From NCBI GenBank assembly GCA_951799425.1, contig OX637392.1:34765593-34829592 (forward strand): 64,000 bases of DNA. The letters are read 5' to 3'. A model generated the notes under the pieces. The model saw nothing but the letters and a program-made list of their open reading frames with translations. It did no database searches and was not told the DNA's origin. The translations under genes and the position numbers were made by a program. Shown piece by piece: positions 1 to 64,000 of the stretch. Source of the stretch: Ilex aquifolium (Eukaryota > Streptophyta > Magnoliopsida > Aquifoliales > Aquifoliaceae). Positions within the stretch are counted from its first letter, which is position 1, and each line of letters opens with the position of its first letter.

Positions 1-895
1 TATCAAAAATTTGATATTCGTTTGTTATTGATTCTACCCTTGTGATTCAATTATTTTCAATATTCAATACTTGATATTCTTTATTCTTGGTTCCAAGACT
101 TGAGTGTTCTTTTGGTCTTGATTTCTAAGCTTCATAATCCTTTGTTCTTGATTTCACACCTTGATAGTCGTTTGTTATTGATTTCCATACATGATTGTTC
201 CGTTAAATCTTAATTTCTCCTTTGTTCATGACTTTCAAGCTTGATACGCTTTTATTCTTGATTTCCAAGCTTAATATGCATTTGCTCTTGATAGTCAAAT
301 TTGATATTCATTTGATTGATTCTAACTATTGTAATTCATGTATTCTTGATATTGAATATTTGACATCCTTTGGTTCTTAATTTCAAGACTTGGTTGTTCC
401 TTTGTTTTTAATTTCCCCAGGCTTGATGATCCATTGGTTCTTAATAGCCAAATTTAATATTCATTTGTTATTGATTCTAATCCTTGTGATTCATTTATTC
501 TTGATATTCAATACTTGATATTCATTGGTTCTTGATTTCAAGACTTGACATTCAATTGCTCTTGATTTCAATACTTGATTTCTCCTTGTCCTTGAGTTCA
601 AAACTTGATACTCTTTAGTTCTTGGTTACAAAGCTTGATATGCATCTGTTATTGACTCCAAGACTCGATTGTTACTTTGTTCTTGATTTCCAGCTTTGAT
701 TGTTTCTTATTTTGATTCCAAAGCTTGATATGGGTTGGTTATGGAATTCGAGACTTGATTGTTCCTTTATTTTGGATTCCAAAAACTTGAGATTCGTTTG
801 TTATTAATTTCAAACCTTGCTTGTTCTTTTGTTTTTGATTTCCAAGCTTGATAGCCATTTATTCTTGATTTCAAAGCTTGATTATTTATTTGCTC
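1..895. repeat. Degenerate AT-rich minisatellite, period about 30 bp
   Basis: The stretch repeats variations of 'cttgatattc..ttgttcttgatttcaag' about every 29-31 bases, roughly 28-30 copies with heavy substitution. No open frame persists and no transposon ends are visible. It runs off the left edge, so its full size is unknown. It could be a local minisatellite or the internal repeat of an older element; nothing decides between these. Confidence 0.8.
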
Positions 896-1124
896 ATAAT
901 TCAAAACTCTAGTGATTGGTAGTGACCACTAAAATGGTATTTTCGATGATATTATGTTAATTTTTCTTAAATTATTTCGTCAAAAAAAAAAAAAAATTTA
1001 TATGGATTTGGATTTGGAAGCTAAGATGGGAGGACAAGTCGGGTTAGGTTTCAACTGTAACCTTTGGTGGATTGTAATTTATATCAGAGTGCGCAGCGAA
1101 CTAACAGATTAATGACTAAAAAGG
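896..1124. other. Unassigned AT-rich spacer
   Basis: It contains a run of A at about 976-989 and no coding pattern. It joins the minisatellite to the broken edge of the old Tekay remnant. Confidence 0.4.
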
Positions 1125-1692
1125 GGGAAACTACGGAGAAGATTCAACTCATCTGAGAGAGGCTACGGACGGCGCAAGGTAGACAGAATAGCTAGGCGGA
1201 CCACAGACGAAGACCCTTAGAATTCAAGGTGGGAGACTACGTATTTCTCAAGGTGTCACTCAAGAAGGGCGTGTTTCGATTCGGCAAGAAGGGGAAGTTA
1301 GCGCCAAGATATACCGGACCGTTTGAGGTAATCAAAGCGGTAGGCAAGGCGGCATATCAACTTCGACTACCAGCCCAGCTATCCGGAGTACATGACGTGT
1401 TCTACGTGTCCATGTTGAGAAGGTGTCATTCGGATGCAACTCCAGTCGTGAACTTGGAGGAGATTGAAATTCAAGACGGAGCCACCTATGAAGAACAACC
1501 GTTGAAGATTCTCGATGCCAAAGAAAAGGTACTCCGTAACAAAGTCATCCGACTAGTGAAGGTTGGGTAGCAACACCATGGAGTGGAGGAAGCTACATGG
1601 GAACCGGAGCAAGAAATGCGGGAGAAGTATCCCTTTTTGTTCACTACTTGAGGTAAGTTTCGAGGACGGAACTTTCTTTAAGGGGGGTGGAT
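1125..1692 (+). pseudogene. Old Tekay chromovirus: 3' end of pol (integrase C-terminus and chromodomain)
   Basis: Translation gives the GPY/F-type integrase tail (residues like GDYVFLKVS, KLAPRYTGPFEV, VHDVFYVSMLR) followed by a chromodomain-like end (HGVEEATWE). It is very close to the matching part of the young Tekay element at 4160-4797. Only this last part of pol survives, and the rest of the element to the left is gone. It ends in the polypurine tract at about 1680-1692, directly against the LTR. It is a fossil with several breaks. Confidence 0.85.
1680..1692 (+). other. Polypurine tract of old Tekay element
   Basis: AAGGGGGGTGGAT lies immediately before the LTR start TGTAACACCCCGC. The same tract, reversed, abuts the 3' LTR of the young element at 4133-4150. 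Confidence 0.85.
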
Positions 1693-1997
1693 TGTAACAC
1701 CCCGCATTTTCGTTTATATATGTATATAGATATATACTAAATAATAGTTGTAAAAATGTTGATATAGTATAACTCGAGGAAATAATATTTGAAATTTAGT
1801 TTTAGTATGTGAAAATATGAAATTTTATGTCCTAGAACTTGTACTAAATAGGTTTGAGGTAGAAATATATGTTGGAGAGGTTTGAGATGGTTTTGGAAGA
1901 GATTGGAATGGATTAATAATGAAAAATAAAGGAAGTAGGCAAATCTGGGATCAACTAGCGGTAGTAACTACCGGTAGTCAAGTGCCCAGTGTACTCG

Positions 1998-4132
1998 TGT
2001 AACACCCCAAAACACACCCTGGACGACATTACAATCTAAAACCATTCATATCATGAGAGCACTGATATAATCCATTCATAAATAAGACTTCATAAAAATC
2101 ATTCATAACATTTACATCATTATCCCAAAAGAATATGCCATCTTTGGCCTTTACATTTCAAAAATCAACTAATGAAACGCAGCGAAAATAACAAAAGAAA
2201 ACTAGACATCACAAGGTTCAAAATGAATATCCTAGTCTAGAACAAAAGTAAGTGACATCTCTAAAGGTCCCACTCGGGATCCAAATATCCCTCTAGTGAA
2301 GCCTCTCCATGGCCCGGCTCATTAGCACCGAGCTCATCATCTGGCACCAAATTTGAAAAATGTTCAACTGTAGGGGGTGAGCACAAAGCTCTGTAGAAAA
2401 ATCCTCTCAAACTCAAACAAGGTTTAGAAAAGTATATAAAACAAGTCGGTCTCATTTCACAATTAACATATATAAGATTTGAAGTAAAAACAAGGACATT
2501 TAAACAAATCTCAAGTTTAAGCCGTAATAATAATCCAGTGAAAGGTTGTATGTTGGTTCATCCCCGTACCATGTATGTTGATTGCTTCTCATGAATCTAC
2601 CCAACGATTATACCTAGTCCACCAATCACTATCACAATCACAAATATTTTAGGAAAGGGCGTCTACCATCCCAATGGCAGTGACGAGTCCCTTCCCAGGA
2701 AAAGTATACTATCCCTTGTTCGAACTCCAGTGAACGATAGTGGTCGCATTACCAAATGACAACCCACTACAAGTGTTAGGAAACCATCTCACCCCTACTG
2801 GGATAGACTAACCTCTAACACTCTACGGCATCTCTCGATGACAATCCAAGTCCATCACAACAACCATACCAATGAGGAAACCAAAATATTCTCATTTTAT
2901 AAGCATATCTCAAAAATCCCCAAATTTAGAATGAGACAATTTCAATAACCCATTTTAAGAAAAATACAAGAGATCATTCCACATCATTTTATCACTCAAC
3001 ACAAAGCACTATAGTTTCGAAATCAATAATAAAGGAAGAAGTTTGGAAGAAAATCCATCCCTCTCCAAAACTAGGGTTTTAAAGCAAGCAAAGAGATTTC
3101 ATGGGTATTCAACCCTCACTTTGTTTAAATCATGTAATCTTTACCGAAAGACTAAGAGAGGATGATTTCATATCATATATATAACATTTAGGGCAAAACA
3201 TACATATATAAATAAGCCCTAAGCCTCAATGAAAGAATTTGAGAAGAACCCCCTACCTTGCTTCTTTAGTTTTTGAGTGAAGAAGATGAAGATTGGATCT
3301 TCTTCAATATGCAAATCTACCCTTGATCTTGTGTTTTCCCTTTCTTTCTTCCTCTCTAAACATTTCTAGGGTTATAAATGTTGAAATGGGGCTTATAAGA
3401 GTGTCCTTAAGTATTTATAGGGGAAGAATTGGCCTCCTGTGCGCGATTCTAAAGTTCAGAATTCGCAAGTCACGTTCGAACGTCATTGGCGTTCGAACGT
3501 TCGTCACTCCCAGTACTTTTGTTTTTCCATCAGACAAAGAGTACTGGGACGCACTTTCGTTCGAACGTCATTGGCGTTCGAACGTCACTAGTGCAAATTA
3601 TTGATTCACGTTCGAATGTCACTTTGGATTTCGAACGTTGGTTGCTCCCAGTACTTTTGCATTTTCATCAGAGCTCTGCAGACACCAAAGTACTGGGACT
3701 CCCTCACGTTCGAACGTCGATTCACGTTCGAACGTCATCCCAGTTTCTATTGAAACTTCCAGTGAAGTGTTGGCCTATTTAGAGATTGATTTGGAAAATT
3801 TTCATGAAATACACTTTTGTAGCCCTGGATGTCTACTATCTACTGTCAAAATTTCAGATCAATAGGAAGTCAGGATAAAAAGTTATGATCCAAACACTAA
3901 GGCAGTGTCTAAAATTCTTCTACCTAAACTATCTCTAGAATGCGATTTCACTCCAAAATACTTCCAACTTCTTACGACATACACTATTACCTCCACTAAC
4001 CTTTTATTTCTACTATTATCATCTACGTAGCTCATGCATACATCATTACATATATATTCGCATTTAAAAAAAAACATAATTACGTTACTATATATCTATA
4101 TACATATATAAAAGAAAATGCGGGGTGTTACA
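1998..4132 (-). repeat. 3' LTR of young Tekay element
   Basis: It is bounded by TGTAAC..TTACA in either reading and matches 10945-13079 at about 98%. On the minus strand it holds a U3 region shared with the other Tekay LTRs, then a cluster of ACGTTCGAACGT palindromes, a TATA box, and an R-U5 region about 1.3 kb long. The open frames within it are shadows of the palindrome cluster, not genes. Confidence 0.95.
3412..3736 (-). promoter_or_regulatory. LTR promoter: eight TTCGAA palindromes upstream of a TATA box
   Basis: The palindrome ACGTTCGAACGT or close variants occurs eight times between 3472 and 3736, mostly in pairs with 4-7 base spacers. Between pairs lie copies of CCAGTACTTTTG followed by CATCAGA, and reversed AAAGTACTGGGAC. 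On the minus strand a TATA box (CTATAAATAC, 3412-3420) follows the last palindrome by about 50 bases. Every palindrome centre is a CpG. Known fact: TATA boxes in LTRs mark the RNA start. Inference: the cluster is an enhancer or protein-binding array. Confidence 0.75.
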
Positions 4133-4150
4133 ATCCACCCCCCTTAAAGA
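4133..4150 (-). other. Polypurine tract of young Tekay element
   Basis: On the minus strand CTTTAAGGGGGGTGGAT ends exactly at the 3' LTR. It is the expected plus-strand primer of reverse transcription. Confidence 0.85.
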
Positions 4151-4808
4151 AAGTTTCGTCCTCGAAACTTACCTCAAGTAGCGAACAAATATGGATACTT
4201 CTCCCGCATTTCTTGCTCCAGTTCCCATGTAGCTTCCTCCACTCCATGGTGTTGCCACAAAATCTTCACCAATCGGATAACTTTGTTGCGAAGTACTTTC
4301 TCCTTGGCATTGAGAATTTCTACCGGTTGCTCTTCGTAGGTTGCTCCTTCTTGGATTTCAATCTCCTCCAAGTTCACGACTGGAGTTGCATCCGAGTGAC
4401 ACTTTCTCAATATGGACACGTGGAACACGTCATGTACTCCGGATAGCTGGACTGGTAGTTGAAGTTGATATGCCGCCTTGCCTACCGCTTTGATTATCTC
4501 AAACGGTCCGGTATATCTTGGCGCTAATTTCCCCTTCTTGCCGAATCGAAACACGCCCTTCTTGGGTGACACCTTGAGAAATACGTAGTCTCCCACCTTG
4601 AATTCTATGGGTCTTCGTCGGTGGTCCGCATAGCTCTTCTGTCTACTTTGCGCCGTGCGTAGCCTCTCTCGGATGAGTTGAATCTTCTCCGTAGTTTCTC
4701 GAACAATGTCCGGTCCCAACAAACTACTCTCGCCGGCTTCTAACCAACACGTCGGTGATCGGCATGGTCTTCCATACAATGCTTCATATGGTGCCATCCC
4801 AATACTTT

Positions 4809-6874
4809 TGTAACACCCCGCATTTTCGTTTATATATGTATATAAATATATATTAAATAATAGTGGTAAAAATGTGGATATGTGTAGTGATGGTAGGAAT
4901 AAACTAGAGATGCAAATTAATTTGGAAGTTGAAGTTTTGAAGGTGTGTAAGCTTGAGAAGAGGGATTAAGTAAGTTTCTAAATGGATTTAGGTCAAAATA
5001 AGGTTTCCATTGAGTCCGGAAGGTCGAAAAACCTTGGGAGAGGTGATATGGGGTGTATTAGAAGTTAGAAAGTATTTTGGAGTTAAAACACATTTTAGAG
5101 AAAATTTGGGTATAAAGGATTTTGGACACTGTCTACTATTTCGATCATAACTTTTTATTCTTAATTTCAAATGATCTGAAATTTTGACAGTAGATAGTAG
5201 ACATCTAGGGCTACAAAAGTGTATCTCATGAAAATTTTCCAATTCGACCTCTAAATGGGTCAAAAATGCACTGGAAGTAGAAGTAGAAAATCTAGGTAGT
5301 GACTACCGGTAGCCAAAATCAGCTACTGGTATCCAATGGTCTAGTGTGTCCGAGCTACCGGTAGCCACTGTAAAAATCCGAATTTTTTTAGTTCGCGAAC
5401 CCTCGATTTTTCCCCCACTATAAATACATCCTCTCACCTCCTTAGCCTTCATTACACACCTTAAAACCCTAGAAAACATTAGAGAGAAAGAGGGGAAGAG
5501 AAAAACACAAGATCAAAGGTGAAAAACAAGGAATTAAAGGTTTGATTCAAGATCAAAGCCCTAATTTTTCCAAGAACATTAAGGTAGGGGTTTTCTCTCA
5601 CTCTCTTACATTGAGGCTAGGGTATTTATATATGTATATTTTGGCTATCAATGGTATATATATGCTATGGAATCATCATCTCTTAGGCTTTTTGGCAAAG
5701 ATTTCATGTTTTACACAAAGTTAGGGTTTAATACCCATGAAATCTCTTCTCTAGTTTGAAAACCTTAGTTTTTGGAGAGTGATGTATTTCCTTCCTAAAT
5801 GCTTTCCGTATTATGGATTTTCTAAACCTTAGTGCATTGTGTTGGGTAGAAAAATGATGTTATTGTGATCTCATGTATTTTCTTTGTTGGTTGTGAAATT
5901 GTTACATGTTATACATTTTGGGGAATTTTGGATAGATGATTGTAAATTGACATAATTGTTGGAAGGATATTATTGGTTGGGTTGTTGGTGATGCAAATGA
6001 ATGAGAGGTTTCTTGTAAGAATGCTCACCCATTCTCAAGAGGTTCCTTGTAAGGATGCTTGAGAATCAATGAATGGAGGTGGAGGTTGCTCTTAAGTATG
6101 CCACCTACCGGAAGAATGGGGGTGGAGGTTGCTCTAAAGTATGCCACCTACCGGAAGAATTGTTGGGAATTGTTTATGGCCATTAATGTCAAGTTTTGAA
6201 TTATTGTAGTATTGTGGAAAATGGTTTCCTACAAGAACTTGTGGGAGTATGGGATTCCACAAGGTCTTGTGGGAAACCGGTTTATATTTCAGAAAAATGG
6301 ATATATCTTGGATCTTGGTTTCTTTTACTGTTCATTTAAATTACTGTCGCTACTTAAACTTGAGATCCATTTTAAAATGTCCCTGTTTTACTTCAAAGAT
6401 TATATATGCTATTTGTGAAATCAGACCGGCCATTTTATATACTTTTATAAACCTTGTTCAAGTTTGGGAGGAATGTTGCTACAGAGCTTAGTGCTCACCC
6501 CCTACAAACAACATATTTCAGGTCTTGGTATAGAGGAGGAGCTCGGAACTGACGAGCCGGAATATTGGAAAGCTCCTATAGGAGGGAATGTGGATCCCGA
6601 GATGGACCTGTAGAGACATAGCTTCCTTTGTAATAGACTTGAGAATTTATTTCGAAATCATTTGAAGTCTAGTTTCCTTTTGTTATTTCCGCTGCGCTAC
6701 ATTATTTGATCTTGGAATGTAAAGGCCAAAATGGGCCTATTCTTTTGGGGATCATGCTGTAAATATTATGGATGACTTTATGAATTCTTACTTATTGAGG
6801 GATTATTTTAGTGCTCTCATGATGTGAATGTTTTAGAATGTAATGCCGTCCAGGGTGTGTTTTGGGGCGTTACA
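4809..6874 (+). mobile_element. Solo Tekay LTR inserted in the integrase region
   Basis: A single LTR begins TGTAACACCCCGC at 4809 and ends ..GGGGCGTTACA at 6874, opposite in orientation to its host element. The bases ACTTT occur at 4804-4808 and again at 6875-6879, a perfect 5-bp target duplication. This shows an intact insertion later reduced to one LTR by recombination between its LTRs. It is 2066 bp long and close to the solo LTR at 61178, including two copies of a 42-44 bp internal repeat near 6074-6160 (that LTR has three). It must be younger than the 1998-13079 insertion. Confidence 0.95.
5303..5426 (+). promoter_or_regulatory. LTR promoter: ACCGGT palindromes, GTTCGCGAAC, TATA
   Basis: CTACCGGTAG lies at 5303-5312 and 5355-5364, with a one-base variant at 5323-5332. 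A further palindrome GTTCGCGAAC is at 5391-5400 and a TATA box TATAAATA at 5419-5426. The same order and spacing recur at 61672-61795 and, in looser form, at 13085-13264. Confidence 0.75.
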
Positions 6875-9769
6875 ACTTTCCTGATAGCTGTTGTTGTAAG
6901 CAAACTCCACCAACGGTAGGTGGTCGCTCCAACTCCCCTTGAAGTCCAACGTGCAAGTGCGTAACATATCCTCCACAATCTGGATCACTCTCTCGGATTG
7001 GCCATCCGTTTGGGGATGAAAAGCCGTACTGAAATGTAACTCCGTCCCCATCGCTTGTTGTAGACTCTGCCAGAATCTCGCCACAAACCTAGAGTCACGA
7101 TCCGACACAATCGAGAGCGGAACGCCGTGTAACCTCACTATCTCACGGATATACAGCTGGCTCAAGGTCTCGAATGTATCCGTGGTCTTCATACCCAAAA
7201 AGTGAGCGGACTTGGTGAGTCTATCCACAATGACCCACACTGCATTATGCCCACGCGACGTCCGTGGTAAACCCGACACGAAGTCCATGGTGATGTGATC
7301 CCACTTCCACTCTGGAATGGGCAACGACTGTAAGACTCCTCCTGGCCTTTGATGCTCAATCTTCACCTGCTGGCACACCGCACATTTTGCCACATACTTG
7401 GCCACATCTCGTTTCATTCCCCTCCACCAGTATTGTCGCTTCATGTCCCTATACATCTTCGTGCTACCGGGGTGGATAGCAAAATTGGAGCGATGACACT
7501 CTCCAAGTATTTCCTCCTTTAGGGACGAATCATTGGGAACACATAGCTTCTCCCCATATCTCAACTCTCCATTTTTCCAAGACCATCCTTCCATCGCTTC
7601 TCCATTCTCCAATCGGGCTCTAATCAAATCGAGTTCCAAATCCAGGCATTGCAACTCCACCACTCGTTGCAACAACGTCGGTTGAGCCACAAGGTTGAAT
7701 AGAAATGGTTGATACTCCGGTCCATCCACCCATAGATCGTACTCCTCCAATGCATCAATCATTTTCCACCTAGTTACCGCAAGAGAATTGATTTCACCCC
7801 GAGACTTCCTGCTAAGAGCGTCGGCAACTACATTGGCCTTCCCCGGATGGTAGTTGAGCGTGAACTCATAATCTTCCAAGTACTCAATCCACCTTCTCTG
7901 CCGGAGATTCAAGTCTTTCTGTGTGAAGATATACTTGAGGCTTTTATGGTCCGAGAACACTTGAAATTTCTCCCCGTATAAATAACATCTCCACAGCTTA
8001 AGAGCAAACACCACCGCAGCCAGCTCCAAGTCGTGTGTGGGATAATTCTGCTCATGCACCTTGAGCTGCCTCGAGCCATAAGCCACTACCTTCCTTCCTT
8101 GCATTAGAACGCATCCCAAGCCTTGTAGTGAAGCATCGGTGTAGACATCGTAACCTTCTCCACTACTCGGAATAATGAGGATAGGTGCCGTCGTCAACTT
8201 CTCCTTCAAGGTGCAAAAAGCTAGTTCACACGCTTGAGTCCACAAAAATTTCTCCCCCTTCTTTGTGAGGCGAGTCATCAGCATCGCAAGCTTGGAGAAC
8301 CCTTCCACAAACCTACGATAATAGCCGGCTAACCCCAAGAAACTCCGTACTTCTGTCATGTTCTTCGGTGGTTCCCATTTCATCACGGCCTCAATCTTTG
8401 CGGGATCAACCGCTACTCCCTGCTCGGACACAACATGGCCAAGGAACTTCACTTCCTTCATCCAAAACTCGCACTTGCTCATCTTCGAATATAACTTATG
8501 TTCTCTCAATGTTTGTAGCACAATAGAGAGATGACGAGCATGTTCCTCCTGAGTCTGTGAGTAAATCAATATGTCATCAATAAACACAATGACAAATTGA
8601 TCGAGGTAAGGCCGAAAGACTCTGTGCATCAAATCCATGAATGCTGCGGGGGCATTAGTCAATCCGAACGGCATCACCGTATACTCGAAATGACCATACC
8701 GGGTACGGAAAGCAGTCTTAGGAATATCCTCTTCCTTAATCCGCAGCTGATGATACCCCGTGCGAAGATCAATCTTGGAGTAATACTTCGAACCCCTCAA
8801 CTGATCAAATAAATCGTCAATTCGGGGCAAAGGGTATTTATTCTTCACGGTAACCCGATTCAACCTTCGGTAATCCGTGCACAGCCGTAGTGTCTCATCC
8901 GTCTTCTTCACAAAGAGAACCGGGGCTCCCCAAGGTGAGGTGCTTAGACGGATAAACCCAATCTCCAACAAGTGATCCAACTGTTTCCTTAGCTCCTTCA
9001 ACTCCAAAGGTGCCATCCGATAAGGAGCAATGGATATGGGTTCAGTTCCCGGATAAAGATCAATCTTGAACTCAATCTCCCTTTGTGGAGGTAACCCAGG
9101 TAATTCGTCAGGGAAGACATCCGGAAAATCCGATACTATCGACACTACGTCCGCATGGGATTTATCCCGATCATCTCCCATTAAGCTGGCTAAGAAACTC
9201 AACTGGCTCCCCGCCTTCGCTTTCAAGAATCTACTACCCGTAGTAGGAAATGGATGGGAAGAATTTTGATCATTCATGAAAGTAAAGACTACCCCTCCCG
9301 GTAATTGGAATGAGATTCGCTTGCGAAAACAATCCATCACTACGCGGAAAGCAGACAACAAATTCATCCCAAATATAACGTCATACCCCTTCATGTCTAA
9401 AGCAATCAAATCCACAATCAATTCGTGCTCCTCAATACGAAACACACAACCCTTGCAGACTCGGCTAGTACCCAACTGTTCTCCCGTAGGCAAGTCAACA
9501 GTCAAGGCATGTTCTAACTTCTCGAAACCCAATCCCAAATTCATAGCATATGCAGTACGTATAAAAGAATGAGTAGCACCGGGATCGAATAAGATTCGGG
9601 CCCAAGAATTGTAGAGAAGAATGATACCTTCCACAACGGCATTGGAGGCATCTTCCTCCGGTTGGGTCAAAGCAAAGACTCTCCCTTGAGTGGCGCTGCC
9701 TGGGGCTAGAGCTCCCAACGGCCTCTGCTGCTGTAGTGGCTTGTTTGCAGCCACTTGTCCTGTCGCTTG

Positions 9770-10756
9770 GTTGTCCCTCGGTGGAAGCGATGGGCAATTG
9801 TGTCTGAAGTGCCCCACTTCTCCACATGCGAAACACTGACGAGGGTCTGTGGCTGTCCTCCTCGGTACACCTCCTGCTCCTCGAGCTACCGGCGGTCTAT
9901 GTCCCCCTGCCTGGTCTGGGCGACGGTATGGTGTCGGCCTCTATGCTCCACTGCCACTAGCACCAGTCCTGATCGGACCTCCCCTCATAAGGCTCTGTCG
10001 CCGCTGAGTATCCTCCATGTCTCTCTCCACAAGTGCGGCTCTATCAACTAGATCCCCATACTCCCTGATCCTGAGAGCCACCAACTTCTCCCGGATGACC
10101 GGCCTCAATCCCTGCTCGAAGCGCTTGGCCCTGTCGGCCTCAGTAGATATAAACCCCGTAGCATAACGGGAGAGCTCATCGAACCGCCTCTCATACTCAG
10201 CCACGGTCATACTACCCTATCGTAGTGCAAGAAAATCCGCCTTCATTCGGTCTTTGACCGATTCAAGGAAGTACTTATCTTGGAAAAGTTGATCGAACTC
10301 TTCCCAAGTGAGTGTGTCGGTGTCCCTTCTCCTCTTTATGGCATCCCACCAATAGTCGGCCTCCCCCTCAAATAGGTAGATTGCCAAACCAACCCTCAAC
10401 TCCTCGGCAACTCCCATGCCGTCACAGATTTTCTTCACTCGGCGGATCCATCTATCCGCCTCCAAAGGATTGGAGCTCCCTTGGAAGTTGGGTGGTCGTT
10501 GTCTTAAGAATTCCCGAAGAACTATCATCCTTCGGTCTCCGTTCCCATTGCCCGGTACTTGAGCGAGAGGATGAGCTCCACCATTGTGGTTGTTGTTACC
10601 ATTTTGGTTTTGTACCAAAGTGGTGAGCTCCCTCAAGCATTGGTAAATGCCTTGCATGGCATCCGGAGGTGGTGGTGGTGGTGGATTCGCTTGACCTCCA
10701 CGGCCACGCCCACGTCCGCGTCCCCGTCCTTGTTCGCCATTCATCCTGCACATCAA
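9770..10756 (-). pseudogene. Tekay gag
   Basis: The N-terminus carries an arginine-glycine stretch and a proline run. It is followed by a Retrotrans_gag-type domain (motifs FLRQRPPNF, ADRWIRRVKKI, YWWDAIKRR) and a C-terminal CCHC-type knuckle close to 9810. Gag packages the element RNA and forms the virus-like particle. About two breaks are present. It starts 170 bases after the primer site, normal for the family. Confidence 0.88.
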
Positions 10757-10928
10757 TTCACAACTTAGTTTCCTTGATGTGCAAGATATAAACTAAAGTG
10801 ATATGTAGGATGTCTTGATTTAAGCACAAGGCATATACAAAATTTAACTTAACAATTTCCTTCACCCTAAACCTACATCTCTAGTGGTAATCCATAACCT
10901 ACAGCTCCCATGTAAGACCTAAAGCCTA

Positions 10929-10941
10929 GGCTATGATACCA
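10929..10941 (-). other. Primer-binding site (initiator tRNA-Met type)
   Basis: On the minus strand TGGTATCATAGCC sits three bases after the 5' LTR end. It differs by one base from TGGTATCAGAGCC, the complement of the plant initiator tRNA-Met 3' end, the usual primer of Tekay elements. Confidence 0.85.
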
Positions 10942-10944
10942 TTT

Positions 10945-13079
10945 TGTAACACCCCACAACACACTCTGGACGACATTACATTCTAAAATCATTCATATCA
11001 TGAGAGCACTAATATAATCCATTCATAAATAAGGCTTCATAAAAATCATTCATAACATTTACATCATTATCCCAAAAGAATATGCCATCTTTGGCCTTTA
11101 CATTTCAAAAATCAACTAATGTAGCGCAACGAAAATAACAAAAGAAAACTAGACATCACAAGGTTCAAAATGAATATCCTAGTCTAGAACAAAAGTAAGC
11201 GACATCTCTAAAGGTCCCACTCGGGATCCAAATATCCCTCTAGTGAAGCCTCTCCATGGCCCGACTCATTAGCACCGAGCTCATCATCTGGCACCAAATC
11301 TGAAAAATGTTCAACTGTAGGGGGTGAGCACAAAGCTCTGTAGAAAAATCATCTCAAACCCAAACAAGGTTTAGAAAAGTATATAAAACAAGTCGGTCTC
11401 ATTTCACAATTAACATATATAAGATTTGAAGTAAAAACAAGGACATTTAAACAAATCTCAAGTTTAAGCCGTAACAATAATCCAGTGAAAGGTTGTATGT
11501 TGGTTCATCCCCGTACCATGTATGTTGATTGCTTCTCATGAATCTACCCAACGATTATACCTAGTCCACCAATCACTATCACAATCACAAACATTTTAGG
11601 AAAGGGCGTCTACCATCCCAATGGCAGTGACGAGTCCCTTCCTAGGAAAAGTATACTATCCCTTGTTCGAACTCCAGTGAACGATAGTGGTCGCATTACC
11701 AAATGACAACCCACTACAAGTGTTAGGAAACCATCTCACCCCTACTGGGATAGACTAACCTCTAACACTCTACGGCATCTCTCGATGACAATCCAAGTCC
11801 ATCACAACAACCATACCAATGAGGAAACCAAAATATTCTCATTTTACAAGCATATCTCAAAAATCCCCAAATTTAGAATGAGACAATTTCAATAACCCAT
11901 TTTAAGAAAAATACAAGAGATCATTCCACATCATTTTATCACTCAACACAAAGCACTATAGTTTCGAAATCAATAATAAAGGAAGAAGTTTGGAAGAAAA
12001 TCCACCCCTCTCCAAAACTAGGGTTTTAAAGCAAGCAAAGAGATTTCATGGGTATTCAACCCTCACTTTGTTTAAATCATGTAATCTTTACCAAAAGACT
12101 AAGAGAGGATGATTTCATATCATATATATAACATTTAGGGCAAAACATACATATATAAATAAGCCCTAAGCCTCAATGAAAGAATTTGAGAAGAACCCCC
12201 TACCTTGCTTCTTTAGTTTTTGAGTGAAGAAGATGAAGATTGGATCTTCTTCAATATGCAAATCTACCATTGATCTTGTGTTTTCCCTTTCTTTCTTCCT
12301 CTCTAAACCTTTCTAGGGTTATAAATGTTGAAATGGGGCTTATAAGAGTGTCCTTAAGTATTTATAGGGGAAGAATTGGCCTCCTGTGCGCGATTCTAAA
12401 GTTCAGAATTCGCAAGTCACGTTCGAACGTCATTGGCGTTCGAACGTTCGTCACTCCCAGTACTTTTGTTTTTCCATCAGACAAAGAGTACTGGGACGCA
12501 CTTTCGTTCGAACGTCATTGGCGTTCGAACGTCACTAGTGCAAATTATTGATTCACGTTCGAACGTCACTTTGGCTTTCGAACGTTGGTTGCTCCCAGTA
12601 CTTTTGCATTTTCATCAGAGCTCTGCAGACACCAAAGTACTGGGACTCCCTCACGTTCGAACGTCGATTCACGTTCGAACGTCATCCCAATTTCTGCTGA
12701 AACTTCCAGTGAAGTTTTGGCCTATTTAGAGATTGATTTGGAAAATTTTCATGAAATACACTTTTGTAGCCCTGGATGTCTACTATCTACTGTCAAAATT
12801 TTAGATCAATGGGAAGTCAGGATAAAAAATTATGATCCAAACACTAAGGCAGTGTCTAAAATTCTTCTACCTAAACTATCTCTAAAATGCGATTTCACTC
12901 CAAAATACTTCCAACTTCTTACGACATACACTATTACCTCCACTAACCTTTTATTTCTACTCTTATCATCTACGTAGCTCATGCATACATCATTACATAT
13001 ATATTCGCATTTAAAAAAAAATATAATTACGTTACTATATATCTATATACATATATAAAAGAAAATGCGGGGTGTTACA
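10945..13079 (-). repeat. 5' LTR of young Tekay element
   Basis: It has the same length and structure as 1998-4132. Many of the differences between the two are transitions, a number of them at CpG sites. Confidence 0.95.
12359..12682 (-). promoter_or_regulatory. LTR promoter: TTCGAA palindrome cluster and TATA (5' LTR copy)
   Basis: The eight-palindrome cluster runs from 12419 to 12682, with the TATA box at 12359-12367 on the minus strand. Two palindromes that are altered in the 3' LTR copy keep more of the consensus here, so the consensus can be read as ACGTTCGAACGT. Confidence 0.75.
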
Positions 13080-13084
13080 ACTCG

Positions 13085-13264
13085 GACTACCGGAAGTCAA
13101 CAGGTAGTCAAGTGCCCAGTGTACTCGGACTACTGGTAGTCAACATGTAGTCGAGTGCCCAGAATAGCCGAACTACCGGTAGTCATAGTTTAACTACCGG
13201 TAGTCACTGTAAAAATCAGACAATTTTAGTTCGCGAACAGCCGGTTTTTCCCCCACTATAAATA
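13085..13264 (+). promoter_or_regulatory. Old Tekay LTR promoter: ACCGGT palindromes, GTTCGCGAAC, TATA
   Basis: CTACCGGTAG occurs at 13173-13182 and 13193-13202, CTACTGGTAG at 13130-13139, and decayed copies lie near 13087 and, across the insertion, near 1965. GTTCGCGAAC is at 13229-13238 and TATAAATA at 13257-13264. A unit of about 50 bases with AGTGCCCAG repeats between the palindromes. Confidence 0.7.
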
Positions 13265-13820
13265 CTTCTTGCCATCCCCTTAGCCTTCATTACACACCTT
13301 AAAACCCTAGAAAACATTAGAGAGAAAGAGGGGAAGAGAAAAACACAAGATCAAAGGTGAAAAACAAGGAATTTAAGGGTGATTCAAGATCCAAGCCCTA
13401 GATTTCCAAGAACATCAAGGTAGGGGTTTTCTCTCACTCTCTTACATTGAGGCTAGAGTATTTATATATGTATGTTTTGGCTATCAATGGTATATATATG
13501 CTATGGAATCATCATCTCTTAGGCTTTTTGGCAAAGATTACATGTTTTGAACAAAGTTAGGGTTTAATACCCATTAAATTTCTTTTCTAGTTTTAAAACC
13601 CTAGTTTTTGGGAGAGTGATGTATTTCTTCTTAAATGCTTTCTCCATTATGAACTGCAAAAACCGTAGTTGTTGTGTTGGGTATAAAAATGATGTTATTG
13701 TGATCTCATGTATTTTTCTTAGTTGGTTGTTGAACTTTACATGTTATATTTTGGGAGATTTTGGATAGAGGATTGTAAATTGAGAAAAATATTGGAATTG
13801 TATGCTTGGTGGGGTTGTTT

Positions 13821-14383
13821 GATGCCTTGAGGGTGAGAGGTTCCTTATAAGGATGCTCATGCCAAAAGAGGACAGTATGTGATTTCCCTCAAGAAGTTCC
13901 TTATAAGGATGCTTGAGTTTGTGATGCCTTGAGGGTGAGAGGTTCCTTATAAGGATGCTCATGCCAAAAGAGGACAGTATGTGATTTCCCTCAAGAGGTT
14001 CCTTATAAGGATGCTTGAGTTTGTGATGCCTTGAGGGTGAGAGGTTCCTTATAAGGATGCTCATGCCAAAAGAGGATAGTATGTGATTTCCCTCAAGAGG
14101 TTCCTTATAAGGATGCTTGAGTTTGTGATGCCTTGAGGGTGAGAGGTTCCTTATAAGGATGCTCATGCCGAAAGAGGATAGTATGTGATTTCCCTCAAGA
14201 GGTTCCTTATAAGGATGCTTGAGTTTGTGATGCCTTGAGGGTGAGAGGTTCCTTATAAGGATGCTCATGCCAAAAGAGGACAGTATGTGATTTTCCCCAA
14301 GAGGTTCCTTATAAGGATGCTTGAGTAACCAAGCCTTGAGGGTGAGAGGTTCCTTATAAGGATGCTCATGCCAAAAGAGGACA
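13821..14383. repeat. 102-bp tandem array inside the old Tekay LTR
   Basis: About 5.5 copies of a 102-bp unit start at 13821, 13923, 14025 and so on. Each unit contains two related halves sharing GGTTCCTTATAAGGATGCT. Because 102 is divisible by three, the minus strand shows a 34-residue periodic open frame, which is an artefact of the array. Related half-units occur once or twice in the solo LTRs near 6010 and 62375. Confidence 0.92.
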
Positions 14384-14999
14384 ATATTATATAATGTGTG
14401 GGAAATGGTTTATATTTTGAAAATGGATGTTTATTATAATTGGTTATTATTGTTCATTTCTAGTACTATTGCTACTTAAACTTGAGATCTGTTGTAAAAT
14501 GTCATTGTTTTACTTCAAAGATTATATATGCTATTTGTGAAATGAGACCGACCGTTTTAAATGTTTTTTTTAAACCTTGTATGGGTTTGAGAGACTTTTT
14601 CTACAGAGCTTCGTGCTCACCCCCTACCGCTAACATTTTTCAGATTACCCACTTGAGGAGGACTTAAGGGTCGAGGAGCCCGCTACTTGGGAGACTCCAC
14701 TTGACGGGAGTGTGGATTCCGAGGTGGACGCATAGAGCGACCTCTTTTCCTTTTGTACTAGACTAGGACATCCTTTTTGGAACATTGTGTAGTCTAGTTT
14801 CTTTTGTTTATTCCGCTGTGCTACTTTATTTCATTTTTGAGATGTAATAGCCATAATTTGGGCTTATTCTTTTGGATCACTTTGTAAATATTTGTGGATG
14901 ACAAATGGAGTCTCGTTTCTTGAGGAATTATATTAGTGCTCTCATGATATGAATGTTTTAGAATGTAATGCCTTCCAGGGTGTGTTTTAGGGTGTTACA

Positions 15000-15205
15000 G
15001 ATACCTCGGGATGTTGCTCACTTACAGTCACCTTTCCCTTGCCTTTCTCAATCCTCGTGGCCCTCATAGTAGTTGAAGCAGATGATCCCCTAGTCCTGGC
15101 CATCCCCACCACACCTAGACCCATAAATAAAACAAAGAAAATAAAAATCCAAAAGTCCAAAAACAAACTATCCGAAGTGGAACCCATGAACTTCCTAGAT
15201 GCCAT
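15000..15205 (-). pseudogene. N-terminal remnant of Athila C ORF3
   Basis: The frame includes MARTRGSSAS followed by a lysine/arginine-rich stretch (RIEKGKGK). This resembles the basic starts of the other ORF3 genes here (MARTK at 49285, MPPRSKK at 19379, MPRVNLPARR at 37741). A more upstream in-frame start exists, but the MART start fits the family better. It ends at the old Tekay LTR. The basic N-terminus suggests nuclear entry; that is inference. Confidence 0.55.
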
Positions 15206-15399
15206 GTAAAATTTGGGGTTTGAATGAGTTTAATGAGTGAGATGAATGAGAGAGTTTGATTTGGAGAAGTGGGATGTTAAGGAAGCTTTTCAGAAGTTAG
15301 AGAGAAAAAATGAGGAGTGGCTTTGGTTTTGAAATGCAAAAGTGAGGTAAAAATAGGTCTTCCTACTTTTTATCACCGAAATTTTCTATTTTGACCTTC

Positions 15400-15490
15400 A
15401 ATCAGTTGATCGATTAGTTCAATCGGTTGAAGTCAATTTTCTCCTTTGCTCAACCAGTTGGAAATGATTGTTCAACCGGTTGAACTTAAT
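15400..15490 (-). promoter_or_regulatory. CAACCGGTTG-type palindrome cluster before ORF3 of Athila C
   Basis: Four CpG-centred or CpG-derived palindromes occur: TTCAACCGGTTGAA near 15470, CAACCAGTTG near 15454, CAATCGGTTG near 15420 and CAATCAGTTG near 15402. An AT-rich TATA-like stretch (gataaaaag) follows on the minus strand near 15370. It matches the position of the clusters before the third gene in elements A, B and D. Confidence 0.6.
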
Positions 15491-15712
15491 TTTTTGTATT
15501 TTTTCATTTTTTTCTATTTTCTCCCCATTTATTTAACTAATCCTAAAGCTTTCTAACACTTATTTACATGCTTAAACACCGTTACCCAATTCCACATGAT
15601 ACAAAAATTAAACACACAAAACATACATTAAACTTACAATCACCTAAAATTTAAAATGCAAAACATTTAAGGATACTAAGTAAAACCCAAATCCACTTTC
15701 GTAGGGTGTATG

Positions 15713-15782
15713 ATTGCATTTAGGAAATGCAACAAGCCTTTAAGCCCCTAGGTCTCTCATAGTGGACGAGTTGTGTCTCGCG
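15713..15782 (-). other. Conserved hairpin block (element C copy)
   Basis: On the minus strand two stem-loops are read: GCGAG..CTCGT and GTTGCAT with ATGCAAT enclosing a 7-base loop ending CTAA. The same block is found at 40535-40604 in A and 48602-48671 in B, with compensatory or wobble changes in the stems. Confidence 0.65.
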
Positions 15783-15790
15783 AAGGTTTT

Positions 15791-17340
15791 TAGTGAAGGT
15801 ATCAAAAAACTTTCCTTTATTACACATCCTATCTTGGATCATATTATAATCTTCTAATCAGCAATGAGATACACTAACGATTCTTCTATTATCTTTAAGA
15901 TATTTACACATCACTACACCACAGATTTAGGTGCTATTCAAAAGTAATCACATACACATTTTCATAGGAAAATCATGTGTGTGTGTAATGATAATGCAAT
16001 TTAAGAAATTTATCAAATAAAACTCACATCTCTATTAGCTATCCAAAATTAGCTTTAATGTGAATCTCACCAAGGATTTTCTCTCGCAACATATACACTA
16101 TGATTTTATTGATGTTTCACTCATTGTCTATATGTGAGACAAATTCTTGTAATTCAAAGCAAAACATAGCCCACATATATTCTAGAAATGATGTACAATG
16201 ATGCAAATGAAACAACCTTGGTATAATCTCATGAAAAGAACGTTAGGCAAATGAAAGTAATCTAGTTAACCTATCTCTAGCTTAATTTAGAAAATATACT
16301 AACCATTAATTTTTTGGCTTTGATTGGTTGTAACATGGCCTTTGGTGAACATTGAGCTAAAGAAACGAAGGGACAAAGGAATTTAAAAAGGAGTTATCTC
16401 GAGAATATGACTTTAGTAACCACATCTCCTCTTTTCAAATCAATTAACGCAGTTCTTCATTTCACTTTTTTTTCACCTCCTTTCCTCCTTAATTTATTTG
16501 GTTTGCTTTCTTTGAATGTCAATAGTATTCTCAAAAAATCTTCCTCCCCTTTTTTTCATTCTTGTTTTTTCTTTTTGTTTTCTTTTATTTTCAACCATAA
16601 TTACCTTTTTCACGATCCCTTCTTTGGCATAATCTCAAGATATAGCTTTATCAATCCCGGGACAACCAAGGTAGGATAAATATACATTATACATGGCTTG
16701 GTCAAATAAATGGTTGAAGAAATAAAATTTACATTAAACCTCAATCATGGCTTCTAGAGATGATGTTAAGAAAAAAAAAATAGGCTAAGACTCAAACTAA
16801 TTCAAAGATGCCCCAAGATCATTTCTCCAAAATACATGGCAAGGTACCATTGAATTGAGATAAAATCAACTAACTACTCCATTTACACTAACCAAAACAA
16901 AGATAATGAGATTATTGAAAGATATTGAATTTGAAAGAATATTCTTTTGAATAAATGTAATCCATCCCTCCAATAAAGAATGACACAAAAACTCTCAAGG
17001 GTAATTACATTCATCTCCGCTATGCATGTCAAGTATTTTAAGTTATGAATCTTATTCAATAAATTAAAAAAAATTAGCATGCTCATGGGGCACATAAGGT
17101 TGAGTTTCACATGATACTTAACCACAACATAGAGTCCTCTAATGTGTTGGTATGTAAATAACTCAAGATTCAAGTCAAATAATCAATCAATCACATGCTT
17201 AATAAAAGAGAATAATATACTCCAAATTGAATGTTTTGTTTGTTTTTATTCTTATCTTTTTCAATTTTTTTTTAAAAAATTCAATTTTTTTTTATCATTT
17301 TTACCAAACAACATGTTGGTGTACATGACAATGGAACACC
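15791..17340 (-). other. Long non-coding region of Athila C
   Basis: AT-rich sequence between the integrase end and the ORF3 promoter, as in A and B. Low-complexity T and A runs are common. I see no supported gene. Confidence 0.6.
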
Positions 17341-17344
17341 CTTA

Positions 17345-17380
17345 CCCCCGACTTGAATCATGCATTTTCCTCAATGCAAA
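17345..17380 (-). other. Post-pol stem-loop followed by G-rich tract (element C copy)
   Basis: On the minus strand TGCATT..AATGCA encloses GAGGAA and is followed within 15 bases by GTCGGGGGTAAGG. The same arrangement lies after pol in A (36306-36341) and B (47049-47085). Confidence 0.6.
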
Positions 17381-17589
17381 ATAGTCATGCAATGAGAAAA
17401 TAAATATAATAAGGGTAAGACGACACATGGCACTGCTTTTATAAAGAAAAATCATCTTTTGCAAAACAACACAAGCTATGCAAAAATAAGTAAGTCTAAG
17501 AAAATAAGCTATATACAAAAAAAAAAAAGAAAGTGAAAATTACTAATTGTACACTACTATCATCGAAAGTAATCATTCAGTATCAAGAT

Positions 17590-19040
17590 CCTAATACACA
17601 AGATCAACCAAGTCTTCCACAACCCCCTCATTTGAAAAACCTTCAAACAATGGCTAAAGCCGCTGTCCATTAACTTTAAAAGTTTGACCATTTTTAGAAT
17701 TTTGAATTTCCACAGCCCCGTTAGGATAAACAACACAAACTATATAGGGGTTAGTTCATCTTGAATGCAACTTACCTGATAAGATGTGAAGACGGGAGTT
17801 GTATAACAGTACTTTCTGAACTGACTTAAACATTTTTCTCACTATTGATTTATCATGAAAGATTTTGGATTTTTCTTTATAAATTCTAGTACTTTCATAC
17901 ACATCCCGGCATATTTCCTCATTCAATTGCAATTTCCTATGCTCACCGGCTGGACCCAAACTATAGTTTAGTGACTTTAAGGCCTAATATGCTCGGTGTT
18001 CAATCTCCACTGGCAAATGAAAGGCCTTGCCATAGATCAATCTATAGGGCAACATTCCTAAGTGAGTTTTGTATGTTGTATATTAGGCCCATAAAGCATT
18101 AGTCAATTGAATTTACCAATCCTTTCGGTTAGGGTTCACCGTCTTCTCCAAATATGATTAATTTTCCTATTACCCAATTCAACTTGGCCATTTGTCTATG
18201 GGTGATAAGTAGTTTACATTTTGTGTGTGACACCATATTTATGCATTAATGCCCCGAATAGTCTATTACAAAAATGTGAACCACCATCACTAATAATTAC
18301 CTTAGGCATACCAAATCTAGGCAAAATATTTTCTTTATGAAATTTGATGACAACTTTATGGTCATTTTTCCTAGTTGGTACACCCTCTACCGACTTAGAC
18401 ACATAATCAACAACTAGTCAAGTATAGAGATTACCAAAATATGAGAAGAAATGCCACATGAAATCGATACCCTAATAGTCGAAAATCTAGATCACTAGAA
18501 TGGGAGTAAGGGGCATCATATTCCTACGATCACTCCACCCAATCTTTGACACTTGTCGCAGCTCTTGCAAAATTGAAAACAATCTTTGAATAGGCTAGGC
18601 CAATAGAAACCATACTACAAGATCTTTGCAGTAGTCTTCTTTGAGGAAAATTGGCCTCCACATGCTTCCAAATAGAAGAAAGATATAACTTCATGTTTCT
18701 CGCCATTAGGTACGCATCTTCTCATAACCTAGTTAGCATAGTATTTAAACAAATAAGGGTCGTGAAAGAAAAATTTCTTCACTTCCACCAAAAATTTCCT
18801 TTTGTTTTGTGGACTCTAGTGAGATGTTATTTGTAGTGTGACAGGAAAATTAAAAATGTTAGCATACAAAGGACAAGATATATTAACAAAAAAATAAATA
18901 TTCATCAAGAAAAGTATCCTGAATGGGAAAATTCTCCTACGTATCCTGAAAAAAAGACAAGATAAATGATCTGCCACCACATTCTAGACTCATTTCTTAT
19001 CTTTAATGATAAGATAAAATACTTGTAGGAGGAGGATCTA
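17590..19040 (-). pseudogene. Athila C pol remnant (RNase H end and integrase)
   Basis: Recognisable integrase pieces include an HHCC region near 18560, the motif WGIDFM near 18450, ISDGGSHFCNR near 18260 and YHPQTNGQ near 18190. They are followed by the integrase tail ending near 17590. It aligns by eye with pol of A and B. It is heavily broken, with more than ten breaks. Confidence 0.8.
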
Positions 19041-19154
19041 CCTAATGAGTTTCGATGCATCCATGCATGCGTTTGAGGCACAAGTGAGTGCTTGGAATGG
19101 GAAGAGTTATTTGCAAAAACGGATATCACAAAGTAGAACATGAGGGCTTCAGGG

Positions 19155-19296
19155 ACCGCTCGAGCGAGCCTCCTAACTACTCGTGTAGTCTGCACAGATC
19201 TAGGCAAGATAGGTTTTAAAGACGCAATTTTTACATTTGAATACTCATTTTTCTCACCTTGCATTCCCATGGCTAACCCATGTTCCTTTATATATT
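19155..19296 (+). promoter_or_regulatory. GCTCGAGC palindrome and TATA before ORF3 of D
   Basis: ACCGCTCGAGCGAGC at 19155-19169 is CpG-centred and matches the palindromes of the LTR of the same element (22001-22089). A TATA-like TTTATATATT is at 19287-19296, about 85 bases before the ORF3 start. Only one clear copy is present, so confidence is moderate. Confidence 0.5.
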
Positions 19297-19378
19297 CTAG
19301 AATGATTTTGAGTGCAATCTAACTTTAGCTTTGTGTTCTTCACATGATTTTTATATTATCACCCATTGATTTGGGACA

Positions 19379-20640
19379 ATGCCACCAAGATCTAAGAAGA
19401 GAGCTCAGGTTTGAGGATATGATGAAAGGAGCCAATTCTAGAGTGCCCACTACTATGATCTGTATAGGAGACAATTTGATTCAGGAGTGGAACGTGGTGT
19501 GAACTTTGATAGGGTAAGCAACACTTCTATTTTATTGAATTTTGAGTCAAGAAGGTGGATTAAGTTGTTTGTAACTCTTGAGCAAACTAATGAGACTATA
19601 GTAAGGGAGTTTTATGCACATATTCAGAACGTCAGTGTAGAATAACATGGGCATTTAACAACAATATCTAAGGTCTGTTATTTGAGTTCTCAACTTACGC
19701 AATTGTCACTACTCTTTATTTATCTTGGGTACCTACTAACACATTTAGGCACATACCTGTTGAGTCAATACTAAGGCTTAGAAATATTGTGTCTGAGCTA
19801 TATGGTGTTCCTTATTCTGAAGGGTTGAATCGCTCTCTGTGGTTTTTTAAGGATTTCTCCAAGGAGTATCATATGATTAATTTGATTACCAATTACAACA
19901 TTGACCATAAAACCCATGTGTCTACTTTCCACCTTTCAAGCTCATTTGCTACATGATATTGGTACTGTTGTGGACATTGATTTGCCTACTATGATATTTG
20001 GGGTTATTCGGAGAGCCTATGAGGAGGGGCGTATTACTGATGGACTGTTTTTTGGCTCCCTGATCACCTGTATTTGTATGAACAAGGGGGTGACTACTTT
20101 AGATTCAGATAAGAGGAAGGGACCTAAGAAACCTCTAAGAAAGAAGTCAATGGGCCTGAGTGAGACTCATGCTAGCTATATTTTTGAACCTATGGAGGTA
20201 GAGGTAGAGGTAGAGGTAGAGGCTGAGGAAGAAGGATTGGAGCCCGAGATACTTACTCCCACCTCAAAGCTTGGTCCATCGAGGAGAGCACCCCCATCTA
20301 CGGTTGGACAAGTCAACACTTCACGTGCACTACCCAGGGCTACTCTTGCTTATTTGATTGCTTAGTGGATAGCTGTCATGGATGCTTTAGGTCATATTCA
20401 AAGTAGTTTAGATGAGCAACACAACCTTATTACCCTCAGACTTGATTCTCTAGATGGATGAGTTTTTGGGATAGAGATAGAGCAGAGGTCATTGCAGTGA
20501 GAGATAAGGCGTCTCTAGCATATGCTTCAGAATGCTTGATTTATCAATGAGGATAATTATGTCAAAGCACAACCTTATGGTGGAGATGGTGTTGGTGGAG
20601 ATGATGCAGCTACTGGAGCTGCTTAGGAGACTTTAGTATA
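19379..20640 (+). pseudogene. ORF3 of element D ('putative plant transposon protein' type)
   Basis: It starts MPPRSKKRAQ, a basic likely nuclear signal. A middle region with FESRRWIKLF and IVREFYAHIQN matches the conserved core seen in the A copy (RRGWVLYL..LAREFYSNA). The later part (residues such as DIDLPTMIFGVI, KKPLRKKSMG) ends in an acidic stretch made by a GAGGTA microsatellite near 20194. The function of this family is not known. It is common downstream of pol in plant Athila-like elements and annotated as putative plant transposon protein. Several breaks. Confidence 0.65.
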
Positions 20641-21484
20641 GGAACATTTGAGAGTTTGAGACTTATTTATATAGTATGTACTTCGTACTCTTTTTTTTTT
20701 TTGTTAGCTTTTCATTTTTATTGACTTAATCAATTTTTTTTCTATTTTCCGTTTGTTGTGACATACTCTTAGTCCTTGTTCTTTGATACTTTATTTAGTT
20801 AGAGTTTGAGTTATGTCTTATTTGTCCTTTGCTTGCTTTGCATGCCTATTTTAGCTAGTTGGTTTGTATTTATACCCTCTTGTTATACCATATTCTATGT
20901 CGTTCGCTAAGATTTGTCCCCAGTTGACATTTTGTGACAAATAGGAAAGAATATGTTTGGATAACTTGATTCTATTCCCTGCTTGTTATGATATGTCATT
21001 GGTTTGATAGTTTATGAAAAAAAGATTGAGAATATTTTGGGTATATATGAGAGAATTCAGGGAGATATTCTCTTGACTAGCTTAAGTGAGTTGCATGTGA
21101 ATAGAGTAAGGGGGAGTTTTTTCTAAAACTCAATGGGAGTACATTTACAATCTCTGCATGAGGTCACGTATTTTAAATATTTATTTTACACTTGTTATTT
21201 TACTTGTGAAGACAACAAAAAGGGAGACTAGGTGTGCTTATTTTGGTTATTTCTATACTTGTTATTATGTTATGCTTTTCATACATATTATGTTTTTCAC
21301 AAGGTATTAGTTTAGTGGTGATGTGCAAGACTATGATCTTCCAAGCTATATATAGAAGATAGTTGTTGTACTTAGAGACTAGGGACTTATACACTAGTGT
21401 TAAGATTTATTTACAATTCATTTTATTCAATGTTGTGAGTTGTAATCTTAATTTCTAACTTTTGTATTTTGTCATGAAATTGCC
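20641..21484 (+). other. Gene-free 3' region of element D
   Basis: T-rich sequence between ORF3 and the polypurine tract. I see no gene in it. Confidence 0.5.
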
Positions 21485-22800
21485 AAAGGGGGAGATTGTT
21501 ATATCGTGTTTTGTAATTGGCTAATTTTGTGAAGTCTTTTGCAAATCTCAAACTATTCCATTGTCATGATGAAAATCCAAAAGAATTATTTGAAGGGAGG
21601 AGATCATGCATCAAAGCTACATCAAAAGTACTCTAAATGCACCTTCTTGCTTAGGACAAGGTAATAACCTAAAGATCTAAGATGATGCATTGGTTTAATA
21701 AACTTAGGAGAATTAGTGTTAAAATAGAATCGGTATTGGATCCGAATATGGCTCCTAGGTGTTCTTCAAATAAAAGTTTATCTAAACCTTTTGTGTGTTT
21801 GGAAACATAGGTTTGAGCCATCGTCGGACCCCTCTTATGCAACACCTTTTAGTATTCAAGATGAAAAAGTTTTTTGTGCTTGGTTTTAGGCTTAAAAAAC
21901 CAGTAGGGACTGCCCCATGTGTTCTCTAGAGTGGATCTAAAGACTTAGAAATAATTTGATCAAAGGATAAGCAAAGAAACAACAGGGGTCACCCTCTAGA
22001 CTGCTCAAGCAGTACCATGGTCGTTCGAGCGGTCTTTTTTCCTAAGGCATGGTTTGAATCTGACCACCCTCCAACTGATCAAGTGGTCATTCGTGAATGT
22101 GTGTTTTCTTGGTCTCCAAGACAAACCTTATTTCGAGCCTATAAATAGGGATATGTCTTCCCAGCCTAGGATAAGCCTCTTGAGAGATAATTTAGCCTAT
22201 ATTACACCTTCAGAGCTTGAGCCACAATCCTAGATCCCTAAATCCAAAAGCTACTATCTTGTGATTCCTATTCAACATCTCAAATTAGAGAAAAAGAGCT
22301 TGCTTGGTTGAAAGACCAAAGCCATTGACCAGTTTGCATACGAAGGATTTTTTAGGAGGAGATCGCTCGAGGTCTAGAAAATCCAATGTAGTGGAGAATC
22401 CAAGTGAAGCTATCTAAGACAATGATAGGTGTATTTGGTGGAAAGGCTTATTGAAGGAAATGATAATCTAACTATGGTATTGGTTGAGGTATAAGACTTG
22501 AGTGCTTGTAAGCTAACTTTGTGGTAGTGGATTAAGCTTTTTGTAAACCCCAAGTGGTTCCTCATGATTTTTCCCAAGATGGGTTTTTGCCTCAACAAAT
22601 CACATTTCTTAATCTTTATAAATTTCATATACACTTGCAATTTGAGCACACACGCGTACTATGTGTTTGAATATCTTTATCATCCATAGTTGTGCATCAA
22701 GGGTTTTGGTCATTGGATTGGGATCTTCGTGAGATATTGAGTGATAAATTGATAATATCAATACACTAATCTTTTTACAATCTCCCAGTCACTGAACAAC
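21485..22800 (+). repeat. Polypurine tract and 3' LTR of element D
   Basis: AAAGGGGGAGAT (21485-21496) abuts TGTTATATCG, the likely LTR start. The LTR carries palindromes at 22001-22089 and a TATA box at 22140. Its right end is uncertain because an AT-rich dispersed repeat starts near 22806. Confidence 0.6.
22001..22150 (+). promoter_or_regulatory. LTR promoter of D: decayed GCTCGAGC palindromes and TATA
   Basis: CTGCTCAAGCAG (22001-22012), CGTTCGAGCGGTC (22022-22034) and CTGATCAAGTGGTCA (22075-22089) fit a GACCGCTCGAGCGGTC-like consensus. In two of the three the central CpG reads CpA. TATAAATAGGG follows at 22140-22150, 51 bases after the last palindrome. Confidence 0.6.
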
Positions 22801-22805
22801 ACCGT

Positions 22806-23000
22806 ACAACGTATTTATACTATTAATAAAAGTACCTTAACATGCAAAACTATTGATTCTCTATTTTACCCTTATAAAAAATTGTAAAGACCACTCTATC
22901 TTTTTACAATTAAATATTTAAATTATCATGTTATCCTTATTAAATTTCTAAATTATCTCTAACATCTCTTTTAATTATCTATTCTCTATGTATAAATATC
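22806..23000. repeat. Dispersed AT-rich repeat, copy 1
   Basis: Starts near TTATACTATTAATAAAAG and contains short stretches such as 'accactctat' and 'aacatctctttta'. It is similar along about 180 bases to 58005-58180. The start resembles 5' ends of non-autonomous plant Helitrons, but I could not identify a 3' hairpin, so the class is open. Confidence 0.55.
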
Positions 23001-23573
23001 AACTTCTATAAAAAAATAACTATATTACCCTTACAATAATATCCATCATTATATTTTCAATAAATTATTAAAAAAGCCTTCAAAAACTCCATCAATATAA
23101 TATTACTCATCTCATATCCAAAAATAACAATATGCCTGTAGATGTCTATTTTCTTTTTCATTGAAAAGTTTAACACTTTCATTTCTAAGATAAAAAATAA
23201 TTGTATATATAGTTTTCTAAAATCAATTGATGTTACATTAGTATAATTCTTCAGTCACAATAAACTTTCTAAGTTACATTAATATTTTATGTAAAATTAT
23301 ATTGTATTGTATTTTTAAGTAAAACTTAAATTTTTTAGAATTTTAATATGATGGATAATATATATATATATATATTAAATTTTATCCCAATTCACCTAAC
23401 TAATTCCTCATTATAGTAAGGTTCCAAAATGATTATTATATTGACAATTACTTTTATTTTATTCAAGAAAGTAGAATCCTAATCAAATGAATTCAAAAAA
23501 AAAATTCGTAATCTTTCATTCTTATTATAATACATTCTTGATAGGGTTACATTTTTTAACATAAAAAAAGATA
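23001..23573. other. AT-rich spacer
   Basis: Includes a (TA)n run near 23358-23378. No gene or element end is visible. Confidence 0.4.
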
Positions 23574-24990
23574 TGTTAACGTCCCAAAAACAACATAATA
23601 AAAAAAACAATAATAACCTCCATCCGTTGGCTCCCCAGTTTACTACCTTGGATTTCTTCCTACATTTGAAAAAAATGTTAAATTGTAGGGATGAGCTTAC
23701 TAACTCAATAGGATAACTTTTATCAATGACTATCAGGGTTTTAAAATAATATCTAAATATAAAAAATAAGTGCCTTAATAACTCAAACTAAGGTTACAGA
23801 AATAGGGCACATATCAATATTCACAATTCGACAATTTCATGGTCCACGCATGAATCGTCTCCAGAGATAACTTTGGGGTCTTGCACCCTAGGGAATCTGA
23901 TGCCCTTCTTGTTTTTCTAGGAACACCAATACCGGGTATTTTTTCGTGCCACACAGGCTACTTACGACAATTGATATTACTAACCAGTGAACCCAATGAC
24001 TAGTAGGAATTCTGTGTATCCTCACAAGGACCATGCGTCTACTGACCCTTAGCCTTCTATTACATGCATCCAATGTAAATTCATCAATATCATTTCATGT
24101 TCAGATCCAACATCAAATAAGAAGTTAACATTTAAATTAATACGTCATAATAACATCCAAAACATTTTAAATGCCAATTGATTTCCAGAAGATAATTAGG
24201 GTTGCAGTTCGCAAATATCGTATGTGCAGGAACCACATTTATTGATAAAACCCAAAATCCAACCCCATGGATAATGCAAACCATTTTTTAATGTTATATA
24301 ATCAATATAAGTTTGATTTGGAATCCCCAAGTATGCATGAGATGCATCAATGATAGTAAAAGATAAAAGAAGCCCTACCTTCAACCCTACTTCGATTTGA
24401 TATTGTATACTAAACTTTTGATGGCAAGACCGAACTTCTAAATTGGCAAAACTTCAACCCTTCCTTTCCTTTCTTTTTTCTCTTTCTTCCTTCCTTCCTT
24501 TCTTCTCTTTTTTTAGACCACATTTTTCACTACAGAACCTTGGCTATTTATAGCCAAAGTTTGCAAGTTTTTGCTTGCTTGGCCAGCCACCTGCCACCCT
24601 CTCCTTTCTTCTTCTTTTTTTTCTTTCACTTGCTTCATTTGTTCTTAGCCACACCATCCCTCCATCCAAATACTTCTCACTAACCTAGCTTTCCTCTCCA
24701 AGATTTTGACAAATCATATGCATGCATGTGTATATATATATATGTGTGTGTGTGTGTGTATCACATATATTGCACAATTAACATTTCATTCAGATACCAT
24801 AGCAGTTTTTTTTATTCTACATAAAATATAACTTATATTATTGTACGTTGACTTGTTTTCTCGTTAAGAATCCATATTTGCGGTCTATTTATTTGTTTGA
24901 AATTCCTAACAATAACTTTTAATTATGTAAAGACATAATTATCGACCTAACTTAAGCGTTAGCGATTAATTTATGATATGGATCATCACA
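23574..24990 (-). repeat. 3' LTR of chromovirus E
   Basis: The boundaries TGTTAACGTCCC (left) and ..GATCATCACA (right) mirror those of the Tekay LTRs and give 1417 bases. A reversed TATA box lies near 24543 (ggctataaatag on the minus strand). Unlike the other LTRs, no CpG-centred palindrome cluster precedes it, which makes it a useful negative control. A (TA)n(TG)n microsatellite is near 24730-24760. Confidence 0.65.
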
Positions 24991-27890
24991 ATCTACTTCT
25001 CTAAAAAGAAATTCGTCCTCCAAATTCAATACTAACATTGGGCGTTAAAAAGATTTGGATATCTAGTGTGCATATCCATTTTTCAATTCCCACGTGGCTC
25101 CTTAAATACCATGATGTTGCTATCGTAATTTAACAAGTGGTATGACCTTGTTATGTAATAGTTGTTCCTTTGTAGCCAAAAACTGCATAGGTTGCTCTTC
25201 GTAAGTTCCATTTTCCTGAATTTGAATGTTCCTCCAATCAATGATGTTTGAAACATCTGGCTCACATTTTCTTAACATAGATACATGGAATACATTATGC
25301 ACTACCCAAAGTTGAGCTGGCAAGCCAAGTTGATAGGCTACACTTCCAACATGTTGCATCATTTCAAAGGGTGCAATATATATGGGTGCCAATTTACCTT
25401 TTTTTCCAAATCTAGATATTCCTTTCCTTGGAGATATCTTCAAGAATACATAATGACCTATTTGGAACTCACAATGGTCTCCTCATTTGATCTGCATAGC
25501 TTTTTTGTCGACTTTGAGTTGTGCGTAAGCGACACTTAATTACTTGAATCTTTTATGTGGTTTCTCTCACAATATATGGACCAAACAAACTACTTTCTCT
25601 AGCCTCGGCCCAACATAGAGGTAATCTACAGGGTCATCCATATAAAGCCTCATACAGAACCATACCAATGCTGGCTTGGTAGCTATTTTTGTAAGGAAAT
25701 TCCACCAATGGAAGATGTTCATTCTAGTTACCTTTGAAATGCAAAGCACAAGCTTGTAACATATCTTCCAATATCTGAATTACCCTTTCAGATTGACCAT
25801 CTGTTTAAGGATGATATGCAGTACTAAAGTGAAATTCTGTCCCCATTCACTTTTTGTAAACTTTGTCAGAATTGAGCCACAAAATGAGAATCACGATCGG
25901 ACACGATTGATAATGGTACTCCATGTAACCCTACAATCTCCCGAATATAAAGTTGACTTAGAGTGACTAGAGTATCAGTATTTTTCATGGCTAAGAAGTG
26001 AGTTGATTTAGTGAGTCGATCCAACACAATCCATTTTGCATTGTACCCTTTGGAAGTCATAGGCAATCCTATCACAAAATCCATGGTGATATGATACCAT
26101 TTCCACTCTAGGATAGGTAAGGATTGTAATAACCCACTAAGTTTCTGATGGTCTAATTTCACCAGTTGACATACCGTGCATCGACTAATAAATTTTGCCA
26201 TATCCTTCTTCATTCCTTTCCACCTATATTGGTGCTTCATATCTTGATACATTTTAGTGCCACCAGGATGAATAGTAAACTTAGAGTGGTGATATTCTCT
26301 AAGTGTTTCTTCTTTTAGTTGAATGTTATCGGGTACACATAATCGACCTCAATATAACAGCTCATCATCATGTAAACACCAACTCTCAAGTACATTTCCA
26401 TCCTCTAGTTGATTTCAAATGGATTTTAGATGAGATTCTACACGTTGTAATTCAACATTTTTTTCTCGAAGAATAGGTTGAGCAATGAGATTAAACAGAT
26501 GTGATTGACCTTCTTTTCCCCTGATCCCGAGGTCATACTCCCTTAATGCCTCTACCAGTTTCCACTTACCTATCGTCATGTTACCCACTATACCTCGAGA
26601 TTTTCTACTCAATGCATCTGTGACTACATTAGCTTTTCCTGGTTGGTATTACAGCTTGAAATCGTAGTCTTCAAGTTATTCTATCCACCGTCGATGTCGG
26701 AGATTCAGATCTTTCTAAGTGAAAATGTACTTAAGGAATTTTTTATTTGAGTAAATCTGAAAATTTTCTTCGTGTAGATAACAATGCCATAATTTCAAAG
26801 CAAAGACAAAATCTGCCAATTCGAAGTCATGTGTGGGATAATTCTGTTCATGCACCTTTTGTTGTCTGGAACCATATGCAACCACCTTGTTATTCAACAT
26901 CAACACGCACCCAAGGCCCTATCATGATGATTTTACCCAATACCACTTCTAGGTATAGTAAGAACATGAGTCGTGGTTAGCTTATCCCTTAAGATGTGAA
27001 CGTGCCTTTCACATTCTTTGGTCCACTCGCATTTTTCTTCCTTTCGAGTGAGTCGAGTCATGGGCATAGCTATGCCGAAAAATCATTCCACAAACCATCG
27101 ATAGAATCCTGCCAATCCTAGAAAACTCTGAACTTTGGTTACATTTTTGGGTCGATCCCAGTTCATTACAATTTCCACCTTTGTTGGGTCTACTATTCTT
27201 TCTTCTTTTGATACCAAATGTCCAAGAAATTTGACTTCTTTCAACCAGAACCTACATTTACTTTTCTTGGCATACATCTTGTACTCCCTTAGCGTTTGCA
27301 GAATTTGACGTAGGTGTTGTACATGTTCTTTATTTGTCTTTGAATATATTAGAATATCATCTATAAAGACAATAACGAACCAGTCGAGATAGGGCTAAAA
27401 TACTCGATGCATTAAATCCATAAAGTCTGCATGTGCATTTGTAAGTTAAAATGGCATCATCAAGAATTCAAAGTGTTCGTATCTAGTACAAAAAGCTATT
27501 TTGGGAATATCCTTCTCTTTGACCCTCAGTTGGTGGTATCCAGTTCGAAAATCAATCTTAGAGCAGCAATGAGAGCCTCTAATTTGATCAAAGATGATAT
27601 TTATTATTTATTGTCACACGAGTCATCTTTTGATAGTTAATATAGAGCCTAAGCGTGGTATTCTTCTTTTTCACAAAAAGTATAGGAGCTCCCTAAGGCG
27701 AAGTACTTAATCGAATGAATCCAATGGCAAGAAGTTCATCTAACTGTTTCCTTAATTCCTTTAACTCTAATGGAGCCGTACAGTAAGGGGTAATGTAGAT
27801 TGGTTTCGTACCAAAGTATATCTCGATGGAGAATTCTATCTCTCTGTGCGGGGTAAGTCTAGACAACTCATTAGAAAATACGTGCTTGAG
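24991..27890 (-). pseudogene. Chromovirus E pol remnant
   Basis: On the minus strand: RT pieces near 27850-27300, an RT connection near 27270-27090 (KFLGHLVSKE), RNase H near 26900-26600, the integrase zinc domain and core near 26250-25870 ([24 protein letters not shown]), and the integrase tail near 25440-25120 (KLAPIYIAPFE). More than ten breaks; an old fossil. Confidence 0.8.
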
Positions 27891-28322
27891 GGTCTCCGTT
27901 GTATTCCCAATTCTCTGTCAATGAACCCTCAATGTGTATAAGATTTATATGTGTGGGTGAGTGTCACTCTCACTCGGGTTCAATGCAAGAAATGGGAGAC
28001 GGAATGATGTGGTGGAATGAAAGGAATGAAATGTGTGTGTGTGTGTGTGTGAACAAAAGTGCTCCCCAAGTGCAGGGAGTCTTTTGAGTGTCATGTGTTC
28101 ACTTGGAGTTTGGTTTTGGTAGAAAGGGTAAAGTGTAAAAAACTTTTGTTGTTTGAAGTTTGGTTTGTGATTGTATCTTGATAAAAAATGAAATGGAAAA
28201 TGTGTTGGTTAATTCGAAGGGTTCATTCCAATGGGAATGCCAACTCAACTCGAGACCTTCCCCCAATGGTGTCTAGATGTTCGATTGATTTGTGGGAAGC
28301 TCGGGACGACTATGGAGGTGAG
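27891..28322. other. Unassigned spacer with GT microsatellite
   Basis: A (GT)n run lies at about 28030-28052. The stretch joins the cut edge of chromovirus E to the 5' LTR of Athila A. I see no supported gene. Confidence 0.45.
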
Positions 28323-30261
28323 TGATTAGCACTTAAAATTAGCATATTACTATGTCGTTTTAAGACTAATTGTACTTTGATGGAGTTTAAGTGATGTCAT
28401 TTCAGGCCCTAAACTGAACAAGGACTCAAGAACAACAAGTACCACACTTGAATGCAACACCAGCACATTAGAGCACAAAATTGGAGAAGCTTGGAGCACA
28501 ACCAGAACATTCGAACTCCAACTCACGTTCGAACGACCACATTGAACTGTAGCAGACCCAACTGCTAAGAGAAGGCGTGTTGTAGCTAGGAAAGAAGACT
28601 GAAGCTCTAAGGCACTTGAGTATCACGTTCGAACGCCAACTCATGTTTGAACGTGCACTTGAGTTGATTGAAGACCAGACTACTGCATAGAGTGTGGAAC
28701 TGAACTTCACAGAAGACCAACAGATCACTCGAGTGAGAGGATTAGAGCACATCTAGCGTTCGGAAGCCCATAGTGCAAAGATAGAAGAAACGTTCAAACT
28801 GCAAACAACGTTCGAACGTTCATAAAGCAAAAACAGAAACAACGTTCGAACACTAACTCACGTTCGAATGTTCTCCACAGACTGGCATCAGAGTAGTTGG
28901 TTTTTCACTTGGACTTGGGCGGCATACACTATTCCTTCACCCCCTCTTGTCTCCTCCTCTTGCCTATAAATACTCCCATTGTTGGAGAGCTTAGGGGAGC
29001 CAAGTAGAGAGGTTGATGGAGGCTTAGACTCCCACTCACATTGTAGATTGAGCTTACATTTCCTTGTATGAAGTCTTTATTTTAGAGATTAGTTTGGTTT
29101 TAGTCCAACATCTCTTTGCTTACTATAAAAGTAGTTTTATGCTTATGTTTTCACTTACATACATAGAAGGGAGTTAGTTCATCTCTTTGGTTGAGGAAGC
29201 AACCCTCCATTCCTTGGTTGAGGAAGCCACCCTCCAAATGTGACTAGCTTTCTTCTATTTTTATTGTTTATGTACTTCACTTCCATTGCTTGAGCTTCTT
29301 TCTTTCTTAGAGGAGTGAAACTCTTCCAATTTTCTAGAGCTTTACCAAAGCCGTGAAGGGTGGAACGTGATTCACTCATTCTTTGTTAAAGATTGGCTCC
29401 TTGTTCATTGTTATTTCATCTTTTGTGTCCTCTACTTGGAGGGATGAGCATCACCCACTTTTCTAGCTTTACCAAAGCCATAAAGAGTGAGTAGTTTCTC
29501 ATTCACTCTTTAGTAAGAGGAGAAGGGTATGTATAAGTTATCCGGGAATTATATTTGTGCATTGTTCTTATGCTTAACATTTATTTCTTCTTGCTTATTG
29601 GATGATTGATTGCATCTAGCAAAGCTAAGGTACTTTGTATAACCGTGGGCTCTTTCTATGACACGGATGACTCTTGCATAGAAAGACTCATCGGTTCAAG
29701 GCAAGTACCCGGGCTAGATTTTCATGACTACCCTTCAATCCTCCCCCTTATTGTGCTTCATTTAAAGAATGGAATATTAATGTCATGATTGGATGTCTTG
29801 TAGAAACACTTACTTGTTTGTAGACGGGTTAAATCTCTGCACAAACAATTCTTGTAAACTTCTAGAAAGACATCGGAATCATGTTCTTAATTCTCACAGT
29901 CCATCTTTATCTTCTGATTAACTTGTTGTTGACACGGGAGTTAATTGAGTTATCAAGCATAAGTATAATAAACCGGATAATTAATTACATGTCCAGATCC
30001 TTGAACGAAAGAGTGACTCTTTTTCATTCGAGCTCATCTCATATTTTGTTAAGAAAATTCTCTTGGAAAGAATCTTATATTCTGTCCAAGAAATCTCACA
30101 CCTCACAACAAATCTCAAGGGTTACAATCAATAGGTCTCCACCACTACTTATCTCAAACATACAAACAAAAGTTCCCTGTAGATTCGACTCCGGACTCAA
30201 ACCGGATTATTACTACAGCTTGACCGTCTACACTTGGGTGTATACATTTCAGATCAAGTCA
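28323..30261 (+). repeat. 5' LTR of Athila A
   Basis: Starts TGATTAGCACTTAAAATT and ends ..CAAGTCA six bases before the primer site. It is 1939 bp and pairs with 40685-42557. Short open frames inside are not genes. Confidence 0.88.
28500..28972 (+). promoter_or_regulatory. Athila A 5' LTR promoter: ACGTTCGAACGT cluster and TATA
   Basis: Intact or slightly changed palindromes lie at 28525, 28625, 28643, 28807 (AACGTTCGAACGTT), 28841 and 28860, with more decayed copies near 28507, 28758 and 28792. TATAAATA is at 28965-28972, about 95 bases after the last copy. Most variants differ at CpG positions. Confidence 0.75.
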
Positions 30262-30267
30262 AGTTTT

Positions 30268-30285
30268 TGGCGCCATTGCCAGGGA
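30268..30285 (+). other. Primer-binding site (tRNA-Asp type)
   Basis: TGGCGCCATTGCCAGGG is complementary, with two mismatches, to the 3' end of plant tRNA-Asp. The B copy at 45051 matches fully (TGGCGCCGTTGCCGGGG). Athila elements are known to use tRNA-Asp. Confidence 0.85.
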
Positions 30286-30379
30286 GCTTTGAAAGGTTTT
30301 TTAAGGTAAAAGGTAAAAAGACCTTCATCTTTGTATATATTCTTTGGTTTACTGTGAATAACTTTGTTTTATTTTCTTT

Positions 30380-32894
30380 ATGACTGAGGGCACACCTCAC
30401 TATCAAAATTTGTCGGCAGAATCTTGTGAGTCTGTGAATCAGCCTGAACCTAATTCACCTAGATCAGTAGCAAACTCTTGTGAGAGTAATATGGAAAATA
30501 ATGAAAGAAATGGAGAAGTCCCTATGAGAGAGGAGGAAGTCCCTAACATCCGAACTTTGCGGGATTACTTAAATCCCACAAGAAACAGTGTCCCCTCTTG
30601 TTTTATATTTCCTGAAAATGCTCCCCTCTTTACTGTAAAGCCGGGGACAGTGCAGTTATTATCCGTGTTTCATGGATTGGATGCAGAAAATCCATATCTG
30701 CATATAAAAGATTTTGAGGAAGTGTATGGAACATTTCAAGACAATTCTGAACTAGCCAAGATGAAATTGTTTTCTTTCTCGTTAAGGGATAGAGCTAAAC
30801 AATGGCTAAATTCTTTAAAATCTTTTTCAATTCCTAACTGGCAGGCATTGCAAAATGAATTTTTTAGACAGTTTTTTCCTCTACACCTCACAAATGCACT
30901 AAAAAGGTAAATCATGAATTTTGCGGTTAAAGAAGGAGAAACTTTTTACCAAAGTTGGGAGAGATTCAAATATCTGCTCCAATCCTGCCCACATCACGCT
31001 TTTGAGAATTGGACTTTGGTAGGATTTTTCTATGACTCCTTACCCTCTAGACTACGTCAGTTTGTCGAAATGATAGCCCAAGGAGAATTTATAGGAAAAA
31101 GTCCGGAGGAGGCATTCAATTTTTTTGACACCATATCTGACAGTTCTCAGATGTGGGACTCAGCCTCTCCTACCACTGTAGAAGCCAGACCATCTACTTC
31201 CCAGGAGGTAATATGTCTTGAGAGAGGATGATAACTTGAGAGCAAAAATTTCTACGTTGTCTCGAAAGCTTGAAGCTTTAGAGATGAAGAAAGTCCATCA
31301 AGTTGATGTTAGCTCTTCCACAGAACAAGTGTGTGGAATCTGTGCGCTAACAGGACACCCTACTGGGAAGTGTCCTACCATCCCAACGTTCAAAGAGGTC
31401 TTGTTGGAACAAACACATGCAATTTCCAATTTCAACAAGCCTTACTCCAACCCATACTCTGAAACATACAATCCAGGGTGGCGAAACCACCCTAACTTCA
31501 GTTGGAAGAATACACAACCAATGCCCATGAACCAACAACAAGGTTCATACCCACCACCTCAAGGACCTCCCACATATCAACCATACCAACCACCACAAAA
31601 GAGGAGCCTTGAGGACACACTAAATCAGTTCATGCAAAGCCAAATGAACTATAACCATAATTCCACACAGGCTTTCACTAATTTCAAGACCCAGACCACT
31701 CAATCTTTTGAGGATCTTAAAAGCCACATCCAAAAATTGACCCAATTCATGGTCACACACGAAAAGGGCAAGTTTCCTGCCCAACCAAAGCAACCCCAAG
31801 GCCAATTCCATGTGGGGAACCCTTCAACAATAGGAAACACACAAGACCAAGCCCAAGTTGTTACTACACTAAGAAGTGGCAAGGTGATTGACAAGACCAT
31901 CAGAGACATACTCATTCCAAAGCCAAGACCTGAGTCAATCCCAGTCAACCCATATTCTGAACCTGAACCAATTGAGACTGAACTTGAGGGAGAACCTGAG
32001 CCTATGATTGAACAAGAGCCAGAACCTTCTGAGGAAAAAGACCCTTCGTGTTCCATTCCTGCTCCTTTTCCTCATAGACTCAAAACCAAACAGAAGTTGA
32101 AAAATCAGCCTGAAATTTATGAGCTTTTTAAGCAAGTAAATATCAACATCCCACTTCTGGACGCAATCAAACAAGTTCCGTCTTATGCCAAGTTCCTAAA
32201 AGACTTGTGCACAGTCAAGAGAAGCCAGAATGTCCAAAAAAGAGCCTTCTTAACAGAACAAGCCAGTGCCCTTCTTCAACACAAAACCCTTCCAAAATAC
32301 AAAGACCCAGGGTGTCCGACTATGTCATGTATCATTGGAAACTTCAAGATTGAACAAGCACTGTTAGACCTTGGAGCCAGTATTAATTTGTTACCCTACT
32401 CTGTCTACCAGCAGTTGGGTCTGGGTGAACTCAAACCTACTTGTGTCACACTCCAGTTGGCCGACAGATCTGTCAAAACCCCTAGAGGGATTGTTGAAGA
32501 TGTGCTTGTCCAAGTGGACAACTTTGTCTTCCCTGTTGACTTCATTGTTCTGGATACCCAGCCAGCAATACATTCGGAGAACCAAATTCCCGTCATTCTT
32601 GGTCGACCTTTCCTAGCAACTTCCAATGCACTAATCAATTGCAGGAATGGAGTCATGAAATTAAATTTTGGGAATATGACTCTCGAATTGAACATTTTCA
32701 ATATTGCTAAGCATCCAGAAGAAGAAAAGGAAGAAAGGGAAATAAACTCCATTGAATCTTTAATACAGGAACATCTGAATGACACAGTCTGTGAGGACCC
32801 TACTGAATCTTCTCTGTTAGAGTTCATCTCATCCGAAACAACAGATGATGACCCAAATCCACCAAGTTGCCCTACTCATGCTGTTGAGACATGA
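30380..32894 (+). pseudogene. Athila A gag and protease
   Basis: Starts MTEGTPHYQN. A Retrotrans_gag domain lies about 30650-31130 (LFSFSLRDRAKQWLNSL, FFPLHLTNALKR, YDSLPSRLRQF). A cysteine motif (CGICALTGHPTGKCP) is near 31330, then a glutamine/proline-rich linker, an acidic Glu-Pro repeat near 31960, and the aspartic protease region near 32360 (LLDLGASINLLPYSV). Gag builds the particle and the protease cuts the polyprotein. About two or three breaks; otherwise long open stretches. Confidence 0.9.
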
Positions 32895-32949
32895 GCCCCC
32901 AAATTCGAAAAGATTTCACCAAGTGGCACAAAGCCACTCTTATCAAGTG

Positions 32950-35879
32950 ATAGACCACCAAAGCCTGAATTGAAACATCTCCCATCTGACCTCAAATATG
33001 CATTTTTAGGGGAGGACGAGTCATACCCAGTGGCAATTTCATCTAAGCTCACAGACTTGCAAGAGTCTAAATTGATTGAAGTTCTTCAAAGCCATAAAAA
33101 CATCATTGGATGGACCATCGCTGACTTGAAAGGTATAAGCCCGTTAATCTGCAATCATGCTATATACCTTTAAGATGATTCAAAACCCTCTCGTCAAATG
33201 CAGCGACGACTAAACCCTCACATGAAGGAAGTAGTGAGAACTGAGGTACTCAAGCTCTTAAATGCAGGGATAACCTTCCCCATCTCTGATAGCAAGTGGG
33301 TTAGTCCAACCCAAGTTGTGCCCAAAAATTTTGGGGTCACAGTGGTCAAAAATGATGCAAATGAACTAGTACCAACTCGAGTCGTCATAGGATGGCGAAT
33401 GTGCATTGATTATCGAAAACTCAATTTGGTCACTAGAAAATATCATTTTCCTCTTCCATTTCTTGACCAAGTCCTAGAGAGAATTGCAGGCCATGCATTT
33501 TACTGTTTCCTAGATGGGTATTCAGGGTATAACCAAATTGAGATAGCACTAGATGATCAGGAGAAAACAACATTCACATGCCCCTTTGGCACTTTCGAAT
33601 TCAAAAGGATGCCATTTGGACTTTGTAACGCTCCTGCAACATTCCAAAGATGTATGCTAAGTTTGTTCAGTGATATGGTTGAAAATTTTTTGGAAGTATT
33701 CATGGATGATTTCTCTGTATATGGTGATTCCTTTGATTTGTGTCTAACCAATCTGGAGAAAGTGCTAATCAGATGTAAGGAAGCCAATCTAGTGCTCAAT
33801 TGGGAAAAATGTCATTTCATGGTAACACAAGGCATTGTCCTTGGTCACATTGTGTCGTCTGAAGGCATGAAAGTTGACAAGGCAAAAATAGATCTGATTG
33901 GAAATTTGCCTGCCCTTAAGACTGTAAAGGATGTCCGATCATTCCTAGGGCTTGCAGGTTTTTACAGGAGATTCATAAAAAATTTCAATACCATAGCAAA
34001 ACTCATGTGTCATCTTCTAAGTCAGGACGTAATCTTTGATTGGAATAAAGCATGCCAGAAAGCCTTTGACAAGCTGAAAGGCATGTTAATTTCTGCTCCA
34101 ATAATGCAACCCCCTGACTGGAATCTACCATTTGAACTAATGTGTGATGCAAGTGATTATGTTGTAGGTGCTGTATTGGGACAGAGAAAATATAAGAAGC
34201 CCCATGTGATTTACTATGCAAGAAAAACTTTGAATGATGCTCAAATGAATTATTCAACAACTGAAAAACAATTGCTTACTGTAGTTTTTGCACTGGAAAA
34301 TTTCCGTTCTTATCTTGTTGGTTCTTCTGTTACTGTATTCACTGACCATACAGCCCTAAAATTTTTGCTCACAAAGAAGGACGCCAAGCCAAGACTATTG
34401 AGATGGATACTCTTGCTCCAAGAGTTTGATCTTGTCATCAAAGACAAGAAAGGTGTCGAGAATGTGGTGGCAGATCATCTGTCTAGACTAACTTATGAAT
34501 TTCATAAGGATGAACTGCCAATCAATGAGAAATTCCCCGATGAACAACTGTTCATAATTGATAAGACACCATGGTACGCGGATATTGCTAACTTCCTTGC
34601 TACTGGTACACTCCCTCCATCCTTTACCATGATGGACAAAAAGAAATTTATGAGGGAGGTTCATAACTTCTTTTGGGAGGATCCCTACGTATTCAAGTAC
34701 TATAAGGATCAAATCATAAGGCGTTGCATCCCCGGTCATGAAAGCAGCCATGTAATAACATTTTGTCATTCTGAAGCATGCGATGGCCATTTTTCATCAA
34801 GAAAAACCGCTGCAAAAATATTGCAGTGTGGATTTTACTGGCCCACACTTTTCAAAGTTGTCCATGCCTTTTATTTAACTTGCGATAGATGGCAAAGGTT
34901 GGGAAGCATTTCTAAAAGAAACATGATGCCCTTAAACCCCATTCTAGTAATTGAAATTTTTGACTATTGGGGCATCGATTTTATGGGACCATTTCCCCAT
35001 TCCTTTGGCTATCTATACATTTTAGTGGCTGTAGACTATGTATCCAAATGGGTTGAAGCAATTCCATGCCGAAACAATGATCACCAAACAGTGATCAAGT
35101 TTTTAAAAGAAAATATTTTGTCCCGGTTTGGAATTCCGAAATCAATCATAAGTGATGGGGGTGCTCATTTTTGCAATTGTCCCTTCTGGAAATTGATGAA
35201 AAAATACTTGATCTTTCACAAAATTGCAACCCCTTATCACCCACAGACCAGTGGACAAGCTGAACTAGCTAATCGGGAGATCAAATTGATTTTAGAAAAA
35301 ATGGTAAATCCAGACCGCACAGATTGGTCCTTAAGACTAACTGATGCACTCTGGGCATACCGTACTACTTTTAAAATAATTTTAGGCATATCTCCTTATC
35401 GATTAGTCTATGGAAAGTCGTGTCACCTACCTGTGGAATTGGAACATAGGGCATACTGGGTCATTAAAGCAATGAATTTTAACTTGGACAAGGCTGGACT
35501 AGCAAGGAAACTTCAGATAAATGAATTGGAGGAATTGAGAAATGAAGCATATGAAAATGCTAAGATTGCTAAAACCAGGATGAAAATTTTTCATGACAAA
35601 AATATTGTGCGGAAATCTTTTGAGCCTTCTCAAAAAGTCTTTTTATTTAATTCAAAACTCCACATCTTTCCTGGTAAATTGAAGTCAAGATGGATTGGGC
35701 CTTACATTGTCAAAAATGTGTTTGGACATGGAGCAGTTGAAGTGGAAAACCCATCAAATGGTAATATTTTTACTGTTAATGGTCAGCGGTTAAAACCATT
35801 TTTGGAGGATTTTGTTAAAAAGGTGGAAACCATTCTTTTAATGGAACCAGAATACTCCTCTGAAAGTCGTGCCTACTGA
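32950..35879 (+). pseudogene. Athila A pol: reverse transcriptase, RNase H, integrase
   Basis: RT runs about 33380-33950 with [12 protein letters not shown] near 33610 and the catalytic FMDD near 33705. RNase H has [13 protein letters not shown] near 34145 and the conserved [10 protein letters not shown] near 34340. Integrase follows: zinc region about 34770-34890, core with [10 protein letters not shown] near 34970, [10 protein letters not shown] near 35150 and the final acidic residue near 35265. The tail ends at 35879 ([13 protein letters not shown]). There is no chromodomain, as expected for Athila. It is largely open, with about one break. Confidence 0.92.
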
Positions 35880-36216
35880 CACTCAAGTGGATCGGGTCAG
35901 GAAAAATCTAACCCAACCCGACCCACTAGGGCGTCTTTATAAGGCACCCACTCTTTTTCTTCTTTTTCTCCCAGCCGCAGCTGTTCGCCCCCCCCTCCCC
36001 AAATTTCTTCTTCTTCTTTTTCTTTTCTTCTTCTTTCTGTTCTTCTTCATTTTCTCTGATACACAACCCATGACCACACACTCTGCAAACACAATTTTTT
36101 GCTTCATGTTTTGCATTTTAATCTTATATTTGCTCATGGGTGTCCTTCTCTTGTTCACACTCACACACAAGGATTTTCAGCCTACCCGAAACCCAGATCT
36201 GCGCACAAATGAGTAA
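35869..36216 (+). other. Small hydrophobic open frame overlapping the pol end (doubtful)
   Basis: A 115-codon frame overlaps the last bases of pol. It has a hydrophobic stretch encoded by a T/C-rich run near 35990-36050 and a second one near 36090-36160 (TIFCFMFCILILYLLMG). It could be a remnant of an envelope-like or membrane protein, as sometimes proposed for Athila, or a chance product of pyrimidine-rich sequence. I favour chance. Confidence 0.25.
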
Positions 36217-36305
36217 TTCATGTATTTTTATTTGTAGGTTTCAGTAGATGAACAGATCTCTACCATTCAACCTCATCTCCAAGATCCGTGAACTGATAAA
36301 TTCGA

Positions 36306-36341
36306 AACATTGGGGACAATGTTCAGTTTAGGTTGGGGGGT
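36306..36341 (+). other. Post-pol stem-loop with G-rich tract (element A copy)
   Basis: AACATTG and CAATGTT (36306-36323) enclose GGGA. GGTTGGGGGGT follows at 36331-36341 and nearly repeats the true polypurine tract at 40673. In B the stem is TGCATTG/CAATGCA, so two pairs change together. It may be an internal (central) polypurine tract or an RNA signal. Confidence 0.7.
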
Positions 36342-36384
36342 GTGAGAATACAGTTCATATTTGCCCATAAATTTTTTAAAAAAT

Positions 36385-36416
<32 letters not shown>
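36385..36416. repeat. (TTG)n microsatellite
   Basis: About ten uninterrupted TTG units within the post-pol region of Athila A. Confidence 0.95.
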
Positions 36417-36417
<1 letters not shown>

Positions 36418-36538
36418 TGATAATTTTATGTACCTTGTCTTGTATAAATTAATGATTATGTTTTTGAGTCAGCTTCAATCGTCTTTGTGACTGGCAGACG
36501 TTAAAGAACCAGATAGTGAGTCTTAAAGTTTAGAAAGC

Positions 36539-36811
36539 ATGGATATTAAACTTTTTTGGTTTAGTTTAGGAGTTTTGCGCACTTTTCCATTTGATGTGCA
36601 TACTGTAATCATGAGAAAAGCAAGACTGGTAAGGAAGGCCGAAATTCAAGAAAAACAAGCGAAACCCCTCTATGGCAGAAGCAGCTTTGCCAAACATCGT
36701 CGTGCCAAAAGACTTGGTGCTTGTAAACAGTGTGGTAGAGTCTTTCACGAGAAAAGATACAACCAGTGTTCTGAACCAATCTCCGGTCGCGCACTCGATC
36801 GATTAGACTAG
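36539..36811 (+). pseudogene. Carlavirus-like cysteine-rich nucleic-acid-binding protein fossil
   Basis: A 90-codon frame contains FPFDVHTVI, then GRSSFAKHRRAKRLG, then CKQCGRVFHEKRYNQC. From memory, carlavirus 3'-terminal proteins share this order: a hydrophobic start with P-V-D-V, a basic GRSTYARKRRA-like stretch, then C-x2-C and a distal C. The match is by eye and not from a search. It lies between pol and ORF3 of Athila A, outside the element's usual genes. It looks like part of an old plus-strand RNA virus sequence (Betaflexiviridae type) captured by the element, probably broken. A chance basic Cys-containing frame is the alternative. Confidence 0.5.
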
Positions 36812-37214
36812 ATAGTGAATGGGCTGAGTAAGGATTACCCTGATACGCCATGCTATTCCGGTACTTTGCTTAACCGGTTTGTGAGAGAGGAAATTAGGAG
36901 AGTCAATGGTTGTCCGTTCAACACAGACACAGAGGGAGACTCAGATTAGATAATTTTCTGTAGGAAATTGTACTTTTGTTGGGGATGAAAGACAAAGGTC
37001 CGAATTTTTTGTAAAAAGTGTAAAAAAATCTTTTTGTATAAACTCTTTTGACTGAAATGAAAATATGGGCCGAGTAAGGAATGTCCCAGAATACCAACCT
37101 GAAGCGTGGGTAGGGGCTTATCCTGAGACGCCATAGGTTTTGATTTAAAAATTGTGTGTTTAGCCCTTTCTGATTTTGTATAATGTAGTGTAGAAATTTT
37201 TGATTTTTGACTCA

Positions 37215-37533
37215 ACGTTCGAACGCCAGGTGACGTTCGAACGTTAGCTGCTTGCAGTTCTCAACCCCTGATGAAGTTTCTGATGATACTAAAAAGTACT
37301 GGGACCTCAGCTTGTTCGAACGACAATAGACCGTTCGAACGAGATTCACGTTCGAACGCCAATAGACCGTTCGAATGAAGAGAACCTACAGTACTTTGAC
37401 CTCTGACAGAACTCAAAAGTACTGAGAGCTCACCACGTTCGAACGACAACCACGTTCGAACGATCTGTTTAAAATCCTTCTAGACACGTTCGAACGTTAC
37501 CCACGTTCGAACGTCACGACTCAGGCTATAAAA
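37215..37533 (+). promoter_or_regulatory. Palindrome array and TATA before Athila A ORF3
   Basis: About ten copies of ACGTTCGAACGT or shortened forms lie between 37215 and 37514, mostly in pairs 5-8 bases apart. AAAGTACTGGGAC-type spacers sit between pairs, as in the Tekay LTR promoter at 3472-3736. TATAAAA is at 37527-37533, 13 bases after the last palindrome and about 210 before the ORF3 start. This suggests an internal promoter giving a separate ORF3 transcript; that is inference. Confidence 0.72.
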
Positions 37534-37740
37534 GCCTGGTTCGTCTTCTTCGTTTCAAAACCACCCAAAAATCCCCAAAAACCGAAAAACCCTTGGTGAC
37601 TCTTCACTACCCAGACCCCAAAACACCAACCATTCTCCATTTTTACCAAAATTCAATCCTCTCAAGACTATTCCCATTTCAAAAAGCTCCATTTTCACAA
37701 AGAAATCCAAGATTTCCAAGCCCTCAAATTCAAAAATTGA

Positions 37741-38834
37741 AAATGCCAAGAGTCAACCTCCCTGCCAGGCGCAACCCAAACACCCAAGAGCCTAATTTCG
37801 TCGAGGAGGTGGTGGAAGGAAGAGAAGGAATGCCACCACTTACGCGAAGATACGATAAAACCCGTTTCCCCACAGCTCTAAAAGCTGACAGGTACGACAA
37901 TTTTTACTAAAAACATGATGTGGTTTGTGAAAGGGGTGTTGTTTTAACTGATTTTGTTGAATTGGGTATAATGGCGAAGATGGAAAGGAGGGGTTGGGTC
38001 TTGTATTTGCAAAACGGCGGAGAGGCCGTAGTTGACTTGGCGAGGGAGTTTTACTCCAACGCCAAAATAGTTAATGGATCGTTAAGGAGTTATATGAGGG
38101 GAATCCACATCGATGTGGATGAAGATTACATAAGAGAAATTAGGCAAGAAGTGCCTTGGGTCCCAAGTCCCGCTTTTCCCCCGAGAAAGAACGTAGCAAT
38201 GAATGTCGTGGGGAGGGAGCTAACGGGAATGCCTAACTTCTCTTGGACTGGAAAGAGATTTTTTAGACAAGGGGAACTCACCTACAAATATAAAATGTTG
38301 AACTTGATTGCGGTTGCCAACTTTGCTCTGCTAGGAAGAAAGAATGAAATCCTCCCCGACATGGCTCGGTTGTTGTATGCAATTGGGAAAGGGCAAAGCA
38401 TCGACCTCCCCTCCCTAATTTTGACCGAGATGAAAAAAGGGTGTGATGTGAAGTGAAATTCGCTTCCCTTCGGCACCCTAGTGACGGAATTATGCAAAGA
38501 CCATGGGGTTAGGGTGAAGCCAGAAATGGAAATTCAATAGCCAATGGGGCCACTGAACAAGGCTTCCTTCCGGAGAAGCCAAGGTCATAGTGGTGGCCAA
38601 GCGGCCAGACAGGAGATGCCCCCTACCCATGGAGTGGACGAGGTGCAAGAGGAGCTTGATGCGGAGGAGGAGAGAGAGATGGAGGAAGAAAGAGATCAGC
38701 CACAGGAGGCAAGACCTAGCACCAGGACCCAACGATCTTTACCAGACATCATGCTTAGCATTGAAGCTAAGCAGGATGAGATTCTTAGACTTTTGAGGGG
38801 TGGACCTGGTGGAGATGGTGGACTTGAAGAGTGA
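37741..38834 (+). pseudogene. Athila A ORF3 ('putative plant transposon protein' type)
   Basis: Starts MPRVNLPARRNPNTQ, basic. The core at about 37950-38450 includes MERRGWVLYL, VDLAREFYSNAK and an LPSLILTEMKK segment, matching the conserved family found after pol in plant Athila-like elements. The C-terminal third is strongly acidic (EEEREMEEERDQ near 38680) and ends in a possible amphipathic helix and a glycine tail. There is no clear membrane anchor, so an envelope role is not supported. Function unknown. About two or three breaks. Confidence 0.75.
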
Positions 38835-40668
38835 GAGAGAGGGATCCCTGTTCTTGTTTATGGTTTTTGTGTGTTATTGCTTCTTTCTATGAGTTTCTTT
38901 TTCGATAGTTGTTAAAGATATTGTAAGTTTTTGTGTGATTGTGGATGAATTGGATCATTGATGTTGATGTTAACTGACAATATGTTGTGAAATGAATGGA
39001 TCAATTTATCACTTTTATTTGTTTTAAATGAATATGTAAATTTAGCTTAACATTAATATATGATGGAACAAATGTGTATGATAAGAATGTTTGTTAAAGT
39101 AACTACGCACATGATCGGTTTGACACCTCAGCCTAGCAACCGAAAACATAAAACCACATTTCTAGGAAAATTGGTATTTTTTCTATGCTTAAATTGTCAA
39201 ATATGCATCGATATTTGTTATTTTCAAGGAACAGGATGATCGGATTCGAAAATGGAATCGGTATATAACCGACATCCCCTGGAAAACCCGACATAACTAG
39301 TGGAGATAACAAAGAATACCATGGTAAGTTTCGAGCCTTACGATGCTTTCGAGAGACAATCGATGTTTACTCAAGTAAAGTCTTTCACTCTCAATTTTTT
39401 AATAATCTCATTAATCTTTATTTGATTGACGCAATTAAAAGTGATCTATTGACATATCCCACAGGGAACCTTCGCATACAACACATACATGTGCACATAC
39501 TTGAGAAATGATCTTAAGCCATCTTTGATTTGATATTGAGCCTTAGCCATTTCTTTTACAAAATTATTTCCCTAGTCAGCCATGCTTGAGCCATCAATGT
39601 ATGATTTCTTCTTCGATAAACCTGTATGAGTACCAAACCACAAGAGAACATACTTGACATACCTTTGCTATCTAATTTTCTTGCACCCTCTTTTAAATCA
39701 ATATGACACAGAAATGGAAGGAAAAGGGAAAGGCTGTGGAGGCTACTTTTCAATGACAAGAAGAATCAATGGGAACAATTGAAACAGGAAAGAAGCAAAA
39801 AGGCAAGAAATTGCCAAGAAAGTGAAAAAAGAGAAATGAGAAAAATGAAAGAAAAAAATATCATCTCTGGGCAAAATATCGAAAAGCTAGAAAGAGGTAT
39901 GTTACACTACATAAATAAAGGATAGCTTTTGAATACTATTGACGTCATTTCGTTAGCCACTGACCTCTGGCCACGATACAACCTATGAAAAGCCCTAATT
40001 GATCTCAAGTTTGTTATATGCATGTGTTGTCAATCAAAATTGGGTATGGTAAATAGTATTTCTTTAAATTGCATCAATATTCGTTCATGAGATTATGCTA
40101 AACATGAGTAGTTGTTTCCTTAAATTTCACTCCATTCCTACTTATGCATGTGATTTTTTTTGATTGGCCACCTTCTGATCACATGATCTGTGAGAAACAA
40201 GTCACTATAATCGGAGCGAACTTTTGCTGAGAGCATTCTACGAGAGGCTTGTGAAATCGAAGCTATCCATGGAAGACGGTAAAAGGGAGTGTTTGTTATA
40301 TAACAATTTATGTTGCTTGAATGATCATTCCTACTACACGGGGAATTCCAAATATCAATGTAACAGATGCTAATTTTTCATAGAATAGATACCTATGAAA
40401 GAGGGACATGCGGGATATAAGTCGAAATTGAGAGTTAGGTGCCTCAACGACCATGATGCTAATTTACTTTAATCAGCAATCTCACATACACATCTATTCG
40501 ACTGAAGTTTGTGGGTAGCTTCACTGAAAACCCTCACGAGACAACACTCGTCTGCTAGGGTAAACCTAGTGGTTCAACGGCTTGTTGCATAAGCTAAATG
40601 CAACCGGATGACCTACGAAAATGGCATTAGGAGTAGATTTTTTTTTGTATTACTAGAGACTAGCAATA
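38835..40668 (+). other. Non-coding 3' region of Athila A
   Basis: AT-rich sequence without a supported gene. Near its end lie the conserved hairpin block (40535-40604) and ACTAGAGACTAGCAA near 40651, shared with the same place in B (50820). Confidence 0.65.
40535..40604 (+). other. Conserved hairpin block (element A copy)
   Basis: Three stem-loops in 70 bases: ACGAG..CTCGT, CTAGG..CCTAG, and GTTGCAT..ATGCAAC around a loop ending CTAA. B has ATTGCAT..ATGCAAT in the third stem, and C has GTTGCAT..ATGCAAT (a G-U pair). Confidence 0.7.
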
Positions 40669-40684
40669 TTTAGGTTGGGGAGTG
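40669..40684 (+). other. Polypurine tract of Athila A
   Basis: GGTTGGGGAGTG directly precedes the 3' LTR start TGATTAG at 40685. Confidence 0.8.
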
Positions 40685-42557
40685 TGATTAGCACTTAAAA
40701 TTAGCATATTACTATGTCGTTTTAAGATTAATTGTACTTTGATGGAGTTTAAGTGATGTCATTTCAGGCCCTAAACTGAACAAGGACTCAAGAACAACAA
40801 GTACCACACTTGAATGCAACACCAGCACATTAGAGCACAAAATTGGAGAAGCTTGGAGCACAGGCAGAACATTCGAATGCCAACCCACGTTCGAATGGCC
40901 ACATTGAACTGTAGCAGACCCAACTGCTAAGAGAAGGCATGTTGCAGCTAGGAAAGAAGACTGAAGCTCTGAGGCACTTGAGTATCACGTTCGAACGCCA
41001 ACTCACGTTCGAACGTGCACTTGAGTTGATTGAAGACCACACTACTGCATAGAGTGTGGAACTAAACTTCACAGAAGACCAACAGATCACTCGAGTGAGA
41101 GGATTAGAGCACATCTGGCGTTCGAATGCCCATAGTGCAAAGACAGAAGAAACGTTCGAACGACAGACAACGTTCAAACGTTCATAAAGCAAAAACAGAA
41201 ACAACGTTCGAACGCCAACTCACGTTCGAACGTTCTCCACAGACTAGCAGCAGAGTAGTTGGTTTTTAACTTGGACTTGGGCGGCATACACTATTCCTTC
41301 ACCCCCTCTTGTCTCCTCCTCTTGCCTATAAATACTCCCATTGTTGGAGAGCTTAGGGGAGCCAAGTAGAGAGGTTGATGGAGGCTTAGACTCCCACTCA
41401 CATTATAGATTTAGCTTACATTTCCTTGTATGAAGTCTTTATTTTAGAGATTAGTTTGACTTTAGTCCAACATCTCTTTTCTTACTATAAAAGTAGTTTT
41501 ATGCTTATGTTTCCACTTACATGCATAGAAGGGAGTTAGTTCATCTCTTTGGTTGAGGAAGCAACCCTCCATTCCTTGGTTGAGGAAGCCACCCTCCAAA
41601 TGTGACTAGCTTTCTTCTACTTTTATTGTTTAGTTACTTCACTTCCATTGCTGGAGCTTCTTTCTTTCTTAGAGTAGTGAAACTCTTCCACTTTTCTAGA
41701 GTTTTACCAAAGCCGTGAAGGGTGGAACGTGATTCACTCATTCTTTGTTAAAGATTGGCTCCTTGTTCATTGTTATTTCATCTTTTGAGTCCTCTACTTG
41801 GAGGGATGATCATCATCCACTTTTCTAGCTTTACCAAAGCCATGAAGAGTGAGTAGTTTCTTATTCACTCTTTAGTAAGAGGAGAAAGGCATGTATAAGT
41901 TATCCGGGAATTATATTTGTGCACTGTTCTTATGTTTAACGTTTATTTCTTCTTGCTTATTGGATGATTGATTGCATCTAGCAAAGCTAAGGTACTTTGT
42001 ATAACCGTGGGCTCTTTCTATGACACAGATGACTCTTGCATAGAAAGACTCATCGGTTCAAGGCAAGTACCCCGGCTAGATCTTCATGACTACCCTTCAA
42101 TCCTCCCCCTTATTGTGCTTCATTTAAAGAATGGAATATTAATGTCATGATTGAATGTCTTGTAGAAACACTTGCTTTTTTGTAGACAGGTTAAGTCTCG
42201 GCACAAACAATTCTTGTAAACTTCTGGAAAGACATCGGAATCATGTTCTTAATTCTCACAGTCCATCTTTATCTTCCGATTAACTTGTTGTTGGCAAGGG
42301 AGTTAATTGAGTTATCAAGCATAAGTATAATTAACCGGATAATTAACTACATGTCCAGATCCTTGAACGAAAGAGTGAATCTTTTTCATTCGAGCTCATC
42401 TCATATTTTGTTAAGAAAATTCTCTTGGAAAAAATCTTATATTCTGTCCAGGAAATCTCACACCTCACAACAAATCTCAAGGGTTACAATCAATAGGTCT
42501 CCACCACTGCTTATCTAAAAAAATACCAACAAAAGTTCCCTGTGGATTCGACACCGA
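40685..42557 (+). repeat. 3' LTR of Athila A, cut near its end
   Basis: Homologous to 28323-30193 throughout. After about 42557 the match stops and a chromovirus fragment begins. Confidence 0.9.
40868..41334 (+). promoter_or_regulatory. Athila A 3' LTR promoter: ACGTTCGAACGT cluster and TATA
   Basis: The same cluster as 28500-28972, with partly different decayed copies. TATAAATA is at 41327-41334. Taking both LTRs together gives the consensus ACGTTCGAACGT. Confidence 0.72.
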
Positions 42558-44546
42558 ACATTAAGATGTAGACTTCACCATTGAGTTGCACCACGGTACA
42601 TCCCTATTGCTATGACGCCATATAGAATGACACCTGCAGAGATGCAAGAGCTCAAGGTCCAGTTGCAAGAATTGTTAAATAAGGGTTCCATTATGCCGAG
42701 TACTTCACCTTGGGGTGCTCCAGTGCTATTTGTCAAGAAGAATGACAAAACCCTTCGGCTATGTATAGACTACCGGCAGTTGAATCGAGTCACCATCAAG
42801 AATAGGTACCCATTGCCGTGGATTGATGACTTGTTTGATCAACTGATGGGGGCACAGGTCTACTCCAGGATAGCTATGCACACAAGATACCATTAGTTAA
42901 GAATTAGGGAGGCATATATCCCTAAGACGGCATTTAGAACGTGATATGGGCATTTCAATTTCACTGTGATGCCATTTGGATTGACAATGAACCAGCGGCA
43001 TTCATGGACCTTATGCGTAGGGTGTTCCAACCCTATATTGATCAGTTGGTCATGGTCTTTATTGATAATATCCAGATCTACTCCAAGTCTGAGGGGGAGC
43101 ATGATGATCACTTGAGGGTTGTTATCCAGCCCTTGAGAGACCATCAGTTGTACGCCAAGTTCAGCAAGTGTGAATTTTGGTCGATAGAAGTGAAGTTTCT
43201 GGGGCACGTGGTGTCGGCTTCGGGTGTTTCAGTTAACCAGGAGAAGGTTGACGCAGTTATGAGTTGGGAGAGGCCCAAGTCAGTCTTCGTGATACGTAGT
43301 TTCTTGAAATTGGTGGGATACTATCGGAGGTTCATTGAGACTTCTCCCGACTAGCTGCACCTATGATGAGATTGACCAAAAAAGAGATCAAGGTTTAGTG
43401 GGATGACTCAAGTGAGAGGGTATTCCAGGAGTTGGGGAGGAGGCTTACTTCAACACCTAATCTGATAGTTTCGGAGAGGGGACAAAGGTACAAAGTTTAT
43501 TGTGATGCCTAAAAGGACAGACTTGGATGTGTATTGATGCAGTCCGGGAGGATGGTGGCTTATGGTTCTCAACAGTTAAAGTGCCACGAGCAAAACTACC
43601 CCACGCATGACATAGAGTTGGCGGGTGTCGTCTTTCCCTTAAAGTTATGGCTCCACTATTTGTATGTAGAGACGTTTGAGGTGTTTTCAGACCACAAGAG
43701 TCTAAAGTACATCTTAACTCAGCAATACCTCAATATGAGGCAACACAAGTAGAGTCTTTGGAGGACTATGACTTCATTTTGCATTATCATCCCAGTAAGG
43801 CAAATGGGGTGGCTGATGCACTCAGCCAGAAGTCACGGGGAGTCTTGGCTAGTACAGTTTCTCGGGAGTGCCTATGATTCAAAATTAGGGCACTTTGGGG
43901 AGTTTGGTGACTACACCTTCTCTACTGGGCAGAGTGATTGAATCATAGGGACATGACACTGAGATAATGTCCATCAAGGAATGTGTACAGTCGTGTATAG
44001 GTGATGAGGGTTGGGCCATTCATACAGATGGTAGTCTTATTTACGCTAATGGTAGTCTTCGATTCAGAGGAAATGTTGTGGTTCCCCAGTCTACGGATCT
44101 GAGAGAGGAGATCCTTAGGGAGTTTCATTGCTTCTGTTTTGTTGTGCATCCATGTGGCATGAAGATGTATCATGATCTTCGCCGCCAATATTATTGGAGC
44201 GGGATAAAGAGACAAGTCATGGACTTTGTTAGTAGATGTCTGACATGTCAGCAAGTCAAGACTGAGCACTAGAGACCAGTAGGGTTGCTCCAGCCTTTGG
44301 AGGTGGCTGAGTAGAAGTGGGAGCACGTCACTATGGACTTTGTGATACACTTTCCACGGACTTCACCTAGACATGATGTGGTGTAGGTGATAGTGGACCG
44401 GCTTACGAAGTCGGCTCACTTTTTTGCTGTGCAGATAGCCTTGACACTGGAGGAATTCTGTAGATTGTATATATAAGAGATAGTCCGGTTGCATGGAATA
44501 CCCATATCTATAGTATCAGATAGTCCGATTTGAAGGTTCCCTACTA
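42558..44546 (+). pseudogene. Chromovirus pol fragment (RT, RNase H, integrase)
   Basis: RT begins near 42612 ([38 protein letters not shown]). RNase H lies about 43480-43850 and integrase from about 43960 (CLTCQQVKTEH near 44250) to 44540. Both ends are cut: the left at the truncated Athila A LTR, the right at another Athila LTR. It resembles Tekay/Del pol but is distinct from the young copy. Around ten breaks. Confidence 0.85.
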
Positions 44547-45044
44547 CTGATTAGTACTTAAAATTGACATGTTATTATGACATTTTAAGACTAATTGTAC
44601 TTTAATGGAGTTTAAGTGATGTCATTTCAGGCCCTAAATTGAACAAGGACCCAAGATCAACAAGTACCACACTTGGATGCAGCACCAGCACATTAGGGCC
44701 AAAATTGGAAAAGCTTGGAGCACAGCCAAAACGTTCGAACGCCAAATCACGTTCGAACGTCCACATTGCACTGTAGCAGACTCAAATGCTGAAGAGAAGG
44801 CGTGTTGCAGTTAAGAAAGAAGACTGGAGCTCTGAAGCACTTGAGTGTCATGTTCGAACGCCAACTCATGTTCGAACGTACACTTGAGTTGATGGAAGAC
44901 CAGACCACTGCAAAGAGTTGGAACTGAACCTCACAGAAGACCACCAGACTACTCGAGTGATAGGGTCAAAGCAAATCTGGCGTTTGAATGCCCTCAGTGC
45001 AAAAACAGAAGAAACGTTCGAACGCCCTTAGTGCAAAAGCATCA
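44547..45044 (+). repeat. Shortened Athila A-type LTR
   Basis: Starts TGATTAGTACTTAAAATTG and follows the A LTR through the palindrome cluster (copies at about 44732, 44749, 44852, 44870 and 45014). It then jumps to the last bases of an LTR just before the primer site. About 1.4 kb containing TATA and R-U5 is absent. Confidence 0.8.
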
Positions 45045-45050
45045 AGTTTT

Positions 45051-45068
45051 TGGCGCCGTTGCCGGGGA
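45051..45068 (+). other. Primer-binding site, tRNA-Asp
   Basis: TGGCGCCGTTGCCGGGG is the perfect complement of the 3' end of plant tRNA-Asp, six bases after the LTR end. Confidence 0.9.
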
Positions 45069-45159
45069 ACCTTTAAAAGGTATTTTAAGGTGAAAGGTAA
45101 AAAGACCTTCAACATTGTTTATATTTTGTTTTACTGTAAATAACTTTGTTTTATTTTCT

Positions 45160-46859
45160 TTATTACTGAGGGCACTCCTCACTTCCAAAATTTGCCGGCA
45201 GAATCGTGTGAGTCCGTGAATCAGCCTGAACCTAATTCACCTAGATCAGTAGCAGACTCTTGTGAGGGTAGTATGGCAAATAATGAAAAAAATGGAGAAG
45301 TCCTTATGAGAGAGGAGGAGGTCCCTAACATCCGAACTTTGCGACATGATGCGGGATTACCATGCTGCTTTGAAGAATTTTTTGACTAAGGATGCCAAGC
45401 TAAGGTTGATTAGGTGGATCCTTCTCCTCCAAGAGTTTCATATCCTTATCAAATATAAGAAAGGCGTGGAGAATGTGATGGCTAACCATTTATTGTGGCT
45501 CATGATTGAAGACACCGATGCTCACATTCCTATTATTAACTTTTTTCCTAATGAGCATTTATTTACTTTGAATAAATTATACAATGGTACACTGATATTG
45601 AGAATTATCTTGTTATAGGACAGCTACCAAGTCATTGGAGTTCAAGGGACAAGAAGAGATTCTTGGTCGAGGTGAAGCAATTCTACTTTGACAATCCATA
45701 TTTGTTCAATTACTTCCCCGATCAAGTGATGAGGAGATATGTGCCCGATGAAGAGAAAAATGACGTGATTGCTTTTTGCCATTAAGAAATTTGTGGAGCT
45801 CACTTCTCATCAAATATGACATCTGCTAAGATTTTACAATGTGGTTTTTATTGGCCTACATTATTTAAAATTTGTTTTACATTCTATAAGCATTGAGATA
45901 AATGTCAATGATTAGGAGGTGTGATCCATAGGAATATGATGCCCCTTACACCCATATTTGTGATGGAAATCTTTGACTGTTGGGGTATTGATTTTATGAG
46001 TCATTTTCCTATGTCTTTTTGGTATGCTTACATTCTTTTGATAGTTGACTATGTATCTAAGTGGGTAGAAGCTATTCCAATTAGGACCAATCATCACAAG
46101 GTTGTGATCATGTTTTTGAAAGAGAATATTTTGCCTAGGTTTGGGATGCCTAGGGTAATAATCAGTGATGGTGGTTTACACTTTATAATAGGTCATTTGC
46201 TAATCTAATGCATAAATATGGACTTACACACAAAGTGTCCACGACTTGCCACCCACAGACCAATGGTCAAGCTGAATTGGTCGATAGGGATATTAAGCAT
46301 ATCTTAGAAAAGACAGTCCAATCATAATCGAAAAGATTGGTCACTTAGGTTGATCGATGCTCTTTGGGCCTATAGGACTGCTTTTAAGACACATTTAGGT
46401 ATGTCCCCTTATAGGCTTCTGTATGGAAAAGCTTGTCATCTTTCATTAGAGATAGAACATAGAGCATATTGGGTCATCAAAACATTGAACTTCAATTTAA
46501 AACTTATTAGTAGCAATAGGAAATTGGATTTGAATGCATATGGAGAGATAGGAAGAGATGCGTATGACAGTACTCGGATTTACAAGAAAAAGGTAAAAAT
46601 TTCTCATGATAAATCTATTTTGAGAATGACCTTTGAGGTAGGACATAAATTGCATGTATACAATTATCGCCTTCATCTTTTCCCATGTAAGCTACACCCG
46701 AGATGGGCCAACCCTTACATAGTGCGTATAGTTTTCTCACATGGAGCACTAGAACTAGAGAATCCAAAGAATGGACAAACATTTAAAGTGAATGGTCAGC
46801 GATTGAAGCTATTCTTGGAGGATTTTCCATTACAAGGAATCTGTGGAGGAGCTAGTTGA
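45160..46859 (+). pseudogene. Athila B: gag leader joined to pol remnant
   Basis: 45160-45352 matches the first 60 codons of Athila A gag. From 45353 the sequence is the end of RNase H ([16 protein letters not shown]), then integrase: FCFT/YKH zinc region near 45860, WGIDFM near 45985, ISDGG near 46160, HPQTNGQ near 46250, and a tail ending near 46830 ([13 protein letters not shown]). Most of gag, the protease and RT are missing. Several breaks. Confidence 0.8.
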
Positions 46860-47048
46860 TCCTATTTATCAAGCTCTTCTTAATGAGTGATTCTTTTTCC
46901 CTACATGATTTGTTGTAAATTAGTTGTTGCTTGTTTTACTTTACTTTTCTTTTAGTTTTGTATTTGAATTCCTTTTGAAGCCATTCTTTTCAAATGACCC
47001 CGTTCCCTTATCTATTTCATTAGTTCTCTTGCATATAGTTATTTATGT

Positions 47049-47085
47049 TGCATTGAGAACAATGCATAATTTCAGTTGCGGAGTG
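47049..47085 (+). other. Post-pol stem-loop with G-rich tract (element B copy)
   Basis: TGCATTG and CAATGCA (47049-47066) enclose AGAA. CAGTTGCGGAGTGAGGG follows. See the A copy at 36306 for the paired changes. Confidence 0.68.
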
Positions 47086-48601
47086 AGGGTTTACATCGCT
47101 GTTTTGTTTGTTCTCTTATTTTTGTGTTTTTTTTTTTTCCTTTGTTTGTTGCTCCTGAAAAAAAATGAAAAAAAAAATTATGCTTTAGTTATTTTGAAAG
47201 TATGATGCTCGAGTTGAATTCTTTGAGAACTTTGATATGTTGACAATAATTAGAGTAGATTGCATATGGACTATTGGATGGAATTTATTATATGCTTGAG
47301 TATTACGCTTATATTGTCATTAAAAACTCAAATTTTATGCATCATGTTTGTCTAGTTCATGTGATTTGTGAAATGGGGTTTTTGTCTTTCAAAGCTTGAT
47401 ATGTATAGTGCAGACAAATATATTACCTTGTGAGTTTAGATCCTATCATTTTGGAGGGTTATAAGACAATTACTGAAGAATTAGTTCTTTCATCACTTTT
47501 TCAATAGTCTCATTATATTTGTGTTGTTTAGAGTTTGTGGAATGATTAGTTGATTGTATCTCCATCAATTAAATTTTTCATTGTTCTTTGAAAATGATTT
47601 TAGGTCATCTTTTGGATAACTTTGAGCCTTAGCCTATTCTTTATTAAATGGTTTCCCTCAAAGCCGTGATTGAGCCTATTAGAATGTCCAATTCTTAGCC
47701 ATAAAGTTAACCAAGTCAAGTAAATAAAATATATGTATATACCTTACCTTGGCTATCCCTTGAATTGCAAAAATTTTATCAAGGAAGCTGGGAGAGTTAT
47801 GGAAAAAGCTCAAATGTGTGGGCAACATTAAAGAAAAGGGAATGCAGCTGAATAGAAAAAGTGGAAGAATCAGTAAATGTTTGGAAAAAAAGAAGCAAAA
47901 GGCTTGAAAAAAAAGGACAAAGAAAGAAAAGACAATGAAGTGAAAGTAAAGAGAAAAAAAATGTTCAGAAGGAAGAGTCAAGTGTTACAAAAGAAAACAA
48001 AAACGTATCCTGGGATAACTTTGTTTGAATTACTTAATCCTTCATTTCTTTTGCCCTTACCCATAGCCCCATTATAACCTTAAAAAAGTCCTGATTGATT
48101 CTAAGAATGATGCTAAATTGAATTTCATGGATAGAGAGATACATCAATGGTTTCATTCTTATTACTTTTACATTCTTTCATGAGATTATGTCAATATTGA
48201 TTGGTTTCATAATGCTTTTCATTGCTGGAAATATGTCGGATATAGTTGTTTTGTTAACGTAAAGTCTACCCACATATACTGTGAGTGAAACAGTTATGAT
48301 AGTTAGAGAGATCTATTTTGAGTAGAATATGGGAGAATATTTGTCAAAGCTAGTTTGGCTAGCTAAAAACAGATGAGAATTTTGTTGATAAATCTCTTGA
48401 GTTAGCTGATGTGACACACACACAAGTTTCTGATGATAATATGTGTGAATACTTTTGCATATCGTTTTGGCCTGAAAATTGTTATGTATGAATGAGCTTA
48501 AATTCTATTGACATATTGTTATTTTTGTTGAATTTTATGGAAGTGGCGCAATCAGAATAGATAAAATAGAGAAGTTTGTAGGTATGTTTTCTAGAAACTT
48601 T

Positions 48602-48671
48602 CACGAGAGAAAACTCGTCCACTAGGGATCACCTAGGGGTTTAAAGTCTTATTGCATCGGCTAAATGCAAT
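48602..48671 (+). other. Conserved hairpin block (element B copy)
   Basis: ACGAG..CTCGT, CTAGG..CCTAG and ATTGCAT..ATGCAAT occur in the same order and spacing as in A. Confidence 0.7.
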
Positions 48672-48914
48672 CATGCTTGCCTACAAAAAATGGTTTTTAC
48701 TAGTTTTAGGATGTGTTTTTAAATTCCAAGGCATGAAATTTTGGATTTTAAATGAATCAAGTTCTATTGCATAATTTTTAGGAATTGGGCATGAAATTTG
48801 ATCATTGTTTTTATGTTGAGTCTAGGGTTAGTTTTGTTTTGATTTATTAAAAGAAAAAAGAGAAAAAAAAATTAAAAAGAAATAGAAAATAGATTTTTTT
48901 CAAGAATTTTAATG

Positions 48915-49086
48915 TTCTACCGATAGAATTTATAATTAAAACCGGTGGGTTCTGAACAGAGAGTTGTTCTACTGGTAGATCGAGTCTAATGTACCAGTAA
49001 GTCTTATATCTTAGGCGTTAAAACAAGGGTTTTTACAAGAATTTCATAGGTTTTCATCAAATTGAAATTTCCCTCTCCCTTTAAAA
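48915..49086 (+). promoter_or_regulatory. ACCGGT-type palindromes before Athila B ORF3
   Basis: TTCTACCGATAGAA (48915-48928), an ACCGGT core at 48941, TTCTACTGGTAGA (48967-48979) and GTACCAGTAAG (near 48991) match the palindromes of the 3' LTR of this element. A weak TATA-like TTTAAAAG is near 49079. ORF3 starts at 49285. Confidence 0.6.
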
Positions 49087-49284
49087 GCTCTGACTTCTCT
49101 CTAAAAACCTTAGAAACTCTCTCCAAGCTTGGGCATCGATTTGCATCTCCTATTGCTGAGATTTTTGTGTGATTAGTGACTAATGGCTTCATAAGGTATG
49201 AAGAGTTCTCCCTCTTTTGATTTGATTTCTTGGGTATGTTTTTTGCTTTTGTCATTGAGTATTGTGGGGGTTGCTTTGTGGGCA

Positions 49285-50607
49285 ATGGCTCGCACAAAGC
49301 TGTCCAATGTCACTGATAAGAAAAAAAAAAGGAATGGGGAGGCCAATAACTAAAACTTCAGTAGAACCTTGGAAAAAGAAGCAAAAGGTTGATCACTCAA
49401 CCTCTATAGATGTCAAGAATGTGACTTGCGAGAGACAAGTGGATAGATATGGGTTGGTCTTCTTTAGGGTTATCCAACAAATCATTGAGCGAGGTTTGGA
49501 GGTGTGGTTCAAGGAGGTGAAGGGGTTTGGTTTGGCATTGTGTCAAGAGTTCTATAAGGGACTCAATACTATTGATAGTGATTTACAACTACTCAGGACA
49601 ACACTGCAGGGGAAGGTCATTCATGTGACACCTGTGACTGTGGGTGAGATGTCGAACTATGATCGATCTGAGCCTGATAAGATTGATTTCCCTCACCCCA
49701 ATTTCCAATCCAAGACCTTAGAGTAGTATGTAGCCTCGATGTATGAGGAGGGTAAGACTTTCACTGAAAAGAAACAGTGGGAAGTTTGATTGGGGAGTAC
49801 CGCCTAGCCAATAAGGTTTTACCCTACAATGTAGACTCGAAGGGATCTAAGAAAGAGCCATGTATTTATAAGATAGTTTTGGTTTCTGAGTTTCTAGCAA
49901 GCTTTTGTATTGACATAGCATTTTTAGTATGGCGGGTTATGCGAGATTTTGCTGCCACCGTGAAGATGAAGGCGAATATGCCTTTCGCTTACATGGTGAC
50001 TAGGATGTATGTGAACGCTAGGGTGAAGCAGACAGCGAATGATGTATTGTGGCCTACAAAGATTGGACCCATTGGCCACCAGAGCAAGAGTAAGAGTGTC
50101 ATAATATCAAGGGGGACCGAAGTTATAGAGGCTACCACTTCCACTACCCCTACCAATACTACCACTTTAGATCCACCTACTACTACTTCTGCTACCCCTA
50201 CTGCTGTACCACCACCATTCACCTCAGGAATGACATTGACTCAGAAGGTTATTAGGATAGATGAGAGAATGAATGGTGTGGAGAGGTATGCCCTGGACAC
50301 AAGGCAAGTTATGGAGAGATGCGAGGGGAAGATGGGCTGGCTTATGACTGATATGTGGAGACGGTTAGAGCATACTTTTCATGGTAAGCCCATTACACTA
50401 GTGTCATATTCAAGACCCCAAACATCGTCCACTAGGGAGGATGTGGCACTGGATGTGGAGGATAGTGAGGCTGAAAGGGATGAAGAAGAATTGAGACTGG
50501 TGCGGAGAGTGATGGTGGAGATGAGAATGGAGCTGAGGATGATGATGCTGATGCTTGATAGTTTTTGTTTTCAGTTTTTGAGTTTAAGTGTTAGGAATTT
50601 TGTATAG
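49285..50607 (+). pseudogene. Athila B ORF3 ('putative plant transposon protein' type)
   Basis: Starts MARTKLSNVTDKKKK, basic and likely nuclear. A middle part with ERGLEVWFKEV and GLALCQEFYKGL matches the family core. The second half (about 49780-50400) has conserved-looking helices (VWRVMRDFAATVKMK), a threonine/proline linker, and an acidic C-terminus (DVEDSEAERDEEELRL). No transmembrane anchor typical of an envelope is clear. About four breaks. Confidence 0.7.
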
Positions 50608-50856
50608 CCTAGGTAGAAGAACCTCTAGGATTAGGCTATAATTTCTTGGAGTCGACGTAGGTAAAAACAAGTACTTAAACTCTGTGGAATATATCTTTTT
50701 AGATCTTATGCGCCTTGTGTTCTTCTTAATTTATGCCTTATAACTTGAGTACTTATTTATGTTAACCTTTGTCTTGGATGTTTCAAAGTTTATTTCTATG
50801 ATTTTTTTAGTTTAATGTTTACTAGAGACTAGCAAAGCCTAACTAGAGGGGTGTGT
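50608..50856 (+). other. Pre-LTR region and polypurine tract of Athila B
   Basis: ACTAGAGACTAGCAA near 50820 is shared with Athila A. AGAGGGGTGTG precedes the LTR start TGAGACATC at 50857. Confidence 0.6.
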
Positions 50857-52010
50857 TGAGACATCAATATTGCATTATTTTATAGCTTAACACATTCACT
50901 TTAGGCTTGTTAACAAACGAACTTGCTTCACTTATTACATATTGCATCTTATGCTTTGATAGTTTGATTTATGTGAAAAGGTTGAGATTAAGCATTAATA
51001 GGATGACAAGAGATCATTTGGGGTGAGTTTGCTCGAGAGAAGATGAAGCCGGGAGCCTTAGAAATATTATGTAGAAAAGAGAAGTTATACCAGTAGGTGT
51101 TGTACTGGTAGGAAGGCAGAAAGATAAAGGTTCTACCGGTAGTATGTCATTTCTACCAGTAACATGAGTTACAGTATTTTGCCCTTTTTCATCAGAGATG
51201 TCTTGCTAGTATGTGGAACATGTTCTAATGGTAGGAAATGTTATAGTACTTTTGCCAGAGGAATCCTACCGGATGTTTTATCGGTATGAAAAATCATAGA
51301 AGTTTCAGATATTTTATCAGACAAAGTTCTACCGGTAGGTAAAGATGTTCTATAGGTAGGTTGTGTTATAGAGGGAGTTGTTGTTGGTAGGTGAAGGTAG
51401 ATCTCCACGGGAAGCTAAATTAAAGATCAGATCTCCTCATATCTTTTGCGGATTCTCAACCAATTAAAGAAGGATATAATTTTGGTGAAGATATTTACCA
51501 AATATCTGAATATTCTCCTTCCAACCAAAATAAATAAAAGACCCTTTGGGGAATAGAGATATCACGTTTAGGAGCTTTTCTTCTACTTTTTTATGTTCTT
51601 TACATTACAAAGTTTTAGGGTTATTTTATAGAGTTTTGCATTATTCTTCTTTTAAGTTCAGTTCTTTCATTTGTTCGAACAATATTTACATTCAGTTGTT
51701 TTTACTTTCGAAACCTTGTTATTTACATTTAGTTTTTCAATACAAGCAATCAATTTCAATTCAATCTTTACCTTTCTGAATTCAATTATGTTTTCTTTAA
51801 TGCTTTATGTTATTTCCATTATCATGAGTGTGTAGTCTTCCTCAATATAATATGAGGAACGAGTCCTAACCTTTGAAGTAGGGTATATGCTTTAAACTAG
51901 GGTTTTAATGTTTATGTGATTGATTGAATAAGTTATGTTTTTTAAAATCTAATTGGTTTGCATGGTTCTTGATTATCTGTATACAATTAAGTTTGGTATA
52001 AATAATTAGT
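50857..52010 (+). repeat. 3' LTR of Athila B, right end cut
   Basis: Starts TGAGACATCAATATTGC, comparable to TGATTAGCAC of A. It includes the ACCGGT palindrome cluster, an AT-rich TATA-like ATAAATAAAAG near 51530 and a long R-U5 region. It runs into a minus-strand copia fragment near 52010, so the end is approximate. Confidence 0.6.
51085..51540 (+). promoter_or_regulatory. Athila B LTR promoter: TTCTACCGGTAGAA-type cluster
   Basis: About nine copies from 51089 to 51360, the best at 51131 and 51327, and decayed ones near 51089, 51102, 51151, 51223, 51265, 51278 and 51348. Spacers contain CAGTATTTTGCCC..CATCAGA and AGTACTTTTG, as in the TTCGAA arrays of Tekay. A TATA-like sequence is at 51530-51540. 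Confidence 0.68.
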
Positions 52011-53367
52011 GGTGTTTTCTACGACCTTTAGCATATTAATTCTTCGACCATAAACCATCTTTCAATTGCTACATTAGTTCTTTTAAAGTTTTTAGTTGAA
52101 AATCATTCGTCTATAGTAGTTTGAATATGAAAGGGTCAAATCCAATACTACATTGATTTTCATTTGTAAATTGGCTAACAGAAAGAAAATTTTTTTTGAA
52201 GACCAGGAGTGACAAGAACATTATGAAGATGAAAGGTGGAAGTTGGGTTAAGAAGGTTAGAGTGACCCATATGAGAAATAGAGACTAACGAGCCATTACC
52301 AACTTGAATGCGATCAAGACCATCATAAGGGCGAGAATTCATGAGAGTACTTGGTGAGGGAGGCATGTGATTAGATACACCAGTATCTGTGATACCAATT
52401 GGGATCATAACCATCTGGTATAGGAAGAGAAGGAGGAGTGTACGAGTAATAATTTGCAGCAAAGGCCATGTGATGATGTGGTTACTCACGAGTGATGTGA
52501 TTAAAGTCATAACAAAGTTGGCATTAGATAAGGGATGCTCCAAGAGAAAATGACTGATGTGGCATTGGACATGTACCAAGAATAAAAGAAGCACGTTCTA
52601 TCCATGACTGGAAAGATTGCTGATCAAGAGAAAATGAGTTTTGTCGAGAAGCGAACTGGTACAAGTTATGGAAACCAGATCGTCCATCTCCACGAGCTGA
52701 AGAGGTGTCATGAGAAGATGATGATTAATCATAGCGGAAGTCATTATTTTTGTAATGATTGTGGTGACCACAGCAACGACCACCGCCACCACAAGACGAG
52801 GATGACTGCTTATTGGCGGCAAAAACTGTGTAGTAGAGGAAGAATTAGAATTCTAGTGTTGAATACGATTCTCATGAGTGAAGAGAAAAGTTCGAGCTTC
52901 TGCAAATGAAGGAAATGGGAATCGAGTTGAAATGGCAATTGTACAACTTTCATATTCTGAGGGAACTCCTGCAGAGCCTGCATGACAAGATCTGTGTTAG
53001 AGATCGGAGTTCCAATGGAAGCAAGAGAATCTGCTATGGATTTGAGTTGTTGCATATATATGGCCATTGACTTATCACCCTTTCTATGATTATGGAACTC
53101 CATTTTAAGTTGGAGCACACGAAAATGTACTTGATTATAAAACAATTGTTCAATCGTGAGCCAAGTTTCACGAGCAATCTGAGGTAGATTGGGTTTGATG
53201 ATGGCATGAAGAATATCGGCCGAAACAGTAGCTTGGATCCAAGGTAAAATGATATAGTCAATTTGCATCCACACTTGTGGAAATGAAGTTGGAGAGAAAC
53301 AAGATGGGTTAGACTCAGATGGAGAGGATGCAATAGCACTGGTAGAAGATAGGCTTGAAGAGGCCAT
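52010..53367 (-). pseudogene. Copia gag and protease/pre-integrase remnant
   Basis: Starts MASSSLSSTSAIASSPSES. A UBN2-type gag domain follows (WLTIEQLFYNQVHFRVLQLK, MAIYMQQLKSIADSLASIG, LVMQALQEFP). Near 52400-52180 lies the region typical of the start of the copia pol polyprotein (DTGVSNHM, IQVGNGSLVSISHMGHS, FHLHNVLVTPGL). About five breaks. Confidence 0.8.
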
Positions 53368-53825
53368 TTAAATGGGACAGAAGCAAAGAAAAGAGGATAT
53401 GAAGAATCAAGATTGCTATGCACTAAAGAACACTAAAGAAATGAGTTGAACTCCTGTGTTTGTTAACCGAAATTCAACACTTAAAATGAACGCATTTGAC
53501 ACTTATTAATTAAATTCGTTTGATAACTAAAATTTCAACTCTCTTAATATATTAAGTGCTCATTTAAAATAGACTACAATATTAAGTTGGAGATTCATTA
53601 CTTAATTCTGAAAACTGAAAACGCTCAGTAAAATCATCTTTAATAATATTTATCATATGACCATTACACCAAAAATATTTTACAATCCTATTAAAACTCT
53701 AATTAGTGTTTTCTCCAAAATCGCTAACCTATCTATTCTCATTATCGATCGTCTTCTTCAACGACAGTTAAGTCTTCAAGCCGTCAGCTTCCCTTGTCTT
53801 CTTCTTCTTTTCTTTTTTTTCTTTG

Positions 53826-53990
53826 CTTGTCTGCTGCAAACACACATACTAAAAAACACACACACATTCACTGCACACACATAGTTACACACACCCACAC
53901 ACAAACACACAAACACATGCACTGCACACACACCCACCCACCCAACCACCTACACACATGCACGAATTGCACACACACACACACACATTT
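53826..53990. repeat. (CA)n-rich microsatellite
   Basis: Irregular CA repeats with interspersed CACCC and CATGC units. The apparent open frames there are low-complexity. Confidence 0.9.
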
Positions 53991-53999
53991 TATTAATGA

Positions 54000-54690
54000 A
54001 ATTTAATTATTCTATTTTTTCAATTCGATTATTTAGCAGTTTTATTTATTTATTTATTTATTTTGATCAGATGTTATTGTTCAGTTATTGTGTTATTCAA
54101 TTTATTATTGTTCACTTATTGTTATTCGATTATTTATTAGTTATTGTTCTTTTTTTTTATCAAATGTCATTGTTCAGTTATTGTGTTATTTAATTTGTTA
54201 TTGTTCACTTATTGTGATTCGATTATATATTTGTTGTTGTTCAAAAAAATTTTTTTTTTGATAAGATGTTATTGTTCAGTTATTATGTTATTCAATTTAT
54301 TATTGTTCACTTATTGTGATTGTTCAATTATTATTATTCGATTATTCGATTATTTATTAGTTATTATTATTTTTTTTTGATCAAATGTTATTGTTCAATT
54401 ATTGTGATTCGATTATTTATTTATTATTGTTCTTTTTTTTTAACAGATATTATTGTTCAGTTATTGTGTTATTCAATTTATTATTGTTCACTTATTGTTA
54501 TTCTATTATTTATTAGTTATTTTTTTATCAGATGTTATTATTCATTTATTGTGTTATTCAGAAATTATTTTTTTGGTCAAAAGTTATTGTAGACTTATTG
54601 TGTTATTCAATTTGTTATTGTTTACTTATTGTAATTCGATTATTTATTTGGTGTTGTTCTGTAATTTTTTTTTTTTTGCCTTGTATTATT
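54000..54690. repeat. T-rich tandem array (TTATTGTTCA-type units)
   Basis: About nine degenerate units of 60-75 bases built from 'ttattgttcacttattgtgattcgattattta'. Multiple overlapping open frames rich in Phe, Tyr and Ile are products of this composition. Confidence 0.85.
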
Positions 54691-54814
54691 CAATTGATGT
54701 AAACATCAATTTTTTTTGTATTATGTTAACTATTCTAGTGGGTCACGATAATAATTTGACAATGTTAAACAATGTCATATAGTCTGATATTTTTTAAAAA
54801 AATGGTTATGTAGG

Positions 54815-56270
54815 ATGGCTTCTAATGATGGTGCTAGAGCAAATTGGAAGGATCCAGATTTGTTTAAAATCTTTATAAATTTATGTGTGCAAGAATCATC
54901 TGACAAAAGGAAGAAATGCAGGTAGCCTGGAAAAAAAGAATTTTGGGATTGTATGAAGGTAGGGGTGCAAGTTGGGTTGGGCAACCCGATTTCAACCCGA
55001 GCCCAACCCGAAAAAATTAGGGCTTGGGATAGGGTTTTTAATACTTGGGTTGGACTTTGGTCAAAAAACCTCAACCCGAATTCAATTTGGGCTGGGCTCG
55101 GGTTGAGGCATCGGCAACCCAATTTCAACCCGAACCCAACTAATTAAAAAATAATTTTATATATATAAAGCATTAGCACTTTTTTTCATTTTTACTCCAT
55201 CGTCCTCTGTTTCTTGTTGCTTGCTACTCTGTTATGCGTTATGCATGATTAATGGTGATAGTTTGATGTTTTAAGTTTAATGTTTTTATGGGTCTAATTT
55301 CTATGTTTTCTGGGATTGTGCTTTGAGATCACTAGTTTTTTGGTGTGAAAGTAGATGATCAATAATCGTGCACTGTTATGAATGAAATATATAGATTGTT
55401 TTATGAATTTGTAATTATTCTCCCCCTCTCTCTGTCTCTCTTGCAGTGAACCCGAATTCAACCCGAGTCCGCCCGAATTAAACTCGGGCAGGGCTCGGGT
55501 TGAGTTCCTCAACCCGAGGTAGGGTTAGGGTTAGGGTTAGGGTTGAAGATTATATACCTAGGGTTGGGCTAGGGTTGACTGTCTAACCCGCCCAACCCGC
55601 CCGAGTTGCACCCCTATATGAAGATAACTGTAAAAGAGCAGAAAAATGTTGACTTCTCCTAGAAAGTAATATCAAAAACTAGAAATGGTTATGATTTAGA
55701 AACAAATACTTTAAATTGGAGTATATAAATTGCATTACTTTATTCAGTGTTAATTATTCTTATAGAACTATTACACAAATAATTCATGAGCTTTTTTATA
55801 TTTTTATGTCATAGTCTAATCCAGATGCAAAGAAATTTCACTATAATGGACTACAATATGCAAATGAGTTAAAAGTTTTGTTTGATGGTTTTAGAGCAAC
55901 TGGAAAAAATTCATGGGGTCCATCAAAAGAAGGGTTGCCTAAAAATATGGTCGGCTCTCAGTCACAAACACCAGTTAATCTTGACTTTGAATCTATTGAG
56001 ACACCTTCTTTACCAAATGATGTGACAAACCAAGACAATAAGTGTGAAAAGAAAAGTAAACATAGTGACCTTGATGAACAACTATTTAAAGCTCTTAAGA
56101 CATTATAAAATGCTGACGAACCAAGTATAGAAGAATGCAATCGTATTTTTTTGGAAATGCAACTTTTTGAAATGAGTGACCTATTATATTATGTTGTGTG
56201 TAGTGTTTTTTGTGAGAGTAAAGCACACATGGAGTAGTGGATATTATTACGTCAAAAACCATAAGTAGTT
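54815..56270 (+). pseudogene. PIF/Harbinger Myb/SANT-like protein gene (pseudogene)
   Basis: First part: MASNDGARANWKDPDLFKIF then INLCVQESSDKRKK, the WxxxxxxxFxxLCxxE pattern of Myb_DNA-bind_3 domains. It is cut by the MITE at 54960. After an AT-rich intron-like stretch, 55815 onward reads SNPDAKKFHYNGLQYANELK, VLFDGFRATGKNSWGPS and a charged C-terminus. These are typical of the accessory DNA-binding protein of PIF/Harbinger elements and of derived plant genes ('L10-interacting MYB-like'). In-frame stops occur in the first exon and near 56106 and 56236. A decayed host gene of the same family is the alternative, but the transposase piece downstream favours the transposon. Confidence 0.7.
54960..55616. 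mobile_element. hAT-type MITE
   Basis: Terminal inverted repeats TAGGGGTGCAA (54960) and TTGCACCCCTA (ending 55616). The flanking 8 bases TATGAAGG (54952-54959) and TATGAAGA (55617-55624) agree at seven of eight positions, the length expected for hAT. The ends are rich in AACCCGA/GGGTTGGG units, and it contains four TTAGGG copies near 55520-55543. It has no coding capacity and was inserted in the first exon of the Myb-like gene. Confidence 0.9.
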
Positions 56271-56639
56271 AGAAAGACGTGGACAGAAATGAATGACAAG
56301 AAACTAAAGTTGCTTTGAATTTTAGGAATTAGTATAAGTTATCAGTATTTTTTACAGGAAGAATTTAGGAGTATTTTGAATGTGAAAGATTGTTTAAATT
56401 TTTTTTTTTTATAATATTTGATAGTATACTTATATTTCAATAGGTATATCATGCATTGATTGCATTGTTATTGTTGAAATTACTGATGTGATTTTTGAAT
56501 GTTAATTATTTCGAAAGCTGACATACATAGCTAAATTGTCTTATGTTAGACTAATTCGATTTTATCAATATTGTCCAACAACATGTTGTCTGAAAAACAA
56601 AAGTGTGAATTGAAGGTTGTTGTAACTTCTTTGATATTC

Positions 56640-56930
56640 AAAATATTGAGAAAGAAAAAAATGTGTTGGACGGAGGCCAGACAATAATTGTTTGCTTCGT
56701 GGGTATGAATATTTAAATGAAATACTTGATGAAATCTAAGTCATTGTCAAGAGATGTTAAGGATGAAAAAAGAAGCTTTTATAAGTTTATGTGGTCATTC
56801 GAAATAGAGGGTGGCTTGAAGATAGTCGTGATGTATCCATAGAAGAGATGATGACAATGTTTCTCATGAGTTATAACATACGAAATCATTTTTGTGAAAC
56901 GAAGATTTAAATGTAGACTACAATATGATA
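56640..56930 (+). pseudogene. N-terminal remnant of a Harbinger transposase
   Basis: Short frames read EYLNEILDE, KKEAFISLCGHFEI, EGWLEDSRDVSIEEMMTMFL and MSYNIRNHF. This matches the family's helix region before the DDE nuclease (LC..L...GWL.DSR.VS.EE..A.FL....HN.RNR). It has frameshifts and stops, and no catalytic part follows. Confidence 0.65.
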
Positions 56931-57221
56931 ATATTGATTATGATTTATGTTATGAATTAAATTGATTTGATATATTATCCTTTTTTTTTAGGTAAAAACA
57001 TATTTTATAAATATTTTCAAATTAAAGAATAGAATAGTAAAACTGAAAATTAATTTATTTTCAAACTTCATCTCTGTGTAATTATTAAACATTTTAATTT
57101 AATTCAGTACTTAAATTTCAGTGGGTACCAAACAGTTCACAAATTCAGCATTCAACTTTTAGACTTCAACTTTCAATTTTTAGATTTCAACTTTCAGTTT
57201 TATTAAATATTACTCTAGTGT

Positions 57222-57401
57222 AGCACTGATACCATGTAGAAATGTGTAAATCTCACACACAGGACCACTTGTGTATTGACTTTTATATATAAAGAATATT
57301 ACACGAGTAATTACAATAATGACATGTAGTCAAGACATATATCAATAACTAACTAGTATAATCTATCAATTTGTGCTCCAAATCACTCCAAATATTTGAC
57401 A
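57222..57401 (-). repeat. 5' LTR and primer site of the copia element
   Basis: The LTR (57235-57401, 167 bp) reads on the minus strand TGTCAAATATTTGGAG.. to ..ACATTTCTACA. It is followed at once by TGGTATCAGTGC (57234-57223), close to the tRNA-Met primer site common in copia elements. Confidence 0.75.
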
Positions 57402-58004
57402 CCCCACAAATTCTGAACCACTTCAATGCTAAATTCTCAAAATTCCCTTGATGTTAAATTACTTAACACCAGTTTCTTGCATGAGATTGGGAAATTTCTG
57501 GATGAGTAACAAATAAAACCTTGAAAGGTAGGTTCTAAATTGAAAATTGTTCTTTTTACAGAGAAGATTTAGATGCTTTGCATGAAGGAACTTGATATTG
57601 AAATGGATATGAATTAAAACTTTACCGACCCTTTCCACCTTTGAATTTTTCCATTGATCAGAAATTTGCACAATATGGTATTGCACAAATTTGGCGGGAA
57701 GCTGTACTCAGGACTTATGTGAACATTGACTTACCACCGATCAAAATCTATAGAGGCGGCTTAGGGTGGTTTGTTTAAATGTTACCTTGATTGTGGGTTA
57801 ATTTAATGTGTTACAGGTGTGGGTATCTAATACGATACTCTTTTCAATATGTGGAGCGATGAGGGCATGCTCAGTTAGTTCACTTTGTAACTCTCATCCA
57901 GATTATTTTCACTGCTATAGTAAATTACAGAATTAGTTAATGACTATTTATTTGATATTTCTTTTTAGACTAACAAATCGAATTACAATTGAAATTAGTA
58001 TACG
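57402..58004. other. Intergenic sequence
   Basis: No supported gene or element. The 75-codon frame near 57459 has no recognisable features. Confidence 0.4.
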
Positions 58005-58180
58005 TACTTATTTATACTACTAATAAAAATACCTTAATATGAAATTTTTTTAATTCACTACTTTACCCTTCTTAAAATTACAAAGGTCACTCTATCCACC
58101 CATAATAAAATATCTAAATTGCCATCATATCTTTATGTATTTAAAATATCTAAATTACCTATAACATCTCTTTTAGTGAT
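58005..58180. repeat. Dispersed AT-rich repeat, copy 2
   Basis: TTATTTATACTACTAATAAA and the following 160 bases align with 22806-23000. Possibly a Helitron-like or other non-autonomous element. Confidence 0.55.
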
Positions 58181-58386
58181 ATGTTCAATCCTAATAATTA
58201 CGGATTATTCTCAGAAGAGCTTGACAGGAAATGGATAGATCATAATAAGACATTACAGATAATCCATGACATACTGATGTAATTGGACAGGAGTAACGCA
58301 TCAGCATTAGTCCAGAAGGAACCCAAAATGCAAATGCAGTGGAAGATCTTATTATATTTATGATAAGGGCGTTGAAGTTTACAACA

Positions 58387-58392
58387 TTTATT
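58387..58392 (-). terminator. Candidate polyadenylation signal of the Kunitz gene
   Basis: AATAAA on the minus strand, about 95 bases after the stop codon, a normal distance for a plant gene. Confidence 0.5.
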
Positions 58393-58487
58393 GCAATATT
58401 ATGAGAAAAGAACAAGCTGCCTTACGAAATAAAACACATTCCGTGGATGTTCAGTGTTTCATCTGGTATTTCATGGTCAGACAACCT

Positions 58488-59084
58488 CTAAGCATTCTTG
58501 AACATTACCTTAAATGGTACATCACTTAGAGCTAGACGTCTCACACCATTCTGAATGTAAATACCAATGTCACTGCATATGACTTTGCAGTAATTACACA
58601 CTGTTGGACAAAAAACCAGCTTGTAGTCATCCCCATCTTTTCCAATCTTAAACCAATTGTCTATGGTTTCACGACCAGGATTTCCTTCAACTCCACCACT
58701 TGTCACAAAATATTGTCCTAATGATTCGTCATAATCAATCTTCCACACAGTAGACTGAACACAGATAGTAGCTGCAGAGAATTTGATGTTGAGATCGGTG
58801 GATTCCCGGATCACGCCTTTCTTGGGATTCACCGGAGAAAATGTCAATGGGAGGCCAGTGTCAACCTCATGGTTCTCTTGGGCAACGTCGAGTGGACAAG
58901 TATCATTGCCAGGGCTGGCTAGTGTGAGTCCACCGCCCATGCCACGGAAAACAGGCAGAATATAGTAGTCCACGCCTGTCCGTAGCTTCTTCCCTGCTAT
59001 GTCCAGGACGGGTTCTGGTGCCGCAGCGGCCGTACAAAGTATAGCAAAGGCCAGAAATGAAAGCAAGAGAAAAGTAGTCTTCAT
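58488..59084 (-). CDS. Secreted Kunitz-type (miraculin-like) protease inhibitor
   Basis: A single-exon gene of 198 codons, the normal length for the family. Residues 1 to about 21 form a signal peptide (MKTTFLLLSFLAFAIL..AAA), which supports this start. The mature protein starts near APEPV. Residues 26-42 fit the Kunitz signature ([LIVM]-x-D-x2-G-x2-[LIVM]-x5-Y-x-[LIVM]), and the beta-trefoil core is complete to the end. Six cysteines in the mature part (63, 108, 159, 163, 166, 170) fit the three disulfides of miraculin-like members. N60 lies in an N-glycosylation sequon (NDT). The reactive-site loop, near residues 88-95, does not show a clear Arg/Lys-Ile scissile bond, so strong trypsin inhibition is uncertain. 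Such proteins act in the apoplast or vacuole in defence or storage. It is the only intact host gene seen; there are no breaks, so it is probably functional. Confidence 0.96.
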   Translation of the reverse strand: MKTTFLLLSFLAFAILCTAAAAPEPVLDIAGKKLRTGVDYYILPVFRGMGGGLTLASPGNDTCPLDVAQENHEVDTGLPLTFSPVNPKKGVIRESTDLNIKFSAATICVQSTVWKIDYDESLGQYFVTSGGVEGNPGRETIDNWFKIGKDGDDYKLVFCPTVCNYCKVICSDIGIYIQNGVRRLALSDVPFKVMFKNA

Positions 59085-59137
59085 TGTGAGCTGTGTTTCA
59101 TGTGTACACTTAATGAAAGGGAACCGTTAAGGAACTG

Positions 59138-59145
59138 TATTTATA
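59138..59145 (-). promoter_or_regulatory. TATA box of the Kunitz gene
   Basis: TATAAATA on the minus strand, 54 bases before the start codon, which implies a short leader of roughly 20-25 bases. Confidence 0.7.
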
Positions 59146-60520
59146 GAGCTGCCGAAAAGAGCACATGGATTGGAATTATAATAAAAAAAAATTCTCGAGT
59201 TGTGGGATTTCAAGAAAAGTGGGTGAGATCTTCGTTGTAAAAAAGACCAATTCAACGGGTTGCACACAATTTCGAGGGACTTACCCAAAAAGACACTGTA
59301 ATTTAGAGTTGTATATACTGTTTTCCTTTTGTAGATCCAATTGATTTACAACGTGCAAAAGTACTTGGAACATTGTTTTGCTTTGACAGATTTCATACTT
59401 TTTCGATGTTACAAAGTAATTTGATTTTCGAAACTTGAATATTAAGTCTTTAAGTTTATATAATATTAGAGTCTTTCAATTCTGCTCATGTTAGATCACA
59501 CTTTATAAATTTAAATGGGTTCCACAATATTCAGAGATTCCTGCACTCATACACGTTGACATTGACGAAATGGATATAATTTGATTAAGTTTTTGGATAT
59601 CTTATTTTTTCTGGTAAAATTGAAACATTTCACTCAATCTATATTCGATCAATTAACTAACCCATGAGAGTTTAGGATATACTTTTTGTTCCCTGTATAT
59701 TAGAAACTGGAGGTGGTTGCTTTGAAGCAGTCGAACCCCACCATGGACCCAACCCATTAGCCGAAGCTGCCAGAGATTCAATGTTATTTACTAGCGAAAA
59801 TAAGACCTTTTCATTTTGTCACTTTATTTGCTGGATAGTCAACGGTCAGAGCCTCTTATCTAGGCATAGATACAATTTTCAATCTGTACAAGATTATGTT
59901 TGAATTGAACATGTTTACATATTGTGATGTGGAGTCAACATTTTGAGGGATAAGATCAGAGGACTCGTATCATGTGGTGATAGCGTACTAAAACATAACT
60001 CTTTGATACTGTTTTAATATTGCCCAATTTATGAAGAATGAATCATATTTGTTCTAATCATTCAAAATACTGGACAACAGATATCAAATTATGATCCACT
60101 CCATGACTAACTTTTCTCAATTCTCCTGTTGTTAAATTAAAAGTTGTGTTGATGGAAAACCTGTTTGAATATAAGGGTCAAATCAATCATTGATAACAAA
60201 AGTGTTTGAAAAATAGATTGACAAAATTGCCGAGTGAGTGAAAAGATAAAGAGTGAGGTTATTCCTATAACACAAATCTCTGTTTTCATCCCATTAAACT
60301 ATAAATCATAAAATTATTAAGTTTACCTCTTTTATACCCACCCTCCTAGACGTTGGCTAGAAATGAAAATAAGACCTTTTCATTTTGTTACTTTTTTGGA
60401 TGAGTAGTCAATAGTCAGAACCTCTTTTCTAGGCATTGGTATAATTTTCAAGGTGAAAATTATTAAAAACTATAATTTTCGTACTTTTTTGTCAATAAGT
60501 CCTAGCAGGGACATTTTAAG
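59146..60520. other. Intergenic region with a direct duplication
   Basis: Two copies of about 90 bases at 59794-59882 and 60356-60451 share 'aataagaccttttcattttgt' pieces, 'agtcaa.ggtcagagcctctt' and 'ctaggcat'. I see no gene. The promoter of the Kunitz gene lies at its left end. Confidence 0.5.
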
Positions 60521-60620
60521 AACTACAAGAATTTCAGGTTTTGTCGGCATTTATTAGCCAACGTTTGTAACAAGTGCCGGCGACGTTTTAATATTCTAGC
60601 GTTCATTGAGAACGTCACGT
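60521..60620. mobile_element. Possible CACTA transposon end
   Basis: AACTACAAGAATTTCAGG is close to the CACTACAAGAA terminus of plant CACTA (En/Spm) elements. It is followed by subterminal-like motifs GTCGGCATTTATTAGCC and CGGCGACGTTTT. The other end is not in the window, so this is tentative. Confidence 0.4.
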
Positions 60621-61097
60621 TGAATGCTGATGATACTTAGAAAAATTCTAAGTTTGAGCTCGGGTATTGAGGTCAGGAAGGGAGCTCAACCAAGAAAGCA
60701 TGTGCTCCAAGGTCCAAACCTTGGGTTCCCTCGACCTGCGCCTCAAAGAAAATGAGTGGAAGACGGCTGACAACCACTAAACACTCCCTCAACGGCAGTA
60801 AACGTCAGTCTAGGCGCGAGAACCTCAAAGTCCTCATTTTGGGGGCAAGCAATCAAAAGTAATACCAAGAAGACTGTGTAATCCCTTCTTCATCTGCAAT
60901 ATAATTTCTAGGAGCAAGAGACTCCCTTGAAGAGTAGATTAGCCGAGCTCCCGAGCTGGTGAACCACTATAACTCCTCTGTGCAATCCATCCCTTTCCCC
61001 AAAAAAAGTTGCCACATTATTCCCAAGAGCCTTGTAGCTCAGATCAAATCCCGTCGTACACATATTTTGCTCAATCGCGTTTTACACACCATCAGTT

Positions 61098-61115
61098 TGG
61101 TGTCGTCTGTGGGAA
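61098..61115 (+). other. Primer-binding site of the Tat element
   Basis: TGGTGTCGTCTGTGGGAA corresponds to the TGGCGCCGTCTGTGGGAA sequence common right after the 5' LTR of plant Tat elements. The tRNA is not identified with certainty. Confidence 0.65.
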
Positions 61116-61177
61116 CGACTGTTCCTGTTACAAATATACTGATTTTCTTCAGTAATTGATGGTCTCTACGCGTAATA

Positions 61178-63286
61178 TGTAATACCCCGCATTTTCGTTT
61201 ATATATGTATATAGATATATAATAAATAATAGTGGTAAAAATGTGGATATGTGTAGTGATGGTAGGAATAAACTAGAGATGCAAATTAATTTGGAAGTTG
61301 AAGTTTTGAAGGTGTGTAAGCTTGAGAAGAGGGATTAAGTAAGTTTCTAAATGGATTTAGGTCAAAATAAGGTTTTCATTGAGTCCGGAAGGTCGAAAAA
61401 CCTTGGGAGAGGTGATATGGGGTGTATTAGAAGTTAGGAAGTATTTTGGAGTTAAAACACATTTTAGAGAAAATTTGGGTATAAAGGATTTTGGACACTG
61501 TCTACTATTTCGATCATAACTTTTTATTCTTAATTTCAAATGACCTGAAATTTTGACAGTAGATAGTAGACATCTAGGGCTACAAAAGTGTATCTCATGA
61601 AAATTTTCCAATTCGACCTCTAAATGGGTCACAAATGCACTGGAAGTGGAAGTAGAAAATCTGGGTAGTGACTACCGGTAGCCAAAATCAGCTACCGGTA
61701 GCCAATGGTCCAGTGTGTCCGAGCTACCGGTAGCCACTGTAAAAATCCGAATTTTTTTAGTTCGCGAACCCTCGATTTTTCCCCCACTATAAATACATCC
61801 TCTCACCTCCTTAGCCTTCATTACACACCTTAAAACCCTATAAAACATTAGAGAGAAAGAGGGGAAGAGAAAAACACAAGATCAAAGGTGAAAAACAAGG
61901 AATTAAAGGGTTGATTCAAGATCAAAGTCCTAGATTTCCAAGAATATCAGGGTAGGGGTTTTCTCCTTTTCTCTTACAATTGAGGCTAGGGTATTTATAT
62001 ATGTATGCTTTGGCTATCAATGGTATATATATGCTATGAAATCATCATCTCTTAGGCTTTTTGGCAAAGATTACATGTTTTGAACAAAGTTAGGGTTGAA
62101 TACCCATGAAATCTCTTTTTATGTTTCAAAACCCTAGTTTTTGGAGAGTGATGTATTTTTTTCTTAAATGCTTTCTTTATGATGGATTTTCGAAACCTTA
62201 GTGCTTTGTGTTGGGTAGCAAAAATAATGTTATTGTGATCTCATGTATTTTCTTGGTTGGTTATTGAAAATGTCACATGCTTAAATTTGGGGATTTTGGA
62301 TAAATGATTGTAAATGGAGATAAATATAGGGATTTTATTTTTGGTTGGGTTGTTTGTGATGCAAATGAGTGGGAGGTTTCTTGTAAGAATGCTCACCCAT
62401 TCTCAAGAGGTTCCTAAGGATGCTTGAGAATAAATAAATGGGGGTGGAGGTTGCTCTTAAGTATGCCACCTACCGGAATAAATGGGGGTGGAGGTTGCTC
62501 TTAAGTATGCCACCTACCGGAAGAATGGGGGTGGAGGTTACTCTAAAGTATGCCACCTACCGGAAGAATTGTTGGGAATTGTTTATGGCCATTAATGTCA
62601 AGTTATGAATTATTGTAGTATTGTGGAAAATGGTTTCCTATAAGAACTTGTGGGAGTATGGGATTCCACAAGGTCTTGTGGGAAACCGGTTTATATTTCG
62701 GAAAATGGATATGTCTTGGATCTTAGTTTCTTTTACTGTTCATTTAAATTACTGTCGCTACTTAAACTTGAGATCCATTTTAAAATGTCCCTGTTTTACT
62801 TCAAAGATTATATATGCTATTTGTGAAATGAGACCGGCCATTTTATATACTTTTATAAACCTTGTTCGAGTTTGGGAGGAATGTTGCTACAGAGCTTAGT
62901 GCTCACCCCCTACAAACAACATATTTCAGGTCTTGGTATAGAGGAGGAGCTCGGAACTGACGAGCCGGAATATTGGGAAGCTCCTATAGGAGGGAATGTG
63001 GATCCCGAGATGGACCTGTAGAGACATAGCTTCCTTTGTAATAGACTTGAGAATTTATTTTGAAATCATTTGAAGTTTAGTTTTCTTTTGTTATTCCGCT
63101 GCTAAGTTACGTTTGATCATTTGAGATGTAAATGCCATATCTTGGCTTATTCTTTTGGGATGATATTGTAAATTTTATGGATGATGAATGGAAAATTTTT
63201 CTTATTGATGGAATTATCTTAGTGCTCTCATGTTGTGAATGGTCTTAGAATGTAATGCCGTCCAGGGTGTGTTTTGGGGCGTTACA
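61178..63286 (+). mobile_element. Solo Tekay LTR inside the Tat gag
   Basis: Begins TGTAATACCCCGC at 61178 and ends ..GGGGCGTTACA at 63286. The 5-bp target duplication TAATA is perfect (61173-61177, 63287-63291). It is 2109 bp and very close to the solo LTR at 4809-6874, from which it differs mainly by an extra 42-44 bp internal repeat (three copies, 62440-62570). Confidence 0.95.
61672..61795 (+). promoter_or_regulatory. LTR promoter: three CTACCGGTAG, GTTCGCGAAC, TATA
   Basis: CTACCGGTAG is intact at 61672, 61692 and 61724. GTTCGCGAAC is at 61760-61769 and TATAAATA at 61788-61795. The spacing is identical to 5303-5426, where one of the three palindromes is changed. Confidence 0.78.
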
Positions 63287-64000
63287 TAATATGAGTAGAA
63301 GCCAGTTGAATCCTCAGCGGTTGCAAAACCACCAGGAAGCCACCAGTGGGAGACAACAAGAAAATCTTCAAGACTTCCTGCCCACCACTGAGACTAATCC
63401 TCCCATGGTGGACCCCCTTCCGAATAAAGAACTAGAGGCTCTTCGTCTAGTCAACCAGCGTCTACTACAATAAAACAAAGAACTCTTGAAGCTCCTACAA
63501 CGTCCTCAGAAGACATGACGAACCTAGGATGATCCCCCACAAGGGGAGCATCAATGTCTCGATCCCCTAAGGAAGGTTAACGAAGGGGGTGAACATAGCC
63601 AAGCCATGGACCATGCTCCTCATCCACGTCCCAGGAATGAAGACAATGAAGAAGTACAAAGCCAGAATGAGGGAACTGAGAAAAATGAATTTCTCTCTTT
63701 CCAGCAAAAAAGAAGAGAACAATATTGGGAACAACGTTTCAAAGATATTCGGCAAGAACTCAGCCACATGAAGGAGTTTGTGAGAGGTAAGACCCCAGTA
63801 ACTATGGACGCCCTGGTGCAGCAGATTGAGTCCCCTTTCACTGCTAATGTACTGAATTTCCCCCCCCTTCGAAGTTCCATATGCCTTAGATGGAGGCCTT
63901 TGATGGGACGAAAGATCCCATAGATCACATCAACTCCTACAAGAACCAAATGGAGTTGCACGGATATCAAGACACTGTACGATGCCGAGCCTTCGCCATC

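What the first reader, a model, noticed from the sequence alone, without database searches (positions are those of the whole stretch)
1960..61795. Family-specific arrays of CpG-centred palindromes upstream of LTR promoters
Seen: clusters of 10-14 bp palindromes lie upstream of a TATA box in eight LTRs and in four places before post-pol genes. The palindromes differ by family (ACGTTCGAACGT, CTACCGGTAG, CAACCGGTTG, GCTCGAGC-type), but all share a CpG at the dyad and appear three to ten times. The LTR of chromovirus E (23574-24990) lacks them. Known: dimeric DNA-binding proteins prefer palindromes, and CG is the symmetric methylation site in plants. Inference: these are binding arrays for a dimeric, perhaps methylation-sensitive factor controlling the elements. 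I know of no description of such arrays in Athila and Tekay.
Basis: partly seen in the sequence, partly recalled or inferred. Interest (0 to 1): 0.9.

Follow-up and report, generated by a model that had tools for sequence, protein, structure and literature searches.

The report
Swappable palindrome arrays at retrotransposon promoters
Two unrelated kinds of plant jumping gene carry, just in front of their promoters, tidy rows of one short mirror-image DNA word taken from a small set of related words, which look like landing sites for a paired protein, perhaps one that the jumping genes make themselves to escape silencing.

The parts
1998..4133 (-). Tekay-type LTR A1 (T5 array)
   Evidence: 98.4% identical to 10945-13080
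10945..13080 (-). Tekay-type LTR A2 (T5 array)
3473..3734 (-). T5 (CGTTCGAACG) array in LTR A1; last palindrome centre 58 bp before TATA
12420..12681 (-). T5 array in LTR A2
4809..6874 (+). Tekay-type LTR B1 (T1 array), inside element A
   Evidence: 91.8% to 61178-63286
5303..5364 (+). T1 (CTACCGGTAG) array of LTR B1
13087..13203 (+). T1 array of LTR B2, apparently cut by element A (other sites at 1955-1977)
61178..63286 (+). Tekay-type LTR B3
61672..61733 (+). T1 array of LTR B3
28322..30196 (+). Athila-type 5' LTR
   Evidence: 95.7% to 40684-42559
28526..28870 (+). T5 array of the Athila 5' LTR
40684..42559 (+). Athila-type 3' LTR
40888..41232 (+). T5 array of the Athila 3' LTR
44732..45024 (+). 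T5 array of a truncated third Athila LTR
37216..37513 (+). T5 array of the Athila post-pol promoter; TATA at 37527, ATG at 37743
37911..38456 (+). PF20167 (Transposase_32) post-pol open stretch behind that array (a stop lies just before it)
   Evidence: E 2.8e-16
48917..49000 (+). decayed T1-like sites before an old post-pol gene
49259..50607 (+). two open stretches of an old PF20167-type gene; the first is 37% identical to the T1-element protein (127 aa), 42% to T2 (90 aa), 24% to T5 (70 aa)
   Evidence: Pfam E 0.11 and no hit
51087..51359 (+). decayed T1 array behind that gene
15399..15482 (.). decayed CAACCGGTTG cluster (1 perfect, 3 with 1-2 mismatches)
   Evidence: type not enriched genome-wide
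19157..19166 (+). single CGCTCGAGCG, before a PF20167 relic at 19886-20365
   Evidence: Pfam E 0.0014, below cut-off

Best explanation
The arrays are homotypic binding-site clusters for a protein that binds as a symmetric dimer to a 10-12 bp site with a 5-bp half-site starting at the central CpG. They end mostly 50-60 bp (Tekay LTR), about 98 bp (Athila LTR) or 18-86 bp (Athila post-pol) before a TATA box and control those promoters. The most likely factor is the product of the Athila post-pol PF20167 gene, working like VANC of VANDAL transposons: it binds its own LTRs and its own internal promoter, opens or activates them and sets up positive feedback. Tekay-type elements, which lack such a gene in the one copy examined, carry the same sites and would be activated in trans. 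Shown: arrays, one type per LTR, place, replacement at a conserved place, sharing between lineages, PF20167 genes behind arrays of four types. Inferred: dimer binding, identity of the factor, direction of the effect, use in trans.
Confidence: 0.5

Rival explanations
1. The arrays bind paralogous host transcription factors with related half-sites; element subfamilies switch between paralogs to change tissue or stress of expression.
For: Explains at once why Tekay, with no PF20167 gene found in element A, has the arrays and why lineages converge on the same palindromes without other homology (T1; Athila LTR versus post-pol T5). Host-factor use by LTRs is well established (ONSEN and Tnt1, recalled).
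Against: Does not predict PF20167 genes behind the arrays of T1, T2, T4 and T5, nor their relatedness following the palindromes. I could not test host promoters or host factors.
Confidence: 0.3
2. The arrays act in RNA: neighbouring copies of one palindrome pair to form hairpins in the 3' part of the transcript (stability, dimerisation, small-RNA source).
For: Two copies of a palindrome 7-9 bases apart are able to pair; Sirevirus palindromes are small-RNA hotspots (PMC5311732 passages, citing a paper not held).
Against: RNA pairing between copies does not require each copy to be self-complementary. Fixed distances to TATA within families and the second set before the internal promoter point to DNA. 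Not tested by folding here.
Confidence: 0.08
3. The arrays are neutral minisatellites spread by slippage with no function.
For: Array length differs between copies, often by about one or more 17-18-bp steps; tandem growth is evident.
Against: Neutral growth does not explain exact palindromy and CG dyads in five types, spacers that differ while the palindromes do not, location before promoters (177 against 0 sites), or the same words in unrelated elements.
Confidence: 0.05

Closest known systems
Sirevirus repeated motifs (Ty1/copia; Bousios et al. 2010, PMC2829016; sections 9 and 19 read, other passages seen)
   Same: Family-specific palindromes, 8-32 copies per element, in the LTR upstream of TATA and again upstream of the post-pol (env-like) gene; CpG-rich. 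Some of them (in its Table 3: Vitis, Usier, Tnd-1) are also gap-free palindromes with a CG dyad, and nearly identical motifs occur in Sireviruses of distant species.
   Different: Other superfamily; 12 of 13 Sirevirus motifs have a CGG-CCG core, and the paper calls the motif absent from other Ty1/copia elements. In what I read there is no sharing with an unrelated lineage of the same genome and no swapping of types at one site of homologous LTRs. Here five types are found at one LTR place and are shared by two Ty3/gypsy lineages.
VANC / VANDAL sequence-specific anti-silencing (PMC5735166 passages; PMC10398659 abstract)
   Same: Element-encoded DNA-binding protein; rapidly changing motif arrays in non-coding regions; motif and protein differ together between families.
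   Different: VANDALs are not LTR retrotransposons (VANA is a transposase); the VANC21 motif is the non-palindromic YAGTATTAY in one orientation; VANC has DUF1985 and DUF287, not PF20167. No binding is shown here.
Retand/TRP28 and Grande accessory proteins (PMC11963269 passages)
   Same: Ty3/gypsy elements with a post-pol gene proposed to bind DNA and regulate the element.
   Different: Antisense genes of another lineage and domain; no palindrome arrays reported in the passages seen.

Membership tests
Sirevirus-type repeated motif arrays | Repeated palindromes in the LTR upstream of TATA | tested here: met
   Tekay and Athila LTRs; not every copy shows a TATA box
Sirevirus-type repeated motif arrays | Further copies upstream of the post-pol gene | tested here: met
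   Athila type: 20 of 20, L031
Sirevirus-type repeated motif arrays | Carrier is a Ty1/copia Sirevirus | tested here: not met
   window pol ORFs run RT, RNase H, integrase (Ty3/gypsy order); so it works like, but is not, a Sirevirus motif
Sirevirus-type repeated motif arrays | CGG-CCG core (12 of 13 published motifs) | tested here: not met
   T1-T4 have CCGG at the dyad, T5 has TCGA
VANC anti-silencing system | DUF1985/DUF287 domains in the protein | tested here: not met
   Pfam lists PF20167 in 14 of 15 homologues and neither DUF
VANC anti-silencing system | VANC21 fold | tested here: inconclusive
VANC anti-silencing system | Dense motif arrays in non-coding regions of the encoding element | tested here: met
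VANC anti-silencing system | Binding to the motif and loss of methylation | not testable with these tools
   needs EMSA or ChIP and bisulfite data
Simple satellite expansion | Repeats not confined to promoters | tested here: not met
   in 40 Tekay LTRs 177 sites in bases 1-450 after the anchor, 0 in 451-801; the rest of the genome was not sampled at random

The most novel reading that the evidence does not exclude
The post-pol gene of Athila-type retrotransposons (perhaps the 'env-like' gene of the literature; recalled, not tested) encodes a VANC-like, homodimeric, sequence-specific anti-silencer whose palindromic half-site changes with the protein. Each subfamily has its own protein-palindrome key. 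Tekay-type elements without the gene repeatedly take over the current key by replacing the array in their LTR, and so free-ride on Athila's anti-silencing. This would make a plant env-like gene a transcription regulator, and create molecular parasitism between element lineages by motif.
Probability: 0.35. Interest if true: 0.95.

Novelty: new variant of a known kind. Interest (0 to 1): 0.85.

Why it matters
How plant LTR elements escape silencing, and what the post-pol gene of Athila-type elements does, are open questions. A discrete, readable palindrome that sits beside the candidate gene and is shared by an unrelated lineage makes both testable by a single binding assay. If right, it links three separate observations (Sirevirus palindromes, VANC anti-silencing, plant env-like genes) and gives a natural set of related protein-DNA specificities.

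Tried and rejected
Methylation protection of palindromes: no difference in CpG change between ten LTR pairs (19 of 188 against 7 of 66; the eight pairs outside the window were taken as pairs from strand and distance alone). Per base, palindrome columns changed more often than others (27 of 670 against 116 of 8198), as expected from their CpG content. Symmetry beyond the core: at +-6 above shuffles in Tekay T2 (46 of 87 against 24), Athila LTR (57 of 127 against 48) and post-pol (34 of 122 against 27.5), not in Tekay T1, T3, T4, T5; nothing consistent beyond (+-9 in post-pol only), and the occurrences are related. Single-step chain of half-sites: the five types are connected by single symmetric changes (random 64 of 200000), but with columns shuffled among the five it is 9778 of 47709, so this is weak; the eight-type version includes CAACCGGTTG, since found unenriched, and CACTCGAGTG, never counted genome-wide. 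Stepwise point mutation between types: periods differ by type (13/16/31, 20/43, 22, 17-18), so re-growth or replacement is likelier. Shared spacer homology: Tekay T5 and Athila post-pol T5 share 27 columns (0 of 500 shuffles) and Tekay T3 and L155 T3 15 columns (2 of 300 in both copies tried), but Tekay and Athila T1 do not (eight comparisons, 18-298 of 300), nor Athila LTR with post-pol or with Tekay T5. First structure model, of the 181-aa window fragment: pLDDT 40, not used. Foldseek: nothing at E <= 0.001, VANC21 not among the 50 rows printed. Sequence search of PDB: nothing credible. Protein homologues: 9, 4 and 14 hits, all labelled PF20167 except two unlabelled short ones; one is named, a Rhododendron molle hypothetical protein. 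Transmembrane (env-like) test of PF20167 proteins: strongest 19-residue hydropathy 1.27-1.93 in four proteins, ambiguous. Motif letters in papers: 103 papers hold at least one of six strings and 320 one of six others; of each the 30 listed were seen by title and start of abstract, and none is about a transposable element. The genome-wide composition-matched control GATCCGGATC did not complete.
Full report
What is there. In the window, CG-centred perfect palindromes of at least 10 bp are ninefold in excess of dinucleotide shuffles (55 against 6.1); GC-centred ones are not in excess, and AT- and TA-centred ones less than twofold. They cluster upstream of TATA boxes in eight LTRs and before a post-pol gene. 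The window is part of an unnamed 800 Mb genome, so I could count and sample copies. Each of the main words is strongly enriched against its reversed, GC-centred counterpart: ACGTTCGAACGT 12048/44, CTACCGGTAG 22728/353, GTACCGGTAC 51910/907, CTTCCGGAAG 23874/931, CGTCCGGACG 8992/134, CGCTCGAGCG 1179/32. Further CG-centred controls were not obtained.

One place, five words. The Tekay-type LTRs A and B of the window are homologous on both sides of the array but carry different palindromes. To sample without regard to the array I used a 20-mer upstream of it, GACAGTAGATAGTAGACATC, which occurs 1213 times, and fetched 40 and then 11 copies from the first two contigs. All 51 have an array, of one of five types: T1 CTACCGGTAG (15), T2 GTACCGGTAC (26), T3 CTTCCGGAAG (5), T4 CGTCCGGACG (2), T5 CGTTCGAACG (3). 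Every copy has at least two sites within one mismatch of its own type (two copies have a single perfect one), and no copy holds a site of a second type, even with one mismatch. In the first 40, the first perfect palindrome lies 113-125 bases after the anchor start in 38 (exceptions at 137 and 156), and the last lies 57-59 bases before TATAAAT in 8 of 12 T1, 4 of 4 T3 and 1 of 2 T5, or 50-53 bases before a TTTAAAA or TATAAG in 15 of 20 T2; in both T4 and one T2 no such box was found. In 22 closely related subfamily-A copies the distance, worked out from the positions, is 58 in 20, 75 in one, and one lacks the box. Because the flanks are homologous, a constant distance is partly inherited; what it shows is that the array changes while its borders do not. 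CpG density is 0.058 per base in the array zone and 0.0028 downstream. A tree of the flanks of the 40 needs 5 (left flank) or 7 (right flank, both) type changes, against at least 13 in 200 shuffles: types are inherited in clades, with some repeated switches.

The same words in another lineage. Athila-type LTRs, sampled by another 20-mer (1462 places; 20 fetched from the first contig), carry T5 in 20 of 20, and in 18 of 20 the last site, counting up to two mismatches, lies 97-100 bases before a TATA box. Twenty of 20 Athila post-pol promoters carry T5; these were chosen from the 40 scored matches to the window copy (of 928 candidates) and so are close relatives. The last perfect site is 18 bases before the place of TATA in 10 of 20, 35-86 in the rest. 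Spacings peak at 17-19 and 34-36, with others such as 68, 79 and 112. With palindromes masked, the LTR and post-pol arrays of the window Athila share nothing, so the palindrome was kept or gained in both independently of its surroundings. Tekay T5 and Athila post-pol T5 do share spacer sequence, which points to transfer of a module. At C1:5931-5943 kb two T1 arrays 12 kb apart lie in copies 99.8% identical over 1958 bases, which I take for the LTRs of a young element, and a third T1 array between them shares a 125-bp block at 96% with unrelated flanks. No TATA box was found near the outer pair, and the one behind the inner array is about 155 bases away. Spacers of seven of nine array families, one copy each, contain ACTGGA or its complement (300 shuffles reached at most 6), a possible second site.

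The gene behind the array. Behind the T5 array of the window and the inner T1 array, L031, lies a PF20167 gene. From pattern coordinates alone I saw a similar three-array layout for T2 and T4 and wrote down the prediction that PF20167 genes would be there. Both were found: T2, 350 codons open, E 7e-23; T4, a 149-codon piece, 42% identical to the T5 protein, E 4.6e-10 but 40.1 bits against a cut-off of 45. An old element of the window fits in part: decayed T1-like sites at 48917-49000, then an ORF 37% identical to the T1 protein (127 aa), 42% to T2 (90 aa) and 24% to T5 (70 aa). Over 128 shared columns the proteins of T1-T2 (57%) and T4-T5 (43%) are closest, as are their palindromes (one half-site base); the four other pairs are at 22-29% with two to four differences. 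Four proteins in two clades is little, and descent alone could give this.

Mechanism. Exact dyad symmetry with differing spacers argues for a dimer on DNA. Whole-array identity and replacement argue for selection on recognition by something whose specificity changes. The gene next to the arrays is the best candidate, and VANC is the nearest known way of working: an element-encoded protein that binds motif arrays in its own non-coding DNA and removes silencing (PMC5735166, passages; PMC10398659, abstract). Tekay elements would then use the factor in trans. A family of host factors remains a serious rival, because Tekay and Athila T1 arrays share only the palindromes. Methylation sensitivity has no support: palindromic CpGs change after insertion as often as others (19 of 188 against 7 of 66), which also suggests that the perfection of the palindromes is a property of active copies, not of protection after insertion.

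What is known. Bousios et al. 2010 (PMC2829016; sections 9 and 19 read, other passages seen) described palindromic repeated motifs in Sirevirus LTRs upstream of TATA and before the env-like gene, called a Sirevirus-specific feature; some are gap-free with a CG dyad. A 2016 follow-up is not held and is known to me through PMC5311732 passages. So the arrangement is known in Ty1/copia. Searches for Athila or Tekay together with palindromes, promoters or cis-regulation (listings seen, 9 of 9, 20 of 21 and 15 of 26 rows) and for the motif letters (one listed rows each of 103 and 320) showed no description in these lineages, within a library that lacks most subscription papers.

Verdict. Confirmed observation; new variant of a known kind; the self-encoded factor with use in trans is the boldest reading that the evidence allows and can be tested by one binding assay.

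Noticed in passing
1955-1997 and 13081-13203: Element A (T5) seems to have inserted into the T1 array of LTR B2, splitting it; LTR B1 (4809-6874) in turn lies inside element A between integrase and the SH3-like end. Target-site duplications were not checked.
   Followed up: partly
13820-14387: 102-bp tandem repeat (5.6 copies) within LTR B2 with TCCTTATAAGGA twice per unit: a palindrome array with a TA dyad, inside a 221-codon open frame.
   Followed up: no
L155 (C1:60451-61050) and C1:60-192 kb: T3 arrays, many of about nine perfect sites, recur every few kb, several pairs 7.6-7.8 kb apart and apparently in both orientations near the end of contig 1; the one read (L155) resembles Tekay T3 LTRs in the palindromes and one 15-base spacer only. 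A third carrier lineage is likely.
   Followed up: partly
spacers of arrays, e.g. 3540-3650 and 37290-37430: ACTGGA/TCCAGT occurs in spacers of 7 of 9 array families: a possible second binding site.
   Followed up: partly
1127-1740 and 4085-4698: 614-bp inverted repeat, 93% complementary, one arm overlapping the inner edge of LTR A1.
   Followed up: no
19886-20365: PF20167 relic (E 0.0014) behind a lone CGCTCGAGCG site, a word 37 times enriched genome-wide: perhaps a sixth, older type.
   Followed up: partly
53988-54724: AT-rich nested tandem repeats with periods 31, 63, 85-93 bp.
   Followed up: no
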